Of a DNA stretch of 64,000 nt, positions 1-64,000 are shown one piece after another. The translations under genes were made by a program, and so were the position numbers. This DNA is from Ianthella basta. Its lineage: Eukaryota; Porifera; Demospongiae; Verongiida; Ianthellidae. How positions within the stretch are numbered: the first letter of the stretch is position 1; each line of letters starts with the position of its first letter. The notes below the pieces were generated by a model. The model had not been told where the DNA came from. It was given only the letters and a program-made list of their open reading frames with translations, and made no database searches. The stretch is from the NCBI GenBank assembly GCA_964019415.1, contig OZ025871.1, positions 5,702,213-5,766,212 of the forward strand, in the 5' to 3' direction.

Positions 1-40
1 ATAAGAAAACTGAGGCAATAACAGACAAGGTAGAGGGGTT

Positions 41-135
41 AGCAGGGGGTGGGAGGGGCAGAGGGAGGGTGGGAAAGGGGGAAGGAAGGGAGGGGAAGGG
101 AGGGATATGAGAGGGGAAGGGAATAGGAAGGGAAT
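41..135. repeat. purine-rich tract (plus strand)
   Basis: An almost pure G/A stretch on the plus strand, which reads as a long C/T tract on the minus strand. On the minus strand it is followed at about 10-25 by TTATTGCCTCAG, a plausible polypyrimidine/AG acceptor for the next exon of the minus-strand gene whose CH exon lies at 456-651. It may be simple low-complexity DNA or an extended polypyrimidine tract. Confidence 0.5.
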
Positions 136-455
136 GGCAGAAAGATGCAGAAAGTGGTAGAGTAGAGAGGTGTAGGGAGTGACCAGACACTAGTACATCC
201 ACAGTAAAGAGTGTTCAGTGATATACTATTGTACATGTACACTAATAACCACTGCCACACAATCTGGTATAAAGCAATAAGGAAGGGCACACACATCACA
301 GGATTCAATGAACACACACCACAGGGCACACTGAGAGATGGCAAGACATACTAAACAATATGGGGTCAAGTGAGAACACTGCTGCTACAGTGAGCTAGGG
401 ACACAGTGGAAGAAGACAACCAGGTCAACAACCAAACTAATGGTGCACTGCACAC

Positions 456-651
456 CTTCAGGTCCAGCAGTTTCTCCACACTGAGCTCAACCTGTGCAGT
501 GTCCAATGTCTGCTGCAAGTTGTCTGGTGACATAGCCTCGTCCACATGGCTGGTGTAGTGGAGAATGATGGGATGGTGGTGATGGAGGATGGAGCAGAGC
601 ACAGTGCCGACACTCCAACTGGAGGTGAACTTGGTCACTTCAACCTCATAA
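456..651 (-). CDS. Calponin-homology (CH) domain exon, partial gene
   Basis: A 196-bp minus-strand exon. It is bounded by an acceptor (TCCCTCCACAG, just above 651) and a donor (GAAG|GTGTGC, just below 456). The translation contains VEVTKFTSSWSVGTVLCSILHH, then HPIILHY, then NLQQTLDTAQVELSVEKLLD. This matches the second half of a CH domain of the spectrin/EHBP1/MICAL kind (family pattern: V..F..SW.DGLA.CA.LH..RP..ID, then NL..AF..AE..LGI..LL). Such domains bind actin or cytoskeletal and trafficking partners. The DG of the usual SW.DG is replaced by VG here. The 5' exons should lie at higher coordinates and the 3' exons beyond the left edge; I could not identify them with confidence. Recognition rests on the motif pattern only. 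Confidence 0.6.
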
Positions 652-659
652 CTGTGGAG

Positions 660-1233
660 GGAGCCAACAAGACACATCACACAATATATAAACACTTCTG
701 TCCCACTTTAGTAATTTGCTAGGTTGACACCTATGTCCTAGCTTGGTTGTTTGAGCTTGCGTGCATTGTGATGAGTAGAAGGAGGTGAAGCAAATGGTTG
801 TAGCAGTTAGAGATGAGAGCACCCCTCCTCCACCAGCTTGAAGAGCCATTGAAACAGTGACTCTCAAGTTTTCTCCTTTTAAAGTGATGTTCATGTCTGA
901 CACCATGTCACTCAACACACCACAATGAATAAGCCTGCCACCAGACTGAATTCCTCAACTGGCCATCCTGGAAGCTTGGAAGTGCTGGCCATGGAGGTTG
1001 AACCTCTTCCATCCGAGTGCAAACCGGAAGTGCCCAGGGAGTGAACCCAAGTCTAAGCATGAAGCTGCCACAAAGCCTAAGCTTGTTGCCATGAAGTCTC
1101 TTTCAAAAGAGACAGAAGTCAGAAACAGTTGCGAGGCCAAGGAAAGTACCAGCAACAAAAAAAAACTGCTGCAAGACTCATGACCCGTGAGCACACAATT
1201 GCTGCAAAGTGAAAAAGGTGCCTACTGTGAAGG
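660..1233. other. no supported gene
   Basis: Probably upstream intron or flank of the minus-strand CH-domain gene. A minus-strand open stretch at 780-905 (SDMNITLKGENLRVTVS) could be another exon of that gene, but it has no family match I recognise. Confidence 0.3.
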
Positions 1234-2096
1234 AGTCCACAAACTAACTCTGTTTGGTGACTAGATTGTACAATTAGAGCTAGAGTGCTTTGTAATGGAA
1301 GCTGAAGCATGGTCCATATAGCACGCTGTAGGACTATGTGCTGTAATGTACATAAAATTTCTTTGATCCTCAGCTTGCAAATCACTTCATGATGTAGTAT
1401 CGTCTACTGCACGATTGTTATATTGACCCGTATAGATTTTCACTACAAATGTCTCATGTGTTAATTGCTGGACATTAATTAACATTTGAATAATGTGATG
1501 AACTGGCTTTCAGTGATCCTATGCCTCAATGGTACTTTCCATTATAGCTAGAAAGCATTCTATTGGTAGACTATGATTGACCAGGACTGTTCAGAAATTT
1601 TAGTGTATGACTGGCTCACTGGCCATCCCATAAATTGCATTCACCAAGCATGCTATAATGCTGACCAAGGGGCGCTTCAATTTGAATGGTGCCTAGCATG
1701 TATTGTTAGAGTGGAATAGTTGTTGAGCCAACACGTATGAGGTAGCTGCTACCCTTTTTGGTAGCTCAACTTCCGGCCAGCTTTCTGTCTGCCTTTCATT
1801 ATTCACTGTTTCTTCAGTCCTCATTTAGCAATGCTTTGTTTGAAGCCATTTTCATGAAAGTTCTTCAGCCACTGCTGGATGTTCTTTTGCAGAATTCTGA
1901 GCTTACTTTCAGTGGGACAAACTCCATGGTGTCTAGCATACAGAAAAACGTGCTGATTTTGTTTCGCAGTGTACTGGCATTGAATGGACTTGGCACTTGC
2001 AAGTGGGCTCCTCGCTATCAGCAAGTACAACTGCCACGTGGACGTCCTCTTTGTCAGCCTGTGCCTCACTCAGCTCACAGATCGCTTGACCTACTT

Positions 2097-2903
2097 CAGG
2101 GCCGTCGGAGGCAATTTAGAAGTGGTAAGGCCATTGGGCGAAGGATACAAAATGTCGCGAGCGAAGCGAGCGCAAAATTTTTTTAGATACTTTTCATTAT
2201 CATACAGATAACGTTTGCTACAGATCTGTGCCTCAAGAATGGTGATGCCTTTGCTAGCCCAGCATGCACTCTCGATCAGTCAGTAAGTCGTTTTAAGAGG
2301 GTTACATAGATTTCACAATAAATCATGTACTTGTTTTGCATGCATTATCTGTACACAGTATATATAATATATTAATGAACGAAGCCATATCAATATTTCC
2401 ACAGATTAGCAATTTCTGAAAACCTGCGCGAGGCTGATGAGGCTTGTCACCTATTGTCGGCGTTCTTAGGTCCACGTGCTTCGACGATGAGGCCATTTTG
2501 AATTGTTACATCACCTTTAGGGTATAGCGATTCGCTGACGTGTGGTTCTACAAGCCATGCTTCGTAGCGCCAGGTGATGCGAGAAAACGATTGCCTACGT
2601 ACGCGCTGCTGGCCTCCATCTTTATTACGTTTTGAATCGATTACGTAACAAAACATGGCGGAAGAAAGGAGTGTGCTTGCAAATCGTGAAGTATTGGACC
2701 CTACTTGATATCTCCGGTTTCATTGCATCTACTAACAACCTAAGATCATTGCTTCTTTGTTTCCTCAACGGTTAGTTTGGGTAGGGTAGGGGTTATCTGG
2801 TTTAGTAGCTAAAAACACTGCTTTTGAAAATAAAAAAACTGCTAGCTGTTCAAAAAGTGGTACGGCCATGGCCGTACCGGCCGTAGCGCCTCCGACGGCC
2901 CTG
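2097..2903. mobile_element. non-autonomous DNA transposon, 16-bp TIRs, 5-bp TSD
   Basis: The ends are perfect 16-bp inverted repeats CAGGGCCGTCGGAGGC, flanked by the target duplication TACTT (2092-2096 and 2904-2908). Copy B of the tandem duplication keeps the empty site (GACCTACTTAACCATC, about 9029), so the boundaries are certain to the base. CAGGG ends and a short duplication suggest the hAT superfamily (some groups make 5-bp duplications), but no transposase is present. Inside, about 2155-2172, is a GCGAGCGAAGCGAGCGC near-palindrome. No long reading frame crosses the element. It inserted after the tandem duplication. Confidence 0.85.
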
Positions 2904-3023
2904 TACTTAACCATCTGCTTACATGATCTGTGGATTTGAATGAAGCAGCAATGTAACTATATAAGTAAACAGGTAAAATGTTAATACTACCAGTAAAAGA
3001 GTGACTAGTCAGCAAAAATTGAC

Positions 3024-3082
3024 TCAAAATTCATCTCTCCATCTCTTCCTGAGTCTCCCCTGGACCTTCTTCACAACTACCA
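3024..3082 (-). mobile_element. LINE 3'-end scrap (copy A)
   Basis: The minus strand reads GRLRKRWRDEF then stop. This resembles the last residues of RTE-type LINE reverse transcriptases, and the LINE at 24338-25467 ends in the similar RLRGRPRSRWTDNFK. The matching scrap in copy B (9153-9210) shows that it predates the tandem duplication. It is very short, so this is suggestive only. Confidence 0.35.
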
Positions 3083-3229
3083 CTCTACACAGCTGAAGGT
3101 TTGCTCAAGTTTGGTGTATCAGTGCTTGTGTGGCAGCAGCTGTGTTGGCTTTGCCTTTCACTACCCGATGGATCCAATAATTCCATTGAGTATGTAGGAG
3201 AAGAGGCTCATTGCTACGTCGTTCAATGT

Positions 3230-3400
3230 AGGCGAATACGTAGTTTGTGGGCAATATGTAGCAGATTATTCAACAACTGAATGCAGGACGTTTCGGCCTG
3301 AAGGCCTTCGTCAGCTGCGTACAAAACTGAGAATGTACAGTGTGAGACTGGTTTATATAGCTATGGGTAACTGTGTGTGACCAGTCAAATTCTAGGATTA
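3230..3400 (-). mobile_element. Penelope-like element terminal fragment
   Basis: Segment present in copy A but absent from copy B. It carries the GGACGTTTCGGCCTGAAGGCC signature typical of Penelope-like terminal repeats, followed by sequence laid out like the end of the element at 16.7 kb (GTACAAAACTGAGAATG against GTACAAAAAACAGAACATG). Only a terminal piece remains and no coding part is attached. It is a fossil. Confidence 0.6.
3283..3318 (-). ncRNA. hammerhead-ribozyme-like motif (Penelope-like type)
   Basis: Read on the minus strand: stem I strand GCAG, core CUGACGA, stem II GGCC/GGCC with loop UUCA (one extra A before the stem), then GAAAC, cleavage triplet GUC, and stem I return strand CUGC, which pairs with GCAG. 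The A-C-G-U around the triplet is self-complementary, so stem III could form only between two molecules. Minimal hammerheads of this kind are known from Penelope-like retroelements. The extra A beside stem II makes activity uncertain. Confidence 0.6.
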
Positions 3401-3721
3401 TGTGTACATGTGTTTAGTATTGCATAGTTTGAGCAGAAGCAATGAATTGCACGGTTTAATTAAATGCAATATCATTTTTTGAAATGTAATGAGGATATCA
3501 TGTATTATCAAGTGTTTGTGGTTGGTCATAGTCATTGAGACTGTTTCTTGTCGACATCAAGATTGAAATTGTTAGTCATATGGATTATTTGTTTCCAAAT
3601 GTGATACTGCTATGCAATATTCCAATCTCATGTTATTGGACCTAATATTTTAATACCAATGAAGAGTCATACTCTTCTTATAATGAAAGGTCAGATCATT
3701 GTAGTTGGCCTCTGTAGCGTA

Positions 3722-3906
3722 CAGGCCAGGCTAGGTTGAAAATAGAGGTAATCACTTGGATTTTTCGCCAAAAAGCCATCTACACCAGTATTGGGGCCTC
3801 AGAAGGCTGAGAGGCCAGAGGCCCAGTTCATGGAAACACTGGTGTAGAGGGTTGGTTGGCGTAAGATCCAGTGATTATCTCTTTCTTCAACCTAGCATGG
3901 CCCGGC
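3722..3906. repeat. foldback element (copy A)
   Basis: Imperfect inverted repeat. The left arm at about 3722-3799 (CCAGGCTAGGTTGAA, AGAGGTAATCAC, ACACCAGT) is mirrored by the right arm at about 3836-3906 (ACTGGTGT, GTGATTATCTCT, TTCAACCTAGCATGG). It is present in both copies of the tandem duplication (also 10568-10762), so it predates it. It could form a large hairpin. Confidence 0.6.
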
Positions 3907-4050
3907 TGCTACTGATAGCCTTTTGTAATGCACTGACTTAGCTCATGCCATTGAAATCACACTTTTAACTTGTATCCCTTCCCCCTTATCTGCCCTTGTT
4001 GAAACCACAAGTGTTTTAAATGAGTAGCTAGTTATCCTGCCATCCATCAG

Positions 4051-4103
4051 TACACCACACTGATGAGCCCTTATCAGAGCGAAACAGCCCTTGTATCTTT
4101 GTA
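4051..4103 (+). ncRNA. hammerhead-like motif, degraded (copy A)
   Basis: The plus strand has core CUGAUGA (4060-4066), a GCCC...GAGC arm with one mismatch, then GAAAC, and a short ACA/UGU hairpin ending in the triplet GUA. A distal UACA/UGUA pair could close stem I, but the base pairs next to the core are poor. Copy B (10907-10959) keeps a perfect GCCC/GGGC stem II. Probably a decayed hammerhead. Confidence 0.35.
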
Positions 4104-4422
4104 GAATGACTAGCTGGGGAAGGTGATCACTGTTTGCCATCAATAAGGATCCCCCCACCTTCTGAGACATCACTATACTTGCGTAGAATGCTGGTCATCA
4201 TAAAATCCAGTATTTACCTATTTATTCTTATGAAGCACTCGCTGTGGATTGCTTTAAACAAGTTAGCCAATAAAAATGCAATAATTAATATTTTGATGGA
4301 GCAGATGTGCATTGAATCGTTGCCACTCACTTATCATTGATGTAGCTACGTATATACGTATTTCTGTATGTCAGAAAGTGCATGTTCATTACAAATAGTA
4401 CAAGTTCTTTCTCCCACCATTA

Positions 4423-5202
4423 CCGTATGCGCTTTAATTTTCGTGGAGTTTATATTTCGTGGTTTTGCAATTTTCGCGGCTTTTGCGTTTTTAAATTTGC
4501 GGGTGCTGGGTACAGTGGTGTTGAAATATTCGCAGGTGAAATATTCGCGGATGTCTTTCGACATGTTGTTCTAGTGCTAGTGGGCGTCCCAATGCTTGCA
4601 CAGGCAGTTTTTCCACGGATTTATAATCCCCTTTTCTTTTCGGCTGGCCAATTCAGCGCAATACGTCTTCTTCTGCCCTCTCACTGTGCTCTCCTTCAAC
4701 TCTAAGTCTTGCTTTGTCTCTAAATCACGTAAGCCTGCTGCAATGCCATTTTCAGCGGTATACCTGGCGATCTTTGCTTTCTGGGTCTCTGTGGTGGTCT
4801 TGTCATATTGGCCCCTTTTCATCGACCCCATGGCCACCGATCTGCTTTGCAGCATCCACGAGCGTAGTGATCTCGACTTCTTTCTGTACAGCCTTCGCCG
4901 TTGATGGAGGAACAATCTTGTCCAACTCTGGAACGATGTTGCGCTTGGATACCAAGTAAGGACGAATAGACATGTTTGTCGGCAGCAAGAACAATGAGTC
5001 GGGAACAAAGGAACTAGCAAAGCGAGTTTGCCCCGTAGCTGATTATCGCCATTTTTGTTATTCATGACGTCAATGATTGGCTCAAGCTTTGTATGTCCAT
5101 TTACCGTGATGTCCAAATATTCGCGGACAAAATATTCGCGGATGGCTGCTGATCCGCGAGAACCGCGAACATTAAACCCCGCGAAAATTAAAGCACATGC
5201 GG
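4423..5202. mobile_element. Tc1/mariner-superfamily (pogo-like) element
   Basis: The two ends are imperfect inverted repeats (left CCGTATGCGCTTTAATTTTCG; right, read inward, CCGCATGTGCTTTAATTTTCG). They are flanked by TA on both sides, and copy B has the empty TA site at CCATTATATCCC (about 11249). The element is 780 bp and so non-autonomous. It is rich in repeated TATTCGCGG motifs near both ends. A minus-strand transposase-like remnant lies inside at 4628-4828. Insertion followed the tandem duplication. Confidence 0.8.
4628..4828 (-). pseudogene. pogo-like transposase N-terminal DNA-binding remnant
   Basis: The minus-strand translation includes KRGQYDKTTTETQKAKIARY, then AENGIAAGLRDLETK, then LKESTVRGQKKTYCAEL. 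The pattern fits the helix-turn-helix start of pogo/Tigger-like transposases (KRGKY....RAKIGKYA.ENG...A.R.....ESTVR..K..Y..EL). Upstream, 4803-4994 is open in another minus-strand frame, so the coding part is frame-broken or was spliced. No DDE catalytic domain is present. Confidence 0.5.
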
Positions 5203-5560
5203 TATATCCCAGCTAGTGACAAGCAAAGTGAACCCAGATGTGATCAACATGTGTAAATACACTATAAAAGTGATCAACGTTTGATCCTTAAAAGCAATCT
5301 GATTCATTCCTAGCTTTTGATATAATATAGATGTGTATAGATGTGCTCTGGTTTTAGACCTTGGAACCCTGCTTCGGCCGCTGCCACACGCACTATCACG
5401 GTAATACGGTCTCATTCCACTTCGTCTTCGCTCGCACAAACACTCGCCGCCATTTTCGCTGACTTGCTTATGACAACTGTAGTACTACATCAAAAAAGGT
5501 GTTAGATTCACACCTTGTCCAGCTTCCAACGGACATTGAACAGTTACACTTGAGAAAACT

Positions 5561-5628
5561 CCCAGACCCTTTCTACCTGGTTATTGTGCAATAACCGGAA
5601 AGGAAAGGGTCTGGGCTACGCGAGACTA
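5561..5628. mobile_element. short TAGTCTCG-family MITE or hairpin remnant
   Basis: Nested inverted repeat. The outer arms are CCCAGACCCTTTC/GAAAGGGTCTGGG and the inner palindrome is GGTTATTG TG CAATAACC. The right edge GCGAGACTA, read from the other strand, is TAGTCTCGC followed by CCAGACCC, matching the ends of the 583-bp element at 9840-10422. The outer left end is missing or diverged. Confidence 0.55.
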
Positions 5629-5996
5629 TTCTGTGTCAGAAAGTGCATGGTTATTACAAATAGTGCAAGCTTTTTTCTCCAGCCATTATATCCCAGCTGG
5701 TGACAAGCAAAGTGAACCCAGATGTGATTGACTTGTGTTAATGAATTATAGAAGTGATCAACGTTTGATCCTTAAAATTAATCAGTTCTGATTCATTCCT
5801 TGCCTCTGGTATACTATAGACGTGTACTACTGGTAGACAGTGAGCTTGCAAGACTACCCAATGTAATTTTAAGGACAAATTGACTCATTGACCTAATGTT
5901 TACAGCAGATGTGTTTTGAATCAACTGTAGATGGTATAATCTTGAACATGTGACTGATCTTGTGTCATGCAACACACAAAATTGTATGCCTTGTTA

Positions 5997-8172
5997 TGCT
6001 GTGACCATTTCCTCTTGGTCCATACTAATGCATTCACTGTTCTTCATGCATTGCAGTATGAGTGCAATTTTCATGAAGTTACCTGCCCACCACTGTCATT
6101 GTCAAACTTTTGCAAATGTCCCTGCAAACACCAGTTCAGTTCCCTACTGCATTTGTGTGCATGGTGGACAGTTATGCTAATAACTATGGATAATAAGTTA
6201 GACATTTACTGCCTATAAACTGTGGAAATTATGCAATGATTTCATAGAGATGCCCAAGATTGCCTTAATTGAATGTATTTTATTATAATGGAGCTAGGCC
6301 GATATTTTGTCAATGCACACTAATCTCTGAAACCAACTGAAGGATTCATAGCGAACGGTCTGAATTTTGTAGTGCTAATTGGTGGGTCCTCAGCGGGCTT
6401 TTCATCAAAGGCTTGTGAACTGAAGGTTGTCTGATGTTTTGCCATGCCTAACTGTGGGACACAATCTTTGTTTGCGGAGGAAAGCAACTAGATTATGGAT
6501 CGAATTCCTTTGTTGCACAACTCTTTTGGGAAGATGGTGTGACAGCATGTTTTGTTATTGCTCTAGTTCGAAGTATGCAATAGTGGGTATCATGAGCTAT
6601 ATTTGCATTATTCTTGGGAGAAGAAGTGGCTTGATGGCGATAAAATGGGCCTCAAGTTGTGCACACGGGGGGGAGGGGGGGGGGGAGGTGACAATTGCGC
6701 AGACCCTGACAATGTTTTATATTATCTTCAATGCACTTTTGAACTAAATGTGGTCATAAGAATAGGTTAATAAGGTGATGCCATTAAACAGCCTACTAAA
6801 GGACTTTCTTGGGAGATACAGCTCCAATTATCACAGTAGACGAATGATCTGTATTGCAAAGTGGTGGCTCTCCTGACTCTTTACTTGTGCTCGGCCTCAA
6901 ATCATCTTTCCTGATGATTTGCCAAGGACGCAAAGTGTGTGCTCAAGAAGTAATATAGTAGCATAAAGCCTGGGTAAGCTCTTGCCTGCGAGATACAGCT
7001 TCAAATACAAAGGAAGTTGTCTAATGACCTTTTGGTAATATCCTCTAGTAGTGGCTGTGGAACATGACACCGTTGGGGGGGGGGGGGGGGCTGCTTGGTG
7101 ATGTAGTCAGTCAGGCCTATAACTACTGTTCTCTGTATGAAGAATTATTGGGGGAGCTAAAGCCCCCTAGGCCCTATTCTACAACTCTAATCCTCCAGTG
7201 TAGCCTTTAGCTTGCATATTCCTCGTCTGGGCAAGCAGGAACATCAAACTTGCCATTCAGAATATTATGTACATCAGTAGGTCTGACAGTAAAGCAGTTA
7301 AACACTTTGGTAAGGGCTGCTGTCACTGAAGGACTGGCCTGCCTAACCTAGATGAATTTTTGGAGTGGAGGTGGCATAAGGCATAGCTATACCACCAAAA
7401 TAGCAGCATTGGCTTGTGTTAATACACCATGCTGAACTATGATTTTGCTACAACACTTTGCCAGTTAAATTGCCATGTGGAGCTCAGACAGTAGCTCGCT
7501 CTTCATGCCGTTACTGTACGTGTGTCCTTGTATATGACTTGTGTCCATAGGTGCCCTGTGTTGCACACTAAGAACATGCAAATTTCAGTAGGAAGGGGAA
7601 TTATATGAAAGAATAAATGGGGTAAGAGCAGCATATGACATTTTTCTCTATGTGTTCTCTAGGCTGGCTTTGGGTGGACTGCCGTGTACAATACTTGAAA
7701 AGAAGACTATCCATGACCTTCAATTGTTCGTTGGTGTGGCAGTTAGGCTAGTTTCAACAAAGGGTGCTAACTCATTAACATAGGAGATGCCATTGCTATC
7801 TGCGCCATTTATAGACATCTAAAGCATGATGTCTGACTATTCCTTTCACACCTCCTCCCATCAGGAACTCCTGCATGGGCTGTTTAGGTCTAGCTACTTC
7901 CAAGCTCTTTCAAGGAATGTCTGTATTGGTTGTGGCTGCAAGACCGGAGTCATTTGACTTGACTCTTGATAAATAAGTGTAAGTTATACCCCAGGGACAA
8001 GGACGGTAGTTAGAATATGATTTGAGGCTGAGGCATAGCTGAGGCCAAGTAATTATTATTCTGACAGAAGTCCAATCTATGGGCTATAACTTGTTTATAC
8101 CCCTTTGCCATGGCCATGAGGCGAGAACCCAACCCAGCCGGCAAAAGAATGGCAATCGTAACCAGCTTCAGG
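5997..8172. other. spacer between the duplicated blocks, no gene seen
   Basis: About 2.2 kb unique to this place. Short open stretches have no recognisable domain. It holds two long G runs (about 6667-6686 and 7075-7091) and nothing else I can support. Confidence 0.5.
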
Positions 8173-9152
8173 ATTCCACAAAGTAACTCTGTTTGGTGAC
8201 TAGATTGTACAATTAGAGCTTTGTAATGGAAGCTGAAGCATGGCCCATATAGCACGCTGTAGGACTATGTGCCGTAATGTACATGAATTTCTTTTGTCCA
8301 CCCTCAGCTTGCAAATCACTTTATGATGTAGTATCGTCTACTGCACGATTGTTATATGGACCTGTATAGATTTTCACTACAAATGTCTCATGTATTAATT
8401 GCTGGACATTAATTAACATTTGAATAATGTGATGAACTGGCTGCCAGTGATCCTATGCCGCAATGATACTTTCCATTATAGCTAGAAAGCATTCTATTGG
8501 TAGATTATGATTGACCAGGACTGTTCGGATATTTTTGTGTATGACTTGCTCACTGGCCATCCCATAAATTGCATTCACCAAGCATGCTATAATGCTGACC
8601 AAGGGGCGCTTCAATTTGAATGGTGCCTAGCATGTATTGTTAGAGTGGAATAGTTGTTGAGCCAACACGTATGAGGTAGCTGCTACCCTCTTTGGTAGCT
8701 CAACTTCCGGCCAGCTTTCTGTCTGCCTTTCATTATTCACTGTTTCTTCAGTCCTCATTTAGCAATGCTTTGTTTGAAGCCATTTTCATGAAAGTTCTTC
8801 AGTCATCACTGGATGTTCTTTTGCAGAATATACTGAGCTTCCTTTCAGTGGGACAAACTCCATGGTGTTTAGCATACAGAACATGCAACGTGCTGATTTT
8901 GTTTCGCAGTGTACTGGCATTGAATGGACTTGGCACTTGTGGGCTCCTCGCTATCAGCAAGTACAATTGCCACGTGGACGTCCTCTTTGTCAGCCTGCGC
9001 CTCACTCAGCTCAAGTGGGAGCTTCCTTGACCTACTTAACCATCTGCTTACATGATCTGTGGATATGAATGAAGCAGCAATGTAACTATATAAGTGAAGA
9101 GGTAAAGTGTTAATACTACTAGTAAAAGAGCGGCTAGTCAGCAAAAATTGAC

Positions 9153-9210
9153 TCAAATTTCATCTCTCCATCTCTTCCTGGGCCTCCCCCTGGGCCTTCT
9201 TCACAACGTC
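9153..9210 (-). mobile_element. LINE 3'-end scrap (copy B)
   Basis: Counterpart of 3024-3082. The minus strand reads RRPRGRPRKRWRDEI then stop, a closer match than copy A to the RGRPR.RW end of RTE-type LINE proteins. Confidence 0.4.
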
Positions 9211-9640
9211 CACTCTACGCAGCTGTAGGTGTGCTCAAGTTTGGTGTATCAATGCTTGTATGGCAGCAGCTGTGTTGGCTTATTCTTTCTCTTTCACTGC
9301 CCGATGGATCCAATAATTCCATTGAGTATCTCATGCCTATATAATGTAGGCTTATTCTAACTCTAGCATGTAGCAAGTGGCTTGAGCCTTCTGCTCGGTG
9401 TAGACTTTATGTGCAGGCACATGTGGAGCATGTCAAATTTTGTGATCACAGATGGCTTACTGTGTTGCCATGGCTATTAATTTGAGCGATGTTATGTGAC
9501 ATGTAAATGGCAGGATTATGAGGATAAGATTGTCTTCAATTGTGGCATCGCATCTGGCAGCATATGTACTAGATGGTGAAGGCTAGCCTAACCATAAGTA
9601 AGTGTTTGATTGCATGGTTTGAGCACAACCACTAAATTGC

Positions 9641-9752
9641 TAGTCTGGCTCGCTAGACCGTCCCGTAAGCGCCGGTAGGCGTGGAAGGGAAGGGATGTCC
9701 CTCCCCTCGTCGCCCCAAGGCGCTTATTGGGACGGTCTAGCCAGCCAGACTA
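9641..9752. mobile_element. MITE, TAGTCTGG ends, 9-bp TSD
   Basis: 112-bp element. The terminal inverted repeats are TAGTCTGGCTCGCTAGACCG at the left and its near-complement CGGTCTAGCCAGCCAGACTA at the right. It is flanked by the 9-bp duplication CTAAATTGC (9632-9640 and 9753-9761). The matching site in copy A is empty. A 9-bp duplication is typical of Mutator-like elements; the superfamily call is inference. Confidence 0.8.
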
Positions 9753-9839
9753 CTAAATTGCACGATTTAATGCTATATCATTGCGGAAAATGTAATGAGG
9801 ATATCATCACATGTTATTGGTTGGGTCATAGTCATTGGT

Positions 9840-10422
9840 TAGTCTCGTTTCCAGACCCTTCCGAAGCGCGCGCGAGGAGAGGATAGGTCTGGTGAAAATA
9901 GACAGGTTCTCGTGACCGCTGCCAGAATGTGGGCAGCGCCAATCAGATTGCTAGTAGCGGAACATTGGTCAATTTTTTACCTCGCGAATGAGTTATAATT
10001 GCGATTACGTACGTAAGCAGATTCGCAGTTGAAGAAGTGAGCGCAGCCATCTCCAGAGCAGCTAAAGAGCTTGGATACAGACAGTTGAAAGACAAGCAGT
10101 ACCAGGCAGTGTCGGAGTTCGCTTGCGGCAAAGGCGTCTTCGTAATTCTGCCAACAGGCAGCGGAAAATTGCTCTGCTATGCTCCGCTGCCCCCCGTTTA
10201 CAATGTTCTATGCCAGCGCGCCAGCCCTACCTCGACTGTAATCATTGTGAGTCCCCTGCTCCGCACAAAATAGCAACTTGAGATTGTAGCGTCAGAGAAG
10301 CCGTAACTAATCACACGCAGCATTATGTCATCATCCATAATTACATTCTATTGTGTCCAAATTTCCTGCCCACTTTCACCAGACCCTTCCTCCCCCACGG
10401 GAAGGGTCTGGGAACGAGACTA
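9840..10422. mobile_element. TIR element with 9-bp TSD carrying a RecQ-like fragment
   Basis: 583 bp with inverted ends TAGTCTCGTTTCCAGACCC and GGGTCTGGGAACGAGACTA. The target duplication GTCATTGGT is at 9831-9839 and 10423-10431, and copy A has the empty site (about 3530). End sequence and duplication length link it to the MITE at 9641. It carries a stretch of helicase-like coding sequence (10037-10273) but no transposase. The layout of terminal repeats, 9-bp duplication and a captured gene piece is that of Pack-MULE-type elements in plants. Confidence 0.75.
10037..10273 (+). pseudogene. RecQ-type helicase N-terminal fragment
   Basis: 79 codons. The translation contains AISRAAKELGYRQLKDKQYQAV, then GVFVILPTGSGKLLCYAPLP, then STVIIVSPLL. 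This follows the RecQ layout: an F/Y-R-Q-Q region, motif I (here LPTGSGKLLCY, against the usual LPTGSGKSLCY), then motif Ia (IVVSPL). The text ends in a stop just after SPLL, where a RecQ protein continues for hundreds of residues. It is probably a captured first exon inside the transposon at 9840-10422, not a functional helicase. Confidence 0.65.
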
Positions 10423-10567
10423 GTCATTGGTATCTTTCTTGTTGACATCAGGATTGAAATTGTTAGTCATGTGGATTATCTATTTTCCGAATGTGATACT
10501 TCTATTTGAATGCCGATGAAGAGTCGTATTCTTCTTATGATGAAAAGACAGATCATTGTAGTTGGCC

Positions 10568-10762
10568 TCTGTAATGTACAGGCCAGGCTGGTTGATAATA
10601 GAGGTAATCACGGGATTTATGCCAAACAGCCTTCTATATACACCAATATTAGAGCCATGGAAGGCTGATGGGGCAGAGCCCCTATTAATGGCAACACTGG
10701 TGTAGTGGGCTGGTTGGTGTAAAATCCAGTGATTATCTCTTTCTTCAACCTTACCTGGCCTG
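10568..10762. repeat. foldback element (copy B)
   Basis: Counterpart of 3722-3906, with the same arms (CCAGGCTGGTTGA, AGAGGTAATCAC / GTGATTATCTCT, TTCAACC). Confidence 0.6.
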
Positions 10763-10906
10763 TCTGTTACCCATAGCTCTTTGTAATGCACTGAACTAGC
10801 TCATGCCAATGAAATCATGCTTATAACTTATATCTTCTCCTCTTATCTGCCTTTGTTGAAACCACAAGTGTTTAAGTGAGTAACTAGTTATCCTGCCATC
10901 CATCAG

Positions 10907-10959
10907 TACACCACACTGACGAGCCCTTATCAGGGCGAAACAGCCCTTGTATCTTTGTA
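10907..10959 (+). ncRNA. hammerhead-ribozyme-like motif (copy B)
   Basis: Plus strand: core CUGACGA (10916-10922), stem II GCCC-UUAUCA-GGGC, then GAAA, a stem III hairpin ACA-GCCCU-UGU, and cleavage triplet GUA (10949-10951). All conserved core bases of a type I hammerhead are present. Stem I is weak: one A-U pair, an internal loop, then UACA/UGUA. The core is better kept than in the older partner at 4051-4103. Activity is unproven. Confidence 0.5.
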
Positions 10960-11606
10960 GAATGACTAGCTGGGGAAGGTGATCACTGTTTGCCATCAAT
11001 AGGAATCCCCCGCCTTCTGAGACACCACTATACTTGCGTAGAAGGCTGGTCATCATGAAATCCAGTATTTACTTATTTATTCCATGAAGCTTTTAACAAG
11101 TTAGCCAATAAAACACAACAATTTGATGGAGCAAGATGTGCATTGAATCGTTGCCACTCACTTATCATTGATGTAGCTACGTATATACGTATTTCTGTAT
11201 GTTGGAAAGTGCATGTTCATTACAAATAGTACAAGTTCTCTCGCCACCCATTATATCCCAGCCAGTGACAAGCAAAGTGAACCCAGATGTGATTGACATG
11301 TGTAAAAGAACTATAAAATTGATCAGTGTTTCATCCTTAAAATCAATCTGATTTACTCCTTGCCTTTGGTATAATATAGGTGTGTCCTACTGGTAGACTG
11401 TGAGCTTGCGAGACTATCCAATGTAATTCTAAGGACAAATTGACTCAATGACCTAATGTTTACAGCAGATGTGTTTTGAATCAACTGTAGATCTGATGGT
11501 ATTATCGTGAACATGTGACTGATCTTGTGTCATGCAGCACACAACATTGTATGCCTTGTTATGGTTTACTTCAGTACCATATGTTTGTATCATCTTTTGT
11601 ATGTAG

Positions 11607-13260
11607 ATGGTGCTGCTGTTCTTCAGGAATGTAGAAGCCTACAATGACCAAATGCAAATTGTACAAGACAATTTCTGCAAGGATCATACAATGAAGTTTG
11701 TAAAGCTTGCAATGGCTCCATTCAAATTAGGTTATGAGAAACAGCAGCAGAGATTTGTTGAAGCAGTGTGCGACCCAGAAGGTGTGGACAAGGTGTTAAC
11801 ACTTGTCAAAGGCAAAGTGAAGTATGATGATCTCCCTGACATGATAAAACAATTCAAGCTCCTAGTCCTTAGTGGTGCTCCTGGTGTTGGAAAGAGCACA
11901 CTAGCACGGAAGTTGTGTCAAGATATATCTAAGAAGTGTAAGCAACATGACTATCAATTGGTGCTTCTGTTGGAGCTGCGGAATCTAATTGGTTCTGTTG
12001 GTAGACCTGAGGAGTTTCAAACCAAACACTTGCTGGAGCACTTCAGTGGCCTGATGTGTGAAGGATGCACACAAGAGATGGTGGCTAGGGCAATTGAAAG
12101 GGACCTTGGTAGAGGAGTGCTCCTCATCCTAGACGGCTATGATGAGTTGTCTGCCCCACTGCGCCAGTGTCCATTTTTCCATCATCTTCTGACACACTCT
12201 CTTCAGTCTCCCCTTTCCAGTTGTGACATTGTACTAACATCCAGGTCAATAGTCACCAGTGAGATATATCAGCACATTGATGAGTCTAAGGCTATTAGGC
12301 ATTTTGTGAATGTTGAGGTGCTTGGATTTGGAAAGGTTGAAATAAAGAATTTTGCTCGGCAATACTTTGAGGAGCAAGACCGACCTGACCTGCTGGACTC
12401 ATTTCTGGATAAGTTGGAGCAGTTTCCCCAAATGAAGGGCCTCCACTCTAACCCAGTGGTGCTGTCTATAATTTGTGTTGTGTACCTATCCCAGGAAAAC
12501 CTCCCCCGTACTCTGACTGAGGTGTATGATGCTTTTATCTGTGAGAAGTTGTTGCTAAATTTAAGGTCTTCAGGCACTCAAGCTGACTCTGTCTTACACC
12601 TTTCTGATGATCATGATTTTTATGAACTCTGCAGCATTGCTTACAACTGTGTTGTTGAACAAAAGGTAATATTTACATCATCAGAACTCAAGGGTCTTTC
12701 ATCAAGGTACTCAAATCGTGAAAGTGGGTGTGGTCTTTTAACAGCACGCCCTGTGGGCAAGTTGAGGTGCACAGTAGCAGCAGTGGACAGCTTCTACTTT
12801 CTCCATCTGACCGTTCAAGAGTTCCTCAGTGCCATCCACATTTCCAGGCAAGATATTTCAGTTCAACAAAAGATCTGGGACAAGTACCTTGGACAGCCCC
12901 ACATGGCTCAAGTGTGGAAATTCTTCTGTGGGTTAACTAAACTAGAGAACTTTGATGCACTTCACCTCACCTCGAAGGTAAAAGACCAGGACTTCTTATT
13001 GCAGTCACTTTATGAGTCACAAAATAGTGATGTGACTAGTGCTGCAATGAAGAATGCTTTCAACGACCACCCAGAAGTGAAGCCAAGGACCCCATACAGT
13101 GCTGTGGCTTATGGTTACTGTCTGCAATACCACAAGAGCATGAAGCAACTCACTGTTGTCTGCCGTAAAGACATTCGAGTTCACATCGGTAATCTTCTCT
13201 CTCCTGTACTCCAGTCAGTTTCTGGATTGCATCTGACGCTCAGTAAATGTCACCCTAAAG
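11607..13260 (+). CDS. NLR-family NACHT exon (plus-strand immune receptor gene)
   Basis: One long open exon encoding the nucleotide-binding core of an NLR-type intracellular pattern-recognition receptor. Visible in the translation: P-loop GAPGVGKST (residues 90-98), Walker B LLILDGYDEL (172-181) with the extra acidic residue typical of NACHT, a sensor-like VLTSRS (209-214), the NACHT-associated helical region NPVVLSIICVVYLS then LPRTLTEVYDAF (282-310), and the winged-helix end FYFLHLTVQEFLSAIHIS (396-413). An acceptor lies at 11605-11606 (TGTATGTAG), so the ATG at 11607 may be internal; a second acceptor CTTCAG ends at 11626. The donor AAAG|GTGAAC after 13260 leaves phase 1, matching the exon at 16091. 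If unspliced, the frame stops at 13271. N-terminal effector (Death/CARD-like) exons were not found upstream. Confidence 0.9.
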
Positions 13261-13893
13261 GTGAACCTTGATGCATGCAACAAATGCTCACACATCCACC
13301 TTGTCTTGATAATTGCACTCGACTTGATCACTTCCTGCCATTTCAGGGTCTATGTATTGCTGATATATGCAAATGTAGTAGCTTCCCTTAGAGCTCATAG
13401 AGAAATATTTGCATGACCTTTTGTTATATTGCATGCGAATTATGCAGTGATGAAGTCCTTGTTGCTGGTAGATTTTAGTTTTTGAAGTACTGAAACAAAT
13501 CTTGAAGAATGTAATTGAGCAACTGATACTGAGAACAAAATGTAGCCGAATGCGTGAGGTACACTCAACTTGTATTTAGGTGAAGAAGCACAATTAACAG
13601 AAAGTGTGAGATTACCGAAGTAGTCAATAGATGGAGGTGCTAATGCATTAGTCAGGCGTCACATGACCCCTCAGCACATGATGGATCAGCTTATGTCTAT
13701 TACATTAATTTGTCCATGCAGAATGCAATTATGCGCTTTTGAATAATGTACTTACTGAGTAACATTATGCATAGGGTTTTGGCTGCAAGCACACAAAAGG
13801 CTTGCTAGGAAGTGCCTTGTAACTATCAACACTTATTGCATCGAATGGCTGATTCAGAGACAGGGACAATCGATGGTTCTTCAATCAGCAACA

Positions 13894-13920
13894 CTACAGT
13901 GCTCCAATCCTGAAGGTTCC
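13894..13920. repeat. inverted repeat arm (mate 14567-14592)
   Basis: ACAGTGCTCCAATCCTGAAGG is the near-exact reverse complement of 14567-14592. Both arms encode (Y)SAPILKVP in opposite directions, so they are inverted copies of a bit of the helicase-like sequence or the ends of an element about 700 bp long. Confidence 0.55.
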
Positions 13921-14537
13921 ACAATGAGATAGCATAGCTATTACTACGCGATGAAAATTTCGAAATTCTTACACAAACAACATTCCTAATGAAAGGGTCT
14001 TCCTTTACTGTGCAATTAAAACCCAAAATAGTTTGTGAAATTGAGCATTTCCAGAAAAAAACATACTTCAGAATGTCAGCCTTAAATTCCCTGAAAATGT
14101 CTAATGTCCATTGCATAATCACTGGTGCATTAGGCACACCATATAGTATAGAGACCTAATGTATATACATGTGGCATGTTATAGTACAACTATCCAGGCA
14201 TCCGCTAAGAGACTATGGGAGCTTAACTCATATTCGCTGGTAAGATCCAATCTAAACACTTTAGGCACTAAAAACACTCTTTAGCAAATAACTTTGCTTC
14301 TAAAGTTTTATGAAGGTGTCTGATTGGGACCAAGATGTACCAAAGGTGTTTCCTTAAAAGTTTTGGATCTTAACTATACTTCCCGCTAGAAATATTACCT
14401 AAAACCATAATTCAATTAAGCATAATTTATTCATAGCATGTGTTACATGACCTGTCCTCCTGCCCACACAAGAAAAATGTGGTCTATCTTGACCCAGAAA
14501 TGTGTACCACAAATTGTTACTAATCATCACAGAGGCA

Positions 14538-14692
14538 CATTACCTCTTTTTCCTCAAAAGCAAATGGAACCTTTAGGATTGGAGCACTGTAGGTTGAATA
14601 CTGTTGGAAAGCATGAAGGCTCTTGCCAAAGCCAGTTGGCAGAACTACAAAAGCATCTTGCCAGAAACAATGCCAACACGACCTGAAGTTGC
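14538..14692 (-). pseudogene. RecQ-like helicase relic (motif I)
   Basis: The minus strand reads NFRSCWHCFWQDAFVVLP, then TGFGKSLHAFQQYSTYSAPI, then LKVPFAFEEKEV. DAFVVLPTGFGKSL is helicase motif I of the RecQ kind (DVFVLLPTGFGKSL.Y). Only this small piece remains and stops follow at once. It lies inside intron 1 of the NLR gene, opposite in orientation. It differs in sequence from the fragment at 10037, so the two are separate captures or relics. Confidence 0.5.
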
Positions 14693-16090
14693 ACTAGCTT
14701 CGTAGCAGAATTACCTAGCAGAATTGCCTAGTCACTGGATGGCTTCTGTCGCAGTGTAGAACACTCTTTGGTCTGCTGCCAATTGTGGATATGAGTACGA
14801 GAATATTTCACACCTTTCCTACAATCTGATTGAGCATACAGCTATTGTTTTGGTGTGTAAAAGTCGCTGTTTTAGACTTAACCTCTTTCGCATGCGGAAG
14901 TGTCATGCGACACCTGACACCTGCCTCCTGATGCATGCATTGCCATTTTCATGAATATACTGTATAGATGACTACTTCTTCACCATGCACATGCACTCTA
15001 TCCATAGTTCCAAAGTCATTGCAGTGATGTTGGAGTCCTTTTGTGATTCCTTCAAACGAGTTTGCTGTAGTTGCTCTTACTGTAACATTGTGCTGCATCA
15101 TGCTCATTAATGTAGATTCACCCAGTTTTCCATCGCAAATGGTAGTGTCCATTTTGAGTGTAGTGATCTCAGGAAGTTGCATGATGCAGCTCTATGCTGG
15201 AAATGGTGGAGAAAGCTTGTAATGTGGCTATTACAGAACCTAAGCCAATAGCAGAAGTAATTTTGGAGTCATCAGGTTTCTCTGTGGTGACCACTTCCAG
15301 CTCTGATTTGTCCCCTTCAGCATTAATTTGTCAGAGATTCAAGCCATAGTGAGCCTTCAGCGTTCTCCCAGCCCAGTATCCATATTTATATACCGAAAGG
15401 TGTATTAGTTTTGTCCCATTACCACGGCAAACAGTGTATTGTTTAGTTGCAAACCTCATCGTAAGAATCACTTACTCTTTACGATCTTGAATTGTGTAAA
15501 GTGCAATATAGATAAGTACTACTGACATTTGAGTATATTGGTTTAATTGTAAGAATGTCAGTGAATCTGTATTGGAACAAATTAGAAAATGCTATTTGTG
15601 TCCTGTAATTATACACAATTATATTTATGTAAAATGTAAACAGTTGCTTATAATAAAATGACGATATTCAAATCTTCATATTTTTTGTATGCCATTGTTG
15701 GTTCATTTTCCTCCTCCATGATCTGTTCAGATTGGAGAGAAGCTGCCGAGAATCTCACAATGCATGGAGATAGACAGGATGCCACAAGTGAATTTTGTCT
15801 TATAACTTACAGATTTGCACGTGTGGCTCTGGGGGTCTTAGTTTTGGGATATGAATAGTGAATAAGTGACTTCACTACTTTCTTAGGCTGTGCTCTAGCA
15901 CTAGTAAGTTATGTAACCATGTATTGTAAGTTTTTTTAGTAACTGTATAATTGGGAGGGTGTAATTATGAGCTAGCTTGAGATTTTAGGATACCATGTAG
16001 AGCTGCATCTATCTATATTGTACATAGTTTTGCTCACAAAGTCTTGCTATGATGTGCATTATGTGGTGCTTCCTTCTGTGTCCCCAACAG

Positions 16091-16209
16091 CTGAACAAAG
16101 CATTTTCACTTTTCACTTAAGTGATGTTGTCCCACTTGATCTAGTAGCTGTGGAACTGATGTACTGCAACAGGGCTGAAGTGAACTGTCTTATTTCAGAC
16201 CCTACACAA
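16091..16209 (+). CDS. NLR exon 2: first LRR-like short exon
   Basis: 119-bp exon (acceptor CCCCAACAG|, donor ACACAA|GTGAGG), phase 1 to phase 0, joining the NACHT exon as ...CHPK-A-EQS. Translation: EQSIFTFHLSDVVPLDLVAV then ELMYCNRAEVNCLISDPTQ. It aligns with the second exon of each later cassette (SVKRVTLSHVPLDLVCGAVD...VEELKCEDIKAPQQ), sharing the VPLDLV core, the C in the next strand and the D-P-Q end. LRR-type spacing of hydrophobic residues is inferred. Length and phase agree with the 131-bp cassette exons (both 3n+2). Confidence 0.7.
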
Positions 16210-16679
16210 GTGAGGCGGTGCAAATCAGCACCATGCACTAGCTGTGCATGTATTGCAAGTATTGATCATTCTGTTAGAACACAGTTGACATGCACAACAG
16301 CATGGTGTGCCATGACTGGTATTATTGTTAGAAAGATATGGCATATTTACACAGTGCACCTCCTTGTAATGGCCTTCTCTTCGCTCTGTCCGTACAATCA
16401 TTTATGTATATGGTATGATTGTTCAACTTAGTCAGCAAGAAACTGATCTGTAAGACATTTCTCTCTCATTTGCCTTCCTTCATCAGTAAAATTAATGACA
16501 ATGATACAACTACTACTGTATAAATGGGAAAGGCAGACAGATGCATGATGATGGGTGATGTGAGGTATAACTGATTCGAATGGCATGGAAGGGGGATTAA
16601 AAATGGCAGCTGCTAATAAAGCTTTTACAAAATTTAAAATCAATGGATGAATATTTAGTAATGATAGAATAGAGATTCA

Positions 16680-18560
16680 TTACCACGTCTGGACATTGAT
16701 AAAGGGGGGATTACTTGAGCGTTAAACACGTGGTACACTTTTTTTACCAACAGGCAAAACGTTTCGGCCCCAAAAGGGCCTTCTTCAGTTGCACAAGAGT
16801 ACAAAAAACAGAACATGCAAGATAAAAGGCAGCAGCAGAATAAATAGGGGATGGCAAGTGCACAAGTGACAGGACCTGATGTGTATGAATTAAATTAATA
16901 AATGAATTTAATGTCAATAAATTGAAATTGTAGTCAAGACGCCATCAGTGCCTGTCACTATTGTGGGGGGGGGGAGGGAAGGCGGCCTTGAGGCAGCCCA
17001 GCAAGGGTTCAGCAACAAACCAGGGTCTAGGTTCATGGCATTTGGAGTGTTCTTAATGTGTAGTGCTTCTTTGACTCTCCTTCTGTACCAGTCCACATCC
17101 CGGTCCACACACGCCGACTCATTCCATTGTATCTTGTGTCCTGTGTTCCACACATGTGTTGCAATGGCATTGTTCGGGTCAGCTTTCAATACGGCTTTCT
17201 TGTGCTCTTCAATACGGGTCTTCATCTGTCTTCCTGTCTCTCCGATGTATACTGAGCCACACTCACAGGGGACCCTGTACACTACACACTTCTGTTCCTC
17301 CTGGGGGGTTGGGGCCTTGACATGAGTGAGGAAGCTTCTTAATGTCCGGGATGACCTGAAGGCTGTCTTGATGTTCAGGGAGCGGCAAACCAGACGAATC
17401 CTCTCACTCAGTCCTTTGACGTAGGGCAGCACCAGCATCTTCTGTGTCTCATCTTCTGTCCGCGTGGAAGGACGTCTGCGCCTTTTGTTGAGTACCCCAG
17501 CCGTGACGGCGTGTGGGTAGCCATTTGCCTGGAATACTCTGGACAGGTGGTTCAGTTCCTCTGCGAGACCATCTCCTGTGCAAAGCTGTTCTGCCCTTGA
17601 CTTGAGGCATGATACCACACTTGTTTTTCACTTGTGGGTGGTGGTGTGAACGGAAGTAGACATACCGGTCAGTATGAGTCTTCTTCCGGTACACAGAGGT
17701 GGAGAGGGAGTCTCCATTCCTCCTGACCAGCACATCAAGGAACGGCAGCTGGTTCTCCTCTTCAACCTCCATTGTGAACTGGATCTTCTCACAGAGATTG
17801 TTCAGATGATTCAGGAAGGCGACCAATTGGGTTCTGCCATGGGGCCATATGATGAAGGTGTCATCCACGTACCTGAGCCAGAGCTTTGGCTCTCTGTCTG
17901 CTGTTACCAATGCCGTTTGCTCGAAGTCTTCCATGAACAGCCCAGCGACGTTTTGCCTTTTGGTAAAAATTCTATCATTGACCGCTCTGAGCGAGCAGCA
18001 GCCAAAGAAGCTTACAGATTGAAGAACTTGGAAGAGAAGCTTGCAAGATACGGCAACCATCTCACCTTCTTGATGCGGTGCAGGAACCACAACATCGTTC
18101 CAAGAGGCCTACTGGTGCCACTCCCCGTGAACACGGCGAAAGCCCAACACATTGCCTGGAGGACAGCAAAGGCTCTACTTAGAGAGCGTATCAAGGAGGT
18201 GAGACAGCAGAAACTCCATCTCAAGAAGCAAGTCGCAACACAAATAGGAACGCCACAAACACTCTCTGATGACACTGGAACTTGTCAACGACTGGAGCAG
18301 TGGGCAAGATGGCATGGCAACAGGGTACACGAGAAAGTGAAGGAGAGACAGAGGAAGAAGTTTGACAACCTAATGCAGGGCAAGAGGTGGGGACAGAGGA
18401 CAAACCTAGACAAGAACAGACTGGTGGTGAACCTCAGCAGCCAACAACTTACTGAAGCACAGCGAGATGTTCTTGCATTAGGCTTGAACTTTGCCACAGC
18501 ATCAAAGAGGATACCGGTAGAAGACATCATTGCCAGAACAGAACATGTATGTATGTGGCC
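16680..18560. mobile_element. Penelope-like element, rearranged and broken
   Basis: A fossil in two opposite pieces meeting near 17.97 kb. The minus-strand piece (about 16914-17970) encodes the C-terminal part of the protein: reverse transcriptase with WLRYVDDTFIIW, then a GIY-YIG endonuclease (VYRVPCECGSVYIGETGRQ, KTRIEEHKKAV, ATHVWNTGHKI). The plus-strand piece (about 17970-18545) encodes the N-terminal region of the same kind of protein (KNLEEKLARYGNHLTFLMRC, NIVPRGLLVPLP, LSSQQLTEAQRDVLALGLNF). The family is Penelope-like, GIY-YIG-bearing (Neptune/Penelope group). Beyond the 3' end of the minus piece is a terminal region with a hammerhead-like motif. It is broken in several places and not functional as it stands. 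Confidence 0.85.
16754..16792 (-). ncRNA. hammerhead-ribozyme-like motif of the Penelope-like element
   Basis: Minus strand: GCAA (stem I), core CUGAAGA, an extra A, stem II GGCCC/GGGCC with a U-rich loop, then GAAAC, triplet GUU and stem I return strand UUGC pairing with GCAA. It has the same architecture as 3283-3318 although the stem sequences differ, so pairing is kept by compensating changes. It lies in the terminal region of the Penelope-like element, where such motifs are known. Confidence 0.65.
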
Positions 18561-18564
18561 AGCG

Positions 18565-19114
18565 CTTCAGGAATGCAATTAATGTAACGCTTCAGGAATG
18601 CAATCAAATATGGCTACAGCGAGCACATTCTTCAGCTTTCAGGATTCCTGCCTACAGCATTCTCCTTCTTCAGCTTCCAGGACTCAAAAGGGCACACGGA
18701 GCACCTGCTGCATAGCTAGGCCTACCCAATGACACAGCAATCATCACCAGTGGACGACGTGCACACAGCTGGGCCTTCTTCCAGCTGCTTCAGCGTCCTG
18801 AGGAGTGAAAGAAAGCGTGGCTGCTTAGCAACAGGATTTGTCCAATGCAGGCAAATGGACATCGAAAAGTGGAGGCTGTCTCAGCCTGCTGCTATCTCAT
18901 CCTGCATGATCCCTCATTTCTAGGGTAAATCTCAGGGTGCTTCCAGTTTGCAAACTGTACCCACACATAGCTGACGGCGTTAACTGTTGATGTTGGCTCT
19001 ACTTACAATTGCTCTATATATGCGCATGCCCAATGCGATTCTGCTGACATCTCTTGCATACTTATCACCTGCTTCCACTTGCTTACTAGCGTGGCTTCTG
19101 AGTTAGCTTACAAC
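18565..19114. other. intronic spacer, no gene
   Basis: Between the Penelope-like element and the first module. It contains a short direct repeat (ACGCTTCAGGAATGCAAT-like, about 18560 and 18587). Nothing else is supported. Confidence 0.5.
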
Positions 19115-19941
19115 TAGTATGTAACAGTGGACACAACAGAGTAGCAATGCATGAAATGGCTTCGTACTCTTGCCAGTTTTGGTACACCAGCCAAGTTCAT
19201 CACCATGATCTGGCCTACATCTTTGATAATCGAAAGAACAGGAGTAAAGGCAGCACTTTTGGAAGATCTGTATTGATAAGGGCTCCCCAGATCAGTATAG
19301 TCCCTGGGCATTAGGACAATGAGGTGTGAGAAGACTGCCCCCTTCTAAGAAAGGGGGTGGTGGGGGCCTCAACGGTATGTTGGAAGCTTGGACTTGGCAC
19401 TAACACTGCTACCCTAGCACTTCACTGAGTAAGGGTCTATTAAATTGCTTTGGCAGTAAGCAATTATGCAATTCTAATGAGTGCATTTTGTACATAATAT
19501 TATCTGCAGTTGCCTCCTCTATGTATAGTGCTGCTGAAGGTAAAAAAAAGCTAATTGCGTGCACAAGGCATCCTGCGGAGACTTCATAGCTAGCAAGCAT
19601 TGCAGCTGTCGGTCATCAACTCTCCATCTCTTGAAACATATCTACTTGCATGATCTAGATTTCTATGCAAGCCAGGCACATTTTCATCTTAAAATTGCTG
19701 CACAGCATCATGCTTACCATGCAATCAAGCTTTTTTATGGTGTTGTGCTTTGCACATGACTTCATCGTGGTAGCTAGACATAGTGTGTGCTGCCGTTCTT
19801 GATTGCAGTCGTTTGCTGCTAATTGCAGCCATAGATATTGCACATGCACTGCTCAGGCTCGCCCCACAATGCTCTGCATTCGTCTAGTATGTGAATGTAG
19901 TGTGTTTTAAACATGCCATCTTATGACCCTGTGTGCCGTTG

Positions 19942-19961
19942 TGACGTCATTAAAATGGCGG
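19942..19961. promoter_or_regulatory. CRE + ATGGCGG box, module 1
   Basis: A perfect CREB/ATF palindrome TGACGTCA is followed 5 bp later by ATGGCGG in an AAAATGGCGG context (YY1-like initiator). The same pair occurs at the same place in modules 2-5. This is motif-based only; promoter activity is untested. Confidence 0.45.
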
Positions 19962-20461
19962 GAGACCACGCGCGCACAGTCGCAGGGGACAAGGGAAATC
20001 GTGCCCCACAGAGCTCACACGTTGTCTGTCATTGAAATATTCCATAAGCCACCCAGTGTAGAGGTATCGACAGCGTTTCGGTTGCTTGTCATCAGTCAGT
20101 GCCACTTCTCACGGAAGTTCGCAGCGAATGAAGTTGGATCGCCCTCTGTTGCAGCGTGTCGTTGCCACCTGCTGCCATCAACCATCCTACACCATATTTC
20201 CCAGGCCTGTGAGGATTGTAAACAGGACTTGCCACACCTTTGGCCCAGGGAAGGCCTGCTTGAAGCTAGCCATCTCAATCTTTGGTTGGACTACGTCGCG
20301 CACCTTCGATTGGTTGAATTACTGCCCTACACCCTATAATTGTGCAAGGACTAGGGAAGAGCAACACAACAGCTAACCTCACTGCATGCATCATCGGCAT
20401 TTGGAGAGCCAGAGATACAGGGCATTAGAGGCAGTGTGTAGTAGGTTTTAATTCCCACTCC

Positions 20462-21095
20462 ATTGCTATGTATCTTGTCCTCCCTCTGGACCTCCTTCCT
20501 TCTGTTTGTCCTCTCATCACTTCATGGCATATCTCACACACCTCACAGTTGTTCTTTCTCTCAAACCTCTTCCTCATCACTCCAACTGCCAGTGCCTACT
20601 TCCATCTCTTGCCCGTTTTCATTCCTCACACAGTCCAAGCTAGTCACTTTCAAGCACTAACAGCTTTCAACTCTGTAGGCCTTCAATAATGAATAACTGC
20701 TTTCTAGTTTTGAAATGATTCCTCACCACACCCACTGCTGTCAGTGCCTGGTTGATTCCCATCTCGACCCTTTCCAATTGGGATTCTGGCCCCACCACTC
20801 CACTGACATTTCACTGCTTCACAATGCCAGCAACTGGTACCTAACCTTTGACTGAGATTTACTTGTTGGTGTACTATATTATTTAGATGTGGCTAACACT
20901 TCTGACACTGCTGACCACTGTCTAATCATTAAATGCTAAGCACCATGCATGTCGATCCACAAGCTGTGAATCAGATCTGATCTTGCATTCCTGCACCAAT
21001 GCTGTCTCTGTGGGTGATACTGTATCTGCCCATTAGAATTGTATTGTGGGATGTTCTGCAGGGATCTCCATCTATCATGTCAGTAATGTGTTAAC
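20462..21095 (+). mobile_element. degenerate CR1/L2-like LINE scrap, module 1
   Basis: Short broken frames give ASAYFHLLPVFIP-like and FQLGFWPHHSTDISLLHN-like pieces, then DVANTSDTADHCLIVKQLST-like and VLQGSPSIMS-like pieces. The order matches CR1/L2 reverse transcriptase blocks (YRPISLLPV, GFRPGHST, DLSKAFDTVDH..L...L, GVPQGS). The clearest versions are in modules 3 and 5. It was present before the modules multiplied. Related scraps lie at about 27644-28020, 30917-31555, 40136-40530, 43283-43640 and 46660-47290. Confidence 0.55.
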
Positions 21096-22286
21096 AGTAA
21101 GTGTTCTTTGGGACACTAGCTGGGGCACTCCTACCAACCTTGGCAGCTGATGACTGTTGACTTGATGCAATGTGCTAATAGTGTCAATATTTCACTGTAT
21201 ACAGTTGTGGTGTATGCAGTGCTCATCTTGAGTCATGCCTTGCCTTCAGGTACATAGACTGGTTTTGAATGTACAATACCAGAAATCATTCTTCCCTGTC
21301 ATTGTTGAAATGTAGTTTCTGCCAATGTTCTCATTCAAATTTGAGTTGTTTTAATTATTGATTTAATTATAAGATTGGGACCACTTAGCCAATGCAAGCT
21401 AATTTACAGGTTGCCATAAGAAAAGAAAAAGGAAAAAGTTTAACATTCATGCAATAGCCACTCATACACAAAAGAAGACAAACAAATTAGTCAAAGCTCA
21501 TGCATAAGATAAAATACCATGCGTGCATGAATTTTAGTAACAGAATTAAGAAAATGACAATTTAGAAAGCCTAAATGAAATGGCAGATTTGCCAAAATTA
21601 GAGCGAACTTTGTTCATGTACAGACGATTACTAGAGGATGCCCTTGTTGAGTAACTGTGACAGTTAGCAATAGGATTCACCAGGGCACAGATGTAGGTAT
21701 GGCACTTCCATTCTCTACAGAGCGAAGTAGGTGTCGGAGGTGGACACTCCTAACTTCCTCGAGCCATCCGAGTTGGGTTCGTGCTTCTAGTTTGAAATGC
21801 GGGTGATACTGTATCTGCCCATTAGAATTGTACATGTATTGTGGGGTGTTCTGCAGGGATCTCCATCTATCATGTCAGTAATGTGTTAACAGTAAGTGTT
21901 CTTTGGGACACTAGCTGGGGCACTCCTACCAACCTTGGCAGCTGATGACTGTTGACTTGATGCAATGCTAATAGTGTCAATATTTCACTGTATACAGTTG
22001 TGGTGTATGCAATGCTCATCTTGAGTCATGCCTATTGTTTGACATTTCTGTCAAAGTTCTTGTTCAAAGTTGCAGTCGCTGATTTGGTTGATCTTAAGTT
22101 CTTTCAATTGACCAGCTCTCAAATGGCTTGGTCTACAAAGAAGGAGAGATGTACTAGTAATAGATACTAAGTCACACATAAAATGACATAATATTTGATA
22201 ATATTGATATTGTTTGTAACTTAGCCTTTGCGGCTACATAATTTCCATTTCCTTCTAAGTGGTACTGCACCACCATCTCTCTGTCC

Positions 22287-22290
<4 letters not shown>

Positions 22291-22371
<81 letters not shown>

Positions 22372-22393
22372 GCGTGTGCGTGTGTGTGTGTGT
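22291..22393. repeat. (TG)n microsatellite, module 1
   Basis: About 100 bp of TG repeats with three CGTG interruptions near the right end. The homologous tracts in modules 3 and 4 lie at 32066 and 41017. Confidence 0.95.
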
Positions 22394-22974
22394 CATGTTA
22401 GCCTGTATCACTCCCTCGGGAGTGCAAACAGCATGGAAAGAGGGTATTTGTGTGGCATGCTGTCAAGTCCGTCACTGTTGCAATAACGTCCTTCTTTCTG
22501 CAATGACTATCGGTTGAACTAAACTTGCTAATGTTAAAGTATTGTGCAACTGATGTGCATTGCCCATTGTTTGACTCTTCTTTGCTGACTCTGAGCTTTA
22601 GCCTTTAAATGTGTTGCTCATTGTATGTACTCATGTTCTTTGCAGAACTGTCCAATTTTTCCTCTTTGTGTGACCGCTGGTGTGTTGCTTAAGCTACATC
22701 CTTCCAGACTTTCCTTTGTGACTTGTACTGTTCTAATTCCATTTGCACACCCTGCTACCTACACTCAGTCTACGTATTTCTCCTCCTTATACCCAATTTG
22801 TTCCCCTATCTCAAGTCTTCACCAGTCCACATCCCTGCAATGGGGTGACCTATTAGCATAGCTGCTTAGCCTTCACTCCTTCCTCTGTCTCATTGTAAGC
22901 CATCCCTCCTTTCACCACCTCCTGCTCTCGCAGACTGCATATTCTAGATATATGCTCGTGTCTACTTCATGCAG

Positions 22975-23204
22975 AGCCTAAGCCGTGACCTTCTGGACAA
23001 GATGGCTACATCACTAGCTCAGAACAAAGACAATGACAAAGATGGAATTGAGTTGTTTTGATTCCTATGGGAGGTCCACCCTGACACGTAATGAAGATGT
23101 CAAGCTATTCACCCACCACCTCCTGTTGGGCCTCAGCAACAACACTACATTGACAGATTTGTCACTGTGTCTACCAGAGCAGTGCTGGGAGTGGATTTGT
23201 GATG
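22975..23204 (+). pseudogene. LRR cassette 1, exon a (frameshifted)
   Basis: The acceptor (CTTCATGCAG|) and donor (GATG|GTGAGT) are intact, but the exon is 230 bp (3n+2) instead of 3n+1 as in the other cassettes. Compared with cassette 3 (41771-41981) it has one extra A in AACAAAGAC and 18 further bases. In the expected phase it reads SLSRDLLDKMATSLAQNKDN then stops within 30 residues. The downstream part (TLTRNEDVKLFTHHLLLGLS, NNTTLTDLSLCLP) is well kept in another frame. Either this cassette is skipped, or it is dead, or the assembly has an error. The fold expected is LRR (ribonuclease-inhibitor-like ALAQNKTL..L.L). Confidence 0.75.
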
Positions 23205-23741
23205 GTGAGTTGAATGACAGTGTTTGATGTGTCACACTGACCTTGTAAGCTGTGATCATTGTCTGTAAACTGTAATGTGTACAGCTTGTCATACATTGCC
23301 TTTAGTGGTCCAGGCTCTCTGCAACTAGTGCTGGTAATGATAATGACCAGTGCAGATACTGACTTGAAGGGTCTCAAAGCTGCTGTCCTTACAACCTGCA
23401 CTGTGTGCTACCTGGGTCCTAGTGTTTCATATTGCTGTAGCTTTTTAGTTGTCAGTGACAGCTTGATATTGCCCACTTGTGGTTTAATGTACTAATCACT
23501 CACACACCTGTCATTTCACTAGGATACTTACATACATGGGATTAATGCAAGTAGAGATTCACTCACTTGTTGTTGATGTAATAGTAATGGTAGTAGGTAA
23601 TTGTACTTGACTGCCAACCATGGCACAACCCATGCAGTTCTAACTGTGTTGTGGAAGGCTTAATTGTCAATGGTGTGTAAACCTTATAATGGACCACACT
23701 CACACTTGTAGCAGCTCATTTACAAACCTTTCTCTCTGTAG

Positions 23742-23872
23742 GCAATGTGGTGCAGAGGAGTGTGAAAAGGGTCACCTTATCACATGTCCCACTTGATTTG
23801 GTGTGTGGTGCTGTGGATTACTTTGAACATGTGGAAGAACTGAAGTGTGAGGACATCAAGGCCCCACAGCAG
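23742..23872 (+). CDS. LRR cassette 1, exon b
   Basis: 131-bp exon (acceptor CTCTGTAG|, donor CAGCAG|GTACGT), phase 1 to 0. Translation after the split codon: NVVQRSVKRVTLSHVPLDLV then CGAVDYFEHVEELKCEDIKA then PQQ. It is nearly identical to 42519-42649, and the intron before it has the same length (537 bp) as in cassette 3, so modules 1 and 4 parted recently. It pairs with the frameshifted exon a at 22975, so use in a full-length protein is doubtful. Confidence 0.7.
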
Positions 23873-24337
23873 GTACGTTTGTATATATTTTACATCCTTG
23901 TTGTGCATTACGTATGCAGAGTCGGCTAACTCATAAGAGGAATACAGATAACAAACACCTGCTGCCTTTGATTAGCACACATTAATGTAATACAAGCCAG
24001 CATGGCCTTTGGCAGTGCTCGCTCTATCTCATGTTACCGGCTGGACAGTGCAGGCTATCTTGTGCTGTTTGACTGGTTCCAATTGGCCAACATTGGTGGT
24101 ATGCATGGTGCCAACTGCACTTTGGTGACACTGGCTGGAAAGCGTCGATGTTGTCTGCACTGGCCTAGGCCCAACCATGCACATTCGTGCATGCACATAT
24201 ACTCACAAGTGTGTGAGCAACAGCAATGTACAGTAGCTGTAGGTGGCAAGGGCCCTGAGTATCAAAATGTGACTGTTTGTGCACAAGTGGTTTGGCTGGA
24301 ATGCGAGGAACTCACTACACACAGTGTTAGTGTACAA

Positions 24338-25467
24338 TTCAATAACCAAAATGGATACATCTCCAATACTGGAGGTCATCCCTATACTTATACACTGATA
24401 TGTTAGCATGGCAAGTAGTTAGTTATACGATATAGAAGCTATTTAAAATTATCTGTCCATCTTGAGCGTGGTCTTCCTCTTAGTCTCTTCCCCTCCATCT
24501 CTCCAACACAAACTTTCTTTGTTAACCTCTCATTGCTCATTTCTTCCAGTCTAACCCACCACTTCTCCTGCCTTCTCTTCACTGCATCCAAAACACTTTC
24601 TTGTCTCAACTTCTCCCTAATGTCTACATTTCTCATCCGATCCAACCTAGTCACACCTTCGATCCGCCTCAACACCTTCATCTGGGTGGCCTGCACTTTC
24701 AATTGCTGCTGCTTAGATAGAGTCCACGTCTCACAACCGTACAATAATGTTGGCATCACTGTGGCATTCACTACTTTCAGCTTAGTGCTCCTGCTCAATT
24801 CCTTCCTTCTCAGTACTACATCATTCAACCCTCCGATCACCCGTGTTGCACCCCCAATCCTTGCCTCTACTTCCTTCTCCATTCTCCCATCACTACTAAT
24901 CATCACACCCAAGTACGTCATTGCATCTACCTGTTCTATTACCTCTTCATCAATTTTGACTTCACATTCCTCTCTCTTCCTTGCAATCCTCATCACTTTA
25001 GTCTTTCTCCAATTCACCCTCAGCTCCCACCTGCTCAGCACATCACTCATCACCTGTAAATTGTGCTGTAGCCCTTCCACTGATTCTGCCATTACCACCA
25101 TGTCATCCACAAAAAGGAGTAGCCCTACATCACCAGTTGACAACTTCACCTCCCTCAGAAACTGCCTTCTTGCCTCCCTCGTCACGCTGTCGATAAACAC
25201 ATTAAAGAGCCATGGTGAGAGAGTGCAACCCTGCCTCACACCTCTATGCACCTCAAACAACTCTGATTCCATTTCCCCAACTTTCACCTTGGCCCTTCCG
25301 TTGACATACAGTGCCTGAATTGCTCTTAATAGCCTTCCTTTCACCCCATAAGCATATAGCACTTTCCACAACTTTTCCCTGCTTACATTGTCGTATGCCT
25401 TTTCCAGATCCACAAAAGCCATGTATGTTTTCCTATCTTTCTCGATGGTTTTCTCCACAACTTGCTT
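24338..25467 (-). mobile_element. RTE-like LINE, 5'-truncated, with 14-bp TSD
   Basis: Insertion bounded by a perfect target duplication GTGTTAGTGTACAA (24324-24337 and 25468-25481). The sister modules (about 28825, 39372) show the uninterrupted site. The 3' end is at low coordinates. The whole remaining coding part is open (24439-25458), so the insertion is young. The 5' half of the LINE (endonuclease and first RT blocks) is absent, as in typical truncated copies. Confidence 0.9.
24439..25458 (-). CDS. LINE reverse transcriptase, C-terminal 339 residues (RTE-like)
   Basis: Reverse transcriptase of a non-LTR retrotransposon, truncated at its N-terminus by the insertion. It starts within RT motif A (YMAFVDLEKAYDNVSREKLW, residues 12-31), then GVRQGCTLSPWLFNVFIDS (73-91), catalytic LLLFVDDMV (113-121), TYLGVMISSDG, and the thumb/C-terminal region NATVMPTLLYGCETWTL, ending in RLRGRPRSRWTDNFK. 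It is related in sequence to the broken LINE at 56.3-58.1 kb (both keep MRNVDIR-like and RGRPR..W blocks). The clade call (RTE) rests on the GISLLSVPGKVYA-like block of that relative and on the C-terminus. It is not part of the NLR gene. Confidence 0.9.
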   Translation of the reverse strand: MEKTIEKDRKTYMAFVDLEKAYDNVSREKLWKVLYAYGVKGRLLRAIQALYVNGRAKVKVGEMESELFEVHRGVRQGCTLSPWLFNVFIDSVTREARRQFLREVKLSTGDVGLLLFVDDMVVMAESVEGLQHNLQVMSDVLSRWELRVNWRKTKVMRIARKREECEVKIDEEVIEQVDAMTYLGVMISSDGRMEKEVEARIGGATRVIGGLNDVVLRRKELSRSTKLKVVNATVMPTLLYGCETWTLSKQQQLKVQATQMKVLRRIEGVTRLDRMRNVDIREKLRQESVLDAVKRRQEKWWVRLEEMSNERLTKKVCVGEMEGKRLRGRPRSRWTDNFK

Positions 25468-27121
25468 GTGTTAGTGTACAACCATAAACAAACAGTGGGA
25501 AGTGAGGTGAGCCCCACTGGCCACAGTAAACATGTTCAGAAGACATGGCACATGAAGGCAATGAAGAAAGCATAACTTGTGCATTGCCAGTTTGCTGGCT
25601 TCTGATCGAGTGGATCCATGTGTGCACCTTTTGCTAAACATTCACAGTACACATTTGACCACTTGTGCATAGACTACCTTGCTGTGTTCAGTCCAGCACT
25701 CCATTTAGAATGTGAACAGCATACTTCACTCAAACCAACACACAGTGGACATACTGAAGCCATGTGTGCACTTGTGGCCTACAGACTGATTTACCCATGG
25801 TGGCAGCTGGTGTGTAATTATATAATGGGCCTGCACTAATCTTCACAGCAAGCAATATTTGCAGTGTCTAGTACAACTCTCAATACTCTCATTTGTAATG
25901 TGTTCCCTGGGAACAGCATGGACCTCTACTGCCAGTCAGTGCAATTTTGCCTGCCTTGTTGCAGAAGATGGCTTTTATTTTGAGTGCACATTACTTTCTC
26001 AGTTCATCGAAAGTTATTAGGAGCAGTAATGTATTGGTTTAGTGGTAGTACAGTCAAACGTTAGCATAGGCGTTGGAGCACTTTTAAAATGGATGGGTAA
26101 CATTAAAAGTGCTTCGCTCACTTATACATAGATATCTAGCTTTATGCGATTACTTAAGTCTGCTACTAAGTTGGGATGATAAAGAACAGTCTCTGTGAGG
26201 TGTATAATTAACAGTTGACAAGTTTGTAGTACAGTAGTTCAAAGTTGGCCAAATACTCTAGAACTGTGCAGGTCTTTAGGCTGTAAGCTAACTTATTCCT
26301 CTAAGCCTGCTTAGCCTGCTGCTGCATCTCCATTCTGCACTTAAATCATCCACTGGCACTTGGCTTGTGACGATGTAAGGCTGTAGTATGTAACAGTGGA
26401 CACAACGTGTCCACTGTTACATACAACAATGCATGGAATGGCTTCCTACTGTAGCCAGTTTGGTACACCAGCCAAGTTCATCACCATGATCTGGCCTAGG
26501 TCTATTGGAATCGAAAGAACAGAAGTAAAAGCAGCACTTTGGAAGATCTGTACCGACTAGGGCTCCCCAGATCAGCATAGTCCTTGGGCACCAGGACTGT
26601 GAGGTGTGAGAAGACTGAGGGGGCCTGTTCCCTTCTAAGAAAACTGGAGGGGGCACTGACTTGGACACTAACACTGCTACTCTACACTTCACTGAGTAAG
26701 GGTCTATTAAATTGCGTTGGTGGAAAGTAATTATGCAATTCTGTTATGTCCTTTCTCTCTGCCCTCTAATGAGTGCATTGTTGTACATAAGATTATCTGT
26801 AGTTGTCTCCTCTATGTACAGTGCTGCTGAAGGTAAAAGCTAATTTTTCTGCATTTGGAAGTTGTTGTTGAAGTTGATACTTCAGCATACGTAGTGCCTC
26901 TAAAATCAGAGGCACCGGGACATGATAGCTCCAGAGGTTATCACTCAGTCACCTTGTCCACATCCTCTAATCTAGTCATGTTTGGCAAATGCATCTTGTA
27001 CCTTTCCCTTCCATGTGTGCAGCATGCTATGGTGTTTTGTGTCTGCTTAATAAGTGAATGTAGTGTGTTTTTGACATGCCATCTTATGGCCCTGTGTGGC
27101 GCTGTATGTATCCGCTGTTTG

Positions 27122-27141
27122 TGACGTCATTAAAATGGCAA
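27122..27141. promoter_or_regulatory. CRE + ATGGCA box, module 2
   Basis: TGACGTCATTAAAATGGCAAG. The CRE is perfect; the ATGGCGG box has changed to ATGGCAA. Confidence 0.4.
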
Positions 27142-28045
27142 GAGGTCACACGGGCGGTCGCAAGGGACAAGAGAAGTCGAACTTCACACAGAGCTCGCAC
27201 GTTGTCTGTGATTGAAACTTACAAGAAGCAACCTGGTGTAGAGGTATCGAATGCGTTTCGGTTTTTTATCCGTCAGCGCTGTTTCTCACGGTGATTTACG
27301 GAAATTCGCAGCGAAAAAAGTTGGATAGCCCTCTGTTGCAGCGTGTCATTTCCTCCTGCTGCCAGCAACCATCCTACACCATATGTCTGTGAAGATTGTG
27401 AACAGGAATGGCCACACCTCTGGCCCAGGGAAGGCCTGCTTGAGGCTAACCACTTCAATCTTTTGTTGGACTGCGTCGCACTGGCACCTTTCTATAGTGC
27501 CCTACGCCCTATAATTGTGCAAGGACTACCGAAGAAGAACACAACAGCTAACCTCACTGCCTGCATTATCAGCATTTGTAGAGCCAGAGAATCAAAGATA
27601 GAGGGCATTAGAGGCAGTGTGTGGTAAGTTTAATTCCCACTCCATTGCTACGTATCTTGTCCACCCTCCAGACCTCCTTCCTTCCATTTACACTCTCAAC
27701 ACTCCATGGCATTTCTCATACACCTCACAATTGTTCTTTCTCTCAAGCCTCTTCCTCATCACTCCTACTGCCAGTGCCTACTTCCATCTCTTGCCTGTTT
27801 TCATTCCTCACACAGTCCAAGCTAGTCACTTACAAGCACTAACAGCTTTCAACTCTGTAGGCCTTCAATAAGGAATAAGTGCTTTCTAGTTTTGAAATGA
27901 TTCCTCGCCACACCCACTGCTGTCAGTGCCTGGTTGATTCCCATCTCAGTATGGCCCAACTACTCTATCCATTCCAATCGGGATTCTGGCCCCACAATGC
28001 CAGCAACTGGTACCTAACCTTTGACTGAGGTTTACTTGTTGGTGT

Positions 28046-28510
28046 CGGATTTCGGACTCTCGCCATCTCTTCTGGTCGTTCTTGCGCTGCGCAATCAAGC
28101 ACCGAACGTTTTGCGAAGTTACGCACCATTTTGGTGTGTGACCAGAAAGCTACCACGTACCACATCGCGACAAGAACGAATGCAGCCGGCTGTCCAGCAG
28201 CTAGAGCGGCTCCTAGGTTCTTTTCTGGGTCACAGAAGTGCCAGCAAGTAAAATACAAGCGTTCGCTTACCGTTCTCGTCTTCTTCGGCTGCACACGCTT
28301 GCGAAGAATCTAGAGCTGGGCCACGAACACCCCATAGCCTTCTTAAGGAACAGCACCATGGAATGCAACACCCAATGTCGACATTTTGCGCGAGGAAAGC
28401 CAGGAAAGCCACGGAAAAACAAAAGTACGGGGCTTGTACGTAGCCGCCATTTTTAAGTTGGGCTCACAGTACACGAGCGCGAAGTTTGAAATTGGGTCCT
28501 AATGGGTTAA
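28046..28510. repeat. GC-richer insert shared with 43663-44138
   Basis: 465-bp segment that replaces about 80 bp of the normal module (the stretch TACTATATTATTT...TCTAATCATTAAA in other modules). It starts CGGATTTCGGACTCT and ends GGTCCTAATGGGTTAAA, with no terminal repeats seen. On the minus strand there is an AAAATGGCGGCTACG start context at 28450, short open frames, and a good donor (GAGAACG|GTAAGCG, about 28275). It may be a captured promoter and first exon of a host gene. The second copy sits at the same place in the partial module at 43.3 kb, so the insert was copied with its module. Confidence 0.6.
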
Positions 28511-30383
28511 ATGGCTACGCACAATGCATGTCAATCCACAAGCTGTGAATTGGACCATATCTTGCATTCCTGCACCAAAGCTGTCTCTGTGTCATTGCCA
28601 ACATTGGTGGTATGGATAGTAACAACTGCAAATAGGTGACACTGGCTGGCTGCAGGTGTTGTCTGCACTGGCCTAGGCCCAACCATGCACATTCGTGCAT
28701 GCACATATACTCAAAAGTGTGTGTGTGCAACAGCAATATACAGTAGCTGTAGGTGGCAAGGGCCCTGAGTATCAAAATGTGACTGTCTGATACATTTAGC
28801 TGGCACGTGAGGAACTCACTACACACAGTGTTAGTACATGACCATAAACAAACAGTGGGAAGTGAGGTGAGCCCCACTGGCCACAATAAGCAAACAGAAT
28901 ATGATAATGTGTATGAATGTGGAAGGATTTCAGGTAATCAACACATCTAGCAAGCTTGGAAGATTGAAGAAGTATTAACGTCACAATTTGCTAGTTATCT
29001 GTGTATTTGGTATGTCTGGTATCCCACTCTAACATGTTCAGTAGACATGGCACATGAAGGCAATGAAGGAAGCATAACTTGTGCATGGCCACTTTTTGGC
29101 TTCTGATCCAGTGGATCCATGTGTGCACCTTTTGCTAAACATTCACAGTACACATTTGACCACTTGTGCACAGACTACCTTGCTGTGTTCAGTCCAGCAC
29201 TCTATTTAGAATGTGAACAGCATACTTCACTCAAACCAACACACAGTGGACATACTGAAGCCATGTGTGCACTTGTGGCCTACAGACTGGTTTACCCATG
29301 GCGGCAGCTGGTGTGTAATTATATAATGGGCCTGCACTAATCTTCACAGCAAGCAATATTTGCAGTGTCTAGTACAACTCTCAATACTCTCATTTGTAAT
29401 GTGCTCCCTGGGAACAGCATGGACCTCTACTGCCAGTCAGTGCAATTTTGCCTGCCTTGTTACAGAATTAAGATAGCTTCTGTTGTGAGTGCACATTCAC
29501 ATGACTTTCTGAGTTCATTGAAAGTTAGGAGCAGCAATGTTGTATTGGTCTAGTGGTAGTACAGTCAATTGTTAGCATAGGCGTTGGAACATGCACTATT
29601 AAAGGTGGGCAAATACGCTAGAACTGTGCCAACTTTAGGCTGTAAGCTGACTGCTTCCTCTAAACCTGCTTAGCCTGCTGCTGCATCTCCATTCTGCACT
29701 TAAATCATCCACTAGCACTTGGCTTGTGACGATGTAAGGCTGTAGTATGTAACAGTGGACACAACAGAGAAGTAACGCATGGAATGACTTCCTACTGTCA
29801 CCAGTTAGGTACAACAGCCATGTTCATCACTATGATGCAATGTACAGTAGCTGTTGGTGGCAAGTATCAAAATGTGACTGTCTGATACATTTAGCTGGCA
29901 CGTGAGGAAATCACTATACCCAATCAAACTCACTACACACAGTGTTATTGCATGACCATGAACAAACAGTGGGAAGTGAGGTGAGCCCCATAATCTTGCC
30001 TAGGTCTTTTGTAATTGAAAGAACATGAGTAAAAACAGCACTTTGGAAGATCTGTACCGGTTGGGGCTCTCCAAATCAGTACCAGGACTGTGAGGTGTGA
30101 GAAGACTGAGGGGGCCTGTCCCCTTCTGAGGAAACTGGGGGGGGGGAGGGGGGGAGGGGGACATCTGAAATCAGAGGTATTGGGACATGATAGCTCCAGT
30201 TGTCACTCATTCACCTTGTCCACATCCTCCAATCTAGTCATGTCTAGCACATGCATCTTGTAACTTTCCCTTCGATGTGTGCAGCATGCTATGGTGTTTT
30301 GTGTCTGCTTGATAAGTGAATGTAGTGTGTTTTGACATGCCATCTTATGGTCCTGTGTGACGCTGAACGTTGTCCGCTGATTG

Positions 30384-30403
30384 TGACGTCATTAAAATGG
30401 CGG
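30384..30403. promoter_or_regulatory. CRE + ATGGCGG box, module 3
   Basis: TGACGTCATTAAAATGGCGG, as in module 1. Confidence 0.45.
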
Positions 30404-32065
30404 GAGGCCATGCGTGGTCACGGAGACAAGCTTAAGAGGAATCGTACTACACAAAGCTCTCACGTTGTATCTCATCGAAATATACCACAATCCACCAAGT
30501 GTTGAGGTCTCGACAGCGTTTCGGTTGCTTGTCATCAGTCAGTGCCACTTCTCACGGAAGTTCGCAGCAAATGAAGTTGGATCACCCTCTGTTGCAGCGT
30601 GTCGTTTCCTCCTGTTGCCAGCAACCATCCTACACCATATTTCCTGGGCCTGTGAGAATTGTAAACAGGACTTGCCACACCTCTGGCCCACGGAAGGCCT
30701 GCTTGAGGCAAACCACCTCAATCTTTTGTTGGACTGCGTCGCACTGGCACCTTTCAATTGGTTGAATTACTGTCCTACGCCCTATAATTGTGAAAGGATT
30801 ACTGAAGAGCAACACAGCAGCTAACCTCACTGCATGCATTCAGATACTTTGGAGAACGAGAGATGTGGGTCATTAGAGGCAGTGTGTGGTTAGTTGTAAT
30901 TCCACTCCATTGCTAGGTATCTTGTCCTCCCTCCGGACCTCCTTCCTTCCGTTTGCCCTCTCAACACTCCACGGCAAACCTCATACACCTCACAATTGTT
31001 ACTTCTCTCAAGTCCTCTTCCTCATCACTTCTACTGCCAGTGCCTACTTCCATCTCTTGCCTGTTTTCATTCCTCACACAGTCCAAGCTAGTCACTTTCA
31101 AGCACTAACAGCTTTCAACTCTGTAGGCCTTCACTAATGAATAACTGCTTTCTAGTTTTGAAATGATTCCTCACCCCACCCACTGCTGTCAGTGCCTGGT
31201 TGATTCCCATCTCAGTATGGCCCAACTACTCTACCCATTCCAATTGGGATTCTGGCCCCACCACTCCACTGACATTTCACTGCTTCACAATGCTAGCAAT
31301 TGGTACCTAACCTTTGACTGAGGTTTACTTGTTGGTGTACTATATTATTTTGATGTGGCTAACACTTCTGACACTGCCGACCACTGTCTAATCATTAAAG
31401 GGCTAAGCACCATGCATGTCAATCCACAAGCTGTGAATTGGATCCAATCTTGCATTCCTGCACCAAAGCTGTCTCTGTGGGTGATACTGTATCTGCCCAT
31501 TAGAATTGTATTGTGAGGTGTTCTGCAGGGATCTCCATCTATCATGTCAGTAATGTGTTAACAGTAAGTGTTCTTTGTGACACTAGCTGGGGCACTCCTA
31601 CCAACTTTGGCAGCTGATGACTGTTGACTTGATGCAATGCTAATAGTGTCAATATTTCACTGTATACAGTTGTGGTGTATGCAATGCTCATCTTGAGTCA
31701 TGCCTTGCCTTCAGGTACATAGACTGGTTTTGAATGTACAATACCAGAAATCATTTTTCCCTGTCATTGTTGAAACCCAGTTTTATTTTTCTGCCAAAGT
31801 ACTTGTTCAAATTTGCTATTGCTGATTTGGTTGAAACTGTATCTTAATTAAGCTCCTTCAATCGTCCAGTTCTCATATTGCTTGGTCTACAAAGAATGAG
31901 AGATGTACTAGTAATGGTTAATAAGTGACACATAAAAATGCCATAAAATTTGATGCTAAAGTGTTGGAATTGTACTATAATGTAGCCATTGCAGCTACAT
32001 AATTCCATTTACTGCTAAGTGGTACTGCATCACCATTTCTCTGTCCATACTCTTCTATCAGTTTC

Positions 32066-32115
32066 TGTGGGCATGCGTGTGCGTGTGCGTGTGCGTGTGC
32101 GTGTGTGTGTGTGTC
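32066..32115. repeat. (GCGTGT)n/(TG)n microsatellite, module 3
   Basis: GCGTGT repeats followed by TG repeats, at the same module position as 22291 and 41017. Confidence 0.9.
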
Positions 32116-33006
32116 CAGATCACAAATCCAGATCACAAAAGCATAGATGGGGATGCGGCCCAGAACAGATACTCTGATGTCGTCACTCAAGGCCAAACCC
32201 CACCTCCCTCATCTCATGGGTCTTGCAAGCCCATAGATGAGTACCCCTACTGCACCGAGGGCGTCATGCGACTGGGGTGATATATAAGGCTGTCTGTGGT
32301 TGTGTGTATACCTTTTGGGGTAACTAGCACAAGCTGAGAGAGGGCACAGCATTAGGTCTTCTGATGTACTCATGTTCTGTGCAGAACTGTCCAATATTTT
32401 CCTCCTTGTGTGACTGCTGGTGTGCTGCTCAAGCTGCACCTTCCAGACTTGTACTGTTCTAATTCCATTTGCACACCCTGCTACCTACACTCAGTCTACG
32501 TATTTCTTCTGCTTATACCCTGTTTGTTCCCCAATCTCAAGTCTTCACCAGTCCACATCCCTGCAATGGGGTGACCTATTAGCATAGCTGCTTAGCCTTC
32601 ACTCCTTCCTCTGTCTCATTGTAAGCCATCCCTGTGAATGGCATGAAACAGAATAATTATGCTTCCATTTGTGATTTCATCATTAGTGGGCCACCAAATA
32701 CCCACTCACACCTGACCATGATACCTTGCAGCTTATAGTACCATGTATGCACTGACGGTACTTAAGAGAGTCGCCTACGTGACAATAATTGTAAATAGAT
32801 GGAAATGTGGGCAAGGAATGTAATGTGATGGATTTTACCAAATCCACTAAACTGCTAAGACTAAGACGTGTTGTGTACTGTTAAGATCCCTGCCAATATT
32901 TCCCACTATATGGTTCTTCCTAAGTCTCTGTCTCAACCTGGGTGCTCTTCCACATTAATCAATTGCCTAATTTCTTGCAATTTCACAGTTTTTCCCGTCA
33001 TTGTAG

Positions 33007-33223
33007 ATACTAAGCCCTGAACTTCTGAGCAAGATGGCTGCAGCATTGGCTCAGAACAAGACATTGAAAGTGCTAAGACTGAATAGTGCTCAGCGGGAAC
33101 ACCTGACTCAATCTAAAGTTATGAAGGAGTTTATTGAACATCTCATGCTGGGTGTCTCTCTGAACACCACCTTGGAGAGAGTGGATCTAGAATTTCCTCC
33201 ATGGCTGTTAGGCCACATCATGT
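33007..33223 (+). CDS. LRR cassette 2, exon a
   Basis: 217-bp exon (acceptor CATTGTAG|, donor CATGT|GTGAGT), phase 0 to 1, open throughout. Translation: ILSPELLSKMAAALAQNKTL, KVLRLNSAQREHLTQSKVMK, EFIEHLMLGVSLNTTLERVD, LEFPPWLLGHIMC. The ALAQNKTLKVLRLNS block is a ribonuclease-inhibitor-type LRR (L..AL..N.TL..L.L), the ligand-sensing half of NLR proteins. It is most like cassette 4 (53241) and less like cassettes 1 and 3. The first codon completes cleanly from a phase-0 junction and joins exon b at 36703 through a split Cys codon. Confidence 0.8.
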
Positions 33224-33255
33224 GTGAGTTACTATTGCAGTGTTGGGCTCTCTTT

Positions 33256-33640
33256 TATTGGGGCGAGCGAAGCGAAGCCCCTCTCATCTGGGTGGTGCGA
33301 AAACCGGAAGTTTGGTACGTCGTGATTGCGCAATAGTTTTTGGTACGTCGCGGTTGCGCAATACTTTTTGGTACCCCGCGGTTGCGCAATACTTTACCTT
33401 ATATGGAACGTTCGCTGCATTGCGCAATAGTTTGCCATCTTTGGTAGGTAAAAAAGGTCTCTTACGCTTGCTTGCTACAGCCGCCTCTGTGACGGGCTAC
33501 TTTTGATTCCTGTGCAATTGCTATTACGAAGTCTCTGGTTGGTACGTAGTTAAGATCTCTTACGCTTGCTTGCTACAGCCGCCTCTGTGACGGGGTACTT
33601 TTGTCTCTTGCGCTGGTGCAACTACGCAGTCTCTGGTGCC
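33256..33640. repeat. short tandem repeats in cassette-2 intron
   Basis: A near-palindrome GGGGCGAGCGAAGCGAAGCC (33258) is followed by three copies of a 28-bp unit containing TTGGTACGTCGCGGTTGCGC (33312-33395). Then come two copies of a block containing CTCTTACGCTTGCTTGCTAC (33459 and 33551). They are absent from the homologous intron after cassette 4, so this is an inserted repeat-rich element. Confidence 0.7.
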
Positions 33641-33832
33641 GGCTTTTAGTGTAATCTTCTGCTGGACAGGTGAAGTTGAACTGGCCGGTTTAGCCATACA
33701 AGGACTGTATGGGCCAAGTGGGAGTTGTGCTGTTGCTTTGATAGTTAAGTTCTCTTACTCTTGCTGGCTATATTATGGAATTGGGCAATATTTAGCACAC
33801 GGAAGCTGCCAGTTCCTGGCTGTTCAGATGTA

Positions 33833-34008
33833 CAGTTGATTTCAGAATGACTGGCCAACATGGCAAATGGCAAATGACGTGATGTCACAGCAAATGGCAA
33901 TACTGAACAATAGGCGTGACGTAATAGCAAACAGCAAAACTACTAGAGAGTCAAGCCATTTGGCCGTTCTGCCATTTGCCATTTGGCCAACCATTCTGAA
34001 ATCAGCTG
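33833..34008. mobile_element. MITE with TA target duplication
   Basis: 176 bp. Ends CAGTTGATTTCAGAATG and CATTCTGAAATCAGCTG are inverted repeats continuing to about 40 bp (TGGCCAAC, GGCAAATGGC). TA flanks both sides. Probably a Tc1/mariner-type MITE. Confidence 0.8.
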
Positions 34009-34512
34009 TAGTCTCCGTCATACCCAGACCCCACCCATCTGCCGGCCGGCAATATTGTTATGACAGCATGCGCTACAACTAATTTCTAACTAAATCCTGA
34101 TTGCAATTGTACGCATGTGTGCATGTATGTTCTTGATACTAATAAAAAAAACATTGAGGACAAAAACAAAATAAACTTCCCGCTCGCCCCCACAATGCCT
34201 TGCATTTGTCTAGTTTTAGTAAAATGAATACTTCGCCAGTTGGCAGGTGCTGTTGTTCTCCTAATGACAATGTGCTGTTGCTGCACAGAGTGAGGTTTTT
34301 CCATAGTGTTCTGCACCCAAAGTCATCGTGAATTAGAATAGTGAACATGTGTCAGTGTCTAAATGTGCCTTTGGTACATTGTGTAATTGAACAGCACCCT
34401 TTCCTGACAAGATTGATCTGCCCTTTTATGTAAATTACAGGATGGAATGATTATATGCATCTGTACATTAATCTCTTGCATTAGCTGCTGTGTCTCCATT
34501 ATGTAATAGATT

Positions 34513-34530
34513 CCGTTACCATGGTAACGG
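34513..34530. promoter_or_regulatory. perfect 18-bp palindrome, RFX/X-box-like
   Basis: CCGTTACCATGGTAACGG is its own reverse complement. Its core GTTACC-AT-GGTAAC fits the RFX X-box consensus (GTNRCC N0-3 RGYAAC) exactly. It lies in an 800-bp stretch (about 34504-35310) absent from the homologous intron after cassette 4, so it came with an insertion. Confidence 0.5.
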
Positions 34531-35089
34531 GTGTTCTAAGCGATGTTTCTAAATCTCATAGACTTTCTCTTGTATTTCATGCGGGATCTCAATCATTTAG
34601 ATACTGGGTGTCTAAATCCTGTAGATCCCTGCAGCTGAACAGAACTACAGCTGTGATAACAATTGTGACGCCATAACATATGATACGATGTACAGGTCAC
34701 CCAGCTTACTTAATTGTTTCGTCGATAAACAGGGTACAGCAACAATCCGGCTACGAACTAGAGCCAAGATATTGGAACTGCAGCTGGTTACAAGCTACGC
34801 GGGAAACAGGCTTTGGTAGCTACGTACACAGCTCTGGGAAACGCTGTGGCTGACGTGGCTGACAGCGAGTAAGCTTAGGCTTAGCTGACACGCTGCATCC
34901 ACTGCCGACCTGTAGGAAACACCTGCTGCGAGATGAACAACCCAACTTGAGACCCGAATCACACAACGTTTTCTCCGCCATTGTCAGGAGTAGCTAACTA
35001 CTTCTGGTAGACACGTGATGACGCAAGGACGAGTAAGTATAACTGATTCGCTGCTGGCTCCTTACCCAATCATTAAGGACCTATAACAC

Positions 35090-35204
35090 TTAAATGCTGA
35101 CCAATCGGTGTCTCTGAAGATTTAGACCACTCGGCACTCAGGCGCTTCGTGCCCTCATGCCTCGTGCTCTAAATCTCAGAGACACCTCTTGGTCAGCATT
35201 TAAC
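35090..35204. mobile_element. palindromic MITE (TTAAATGCTGACC ends)
   Basis: The arms TTAAATGCTGACCAATCGGTG and, inverted, TTAAATGCTGACCAAGAGGTG continue through GTCTCTGA and GATTTAGA. The centre is at about 35140. TTAA at the edges could be the target duplication. Confidence 0.65.
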
Positions 35205-35360
35205 TATTACTTGTATGTTGTGTGGCTCCTTCAGTACAGCTGCATACAGTGTTGACTAGTGTTTGGTTCTTCTGACATGTCCTACACATACGAAGCATGT
35301 TCAGCATTACATAACCGTAATTAATTTTTATACAAAATGGTGACAATCCTGTACATGTGG

Positions 35361-35496
35361 TATGAGTTCAAATTTTCTGTTTGACTTGATATTAGTTATA
35401 ACACCTCCATTCAGGATATGGCTGATTGATAAGCCATATCCCTCCTGGGAGTGTTATAACTAATACAAAATCAGACAGAAACATGTGAACTCACAC
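35361..35496. repeat. foldback element
   Basis: Nearly complete hairpin. The left arm (GAGTTCA, TTTCTGTTTGA, ATTAGTTATAACAC, GGATATGGCT) is mirrored by the right arm (AGCCATATCC, GTGTTATAACTAAT, TCAGACAGAAA, TGAACTC), with a loop of a few bases. It is not seen in the homologous intron at 53.87 kb. Confidence 0.7.
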
Positions 35497-36702
35497 TTTA
35501 TGTTGTAATTGAATTATTTCAGGTTGCTAGGTTTAGCTTTGGAACAACGGAAGTGCACTGGTTGCTCTGTGCCTGGACTATATAGAGGTTAAAGTGTAAT
35601 CATGGAAGGAACAGTAATGCACACAGTATGTGTAGAGTGTGAGATTTTGTTATGGGTCAGACATACCGTATAGTTGGTACCTTGGTATAATTATATATAG
35701 TAAACACATAATTAAGTGACTACCATACATCCAGAAAATGCTTTGCTATAGGTAGCTACACATGCAGCAAGGTAGGTACGTATGGCTAACATGCATTATC
35801 CAACGACATCTGAATGATATATTTACTGAAAATGGCCGACCACAAAGTCTTGCAAGGTTGCCTCTTAGAGAATGAATTGCGGCAAGCACCAATCGTAGCA
35901 TGTGATTTGTTTTGAAGGAGCTGGAGCCAGTATTCCGCGACTTCCAACCAATTCGCAGTGCTTACAAGTAGCCCAAGCACCTAGATGTTGAGAACAGCCC
36001 ATTTTCTGTCTGTGGCAACTCCGCGACCTATCACTTAACTCCTTGTGCAATGGCGCAGTGTAAGAATGTTGCATGCCTTATACAGTCCTTAACAGCTGTC
36101 CTCCTGTACTCCACTGTTGATGTCTTCAGTTGTAGCCTCTGTGATGTATATTGAACTGTGCTCAACTGTAGTTACTGAGGACATTGTGTACATGTGACCA
36201 CATGGTTCCATTCATTTACTGTTGTTTCTGCTTGAGATGTTTTAGGAGATGGCATATGGTTGGACTGTGATAGGAACAGTAGTGTTTAGCGTCATTCTGT
36301 AGTCTATTCTGGTTCTTGGATCTCCTGGTCTCACATTGCTGAGGAAGACCACAGTACATTGCTAAGGATTTCCTAATTGCAATTGTCTACACTCCTCTTT
36401 AGTCCTTGAAGGACCTTGCATGCACCATATGTTGGTTAGCACTATGTCTTGTAACATGGCCATGTGCTGTAATATACTGCTATAGTGCGGCATTGTATTA
36501 GCTGCAACTTTGGACAGCTGATAGACGTGAATGGGATGAAATGTGCTAATTGATACTGGTGCACTGAGAATACTGTTCTGTTGTCCACTCAGAATTACTT
36601 GTGTTAACGAGCCGCATTGAACTGAACTGTACTGTATGTTGCCAGTCACGCAAGTGGTTGTATGCTGTTTCCTAATTTGTGTCATATCCATTTCTTCTGT
36701 AG

Positions 36703-36833
36703 GTGATAATGCACAAGAATTCAGGGAGAGTATCTCTTTGAATCCTGTCCCACTTGATGTTGTGTGTGATGTAGTGAGGATCTTTGAACATGTGAAAGAG
36801 CTTCAGTGTATAAATATCACCAATCCATTGGAG
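36703..36833 (+). CDS. LRR cassette 2, exon b
   Basis: 131-bp exon (acceptor CTTCTGTAG|, donor TTGGAG|GTATGT), phase 1 to 0. After the split Cys codon it reads DNAQEFRESISLNPVPLDVV, CDVVRIFEHVKELQCINITN, PLE. It shares VPLD.VC..V..FEHV.EL.C..I..P with the exons at 23742 and 42519. Together with 33007-33223 it adds 116 residues in frame. LRR-like by pattern; the exact repeat register is uncertain. Confidence 0.8.
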
Positions 36834-39808
36834 GTATGTCAACTGTATGCATCTCTATGTGCACTCTCTCTTCTGCATCCTTGTCACACCTACACCTAGA
36901 CCTACTGAAGTAAGCGAGAACCATATATCCAACTCTGGATTCAAATACCAAACTTGTCAAAGTCTTTCTTCCACTAAATGTATCCAATTGTATAAGAGCA
37001 TATCTTGCCACAGGAGGTATGGCTTCTCTTGTCATGTCTGCATTTCAATGGTCAGTGATGCAGCTATCCAAGTACTGTCTATTATATACAATATATACGG
37101 TACACCCATTTTATGTATAAAATGTAAGTAGCCCAAACACATTGTATATTGGTCAAGTGGCAAAAGCACTGCTGCTTATATAGGAAGTTAGCATGCTGCA
37201 ATGTTCTCACTCTTTCACTATTATTGCATGTAGTTGTTCAAAGCCAGGCAATAGTAGTCAGGTGGGTGTGGTCCACTCTCTGTGCCAAAGCAGTTAGTTA
37301 TTTGCAGCCTAGGAGTTGATGACCCTTCATGTAGTGCATGTTGGTTGCCACTGTGAGCACATCCGTTGTCAGTGTGGTGTTCACTCCAACCATGCAGTGC
37401 AAGAGACCGCATATAGTTGCACACACATACCAGTTATAATGGTTTGTAAGAGACTAAGCACTTTACAGTACATTTTACTGCAAATTTGGTACTCTACTTT
37501 GAGGATTTGCATGTACGTATGTAGTACACAACATACCACCTGGTGGGATTGTTTGTGCATGCATGGGTGGTACATTAAAATTGTTTTAGTTTGAGGAGGT
37601 CCTCCCACTGTACACAACATGCCGTTAGGCTACGCTGTGTCCAGGGTAGCTGTGGACTTTGCTTTTATCCTTGTGTGGATGAAGTTCTCCTAACTGATCA
37701 GAAATGATGTGAACAGCAGTGTGAATACTGATGTCAGTGTGAATGTCACACTAAACAAATAGGCATGAGCACTGATTAGTGTGGAGGTTGGAGAGGCTCC
37801 CTTTAACAGTGTGTTGCAGTCAGCTCTAGTTACATGTATACTTCCCACTGAAATGAATGCAGTGTCTGATAATGATGCAATGGTTTTGTGCAATAGTTTG
37901 GATGTAGATGTGTGATAATGTGAAGTATAAGAACTGTTTGTAATGGTGTTCATTACAGTAGCTATAGTAATGGTGCACCAAGTAGGGGGAAGCACTAGTT
38001 GTCAGTGACACATGAGTGCAATACAGTGTGTTTACCATGACACACTATTGCAGTGTCTATCTTGTGTTATTTACAGTAACTTTATGTATGTACACTGCTG
38101 TACAGGTTGTTCTGCACATTGGTATGCATCTCAGACATAACCTATTGTAAAGTGCAATGTGTATGAATGTGGAAGGATTTCAAGTAATCAACACATGTAA
38201 CATGCTTGGAAGATGACGAAGAATTGTTGGCTTGTTCTGTGCATTTGGTATGTCTGGTATCCCACTCTAACATGTTCAGAAGACATGGTACATGAAGGCA
38301 ATGAAGAAAGTATAACTTGTGCATAGTCACTTTGCTGGCTTCTGATCGAGTGGATCCATGTGTGCACATTTTGCTAAACATTCACAGTACACATTTGACC
38401 ACTTGTGCACAGACTGCCTTGCTGTGATCAGTCCAGCACTCTATTTAGAATGTGAACAGCATACTTCACTCAAACCAACACACAGCGGACATACTGAAGC
38501 CATGTGTGCACTTGTGGCCTACAGACTGATTTACCCATGGTGGCAGCTGGTGTGCAATTATATAATGGGCCTGCACTAATCTTCACAGCAAGCAATATTT
38601 GCAGTGTCTAGTACAACTCTCAATACTCTCATTTGTAATGTGCTCCCTGGGAACAGCATGGACCTCTACTGCCAGTCAGTGCAATTTTGCCTGCCTTGTT
38701 GCAGAATTAAGAAGGCTTTTGTTTTGAGTGTACATTCATGTGACTTTCTGAGTCCTTTGAAAGTTAGGAGCAGCAATGTATTGGTCTAGTGGTAGTACAG
38801 TCAATTGTTAGCATAGGCGTTGGAACATGCACTATTAAAGTGGATGGATAATAATAAACTGTTTTGCTTGCGTGTACATTTAAGTCAGCTGCTAAGTGTT
38901 TTGCTCACTTATACCTAGGTATCTAGCTTTATCGGATTACTTAAGTCTGCTGCTAAGTCGGAATGATAAAGAACAATCTCTGCGAAGTGTATAATTAACA
39001 ATTGCAAAGTTTGTAGTACAGTAGTTCAAAATAAGGTGGCCAAATAGGCTAGAACTGTGCTTAGCCTGCTGCTGCATCTCCATTCTGCACTTAAATCATC
39101 CACTAGCACTTGGCTTGTGACGATGTAAGGCTGTAGTATGTAACAGTGGACACAACAGAGAAGCAGTGCATGGAATGGCTTCCTACTGTCACCAGTTTGG
39201 TACACCAGCCAAGTTCATCACCGTGATCTGGCCTAGGTCTTTTGTAATCAATGATGCAATGTACAGTAGCTGTAGGTGGCAAGGGCCCTGAGTGTCAAAA
39301 TGTGACTGTCTGATACATTTAGCTGGCACGTGAGGAAATCACTATACCCAATCAAACTCACTACACACAGTGTTAGTGCATGACCACGAACAAACAGTGG
39401 GAAGTGAGGTGAGCCCCATGATCTTGCCTAGGTCTTTTGTAATTGAAAGAACATGAGTAAAAGCAGCACTTTGGAAGATCTGTACCGGTTGGGGCTCTCC
39501 AAATCAGTACCAGGACTGTGAGGTGTGAGAAGACTGAGGGGGCCTGTCCCCTTCTGAGGAAACTGGGGGAAGAGGGGGGAGAGGGACCTCTGAAATCAGA
39601 GGTACCGGGACATGATAGCTCCAGCTATCATTCAGTCACCTTGTCCACATCATTCAATCTAGTCATGTTTAGCACAGGCATCTTGTAACTTTCCCTTCGA
39701 TGTGTGCGGCATGCTATGGTGTTTTGTGTCTGCTTAATAAGTGAATGTAGTGTGTTTTAACATGCCATTTTATTGCCCTGTGTGACGCTGGACGTTGTCC
39801 GCTGATTG

Positions 39809-39828
39809 TGACGTCATTAAAATGGCGG
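39809..39828. promoter_or_regulatory. CRE + ATGGCGG box, module 4
   Basis: TGACGTCATTAAAATGGCGG. The ATG opens a 53-codon frame (MAGGHAVAGTSLRGIVLH...), possibly chance. Confidence 0.45.
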
Positions 39829-41012
39829 GAGGCCACGCGGTCGCAGGGACAAGCTTAAGAGGAATCGTATTACACAAAGCTCTCACGTTGTATCTCATAG
39901 AAATATACCACAATCCGCCAAGTGTTGAGGTCTCGACAGCGTTTTGGTTTCTTGTCATTAGTCAGTGCCACTTCCCACGGTGACTTACGGAAGTTCGCAG
40001 CGAATGAAGTTGGATCGCCCTCTATTGCAGCGTGTCGTTTCAATTGGTTGAATTGCTGCCCTACGCCCTATAATTGTGCAAGGACTACTGAAGATCAACA
40101 CAACAGCTAACCTCACTGCATGCATCATTAGCATTGCTACGTGTCTTGTCCTCCCTCTGGACCTCCTTACTTTCGTTTGCCCTCTCATCACTCCATGGCA
40201 TTTCTCACACACCTCACAATTGTTCTTTCTCTCAAGCCTCTTCTTCATCACTCCTACTGCCAGAGCCTACTTCCATCTCTTGCCTGTTTTCATTCCTCAC
40301 ACAGTCCAAGCTAGTCACTTTCAAGCACTAACAGCTTTCAACTCTGTAGGCCTTCAATGACAAATAACTGCTTTCTAGTTTGAAATGATTCCTCACCACA
40401 CCCACTGCTGTCAGTGCCTGGTTGATTCCCATCTCAGTATGGCCCAACTACTCTACCCATTCCTATCGGGATTCTGGCCCCACCACTCCACTGACATTTC
40501 ACTGCTTCACAATGCCGACAACTGGTATCTTTGGGACACTAGCTGGGGCACTCCTACCAACCTTGGTAGCTGATGACTGTTGACTTCATGCAATGCTAAT
40601 AGTGTCAATATTTCACTGTATACAGTTGTGGTGTATGCAATGCTCATCTTGAGTCAAGCCTTGCCTTCAGGTACATAGACTGGTTTTGAATGTACAATAC
40701 CAGAAATCATTCTTCCCTGTCATTGTTGAAATGTAGTTTGATATTTTTGCCAAAGTTCTTGTTCAGATTTGCTATCACTGATTTGGTTAAAACAGCATCT
40801 TAAGCTTATTCATTCAAACAGCTCTTATAAATGGCTAGATCTCCAAAGCAGAAGAGATGTACTAGTAATATGTACTAAGTGACACGTACAACTGCCATAA
40901 CATTTGATGATAAAGTGTTGGAATTGTTCTGTACTTTAGCATTGTAGAACTGATACATAATTCCATTTACTGCTGTACTGCACCACCAACTCTCTGTCCA
41001 TACTGTGTGTAC

Positions 41013-41120
<108 letters not shown>

Positions 41121-41770
41121 TCATGTTGGCCTGTATCACTCCCTCAGCATGGAAGAAAGGTGTGTGTCATGCTGTGCATTCCTTCATTGTTGCTTTGCTA
41201 TAATGACCTTCTTTCTGTTGTGACTATACCTGCTAATGTTAAACTATTGCACAACTGATGTGCATTGCCCATTGTTTGACTCTTCATTGCCGATCCCGAC
41301 CTTTGCCTTTAAATGTGTTGCTCATTGTTTCAGACAGCTGTCTGTGGTTGTGTGTATGCCTTTTGGTGTAACTAGAACAAGCAGAGAGAGGGCACAGCTT
41401 TAAGTTTTCTGATCTGCTCATGTTCTGTGCAGAACTGTCCATATTTTCCTCGATCCTTGTGTCATGGTGTGTTGCTCAAGCTGCATCCTTCTAGACTACT
41501 CTTCTAATTGCATTTGGACACCCTATACTACGTATGTATACACTCAGTCTACATATCTCTCCTGCTTATACCCCATTTGTTCCCGAATCTCAAGTCTTCA
41601 CCAGTTCACTTCCCTGTAATGGGTGACCTATTAGCATAGCTGCTTAGCCTTCACTCTTTCCTCTGTCTCATTGTAAGCCATCCCTCCTTTCACCACCTCC
41701 TGCTCTCACAGACTACATATTCTAGATAATTCATATGCTCATGTGTACCTCACCTCCTTGCTCACTGCAG

Positions 41771-41981
41771 AGCCTGAGCTGTGACCTTCTGGACAAGATG
41801 GCTACATCACTAGCTCAGAACAAGACAATAACAAAGCTGAAATTGTTGAGTGGTGACTTAACACCTAATGAAGATGTCAAGCTATTCACCCACCACCTCC
41901 TGTTGGGTCTCAGCAACAACACTACATTGACAGATTTGACACTGAGTCTACCACCACAGTGCTGGGACTGGCCTTGTGATG
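41771..41981 (+). CDS. LRR cassette 3, exon a
   Basis: 211-bp exon (acceptor CTCACTGCAG|, donor GATG|GTAAGT), phase 0 to 1, fully open. Translation: SLSCDLLDKMATSLAQNKTI, TKLKLLSGDLTPNEDVKLFT, HHLLLGLSNNTTLTDLTLSL, PPQCWDWPCDG. It shows two LRR-like stretches (SLAQNKTITKLKLLSG; LSNNTTLTDLTLSLP). It joins exon b through GG|C (Gly). It is the intact version of the frameshifted exon at 22975. Confidence 0.85.
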
Positions 41982-42518
41982 GTAAGTTGAATGACAGTGT
42001 TTGATGTGTCACACTGACCTTGTAAGCTGTGATCATTGTCTGTAAACAGTAATGTGTACAGCTTGTCATACATTGCCTTTAGTGGTCCAGGCTCTCTGCA
42101 ACTAGTGCTGGTAATGATAATGACTAGTGCAGATACTGACTTGAAGGGTCTCAAAGCTGTTCTCCTTACAACCTGCACTGTGTGCTACCTGGGTCCTAGT
42201 GTTTCATATTGTTGTAGCTTTCTAGTTGTTAGTGACGGCATGATATTGTCCACTTGTAGTTTGATGTACTAATCACTCACACACCTGTCATTTCACTAGG
42301 ATACTTACATACATGGGATTAATGCAAGTAGAGATTCACTCACTTGTTGTTGATGTAATAGTAATGGCAGTAGGTAATCGTACTTGACTGCCAACCATGG
42401 CACAACCCATGCAGTTCTAACTGTGTTGTGGAAGGCTTAATTGTCAATGGTGTGTAAACCTTATAATGGACCACACTCAAACTTGTAGCAGCTCATTTAC
42501 AAACCTTTCTCTCTACAG

Positions 42519-42649
42519 GCAATGTGGTGCAGAAGAGTGTGAAAAGGGTCACCTTGCTACGTGTCCCACTTGATTTGGTGTGTGGTGCTGTGGATTACTT
42601 TGAACATGTGGAAGAACTGAAGTGTGAGGACATCAAGGACCCACAGCAG
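42519..42649 (+). CDS. LRR cassette 3, exon b
   Basis: 131-bp exon (acceptor CTCTACAG|, donor CAGCAG|GTATGT), phase 1 to 0. Translation: NVVQKSVKRVTLLRVPLDLV, CGAVDYFEHVEELKCEDIKD, PQQ. With 41771-41981 it gives a 114-residue cassette that starts and ends in phase 0, so it can be spliced in or out without changing frame. Confidence 0.85.
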
Positions 42650-43260
42650 GTATGTGTGTATAATTATATTTTACATCCTTGTGGGGGTTATGCATTATGT
42701 ATGCAGAGTCTGCTAACTCATAAGAGGAATACAGGCAACAAAACCTGCTGCCTTTGATTAGCAAACATTAATGTAAAATATATACCAGCATGGCCTTTGG
42801 CTGTACGTGCTCTGTCTCGTGTCACTGGCTGGACAGTGCAAGCTATCTTGTGTCGTTTGACTGGTTCCAATTGGCCAACATTGGTGGTATGCATGGTGCC
42901 AACTGCACTTTGGTGACACTGGCTGGACAGCGTTGATGTTGTTTGCATTGGCCTAGGCCCAGCCATCCACTTTCGTGCATGCACATATACTCACAAGTGT
43001 GTGTGCAACAGCAATGTGCAGTAGCTGTAGGTGGCAAGGGCCCTGAGTATCAAAATGTGACTGTTTGTGCACAAGTGGTTTAGCTGGCACGCGAGGAACT
43101 CGCAAGTATGCCCTTTGACCCACACACACCAGGGCTGTGATTTGTGAGAAGGTTGAGGGGGCCTGTCCCACTTCTAAGAAACCTGGAGGGGGACACTGAC
43201 TTGGACACTTGGACTTGGACACTGACACTGCTACTCTACACTTCACTGAGTAAGGGTGTT

Positions 43261-45480
43261 ATATAATTACTTTGGTTAAAATTGCATTGCTAGGTATCTT
43301 ATCCTCCCTCTGAAACTCTTTCCTTCCGTTTGCCTTCTCATCACTCCATGGCATTTCTCACGCACTCACCAACTACCATCTCTTGCCTGTTTTCATTCCT
43401 CACACAGTCCAAGCTAGTCACTTTCAAGCACTAACAGCTTTCAACTCTGTAGGCCTTCAATTATGAATAACTACTTTCTAGTTGAAATGATTCCTCACCC
43501 CACCCACTGCTGTCAGTGCCTGGTTGATTCCCATCTCAGTATGGCTCAACTACTCTACCCATTCCAATTGGGATTCTGGCCCCACCACTCCACTGACATT
43601 TCACTGCTTCACAATGCCGACAACTGGTACCTAACCTTTGACTGAGGTTTACTTGTTGGTGTCGGATTTCGGACTCTTGCTGTCTCTTCTGGTCGTTCTC
43701 GCGCTGCGCAATCAAGCGCCGAACGTTTTGCGAACTTCGCACCATTTTGGTGTGTGACCAGAAAGCTACCACGTAGCACGTAGCGACAAGAACGAATGTA
43801 GACGGCTGTTGAACAAATAGTCCAGCAGCTAGAGCGGCTCCTAGGTTCTTTTCTGGGTCACAGAAGTGCCAGCAAGTAAAATACAAGCGTTCGCTTACCG
43901 TTCTCGTCTTCTTCGGCAGCACACGCTTGCGAAGAATCTAGAGCTGGGCCACGAACACTCCATAGCCTTCCTAAGGAACAGCACCATGGAATGCAACACC
44001 CAATGTTAACATTTTGCGCGAGGAAAGCCAGGAAAGCCACGAAAAAACAAAAGTACAGGGCTTGTACGTAGCCGCCATTTTTAAGTTGGGCTCACAGTAC
44101 ACGAGCGCGAAGTTTGAAATTGGGTCCTAATGGGTTAAACGGCTAAGCACAATGCATGTCAATCCACAAGCTGTGAATTGGATCATATCTTGCATTCCTG
44201 CACCAAAGCTGTCTCTGTGTCATTGCCAACATTGGTGGTATGGATAGTAACAACTGCAGATAGGTGACACTGGCTGGCTGCAGGTGTTGTCTGCACTGGC
44301 CTAACCCCAACCATGCACATTCGTGCATGCACATATACTCAAAAGTGTGTGTGTGCAACAGCAATATACAGTAGCTGTAGGTGGCAAGGGCCCTGAGTAT
44401 CAAAATGTGACTGTCTGATACTATTAGCTGGCACTAGAGGAACTCACTACACACAGTGTGGTCCTCGTTAGCGCTTGACCATAAACAAACAGTGGGAAGT
44501 GAGGTGAGCCCCACTGGCCACAGTAAACAAATAGAATATGATAATTGGTGTGAATATTGAAGGATTTCAGGTAATCAACACATCTAGCATGCTTAGAAGA
44601 TGAAGAAGAATTAATGTCACAATTTGCTAGTTATCTGTGTATTTGATATGTCTGGTATCCCACTCTAACATGTTCAGTAGACATGGCACATGGAGGCAAC
44701 GAACAGTGCATTACTTGTGCTCGACCACTTTGCTGGCTTCTGATCGAGTGGATCCATGTAGTCCATCCCACCTTTTGCTAAACATTCACAATACACACTT
44801 GACCACTTGTGCATAGACTACCTTGCTGTGTTCAGTCCAGCACTATATTTAGAATGTGAACAGCATACTTCACTCAAACCAACACACAGCGGACATACTG
44901 AAGCCATGTGTGCACTTGTTGCCTACAGACTGATTTACCCATGGTGGCAGCTGGTGTGTAATTATATAATGGGCCTGCACTAATCTTCACAGCAAGCAAT
45001 ATTTGCAGTGTCTAGTACAACTCTCAAGACTCTCATTTGGAATGTGCTCCCTGGGAACAGCATGGTCCTCTACTGCCTCCTTTATTGCAGAAGATGGCTT
45101 CCATTTTGAATGCACATTACTTTTTGGTTCATTGAAAGTTATTAGAAGCAACAATGTATTGGTCTAATGGTAGTAAAGTCAAATGTTAGCAAAGGCATTG
45201 GAACACTTTTATAATAGTTTGGTAACTTAAAGTCTAAAAGTGTTTTGCTCGCTTATACATAGATATGTAGCTTTATGGGATTACTTAAGTCTGCTGCTAA
45301 TCGGAATGGTAAAGAACAGTATCTGTGAGGTGTATAATTAACAGTTGAAAAGTTTGTAATACAGTAGTTCAAAGGTGGCCAAATTGGCTAGAACTGTGCC
45401 AACTTTAGGCTGTAAGCTGACTGCTTCCTCTAAACTTGCTTAGCCTGCTGCTGCATCTCCATTCTGCACTTAAATCATCC
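43261..45480. repeat. partial array module (4b)
   Basis: Begins abruptly in the CR1-like scrap (GCTAGGTATCTTATCCTCC, about 43289), carries the same GC-richer insert as module 2 (43663-44138) and continues into the tail (TTCACTCAAACCAACACACAG, about 44871). It has no CRE box, (TG)n tract or cassette exons. Confidence 0.7.
43663..44138. repeat. GC-richer insert, second copy
   Basis: Counterpart of 28046-28510, with small indels. Shared position marks modules 2 and 4b as sisters. Confidence 0.6.
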
Positions 45481-46244
45481 ACTAGCACTTGGCTTGTGAC
45501 GATGTAAGGCTGTAGTATGTAACAGTGGACACAACAGAGAAGCAGTGCATGGAATGGCTTCCTACTGTCACCAGTTTGGTACACCAGCCAAGTTCATCAC
45601 CATGATCTGGCCTAGGTATTTTGTAATTGAAAGAACAGGAGTAACAGCAGCACTTTGGAAGATCTGTACCGACTAGGGCTCCTCCGATCACTGTAGTCCT
45701 TGGGAACCAGGACTGTGAAGTGTGAGAAGACTGAAGGGACCTATCCCCCTTCTAAGAAACTGAAGGGGGGAGGGGGGCACTGACTTGGACACTAACACTG
45801 CTTCCCTAGCACTTCACTGAGTAAGGTGTATTAAAATTACTGTGGTTAAAAGCAATTATGCAATTCTGTTATGTCCTTTCTCTCCACCTTCTAATGAGGG
45901 CATTTTCAAACCCGTAGTTGTCTCCTCTATGTATAGTGCTGCTGAAGGTAAAAGCTATTTTTTCTGCATTTGGAAGTTGTTGTTGAAGCTGAGACTTCAG
46001 TAGTGCCTCTGAAGTCAGAGGTAGCTACCAGGACATGATAGCTCCAGAGGCTATCACTCAGTCACCTTGTCCACATCTTCCAATCTAGTCATGTCTAGTT
46101 CATGCATCTTGTAACTATCTCTTCAATGTGTGCAGCATGCTATGGTGTTTTGTATCTGCTTAATAAGTGAATGTAGTGTGTTTTTGATATGCCATCTTAT
46201 GGCCCTATGTGCCCTGTGTGACCCTGTATGTTAGCCGCTATTTG

Positions 46245-46264
46245 TGACGTCATTAAAATGGCGG
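46245..46264. promoter_or_regulatory. CRE + ATGGCGG box, module 5
   Basis: TGACGTCATTAAAATGGCGG, as in modules 1, 3 and 4. Confidence 0.45.
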
Positions 46265-47685
46265 GTGGTCACACGCGCAGTCGCAAGGAACAAGAGAAGT
46301 GGTACTTCACACACAGCTCGCACGTTGTCTGTGATTGAAACTTACAACAAGCCACCCAGTGTAGAGGTATCGACAGCGCTTCGGTTTCTTATATGTCAGC
46401 ACTACTTCTCACGGTGACTTACGAAATTCGCAGCAAAAAAGTTGGATCACCTTGGATCTGTTGCAGCGTGTCGTTTCCTCCTGCTGCCAGCAACCATCCT
46501 ACACCATATTTCCAGTACTGCCCTATAATTGTGAAGGACAACTGAAGAGCAACACAACAGCTAACCTCACTGCATGCATCATCAGGATTCAGAGAACCAG
46601 AGATACAGGGCATTAGAGGCAGTGTGTGGTAAGTATTAATTACCACTCCATTACTACGTATCTTGTCCTCCCTCTGGACCTCCTACCTTCTGTTTGCCTC
46701 TCATCACTCCATGGCGTATCTCACACACTTCACAATTGTTCTTTCTCTCAAGCCTCTTCCTCATCACTCCTACTGCCAGTGGCTACTTCCATCTCTTGCC
46801 TGTTTTCATTCCTCACACAGTCCAAGCCAGTCACTTTCAAGCACTAACAGCTTTCAGCTCTGTAGGCCTTCAATAATGAATAACTGCTTTCTAGTTTTGA
46901 AATGATTCCTCACCACACTCACTGCTGTCAGTGCCTGGTTGATTCCCATCTCAGTATGGCCCAACTACTCTACCCACTCCAATCGAGAGTCTGGCGCCAC
47001 CACTCTACGGACATTTCACTGCTTCACAATGCCAGCAACTGGTACCTAACCTTTGACTGAGGTTTACTTGTTGGTGTACTATATTATTTAGATGTGGCTA
47101 ACACTTCTGACACTGCTGACCACTGTCTAATCGTTAAACAGCTAAGCACCATGCATGTCAATCCACAAGCTGTGAATTGGATCCAATCTTGCATTCCTGC
47201 ACCAAAGCTGTCTCTGTGGGTGATAGTGTATCTGCCCATTAGAATTGTATTGTGGTGTGTTCTGCAGGGATCTCCATCTATCATGTCAGTAATGTGTTAA
47301 CAGTAAGTGTTCTTTGTGACACTAGCTGGGTCACTCCTACCAACCTTGGCAGCTGATGACTGTTGACTTGATGCAATGCTAATAGTGTCAATATTTCACT
47401 GTATACAGTTGTGGTGCATGCAATGATCAATTTTAGTTATGCCTTAATTGCCTTCAGGTACATAGGGAGGTTAGATAGATAGTTAGATAGATAAATTTTC
47501 ATTTGAACAGGAAGTACCCCTTCAGCAAAGATGCTGGTCTTCTAGGGGGTCCTGAAAATTTACAGATAAGGTAAACTAGAAATAGAAACAATTTACAATG
47601 TGCTTATATGGAGATGGCTAATGAGGAAAAAAGGGAAACATGTGTCATTTGCAAGCTTAAATTAATTAAAATGAGAATGAAGATT

Positions 47686-50600
47686 TCAATCAATAATTCT
47701 AATCTTTCTCTTAAATTCACTAGGATTGTCTAAATCTCTCAATTCTTTAGGAAGCTTGTTCCACTCCTGGCTTGCTCAGAAGGTAAAAGATTTACGATAA
47801 AACTCAGTTTTAACTTTGGGGAGGATCAGGTTGAATTTGCCACGTGTTCTGGTATTACCAATCTGGGCGTTTGTCTTCAAACGTTCTCTGATGGTAATGG
47901 GGGCTCGTCCTGTCATGCATCTGTGCACCATAGCCATTCTCATCAGCTTCCCTCTCTTCTCCAGTGTCTTCCATCCCAAAACCTGCCAAAGTTCCTCACT
48001 AGGAGCTTTGGGAGGCTTTGAAAGTACAATACGCATACCATAGTTCAGGATCCTCTCCAACTCCAGGCGCAACTTCCTTGAGCACTCTAACCATACAGTT
48101 GAACAGTAATCTAGGTGAGGCAAGACAATAGCATTATAGATGCTCCTTTTGATGGTAGTTGGTAGCACATGCTGAAAGCGTCTCAAACTTGCTAAGCCAG
48201 CACAAGCCTTTCTCTTTACCTCTTTCACTTGCTCGTTCTATTGTAACTTATCATCTAACAGGACACCGAGGCATTTTACCACCCTACTCCTCTCTAATTG
48301 TTTCCCATCAATCTTTACCTGTACCTCCATAGTCTCCTGCTCTCTCCTCTTCCTTGATAGAACAAGTAGCTTAGTCTTCTGTACATTTAGATTTAGCTTA
48401 TTGGCTTTCACCCAATTGTCAATTTCCTTTAAATCATTTACCAAACACTGCTCTAAGTCACCCTTGTCTGCCCTCACTACTGACACCGTGGTGTCATCAG
48501 CAAACTGCCTAACATTTCCAGATTGAATAGCCTGTGGCAGATCATTTACATACAGGATAAATAGTAATGGGCCAAGGATTGAACCTTGTGGGACTCCCCT
48601 CTGGATTTCAGCCCACTCCGATTCGGCTGCACCAACACGCACTCTCTGCTTCCTATCACGTAGGTACCCTAAAAACCATCTCATCTCAGCACCATTGACA
48701 CCATACTTGGCTAGCGTCTGTAGCAAAATAGCATGATCTACCATGTCAAATGCTTTGCTTAGATCCATAAAAATGGCACCCACCAGCTCATCATTATCTA
48801 ATGCCTCTCTCCATTCATCAACTAGATTCACCAATACATCTTGAGTAGAATGACCAGGTCTAAATCCAAACTGTGTGGGATGAAGCAGGCTATTCTCTTG
48901 TAGATAGGTGTACAACTGCCTATGTACAAGTCTTTCTAGCACCTTCACAACCACTGGGAGTACCGAAATAGGTCTGTAGTTCCCCACAAGGTCACTTGAT
49001 CCATTCTTTGGCACAGGTGTAACCAGTGCTGCCTTCCATTCACTTGGCAGATCTCCACACTTTAGGCTAGAATTAAACAGTGAAGTCAAACTCTGGCTAA
49101 TTCCACATGCAGTCATGCAAAGGAGTTTACCACTAATCTTGTCAACACCCTTGTTTGGGTCTAACACCTTTAGTAACTTCAATACATCCTCCTCCTCAAT
49201 TTCGCTGAACTTAAAGCTTGAATCACAAGCCTTCAACAACCCTAACACATTGTACATAACCTCCCTAGGGTTCCCATCATTTGTCATCCTAACAATAGAC
49301 GAGAAGAAATCACCAAATTCCTCCGCAATGGCTTGCTCATCTGTTAGTACCTCTGCATGAGTATCTTTCCTTAGTGTCTCAACACCACCTCTGCCCTTTC
49401 CCCCCAACAGCCTATTAATTTCTGTCCAAGTCTTCTTAGTTTTGTTTGCTGACTGAGACTCGGAGAGTGCCCGAAAGTATTGCAGCTTTGCCTTCCTAAG
49501 TTCCAGTGTCACCTTGTTTCTCAACTCTTTATAATGCTTCCAGTCTTCCTCACTTCCAGTCTTCTTAGCTTTCTTACAATGGTAATTTCTTGTCCTCATC
49601 AACACACGTAGTTCACGGTAGTGTTTTGACTCTCACTCTAGCTTTCTTCAAGGGTACATGGGAATCTACAATCTTCCAAAACAACATCTTCCAGTAATCC
49701 CATTTACTGTCCATATCATCAAGTGCCTCCATCACGCCATCATGCCATGGTGCTGCATCTAGCTCTGCTACTAACCTCTCCAGATTGCACTTGCTGAAAC
49801 AACGAACCAACGTCATAGTGTTCACTCCTCTTTTACCACAACCAGTTACAACACCATAAATAAGAGAGTGATCACTCAAGCCAAGCTCTAGACAGCCCAC
49901 TCTATCCAGTACAGCACCAATATCATCTGTAGTGAACATTAGATCAATTTGCGTCCGAGATGTCTGGGTCACCCGAGTGGGTTCCCTTACCATCTGTACA
50001 AGGCCATAATCAGACGTCATGTCTTCAAGCTTAACACACTTAGAATCATTTAGCAACATATCACAGTTGAAATCACCCATTATCACAACAGGGGCCTTCT
50101 CAGCAACTGCCTTTTCAACCATTACCACCATACTATCCATCCAAGAAGCTTTAGCATCTGGTGGTCGATATACATTGCAGATCAAAAGTTTGGTCTTTCT
50201 AAGTTTCACCTCAATCCATAGAATCTCTAGATCAGTATCCTCCAAATCACTCCGTCTTATACTCGTCACACACTCAGACACGTAAACCAGGAGACCACCT
50301 CCTCTACCACTGCCCCTGTCTCTCCTATGCAAACTAAAACCAGCAATAGCCAACTCACCAGTTGGTATATTGTCATTTAGCCATGTCTCACTCAGTCCAA
50401 GCACATGGGCACATATGTGCTCTTGCAGAAAGAGTTGTACCTCGTCCTTCTTGGGTACCAAGCTTCTAACATTTAGATGGTTGATCACTAGGGCATCGTC
50501 AGTCCCCTCCAGGCAGTTTAGCTTCGCAGCCTCAGATCCAGATGGCAAAAGGTGCCGGTTTACCTCAGATGGACTTCTACTGGAGGCGCAGAGACGACAC

Positions 50601-50896
50601 ACTGGCCCAGGATTTCGCTCAACGTCCCCTAAGAGTAGCAACAACCAGTAGCAAGTGGGGATTGTGGCCGACTGTGGCCTTCGAGATCGGTGTTGGAGAT
50701 CGGGACAAAGGTGTGAACGCTGTCCCCACAGGCAATGGACAAAGCGCGAGTGACTCCCACCAGTCAGGGTACGCGGTGCAAGCAATATCTCCACGTTAGG
50801 CGTCTGAGGGATCTGAGGGATCTCGTAAGAAGTAACAGTCTGAATAATAGCAAGACTCATCCATAGAAACGTGCTCGTGAATCGCCATGACGCCAT
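47686..50896 (-). CDS. LINE polyprotein: signal-like leader, 2A-like motif, APE endonuclease, RT
   Basis: Single ORF of a CR1/L2-group LINE. Residues 9-24 form a hydrophobic leader (TFLWMSLAIIQTVTSY). Residues 84-98 read WLLLLLGDVERNPGP, the 2A ribosome-skipping motif (D-V-E-x-N-P-G-P). The APE endonuclease follows: HLNVRSL (140-146), GLSETWL (E170), GDFNCD (274-279), LSDHSL (340-345). Then the reverse transcriptase (from about 49605): YRPISVLPVV, FGFRPGHST, FMDLSKAFDMVDHAILL, GVPQGSILGPLLF, and catalytic QFADD (about 48493-48504). The C-terminus has WNKLPKELRD. Defects seen: one frame change near 49608 (..VKTLP then ELRVLMRTRN), an in-frame TAG near 48236 (KLQ-NEQVKEV) and a TGA at 47776 (SFTF-ASQEWNK). 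So it is a recently inactivated copy. Confidence 0.85.
50603..50647 (-). other. 2A-type translational recoding motif
   Basis: Codes for WLLLLLGDVERNPGP. The invariant part of 2A peptides is D-(V/I)-E-x-N-P-G-P with release between the last G and P, and all invariant residues are present, with the hydrophobic run before it that 2A sequences need. 2A-like motifs are known near the N-terminus of some APE-type LINEs. Function here is not shown. Confidence 0.75.
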
Positions 50897-51403
50897 TTTT
50901 CCATTTATACGTTGCTATCTCTAGGTTTGAACAGTAATCATTCTTCTTGCTGCGACATAGAATTAGTAGTGCAATTTATTTCCTGTTCCCACCAGTCCTT
51001 CATCTCTTATTCCATTAATTCATTGCAATCCCGCCCTAACTCCCTTTCTGACCTTGTGCATAAGCTAGCAGTTGTGTGAGTATTTGGTATGTCTGGTATC
51101 CCACTCTAACATATTCAGAAGACATGGCACATAGAGGCAACAAAACAGTATAACTTGTGCATGGATGGCCACTTTACTGGCTTCTTATTTAGTAAACCAT
51201 GTGTGCACTTGTGGCCTACTGACTGATTTACCAGTAGTGGCAGCAGGTGTGTTATGGATTGTGCCTGTATTACAGGAGATTGATCTTCAGCTACAGAGAA
51301 TGGCTTCCATTTAGGGTGCCCTTTGTTTTCTGAGTTACTGAAAGATTAGGAGCTGTATATGTGCATGCATTGTAGTGCTATAATAGTTGTACATAATTAC
51401 TAT

Positions 51404-51560
51404 GTCAAGTCTAATGAAAGTCACAACTCGAAAGAAATGTAGGCGAAGAAAGGATAATTGACACCAGCTGGTATTGAACCCGGGACAGTTTACGTCCTAT
51501 TGCGGAGTTTCAGCAGCCCAAGCTAACCAACCAAGCCAGAACAATTCACCCTTCCTTGCC
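51404..51560 (-). mobile_element. tRNA-like SINE, copy 1
   Basis: The minus strand contains an A-box-like TGGCTTGGTTGG and, about 60 bp later, a perfect B box GGTTCAATACC. It is flanked on the plus strand by GTCAAGTCTAATGAAAGTCA and CAACTCGAAAGAAATGTA, which recur at 51768. Internal Pol III promoter boxes and repetition argue for a tRNA-derived SINE, not a tRNA gene, since a proper acceptor stem is not seen. Confidence 0.55.
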
Positions 51561-51759
51561 TTATAGGCCAGTTTGGAACAATGTAGTGGCTCAACCAGCC
51601 TCGAAGGTGTGCCAGCAACTGCTGCCACTTAGAACCTATGTATAACAAGTCAGTACAGAACAATGGACCTGAATGAGCGGGCTGCTGACTGCAGCCACTA
51701 ATCAACCCGGTACTGTGCTCCTATTCTATTTTGTATGTAAGATAAATGAGTCCAATATA

Positions 51760-51962
51760 ACCATGTCAAGTCTAATGAAAGTCACAACTCGAAAGAAATG
51801 TACGAAACAAAGGGAAGATTGGCACCAGCTAGCATCAAAACCGGGAAAACTTACGCCCTATTGCGGGGTTTCAGCAGCCCAAGCTAACCAACCAGTTCAG
51901 AACAATCCAATTTTTCCCTTCCCTGCCTACATTTCTTTCGAATTAGACTTGCTACGGTTGCA
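51760..51962 (-). mobile_element. tRNA-like SINE, copy 2
   Basis: Second, more diverged copy (TGGTTGGTTAGCTTGGGC kept; B box changed to GGTTTTGATGC). Its outer parts are inverted relative to each other (CTCGAAAGAAATGTA at the left, TACATTTCTTTCGAA at the right, with CAAGTCTAAT/ATTAGACTTG outside). Confidence 0.5.
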
Positions 51963-53240
51963 ACCGACTCGTTTATCTTATATACACATGCATAAATATT
52001 ATATAGTCAAATGTTACCGTGTCAAGTAATGCCTTGTTGATCAGCCTGTACTGTATACTTGGATACTAACACTGCTGCCAATGCACAGAGTAATGGTCTA
52101 TGAATTTTGCTCACAGTAATTATGCAATTCTTTTATGTCCCTTCTCTCTGCACTCTAATGAGTGCATTTCGTTGGACACAAAGAAATGCTGAGGGTTTAC
52201 GTAATTTGTGTAGATATGAGTTGAAAAGTAGAGCCAGTGTTTGTCTCTCTATTTGTAGTGCTGCTTTAGGATTTCAGTCATTATCATCTTTGATCAACTT
52301 TGGCAAATAAGTAGTTGTTCTTAGTATGAATCAGTAAAGTTATGCAATTTCAGTGGTGGACCTGAAATCAGAATTAAGTACTGGGACATGATAGCTCCAG
52401 AGGGTATCACTCAATCGCATTGTCAGCATCCTCTAGTCATGTCTAGCGCATCTTATAACGTCTGCAGAATGCTATTAGTTGTTTGTCTCTGTCCATAGGA
52501 TCATATATCTATGGTCTGTCCTTAATAAGTGACTTTACTATGTTCCTGACAAGCCACCTTTTGTCAATGTATCAGTAGTGGGAGACCAAAAACATGCTCA
52601 CGCTGGACTGTATACCAAATAGTAGGAAATATTAGCTTTCACAAAGTTTGGTGGATTTAACATGAAAAGCTATTGTCTGGTTTTAAATTTGGCAGATTCT
52701 ATGTCCAAAATTCTGATGAAATCATGGAATTTGACAACGATGGAGGACCATTGGCTTTGGCTTCATGTTGTCACAGTAGCATACCTTCTGATCTTAGCTC
52801 TCTTTTGTCAAGGGGCACTCTCACGCTGTGCTTCTGTCCAGCCTACATTCACATCCTCATCATGTACAGGAGCTTGCCCTCACAGTGTGCACATTCGTTC
52901 ACCTGTTAGTTCTCTCCCTATGAGAGAGCACCTTGCTTGAGCTCTACTAATTTCCTCTGTAGCTAGACGCTCAGGTCCATATCAAATGTGAATGTATACT
53001 CATTGACTGCACTTTAATGGAATCGCCTACGCAACATACTTTGTACACGGACAGAAATATTGGTGAGGAGTTAAATGTGATGGATTTTTCATGATCTGCC
53101 TAACCATCAAATTAACCCCACCAATACTTCCCACTAAATGGTACTTCCTAAAGTCTCTGTCTGAACCATGTGAAACTTCTTTGACACTAATGAAGTGCCT
53201 AATTATTGCTACATGCAACTTTATCTTTCTTTCAATGTAG
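51963..53240. other. decayed module start before cassette 4
   Basis: Weak similarity to the module (TACTGGGACATGATAGCTCCAG, about 52380; CTTAATAAGTGACTTTAC, about 52522), and, closer to the exon, to the upstream region of cassette 2 (AATCGCCTACG, about 53022 against 32769). An open stretch at 52673-52810 (FGRFYVQNSDEIMEFDNDGG) is not a family I recognise. Confidence 0.4.
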
Positions 53241-53487
53241 ACACTAAGCCCTGAGCTTCTGATAAAGATGGCTACAGCATTGGCTCAGAACAAGACATTG
53301 AAAGTGCTGGATCTGTCTAGTGATGAGCAGCATAGTTTTCTGTTGGGACTACAGGCTAAAGGAGACCTGACTCAGTATATCGCTTTGAAGCAGTTTATTG
53401 AACATCTCATGCTGGGTGTCTCTCCAAACACCACCCTGGAGAGAGTGAAGCTGAACTTCCCCCCCTGGTTGTCAGGTCAAATCAAGT
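53241..53487 (+). CDS. LRR cassette 4, exon a
   Basis: 247-bp exon (acceptor TTCAATGTAG|, donor CAAGT|GTGAGT), phase 0 to 1, fully open. Translation: TLSPELLIKMATALAQNKTL, KVLDLSSDEQHSFLLGLQAK, GDLTQYIALKQFIEHLMLGV, SPNTTLERVKLNFPPWLSGQ, IKC. It is the longest exon a, with 10 more residues than cassette 2 between the two LRR-like blocks. Its exon b is expected beyond the right edge: the intron is homologous to the 3.5-kb intron of cassette 2 and is further stretched by two LINEs. Confidence 0.8.
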
Positions 53488-54109
53488 GTGAGTTCTTTGT
53501 TACAGTTTTGGTCCCTCGTTTTCTATGCTGATTCTGCAATTAACTTTTGCCAATAGTTGTCAGTTATTTGACTGCTGTGCTGTTGTCCTACTGATGGTCA
53601 TGTGCCATTTGCTGCACAGAATGATATTTCTATAGTATTCTGCACTTAAGACACATTAAAGTTGTGAAAATGTGTCAATGCCTAGCTGTGCATAATGGAA
53701 CAGCAGCCTTTCCTGACGGGATTGATCTGCCCTTTGTTTGGTATACATCACAGACACACATGACATGCAAGTAAAGGATCTGCACTTGTTAGTCTCTTAC
53801 TTTAGCTGTGTCTCCACTGTGTATTGTGATTAATTATTATACGACGTGGTGACAATCGTGTCCATGTTGTGTGAGTTCAAGTTTCCTGTATGATTGCAAT
53901 GTATCTACGTATTCCTCATTACAATTAGTGTATAACATAATACAGTTGGTTAATTTGCTGAAGAACGTGACATTGGTAATACTGTGAAGGAATGACGGTC
54001 ACCTTATTTGTGACAGTTATTGAAATTTTTATTACAGTCATGTGTAGCTACATATTATAGTAATTTCCAGTTTGATGTGTAGACTGTCAGTGAAATGTTC
54101 TCAGAGATA
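53485..54109. repeat. direct duplication, left copy (mate 63356-64000)
   Basis: Starts at the splice donor of cassette 4 (AAGTGTGAGTTCTTTGTTAC). It is repeated at 63356 with few differences up to the window edge. It is also similar to the start of the intron after cassette 2 (33222 onward and 34250-34440). Confidence 0.9.
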
Positions 54110-56319
54110 AGTTCGCATCCATCCGTGATGCTGATTGCATTTCTGATGTGCCTTCTCACTGGTTAGACTGTTAATTGTTTTGCTTCCTTCATTTGAGTGG
54201 ATATACGTATGGTGTAAGCTGTGTTCCAGGCATGCCTGGTAATAGAACTGTTGTATTTGTTCACTGTTTGGCCATGTTGTTTCATGGGTTTATTAGATTG
54301 TGTGTTTGTCGTTAAGTACTAACTAATTTATTTGAGCAGTTGCAAGACTAAACGTAAACATTGCTAAAACCAGTTATGGATCAACAAGTGAACTGTGTTT
54401 GTCATTGATAGAGTAATAGTCGGCTGGTATTATTCATATGCGCCAGTGCCAGTGCAAAGTGCAGTGATTTTGCTGTAGTGTTTCACATAGTGGAGACTGA
54501 GGATGCGATAAAGTTAAATTATACTTTGTTTAAATAATGAATTCTAGGATGCAAGTCTTTGAGCTTACCTAATACATTGGCCTACAGCAACATGATTGGA
54601 GAGATAAGTATACACCATGAGAACTACCGAACAGACAGTTGTTTCCTACGATACTTGAATTACATGCTCGATGGCTGAAGTAAGTAAAGTAACGAAAGAA
54701 TGAGTCTAGATGGCTGGGACAACGCAGTGGTAAGTAGTCTAGCTGTTTAACTGCGTGAAAGTAGTTGTACATGGTGTTTCCAGTTGACTCTGTGAGATGG
54801 AGTATTCCAGGCTGTCTGCACAGCGCAAGATGCCAGAGATGTGATCCTCCCAGTGACAGCCATGCCTGACAGCACAAGCAGACCATCAATATAAATGTGA
54901 AGAGAAATGGACTAAAATTATGTTATGGAATGCTATTGTCCACGTGTCAATAGCATCATTCAAGCAAACATGCATTTTATATCCTTTTAGTAGATAACTG
55001 TTGGTGACAGCTTTCGTTGCCCCTAAATACAGACTAGTGAAACAGCATGGCTTGAAGCCAACTACAACGTTTGGGTCACAAAGAGTGAGCAAAAATTATG
55101 CAGAAAGAAAAGACCACCCTGAAACCTTTGCGAAGATGAAATGCATTAGCGATTTCATCACAATTGGCTGAAACTGATGGATCTTTAAAGTCTTTCAGCG
55201 GCGTAGTAGCATCAGTAAAAGCAATAGGCATGAAGCCATTCCTCAGAAGTGAAGTAAATAAACAAGAAAAGAAATGTATGTAATATGCTATGAGTGTTTG
55301 ATTATAGTCTGAACCTAGTGAGTCAATGCGAAGTTGCTACAGAAAAGATCACGAGCTCTTGGTTTGTTTCAAGGGAACCGAAACTTGATCAGTTTCCACT
55401 GAGGTGGGAACAGAATCACGATTACCTAGTGAATGTACAGTGTAGAGCTGGCAGCTGTTTTGTACAGTTGCTTTAAACTTAGACCAACACAGGTATAATC
55501 AGATCTGACTCTCCCTGTTTCTCTAACAAGATTACGTACACCCATATATAGGACAATCTGCTTTCCCTTAGACCAAAGGCAGCATCTGTCTTAACTTCCA
55601 ATGATGATAACTGGTAGTGAAGACTCTGTCTTGTCATCAAAAAAGCGGCTTTCAGTGTATCATCATGCACCTGTATGTGTCACGGGATACACTAGACTCT
55701 TCATTCAATTGATAACTATACAGCCTTTCCTCATCAACACTTTGCTCGATGCAGCTTGGTAGTATGTATGTATGTGGGAAGACGAATAGCTGGCATGTCC
55801 ATGCAATAGTATAAATATAGTATTGCATGGCAGCCTGTTGTGAAGCAGGTGGCTCAATAGGGGGTGATAGCAAGACTATTGCCAAATAAGGAGGCGTGGC
55901 AAAATGTTGCCGGATGTAGGGATGCATGGTGAAAACGTATTCAAAGTCAGCAAATGTGTTGACGTGTTCTATGATGTGTTGAGGTTTTTCTGCCAGTTGG
56001 TTTTGCCATGCCGCACAGATTTGCCCTACACCATCCCTACATCTGTCCTTGTTTTTGCGGAAACATTTTTACATGCCTTAGACTATAGTGCAGGAAGCAC
56101 TTTGCATATTTCATTGATGCTAGTATAGAATGACATGCAGGAGTGTAATTCGATGACAGATTTAATTGCTATATACTTATTTAGCTATTGGCAAAGGTAG
56201 CCATAGGTATATAACTAGCAAAGAAGATAGCTCAGTCGAGTTGAAAGTGAATTTTATACTTATTTGATGTGTGTAAGTAGGATTCAGCAGCAACTGTTAG
56301 GAATATTCTAGAAGGTAGC
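54110..56319. other. intron of the NLR gene, no gene seen
   Basis: AT-rich, with stop codons in all frames. No domain-bearing frame and no clear element edge was found. Confidence 0.5.
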
Positions 56320-58257
56320 TGAAGTAGTGTGTAGAAGAAAGAAAGTCAGAAAGGAGAAGCGGACCACATGGTTGAGCAAGGAGGTGAAAGTGGCTGAAAA
56401 AAGACAAGAAAGAGGCATAAGAGGTGGCTATGTACAAGTGAAGACTGTGGAAGTTAAGGAAAGTTACCTGAAGGCCAAAAGGGCGACATGTCATGCAGTG
56501 AGGAATGCAAAAATATGGAATGGGGAAAAATGGGTGAGGCGGTGCAGGGAGATTTCCAACACAATCAGAGGAAGTTTTGGGTAAGTTAAAGCAGCAAAGT
56601 GCGAAGAGTATGTGACGAAAGTGGACAGGTGCTGTGTGAGGAGGTAGAGGTTAAGAAAAGGTGGAAAGAGTACTTTGCATCGCTGTTGCAGAGTAAAGGA
56701 GTCCAACAACACAGAGAAGCAAGTGGAGAAGAGTAACAAGTAGAGGGGAGTAGACGAGAGGATAAGTTTGGAAGAAGTGTGCACAAGCATCTGGAAATGA
56801 AGAATAGCAAAGCACCAGGAGTATGTGGGATCACTGGAGAAAGGTCGAAAGCAGGTGGAAGGGTAGTAGTAGAGTGGCTGCACAAGATCACGGACCCGGC
56901 ATGGAGGAGTGGGAGTGTTCCAGTGGACTAGCAGAGAGCTCTGATTGTCCCAATCCACAAGAAAGGAAGCAGAACTCAATGCGAAAATTACCATGGTATC
57001 AGCTTGCTGCGTTTACCTGGCAAGGTGTATGCCAGTGTGTTGGAGAAGAGAATGAGGACAATCACTGAAGGAAAAGTGTTGGAAGAGCTGAGAGTTTTCT
57101 GGCAGTTAGGAGAGAAGATTGTTGAAAAGAACAAGAGAATGCTGTTGGTTTGCGTGGACTTAGAAAAAGGATATGACAGGGTAGAGAGAGAGTTATTGTG
57201 GAGAGTGCTGAGAGCATATGGAGTGAATGGTGAGCTGGTAAGAGCAGTGAGGTCACTATATGGTGATGGTAAGGCGTGTGTCAGGGTTCAGGGTCAGAAA
57301 TTGGACTGGTTTGGAGTATTGCAAGGAGTGAGACAGGGATGCACTATGTCACCATGGCTATTTAACATCTTTATGGACAACATTGTGGGAGAGGCAAAGT
57401 AGAAGTTTGAAGGAGGGGTTGAAATGGAAACAGGCAAGATACAGCTCCTTTTGTTTGCCGATGACCTAATGTTAATGGCAGAAAGAGATGAGGATGCAGA
57501 AGGAAATCTGAAAGTACTGGATGAATGATGAGGAAATGGAGAATGACAAGCAAAGGCAAATGGTGGTGAAGAGATGAGGAGGCACATGCAACATTACAGT
57601 GAATGGGGTGGAGATAGAAAATGTGAAGACAATAAAGTACCTGGGAGCCATGTTGGATGAAGAGGGATCATGCGAAGCCGAGGTAGACCACAGAATAGGT
57701 GCAGCATCCAAAGTGATTGGAGCCATGAGAAAAGAGGTAATTGATCGAAGAGAACTGAGCAAGGCAACAAAACTTAGAGTGATCAATGCCACGGTGATGC
57801 CAACTCTGCTGTATGCATGTGAGACCGGCATGTACCCTGCTAGAGAGACACAAGAGCAGAATACAAGCCCTTGAAATGAGATGCCTGAGGGGAGTGGAAG
57901 GAGTGACTATGTTGGACAAAGTGAGGAATGTGGACATTAGAACAAGATTGGGACAGGTCGCAGTGGTATCAAGAGTAGGGAAGAAGAAGACAGAGTGGTT
58001 AAGGAAGATAGAAGAACTGACAGATGATAGGATGGTAAAGAAGGTGTTTTTTTTGGAGAATGTGCCGGGAAAGCGACCAAGGGGAAGACCAGGGAAAAGA
58101 TGGGCTGATGATCTGAAAGTAAAATGGAACAGTTAATTATTTAACTGCCTAGTACAGAATGATGTGAACTAACTATGTTGTGCTTAGAACTGGTAGGCAA
58201 TACTTCCAGCAACCTCCAGCATTGGAGATAAAGCTGTGTATATATATATATATATAT
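56320..58257 (+). mobile_element. RTE-like LINE, 5'-truncated and broken
   Basis: Plus-strand relative of the LINE at 24338. Pieces in order: linker before RT (WLSKEVKVAEKRQERGIRGG, about 56370), MKNSKAPGVCGITG (56798), GSRTQCENYHGISLLRLPGK (about 56968), LLVCVDLEKGYDRVERELLW (57143), GVRQGCTMSPWLFN (57326), LLLFADDLMLMAE (57445), VMPTLLYACETG (57795), ending KRPRGRPGKRWADDLK near 58120. There is an in-frame stop at 57400 and at least three frame changes. The 3' UTR ends in a (TA)n tail at 58236-58257. Confidence 0.8.
58236..58257. repeat. (TA)n tail of the RTE-like LINE
   Basis: GTGTATATATATATATATAT at the 3' end of the plus-strand LINE. It marks the boundary with the minus-strand LINE beyond. 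Confidence 0.8.
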
Positions 58258-58397
58258 AGAATGATTATTAGAGTGACCGCAGCATGAGAATCAGAGGCTG
58301 CTCAGCCAAGGTTGGCTTACTGGTCACTGAAAAATTTTTTTACAAAAATTAGCTTGCAGGTGAAAGTGGATAGGTGAGTATACATAGTGACTATACA

Positions 58398-61300
58398 CTA
58401 ATTGATGCATAAAAGTGATTGCCTTAAATGGTACATTTGAAGAATAAGGGATGTGGTTGTATTATCAGTATTCGTTAAGAGGAACTTACATTTGTCATAA
58501 GAAGAAAGATTTGTAAATGAGTTTGATAGAGTTAGGCAATGAGAAAATAATTTTTGTCTAACAGAGCTAAGAGTGTGGCAGATGATTAAAAAGTGATGCT
58601 GATCCTCCACCTCCCCACAATTACACAGTCTACACACCCTATCACTACAGGGTGTCCCAGTGTACCTCCCCACCTCCACCGCCAGGGGCAGGCATCCCGC
58701 TCGGAGGCCCGCCATAACTCTCCTACCCCCCAGTGATCTCATAGTGAATAGATAGTCCTCTGTACCTGGACCATGTTTAATTTGCCTATATAACACTAGT
58801 CTACCACCTGAATCAGAGCCTACTGGAATTTCGCTAACCTCTGACTTCCATTTATCTATTGAGCATCTGATTAGATATTCCCTATAATATTGTAGACTTT
58901 GATTGATGCATAATGTTGGTGCTGAATATTCATTGGAGTGGTTGTTTTTAAAAATGTCATGGATATGGGCAATCCAATTCTTATACCCTTTATCAGATGC
59001 TAGATTACTTGCTTCAATAAATATCTGCTTATTTAATCTACCTTCAGCCATTTTGCTTAATCTGAACCAGAATCCTATGCATGAGATCTTAGTGATTGTC
59101 GTAATGGGGAGCCAGCCTAAATCACCTAGAAGAGCTACAATCGGGGCATTTCTGCCTACACCTAGGAAGCTTCTCATTAAATTATTCTGTATCTTCATTA
59201 TATCACTATATCCCTTATAACCCCACAAGAAACTGCTATATCCAATGATAGGTAAGACAAGTGTGTTATACAGGTGAGTATAAACTTCAAATACTAGCGC
59301 TCCGCTGCTTCTAGTTTTTGCAATTAAGTAGTTTGCTGCTCTGCTTGCTGATATTGATGTGCTCTCAATTTGTTGTGCCCAGCTAAGATGTTCCGTAAAT
59401 TCTACTCCTAGGTATCTGTAAATGTCTGTATAATAAATACGATATTCTCCGCATGTAAAGAGAAAATTTGAAATTTGTTTCTTCGGATGTCTGAAATGAA
59501 TAATCTTGGTTTTGTCTGGATTTATGCACATTCCATTGTCAGTGCACCACTGATTAAGTGCCTGTAACAAATTATTGAGTGAGTCAGGCTTATCTGCTAC
59601 TAGTACAAGATCGTCTGCATACATGAGGGCACTCAATTGGCATGATCCAAAGGAAATCCCCTCAGCTTTTTCATTCAAATATCCAATCAAGTCGTTTATA
59701 AAAATATTAAACAGGGTAGGGGAGAGAGGGCAGCCTTGCTTCACTCCACGCTTAATAATAATGGGGGAGGAGAGGTTGTTATCAATTTTTATGGAGCTTC
59801 TGGTATTCGTATATAATGCCTTTATACTAGCATGAATGTTATTATTAATTCCTATATGTAATAATTTATTCCAAAGCAGTTCCCTAGGAACAGAGTCAAA
59901 GGCCTTTCTAAAGTCAACGAAACAGGCATAAGTGTCTTGCTTGCTCAATTTCCTATTTTCAATTATGAAGTATAAGGAAGATATGTGGTCCTGACAGCAG
60001 CGACCCTTACGGAACCCATTCTGCTCATCATGTAAGAGACTGTTAGATTCTAGGTAGTTGGATAGCCTGTTATTAATAATTTTAGCAAATGCCTTAGCTA
60101 TGCACGATTGCAGTGTAATGCCTCTATAGTTATTGGGATCATTTTTGTCACCTTTTCCTTTATAGATTGGCTGGATAGTGCTATTCAGCCATGTTGGGGG
60201 CACAATTCCTGTTTCAAAACACTTCTGGAATAATCTATGGAGGTATTGGGTGACTTTGTCATCCTTAATAATACTTGGGCATATGTAATCAGGACCAGGT
60301 GCTTTATTTTCCTCTAGTTGTGCTATGGCCTGATACACTTCTTCCAGATCAATAGGTCTATTCAGTACTTCATCATCAAATGGGGTATAACTATTGCTAG
60401 ATTGTGATCCTAAATTGCTAAATTCTGTGTCGTGGGGATTTAGGAGGGACTCAAAATGCTTTCTCCAGGTCATCATGGTTTCCTCACTGCTGGAAGTCAG
60501 TGTGTCATCTTCTTTTATAATGAAACTAGGCAGGTCAGTAGTGTTGCACTTATCAGTATTTATTCCAATTGAGTGGTATTCTTTCCAGAACGTTTTTGTG
60601 TTAGAGGCCTTTGTTAATAAGAAGTAAATTTGTTTTTCCTTAATAAACTGTCTTTTAGCTTTACGGGTACTGAGATTGAATCTCCGCTGTTCTTTCTTGA
60701 ATTTTTGCCACAGCTTGTGTTTCTTTTCTGTATTTTGTTCTACTGTCCATTCTTTCTGTATTAGTCTCAGGTTTTTCCTAGCTGAGTCTAGGTCAGAACT
60801 CCACCATGGCTTTTTAGATGATCTGTGATGGGTTTTAGTGCTATGATTATGATACTCATTTTTAATAAGAGAGTAGAATGCGCTGTAATTTTCAATCAAA
60901 TCATTGCCCTGATTGTTAGTGTCACTGGATATTGTTAGTGAGTCTAGTTCTGTTATTAGCTCTTCAAGTACTTGTACTGGATGATTACTATTAAAAAGAG
61001 GTTTGTTTACATCTCGGCGGTATATCGGAACATGAGGTAACAGTTTAGCACTGTTTAAGCGTTGTGGTGAAGCCTTGTTGGGCATAAGTTCCAGATACGT
61101 ACACTCCCAGCAAACCAGTGAGTGGTCCGGCATAGGGGAATCGGATGGGATGGAGTAGTATTCCAATATGTCCAAAACAGTTTTCACTTGAAAATTGGAG
61201 TAATTCCGGAAGTGGTCTGCCTGTACTATAGCATAGTCTACAACAGATTTCCCTACTGATGAGATTACTGTAAAGTTGTCTTTATCGCTTGAGAATCTCC

Positions 61301-62282
61301 CATTGAGTGTGACCATATTGCAGTCTCTCAGAAAATCTATTAGCTGTTTACCATGGGAGTTAGTAGTATAGTCAATTATCTGTCTTTGGGGTAACCTAGT
61401 TTGTGTGACGTCAGACATGTCATTCAGGCTACCAATTCTAGCATTGAAATCACCACAAATCAAAATTTCTCCTTTATCCTGGAATTTCAGACATTGGCAT
61501 CTTAGAGTATCGAATACATCATGAGATTTATCTCCTCTACTAGAGGCTGCTGGTGGCAAGTAGCATACACCTATGAAGATTGTGTTGTCTGGGTTATTTA
61601 TTTGAGTACATGCAAGCCATAGGATGTCTTCGTGCCTTTTATCAACTACGTCAATACTAAACCTATCAAACATACTTTCCTTGACAAGCACACCCACTCC
61701 ACCTGATCCCCTCACTGCTCTTTTAGAGATGTTGGTCCTATTGTGTCCAAACCACTTATACCCCTCAATGCTTATAATCTCAGAATTTCTTAGAAATGTT
61801 TCACACAAGCAGACTATGTCAAGATCCGTTGTTGTGATCACATTTTCCCTAAGCCTACAGTAGTCCCTCTGCACAAAACCTCTAACATTCCAGACCCCAT
61901 AACTTACTGATTGTTTTGGCCCCAGTGCATGCTCTGTGGTGGTGGAGCCCCCAGGCAATGCCTCAGATGAGCCAGCTCCCTTTCCTGGGCCTGAAGCTGG
62001 TGCCAAAGCCTGGTGAGATGGCCCGGAGGGCCGGGAGGACCCGGGAGCCATGGTCTTGGGGGAGGTGGAGGGTCGTGTACAAAACTGCGATGGTGGGGAG
62101 GGAATGATAGTGGGAGGCTGAGTGGTGGTGGGAAAGGGTGGGTATTGAGGCGGGGACAATGCTGTGGTGTGAATGGTTTGGGAGGACCTTCTGGTCTTGC
62201 TGCTAGTTCTCGATGAAGTTTGTGTGTCTGGTTGTCGAAAAAAGGAGTGGGGCGTGTTGGGGGAGCAGAGTTGATTCTCCAA
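58398..62282 (-). CDS. LINE ORF2: APE endonuclease + reverse transcriptase, 1294 residues, uninterrupted
   Basis: Makes the nick and reverse-transcribes the element RNA at the target. Residues 1-125 are proline/serine-rich. The APE endonuclease spans about 127-395: WNVRGF (131-136), CLCETFL (E161), ICGDFNARIG (275-284), MPDHSLV (H387). A basic linker is followed by the reverse transcriptase at about 660-930: APGPDYICPSII, NYRGITLQSC, CFVDFRKAFDSVPRELLW, GVKQGCPLSPTLFNIFINDL, and catalytic MYADD (codons at about 59611-59622). The C-terminal Cys/His motif CRLCNCGEVEDQHHFLIIC is near residue 1210. No stop or frameshift is seen. The clade is not assigned by me: the RT fits the broad I/Nimb-L2-CR1 side of APE LINEs. 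The proline-rich N-terminus overlaps another open frame that continues ORF1. Confidence 0.9.
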   Translation of the reverse strand: MENQLCSPNTPHSFFRQPDTQTSSRTSSKTRRSSQTIHTTALSPPQYPPFPTTTQPPTIIPSPPSQFCTRPSTSPKTMAPGSSRPSGPSHQALAPASGPGKGAGSSEALPGGSTTTEHALGPKQSVSYGVWNVRGFVQRDYCRLRENVITTTDLDIVCLCETFLRNSEIISIEGYKWFGHNRTNISKRAVRGSGGVGVLVKESMFDRFSIDVVDKRHEDILWLACTQINNPDNTIFIGVCYLPPAASSRGDKSHDVFDTLRCQCLKFQDKGEILICGDFNARIGSLNDMSDVTQTRLPQRQIIDYTTNSHGKQLIDFLRDCNMVTLNGRFSSDKDNFTVISSVGKSVVDYAIVQADHFRNYSNFQVKTVLDILEYYSIPSDSPMPDHSLVCWECTYLELMPNKASPQRLNSAKLLPHVPIYRRDVNKPLFNSNHPVQVLEELITELDSLTISSDTNNQGNDLIENYSAFYSLIKNEYHNHSTKTHHRSSKKPWWSSDLDSARKNLRLIQKEWTVEQNTEKKHKLWQKFKKEQRRFNLSTRKAKRQFIKEKQIYFLLTKASNTKTFWKEYHSIGINTDKCNTTDLPSFIIKEDDTLTSSSEETMMTWRKHFESLLNPHDTEFSNLGSQSSNSYTPFDDEVLNRPIDLEEVYQAIAQLEENKAPGPDYICPSIIKDDKVTQYLHRLFQKCFETGIVPPTWLNSTIQPIYKGKGDKNDPNNYRGITLQSCIAKAFAKIINNRLSNYLESNSLLHDEQNGFRKGRCCQDHISSLYFIIENRKLSKQDTYACFVDFRKAFDSVPRELLWNKLLHIGINNNIHASIKALYTNTRSSIKIDNNLSSPIIIKRGVKQGCPLSPTLFNIFINDLIGYLNEKAEGISFGSCQLSALMYADDLVLVADKPDSLNNLLQALNQWCTDNGMCINPDKTKIIHFRHPKKQISNFLFTCGEYRIYYTDIYRYLGVEFTEHLSWAQQIESTSISASRAANYLIAKTRSSGALVFEVYTHLYNTLVLPIIGYSSFLWGYKGYSDIMKIQNNLMRSFLGVGRNAPIVALLGDLGWLPITTITKISCIGFWFRLSKMAEGRLNKQIFIEASNLASDKGYKNWIAHIHDIFKNNHSNEYSAPTLCINQSLQYYREYLIRCSIDKWKSEVSEIPVGSDSGGRLVLYRQIKHGPGTEDYLFTMRSLGGRRVMAGLRAGCLPLAVEVGRYTGTPCSDRVCRLCNCGEVEDQHHFLIICHTLSSVRQKLFSHCLTLSNSFTNLSSYDKCKFLLTNTDNTTTSLILQMYHLRQSLLCIN

Positions 62283-62350
62283 GGAAGGTTCCTCTTCTCA
62301 CATGCCTGTGTGAGCATCTCTAACGCTGTTGTAGGACCCTCACAAGACAT
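61904..62350 (-). CDS. overlapping frame, probable C-terminal part of LINE ORF1
   Basis: Open frame overlapping the start of ORF2. It reads KWKYMSCEGPTTALEMLTQA, CEKRNLPWRINSA, and then a proline-rich run (PPPPPRPWLPGPPGPPGH). Upstream in the same region the text TLFIRKIPVTHQIEDVRS and PLKHLTITQPIPNSEFTG is spread over two frames, as if ORF1 once ran from 63042 through this frame and is now cut by the TAA at 62518 and a frame change near 62435. It may be a real overlapping ORF or a remnant. Confidence 0.4.
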   Translation of the reverse strand: MSCEGPTTALEMLTQACEKRNLPWRINSAPPTRPTPFFDNQTHKLHRELAARPEGPPKPFTPQHCPRLNTHPFPPPLSLPLSFPPHHRSFVHDPPPPPRPWLPGPPGPPGHLTRLWHQLQAQERELAHLRHCLGAPPPQSMHWGQNNQ

Positions 62351-62517
62351 ATACTTCCATTTCCCTGTGAACTCACTGTTAGGGATAGGTTGCGTGATGG
62401 TTAGATGTTTCAGGGGTATCCCCGGGCACTCATTTGCGATCTGACATCCTCAATTTGGTGAGTTACTGGGATCTTTCTGATAAACAGGGTAGATTTCTTT
62501 GTCTTCTGTTGGGCGCG

Positions 62518-63042
62518 TTACTTTTCATCAGCACCTCTAAGCCTACTTTGGACTTCCTTTGTGGCCTTGCGTGAGCCATTGCCATCATCTTTGGTAGCCT
62601 CGTGTGCTGAAGTCGTTTCGTCTGCTATTGAGCTGGTTTCAGTGTCCATATCGGCCGTTGCGCTTTTCGCGCTGGCATGTTCCGGGGCGCTATCATGGCT
62701 CTCCAGGAGCTCCAGTCTCCTGGTCAGGTCCTGATTGTCGGTTTCCAGAGAGTGCAGCCTCTCGTTGAGGATCTTCACTGTGTGGAGGAGCTCTTGCACA
62801 GCTGAGGAGAGGGCCAGACATCTGTCACAGCTCCAGGGTCTCGACGCGCCGTCTTCCCTCGCTTCAGCCACTTCTTCCTCGGTGAGAGACAGGCACCCGA
62901 AGTGGAACCATCCTCTGCAGGGGCCATCACAGCGTATTCCTTCCTCTTCGTTTCCCCGACTACCGCAGTTCCCGCAAGGCAACGCAGATGATGTTGCGTC
63001 CTCACCTCTTCTGGCGGCATCCGACCTCTTCTTTGGGGGCAT
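62518..63042 (-). CDS. LINE ORF1: PHD finger + coiled coil
   Basis: 174 residues. A PHD-type zinc finger (C4HC3) spans C23-x2-C26, C38-x3-C42, H47-x2-C50, C72-x2-C75 (WFHFGC and WSCDRC are diagnostic). A leucine-heptad coiled coil follows at about 78-117 (VQELLHTVKILNERLHSLET, DNQDLTRRLELLE) and an acidic, Ser/Thr-rich tail. ORF1 proteins of several APE LINEs carry PHD fingers and coiled coils; they bind the element RNA and form multimers. The 3' neighbour is ORF2, in another frame, 235 bp downstream. The stop may be premature. Confidence 0.8.
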   Translation of the reverse strand: MPPKKRSDAARRGEDATSSALPCGNCGSRGNEEEGIRCDGPCRGWFHFGCLSLTEEEVAEAREDGASRPWSCDRCLALSSAVQELLHTVKILNERLHSLETDNQDLTRRLELLESHDSAPEHASAKSATADMDTETSSIADETTSAHEATKDDGNGSRKATKEVQSRLRGADEK

Positions 63043-63203
63043 GGTTCAGGCGATTCGAGTGGTGCCGGACGGTACCTGGGGCGAACCTGGGATACGAAGA
63101 GTATGTTGAATAGGGTGTTTGGCCCGTTTGATACGCAGGGTTTCCAGATTTCAAGAGCGCAAGTCTACTCGCAAGTCTACTCCTTCCCGCTCGATTTGAC
63201 ATA

Positions 63204-63212
63204 ATATAATTA

Positions 63213-63254
<42 letters not shown>
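63204..63254. repeat. (ATTG)n microsatellite
   Basis: About eleven ATTG units beside the 5' side of the LINE. It could be a tail of an older LINE into which this one inserted. Confidence 0.9.
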
Positions 63255-63355
63255 ATATTCAAGAACGAGTTTGAGGAATTTGTAATATTTTCATATGCTA
63301 TGCTATGAAAGCAATTGTGAGCAATTATGGGCTGATCTGTATTATTATATGTGTC

Positions 63356-64000
63356 AAGTGTGAGTTCTTTGTTACAGTTTTGTTCCCTCTTTTTCTATGC
63401 TGATTCAGCAATTAACTTTTGCCAATAATTGTCAGTTATTTGGCTGCTGTGCTGTTGTCCCACTGATGGCCATGTGCCATTTGCTGCACAGAATGATATT
63501 TCTATAATATTCCGCACCTAAGACACATTGAAAGTTGTGAAAATGTGTCAATGCCTAGCTGTGCTTTTGATACATAGCGTAATGGAACAGCAGCCTTTCC
63601 TGACAGGATTGATCTGCCTTTTGTTTGGTATACATCACAGACACACATGACATGCAACTAAAGGATCTCCACATGTTAGTCTTTTACTTTAGCTGTGTCT
63701 CCACCGTGTATTGTGATTAATTAATTATTATACGACGTGGTGACAATCGTATCCATATTGTGTGAGTTCAAGTTTCCTGTATGATAACAACGTATCTATG
63801 CATTCCTCATTACAATTAGTGAATAACATAATACAGTTGGTTAATTTGCTGAAGAAAGTGACATTGGTAATACTGTGAAGGAATGACGGTCACCTTATTT
63901 GTGACAGTTATTGAAATTTTTATTACAGTCATGTGTAGCTACATATTATAGTAATTTCCAGTTTGATGTGTAGACTGTCAGTGAAATGTTCTCAGGGATA
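63356..64000. repeat. direct duplication, right copy (mate 53485-54109)
   Basis: Intron-start sequence repeated 9.87 kb downstream without the LRR exon before it. It continues past the window edge. Confidence 0.9.

Follow-up and report, generated by a model that had tools for sequence, protein, structure and literature searches.

Frame-neutral two-exon cassettes of predicted leucine-rich repeats in a tandem array of NACHT genes: a probable germline repertoire of NLR receptors

Organization of the locus

The window (the whole stretch of DNA analysed, 64,000 nucleotides) contains a long NACHT exon, which is followed on the same strand by a series of shorter exons for predicted leucine-rich repeats (LRRs). 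These are mostly arranged as cassettes of an exon a and an exon b and are of two types (A and B). The unit extends beyond the window on contig C4, and its features are as follows:

11607-13260, + strand: NACHT exon (PF05729, E 6.2e-19; PDB match to NLRP3, E 1.3e-7)
16091-16209, + strand: b0, the first LRR exon of type b, running from phase 1 to 0, based on splice sites, frame and alignment with other b exons
22975-23204, + strand: a1x, broken A-type exon a, 230 bp, 1 base out of frame compared with its relatives
23742-23872, + strand: b1x, intact exon b of the same A-type cassette as a1x, 131 bp, phase 1 to 0
33007-33223, + strand: a2, exon a of a B-type cassette, 217 bp, phase 0 to 1
36703-36833, + strand: b2, exon b of a B-type cassette, 131 bp, phase 1 to 0 (a2 and b2 together 348 bp)
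41771-41981, + strand: a3, exon a of an A-type cassette, 211 bp, phase 0 to 1
41982-42518, + strand: a-b intron of the A cassette a3/b3, 537 bp, between cassettes more conserved than the exons
42519-42649, + strand: b3, exon b of an A-type cassette, 131 bp, phase 1 to 0 (a3 and b3 together 342 bp)
53241-53487, + strand: a4, exon a of a B-type cassette, 247 bp, phase 0 to 1, partner b4 beyond the window
C4:5776402/5777152: fifth cassette of the unit, downstream of a4/b4 and beyond the window
C4:5778692 and C4:5780535: cap exons c1 and c2 of the unit, after the fifth cassette

The NACHT exon ends in phase 1 at the donor AAAG/GTGAAC, and an in-frame TGA (13269-13271) is situated in the intron just 3' of this donor. 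With 68.9 bits against a cut-off of 26.7, the PF05729 match identifies a NACHT NTPase; neither a ROC nor a COR family is among the Pfam matches of this exon, the core of which is NACHT. No N-terminal effector exon (Death, CARD, Pyrin) was recognised by eye in the blocks common to this unit and the next one. Equally, sponge NLRX are mostly without an identified N-terminal effector domain (PMC12909245). Exon b0 would complete a repeat that starts in the last part of the NACHT exon.

The match to b4 starts at C4:5770679 (window coordinate 68467), i.e., outside the window, and a4 and b4 together comprise 378 bp. Thus, the unit possesses five cassettes, of which the first is broken, whereas the NACHT exon and the other four cassettes are open, and the phases agree at each successive junction (NACHT exon, b0, intact cassettes, c1). 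An earlier note, made from the letters of the window, had given the same phases for the NACHT exon (ending in phase 1), for the exon at 16091 (1 to 0), for the later a exons (0 to 1) and for the two b exons visible to it (1 to 0), with cassette sums of 342 and 348 bp as multiples of three; coordinates and phases agree with ours. Its exons all stand, but the list was incomplete, as the cassette at 22975-23872 (a1x and b1x, 361 bp in sum) had been overlooked. This cassette is one base off frame, so that intactness is not universal among cassettes. A rescue of a1x by a nearby AG at 23017 was considered and rejected: no pyrimidine tract is seen there by eye, and the conserved start would be lost.

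Duplication is evident within the window, with a match of 89% between 22630-24313 and 41417-43101 and further matches upstream of the a exons. The module size of 3-9 kb proposed in the note is only loosely true, however, because the a and b exons of B-type cassettes lie 2.4-20.5 kb apart. Retroelements and repeats are found within the introns of the window.

Array of units along C4

A search of the 209-Mb genome to which the window belongs revealed 56 NACHT exons head to tail on one strand of C4 (3.97-8.32 Mb, i.e., 4.35 Mb), three of them with an internal stop and 53 without. Interspersed among them are at least 166 a-b cassettes, in which a always precedes b. Exactly one c1 cap exon is situated in 54 of the 56 NACHT intervals (58 copies exist on C4), and c2 occurs once in 51 of the 56. 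Some 58 paralogous units share a 5' NACHT exon and 3' cap exons and differ in the number of detected cassettes (0-9) and in their order, 19 orders being found besides one unit with no cassette detected. The proposal of an expandable LRR array is strongly supported by this variation; "an NLR gene" is an understatement, the locus being one unit within the 4.35-Mb array. Order, splice sites and the 166 recurrences rule out that the cassettes are chance open frames. Pattern scans for related loci gave 0 matches in genome_contigs and 0 in viral_contigs; another search of viral_contigs gave two pattern matches, neither of them a relative.

Units 30 and 31 carry different NACHT types (N and M, respectively), and their 3' arrays have the same order and share four of six spacings. 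In the sole a exon compared between them, three of the four exon differences alter amino acids, and they fall in the variable stretch.

Since the NACHT donor (GTGAAC) is off-consensus and followed by an in-frame stop, both features being common to all eight N-type copies compared (seven of which are without internal stop), a NACHT-only product is possible. That the NACHT transcript as a rule ends at its own stop at 13271, with the cassettes belonging to other genes, nevertheless appears highly improbable: although the junction between NACHT and the first b exon could not be pinned down in one M-type unit, the succession of NACHT, cassettes and one cap recurs on a single strand in 54 of 56 intervals, and the junction phases of the window unit agree throughout.

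Frame integrity and predicted LRR character of the cassettes

Base-by-base reading of 49 cassettes showed 46 to be canonical (34/37 of type A, 12/12 of type B), with sums between 342 and 393 bp, every one a multiple of three. Intact a exons have lengths of 1 mod 3 and b exons of 2 mod 3, such that only the pair is frame-neutral. As phases are inherited among duplicates, indels constitute a sharper test than phase agreement: among the 34 canonical A cassettes, six of six length variants in exon a are multiples of three, whereas this holds for six of 21 in the intervening intron (Fisher p 0.003). An intact cassette begins and ends in phase 0 and has a length divisible by three, so that its gain, loss, reordering or transfer between genes keeps the frame. 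The claim that the array can change with no frame penalty consequently holds for whole intact cassettes only; inclusion of a1x, or of the cassette at C4:4726147, which has lost its b acceptor, would disrupt or change the message.

Concerning the encoded protein, four LxLxx repeats are recognised by eye in each cassette. A profile of ten cassettes yielded one convincing match among five in the PDB, an LRR protein (E 1.4e-4); the other four were two LRR chains (E 0.14 and 1) and two non-LRR proteins (E 0.82 and 0.91). In a single-sequence search the top LRR match had an E of 0.055, Pfam LRR models found no match in the spliced cassettes, and AlphaFold modelled exon a by itself only poorly (pLDDT 56.5).

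Symmetric cassettes of this kind (phase 0 to 0) might alternatively be included by splicing, such that each unit would produce many receptors and the broken a1x would be skipped. Precedents exist in human NLRP3 (PMC6642158) and brown-algal ROCO genes (PMC11378527), and the broken first cassette in a unit with the NACHT exon and four further cassettes open would be in line with it. So would the a-b intron, the divergence of which (0.036) is lower than that of fourfold sites in low-entropy exon codons (0.067), as might be expected of a splicing control element. On the other hand, duplication alone also leaves a symmetric phase, and the sites of 34/37 A and 12/12 B cassettes are alike and strong, without weak regulated sites being seen. 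Combinatorial splicing is therefore considered possible, but clearly less probable than diversification in the germline.

Hypervariability and probable selection

Variation among cassettes is concentrated at the LxLxx positions and in a length-variable loop after the first strand, whereas the scaffold is conserved. In LRRs generally, the LxLxx positions face the concave side, as they presumably do here. At the 12 codons designated as exposed, which were chosen once the alignment had already been viewed, entropy amounts to 1.74 against 0.38 bits (34 cassettes; 0 of 100000 permutations), and all 34 variable haplotypes are distinct. Divergence of exposed codons is 0.43, 0.33 and 0.17 at positions 1, 2 and 3, respectively, compared with 0.036 in the intron (29 cassettes), and exon divergence exceeds that of the cassette's own intron in 404 of 406 pairs. 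Across all cassette codons dN/dS is 0.92, i.e., not above 1. A pN/pS of 0.20 indicates purifying selection on NACHT in the eight N-type copies compared.

Selection for diverse ligand binding is most likely the source of the hypervariability at the LxLxx positions and in the loop; the former supports the varied recognition surface proposed previously. As exposed third positions also lie above the intron, local conversion or a higher mutation rate could contribute at these codons besides selection. Judged by their introns, cassettes within a unit were not significantly more similar to one another than to cassettes from different units (22 pairs, p 0.096). The PHI test for recombination inside cassettes was not significant (p 0.14), and of six pairs of variable blocks compared by Mantel tests only H1-H3 fell below 0.05 (r 0.22, p 0.01). 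Unequal crossing-over, as suggested in the note, is plausible and fits the map of the array, but gains no support from the PHI test within cassettes.

These patterns also bear on whether the array might be mostly a repeat-driven expansion of decaying cassettes with little function. The retroelements and repeats in the introns and the broken parts (a1x, the cassette at C4:4726147 and the three NACHT exons with an internal stop) would fit such decay. It is hard to reconcile, however, with 46 of 49 canonical cassettes, 53 of 56 stop-free NACHT matches, exon-a indels only in threes, the constraint on NACHT and exon changes situated at LxLxx, and we consider it very unlikely.

Proposed mechanism and significance

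The locus is thus quite probably one unit of a germline NLR array of about 58 genes, diversified by cassette number and by hypervariable predicted contact residues. As a rule, a unit would comprise one long NACHT exon, a stack of two-exon cassettes, each encoding about four LRRs, and the caps c1 and c2, presumably joined (NACHT, intact cassettes, cap) in a single transcript. With repeat-rich introns as the sites of exchange, unequal crossing-over and the duplication of blocks would alter cassette number, so that whole cassettes or runs of them might be gained, lost, reordered or moved between genes with the frame kept. The receptors consequently differ in length and order of their LRRs, as the comparison of units shows, and ligand binding by the LRR stack may set off NACHT oligomerisation. 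A further, rather unlikely, extension would be that a regulated choice in splicing, or joining across neighbouring units (read-through or somatic recombination at near-identical introns), lets every cell or individual express a distinct set of LRR stacks, carried by NACHT engines common to all.

The array suggests that diversity of recognition is achieved through the number of modules and their variation. If the organism is an animal without adaptive immunity (the NACHT genes suggest an animal), the array would show in concrete terms how a genome can be organised for a large recognition repertoire: signalling exon and cap remain fixed, and between them stands a stack of hypervariable four-LRR cassettes that can be counted. 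Cassette number between individuals, splicing choice and the role of repeat-rich introns in driving exchange between receptor genes thereby become testable.

Comparison with known systems

Lamprey VLRs and arthropod Dscam likewise derive diversity from modular repeats or cassettes, by somatic assembly in VLRs and by splicing in Dscam; for the present array either would be a possibility at most. Dscam is also named beside the brown-algal ROCO genes (PMC11378527), which are documented to carry their LRR exons in in-phase arrays, to be under positive selection on the concave face and to be alternatively spliced. These arrays resemble the present ones, with LxLxx-position diversity here as a possible counterpart, read from sequence, of the concave face there; they differ in encoding a ROC-COR GTPase instead of NACHT, in using one 72-bp phase-2 exon per LRR (PMC11378527, which cites Zambounis 2012), and in belonging to an alga, not an animal.

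Human NLRs (NLRP3 and others; Hoss et al. 2019, PMC6642158) carry their LRRs on repeated frame-preserving exons as well, which is a precondition for skipping. There, however, neutrality lies with single exons, which measure 171 bp (two LRRs) or encode one LRR, whereas here only the a-b pair of about four LRRs is, and here 0-9 cassettes are detected per unit and beta-strand residues are hypervariable. The zebrafish NLR-B30.2 family, with nearly 400 NLRs mostly on one chromosome arm, NACHT and flanking domains on the largest exon and exon shuffling between groups (PMC4852459), is similar as a large cluster with NACHT on a long exon, but positive selection there concerns B30.2 and not the LRRs, in contrast to the variable LRR cassettes found here.

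Large NACHT-LRR families with LRR numbers varying between groups (2-4, 7-22 and 15-30) are also described for the sponge Dysidea avara (PMC12909245), in a paper whose main text contains no exon, intron or splice terms. An animal NLR array of two-exon cassettes was not encountered in the titles and abstract openings searched, which covered only a minority of subscription papers. The principle of frame-preserving LRR exons is already known from human NLR and brown-algal ROCO genes, whereas its two-exon cassette form looks new.

Unit organization

The window corresponds to C4:5702213-5766212 in an assembly of 209,087,449 bases and 96 contigs. Recomputation of its unit agrees with the earlier note in that the NACHT exon (11607-13260, NLRP3-like) ends in phase 1, the first b-type LRR exon (b0, 16091-16209) runs from phase 1 to 0, a4 runs from 0 to 1, and the cassettes (exon a plus exon b) a2/b2 and a3/b3 sum to 348 and 342 bp, both multiples of three. 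A further cassette, missing from that list, is a1x/b1x (exon a 22975-23204, exon b 23742-23872), a close copy of a3/b3 (identity 96.6% in the intron, 95.4% in exon b and 91.4% in exon a), which sums to 361 bp, not a multiple of three, because a short run of A carries an additional base. The in-frame TGA at 13271, situated in the intron just after the NACHT donor, is found in all eight copies compared of this kind of NACHT exon (N-type). Further parts of the unit, and the next NACHT exon, were located outside the window:

C4:5770679, match to b4, the partner of a4
C4:5776402/5777152, fifth cassette of the unit
C4:5778692, c1, LRR-like cap exon of 93 bp, interpreted as running from phase 0 to 0
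C4:5780535, c2, LRR-like cap exon
C4:5821038, start of the next NACHT exon

The block holding c1 and c2 exhibits 96% identity between two neighbouring units.

Tandem array on contig C4

With the NACHT exon of the window as query, 78 of 443 candidates were scored, such that all counts are lower bounds: at least 79 matching rows, 57 on C4 and 22 on C2, C11 and C1. Those on C4 represent at least 56 exons (one is split over two rows), on the plus strand throughout, between 3.97 and 8.32 Mb. Among the 56 listed, 23 are N-type (88-100% identity to that of the window) and 33 M-type (53-57%); three contain an internal stop. Concerning exons a and b, at most 150 of 205-332 candidates were scored per search, and the merged map, combined through hand-entered positions, holds at least 166 a-b pairs (117 A-type, 49 B-type). 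Among the matches listed, a lone B-type b exon lies directly behind NACHT in seven cases, like b0, intervals 0 and 32 (from one NACHT exon to the next) have one extra b match each, and interval 49 is without an a-b pair.

The main evidence that the cassettes would be joined to NACHT in one gene, and in differing number between units, is this map with one cap per interval. Exactly one c1 is found in 54 of the 56 intervals and exactly one c2 in 51; the remaining two intervals have two c1 each and contain units whose NACHT went undetected, so that c1 counts and NACHT map together give 58 units. The c1 search yielded 59 matches (58 on C4, one on C51), the c2 search 68 (61 inside the array, one on C51, six weak ones elsewhere). 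Between 0 and 9 cassettes were detected per unit, in 19 different A/B orders, apart from a single unit in which none was detected. C51:33679-55954 is a copy of C4:4653426-4675700 with equal spacings and scores, probably either a second haplotype or a contig duplicate, and thus shows no variation.

Reading frame of the cassettes

As DNA, 37 of 117 A cassettes (from units 0-14, 21 and 22) and 12 of 49 B cassettes (eight chosen among better-scoring matches) were read. The frame-neutrality claimed earlier holds for 34 of 37 A cassettes, with canonical splice sites and sums of 342, 345, 348, 360 or 363 bp, and for 12 of 12 B cassettes (348, 378, 384 or 393 bp); it fails in a1x, the out-of-frame member, and at C4:4726147, where the b acceptor is lost besides a GTGAAT donor. 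Such a donor is the sole departure at C4:4353456. In A cassettes, all six length variants of exon a are multiples of three, versus 15 of 21 variants of the a-b intron that are not (p 0.003).

Variability of the predicted recognition surface

By its LxLxx register, one cassette reads as about four LRRs. Pfam LRR models did not match the cassettes. Searched against PDB, a profile built from ten cassettes produced five hits, the best an LRR protein chain (E 1.4e-4, no individual stretch reaching below 0.1); the rest are two LRR chains (0.14 and 1) along with two proteins of other kinds (0.82 and 0.91). AlphaFold placed helix, short strand, helix and short strand in exon a alone (31 aligned exons), but a pLDDT of 56.5 makes this model unusable.

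Across an alignment of 34 A cassettes, mean entropy is 1.74 bits at 12 positions that belong to or follow the LxLxx cores, chosen once the alignment had been seen, versus 0.38 elsewhere (0 of 100000 permutations). At these codons, the share of comparisons showing a difference is 0.43, 0.33 and 0.17 for positions 1, 2 and 3, against 0.076, 0.065 and 0.074 at the other 102 ungapped ones. For the 29 cassettes whose intron is shorter than 600 bp, the a-b intron difference is 0.036, and in 404 of 406 pairs the exons have diverged further than the intron. All 34 variable haplotypes are distinct. Over all codons dN/dS is 0.92; in eight N-type NACHT exons, taken as control, pN/pS is 0.20, with a stop in one. 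The simplest reading is diversifying selection on the LxLxx positions; the raised third positions leave room for some conversion or local mutation besides selection.

The a-b intron (41982-42518 in the window, and 28 others) is mostly near 537 bp long, and it diverges less than do fourfold sites in exon codons of low entropy (0.067).

Possible exchange between units

Units 30 (N-type) and 31 (M-type) share the order B-A-B-B-B-c1-c2 on differing NACHT types; four of their six spacings agree to within 4%, the remaining two differing by about 72% and 23%. Their second B cassettes are identical in exon b and differ at four bases in exon a, three of which alter residues, in the variable stretch. 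The variable block LKLLSG..DLT occurs twice in unit 3 and also in units 11 and 22, and MELSCFDSYGRSTLT is common to a1x and unit 10, each in differing contexts. The PHI test for recombination within cassettes was not significant (p 0.14), and exchange within cassettes is thus an inference. The cassette introns form a star-like pattern with one copy at its centre. Within a unit, cassettes are not significantly more similar to one another than to those of other units (p 0.096).

Neighbouring elements and other NACHT loci

Window 58398-63045, minus strand, long retroelement of the non-LTR class that follows a4; its frame of 1299 aa encodes an endonuclease and a reverse transcriptase (RVT_1, E 1.9e-44)
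Window 47776-50914, 24439-25470 (minus) and 56932-57402 (plus), reverse-transcriptase/endonuclease-like remnants, by eye
Window 16914-18108, minus strand, beside b0, frames containing a stretch that resembles GIY-YIG
Window 9992-10270, DEAD-box helicase fragment, scoring 22 bits against PF00270, for which the cut-off is 26
C4:5783110-5783607 (L010:6898-7398), acidic open frame of 166 aa with VVIDLSDD, near-identical in two units
C4:6388803, 6532756 and 7909923, A-like exons behind the cap in intervals 30, 31 and 49 (47-50% identity to a3)

The retroelement has a separate PHD-finger frame upstream. The GIY-YIG-like motif suggests a Penelope-like element, and the helicase fragment we take to be RecQ-like. 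The VVIDLSDD frame, with 39 matches including fragments (two on C16, one on C51), may perhaps constitute the C-terminal tail of the receptor. Outside the array, at least 102 strong Pfam NACHT matches exist (469 candidates), often clustered, on C2, C5, C8, C10, C17, C18 and C19 and elsewhere on C4. C2 harbours a related family, on the minus strand, whose a-like exons show 41-52% identity. The NLRP3-like NACHT domain and the retroelements would indicate an animal genome, and so large a NACHT complement is reminiscent of sponges or cnidarians.

Comparison with known systems

Two publications describe frame-preserving LRR exons in human NLRs (PMC6642158) and, in ROCO genes of brown algae, shuffled LRR exons under diversifying selection (PMC11378527). 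The principle is known. The two-exon NACHT-array form differs from these cases: here the cassette consists of two exons, neither frame-neutral by itself, cassette number ranges widely among units of one array, and NACHT is combined with hypervariable LRR cassettes.
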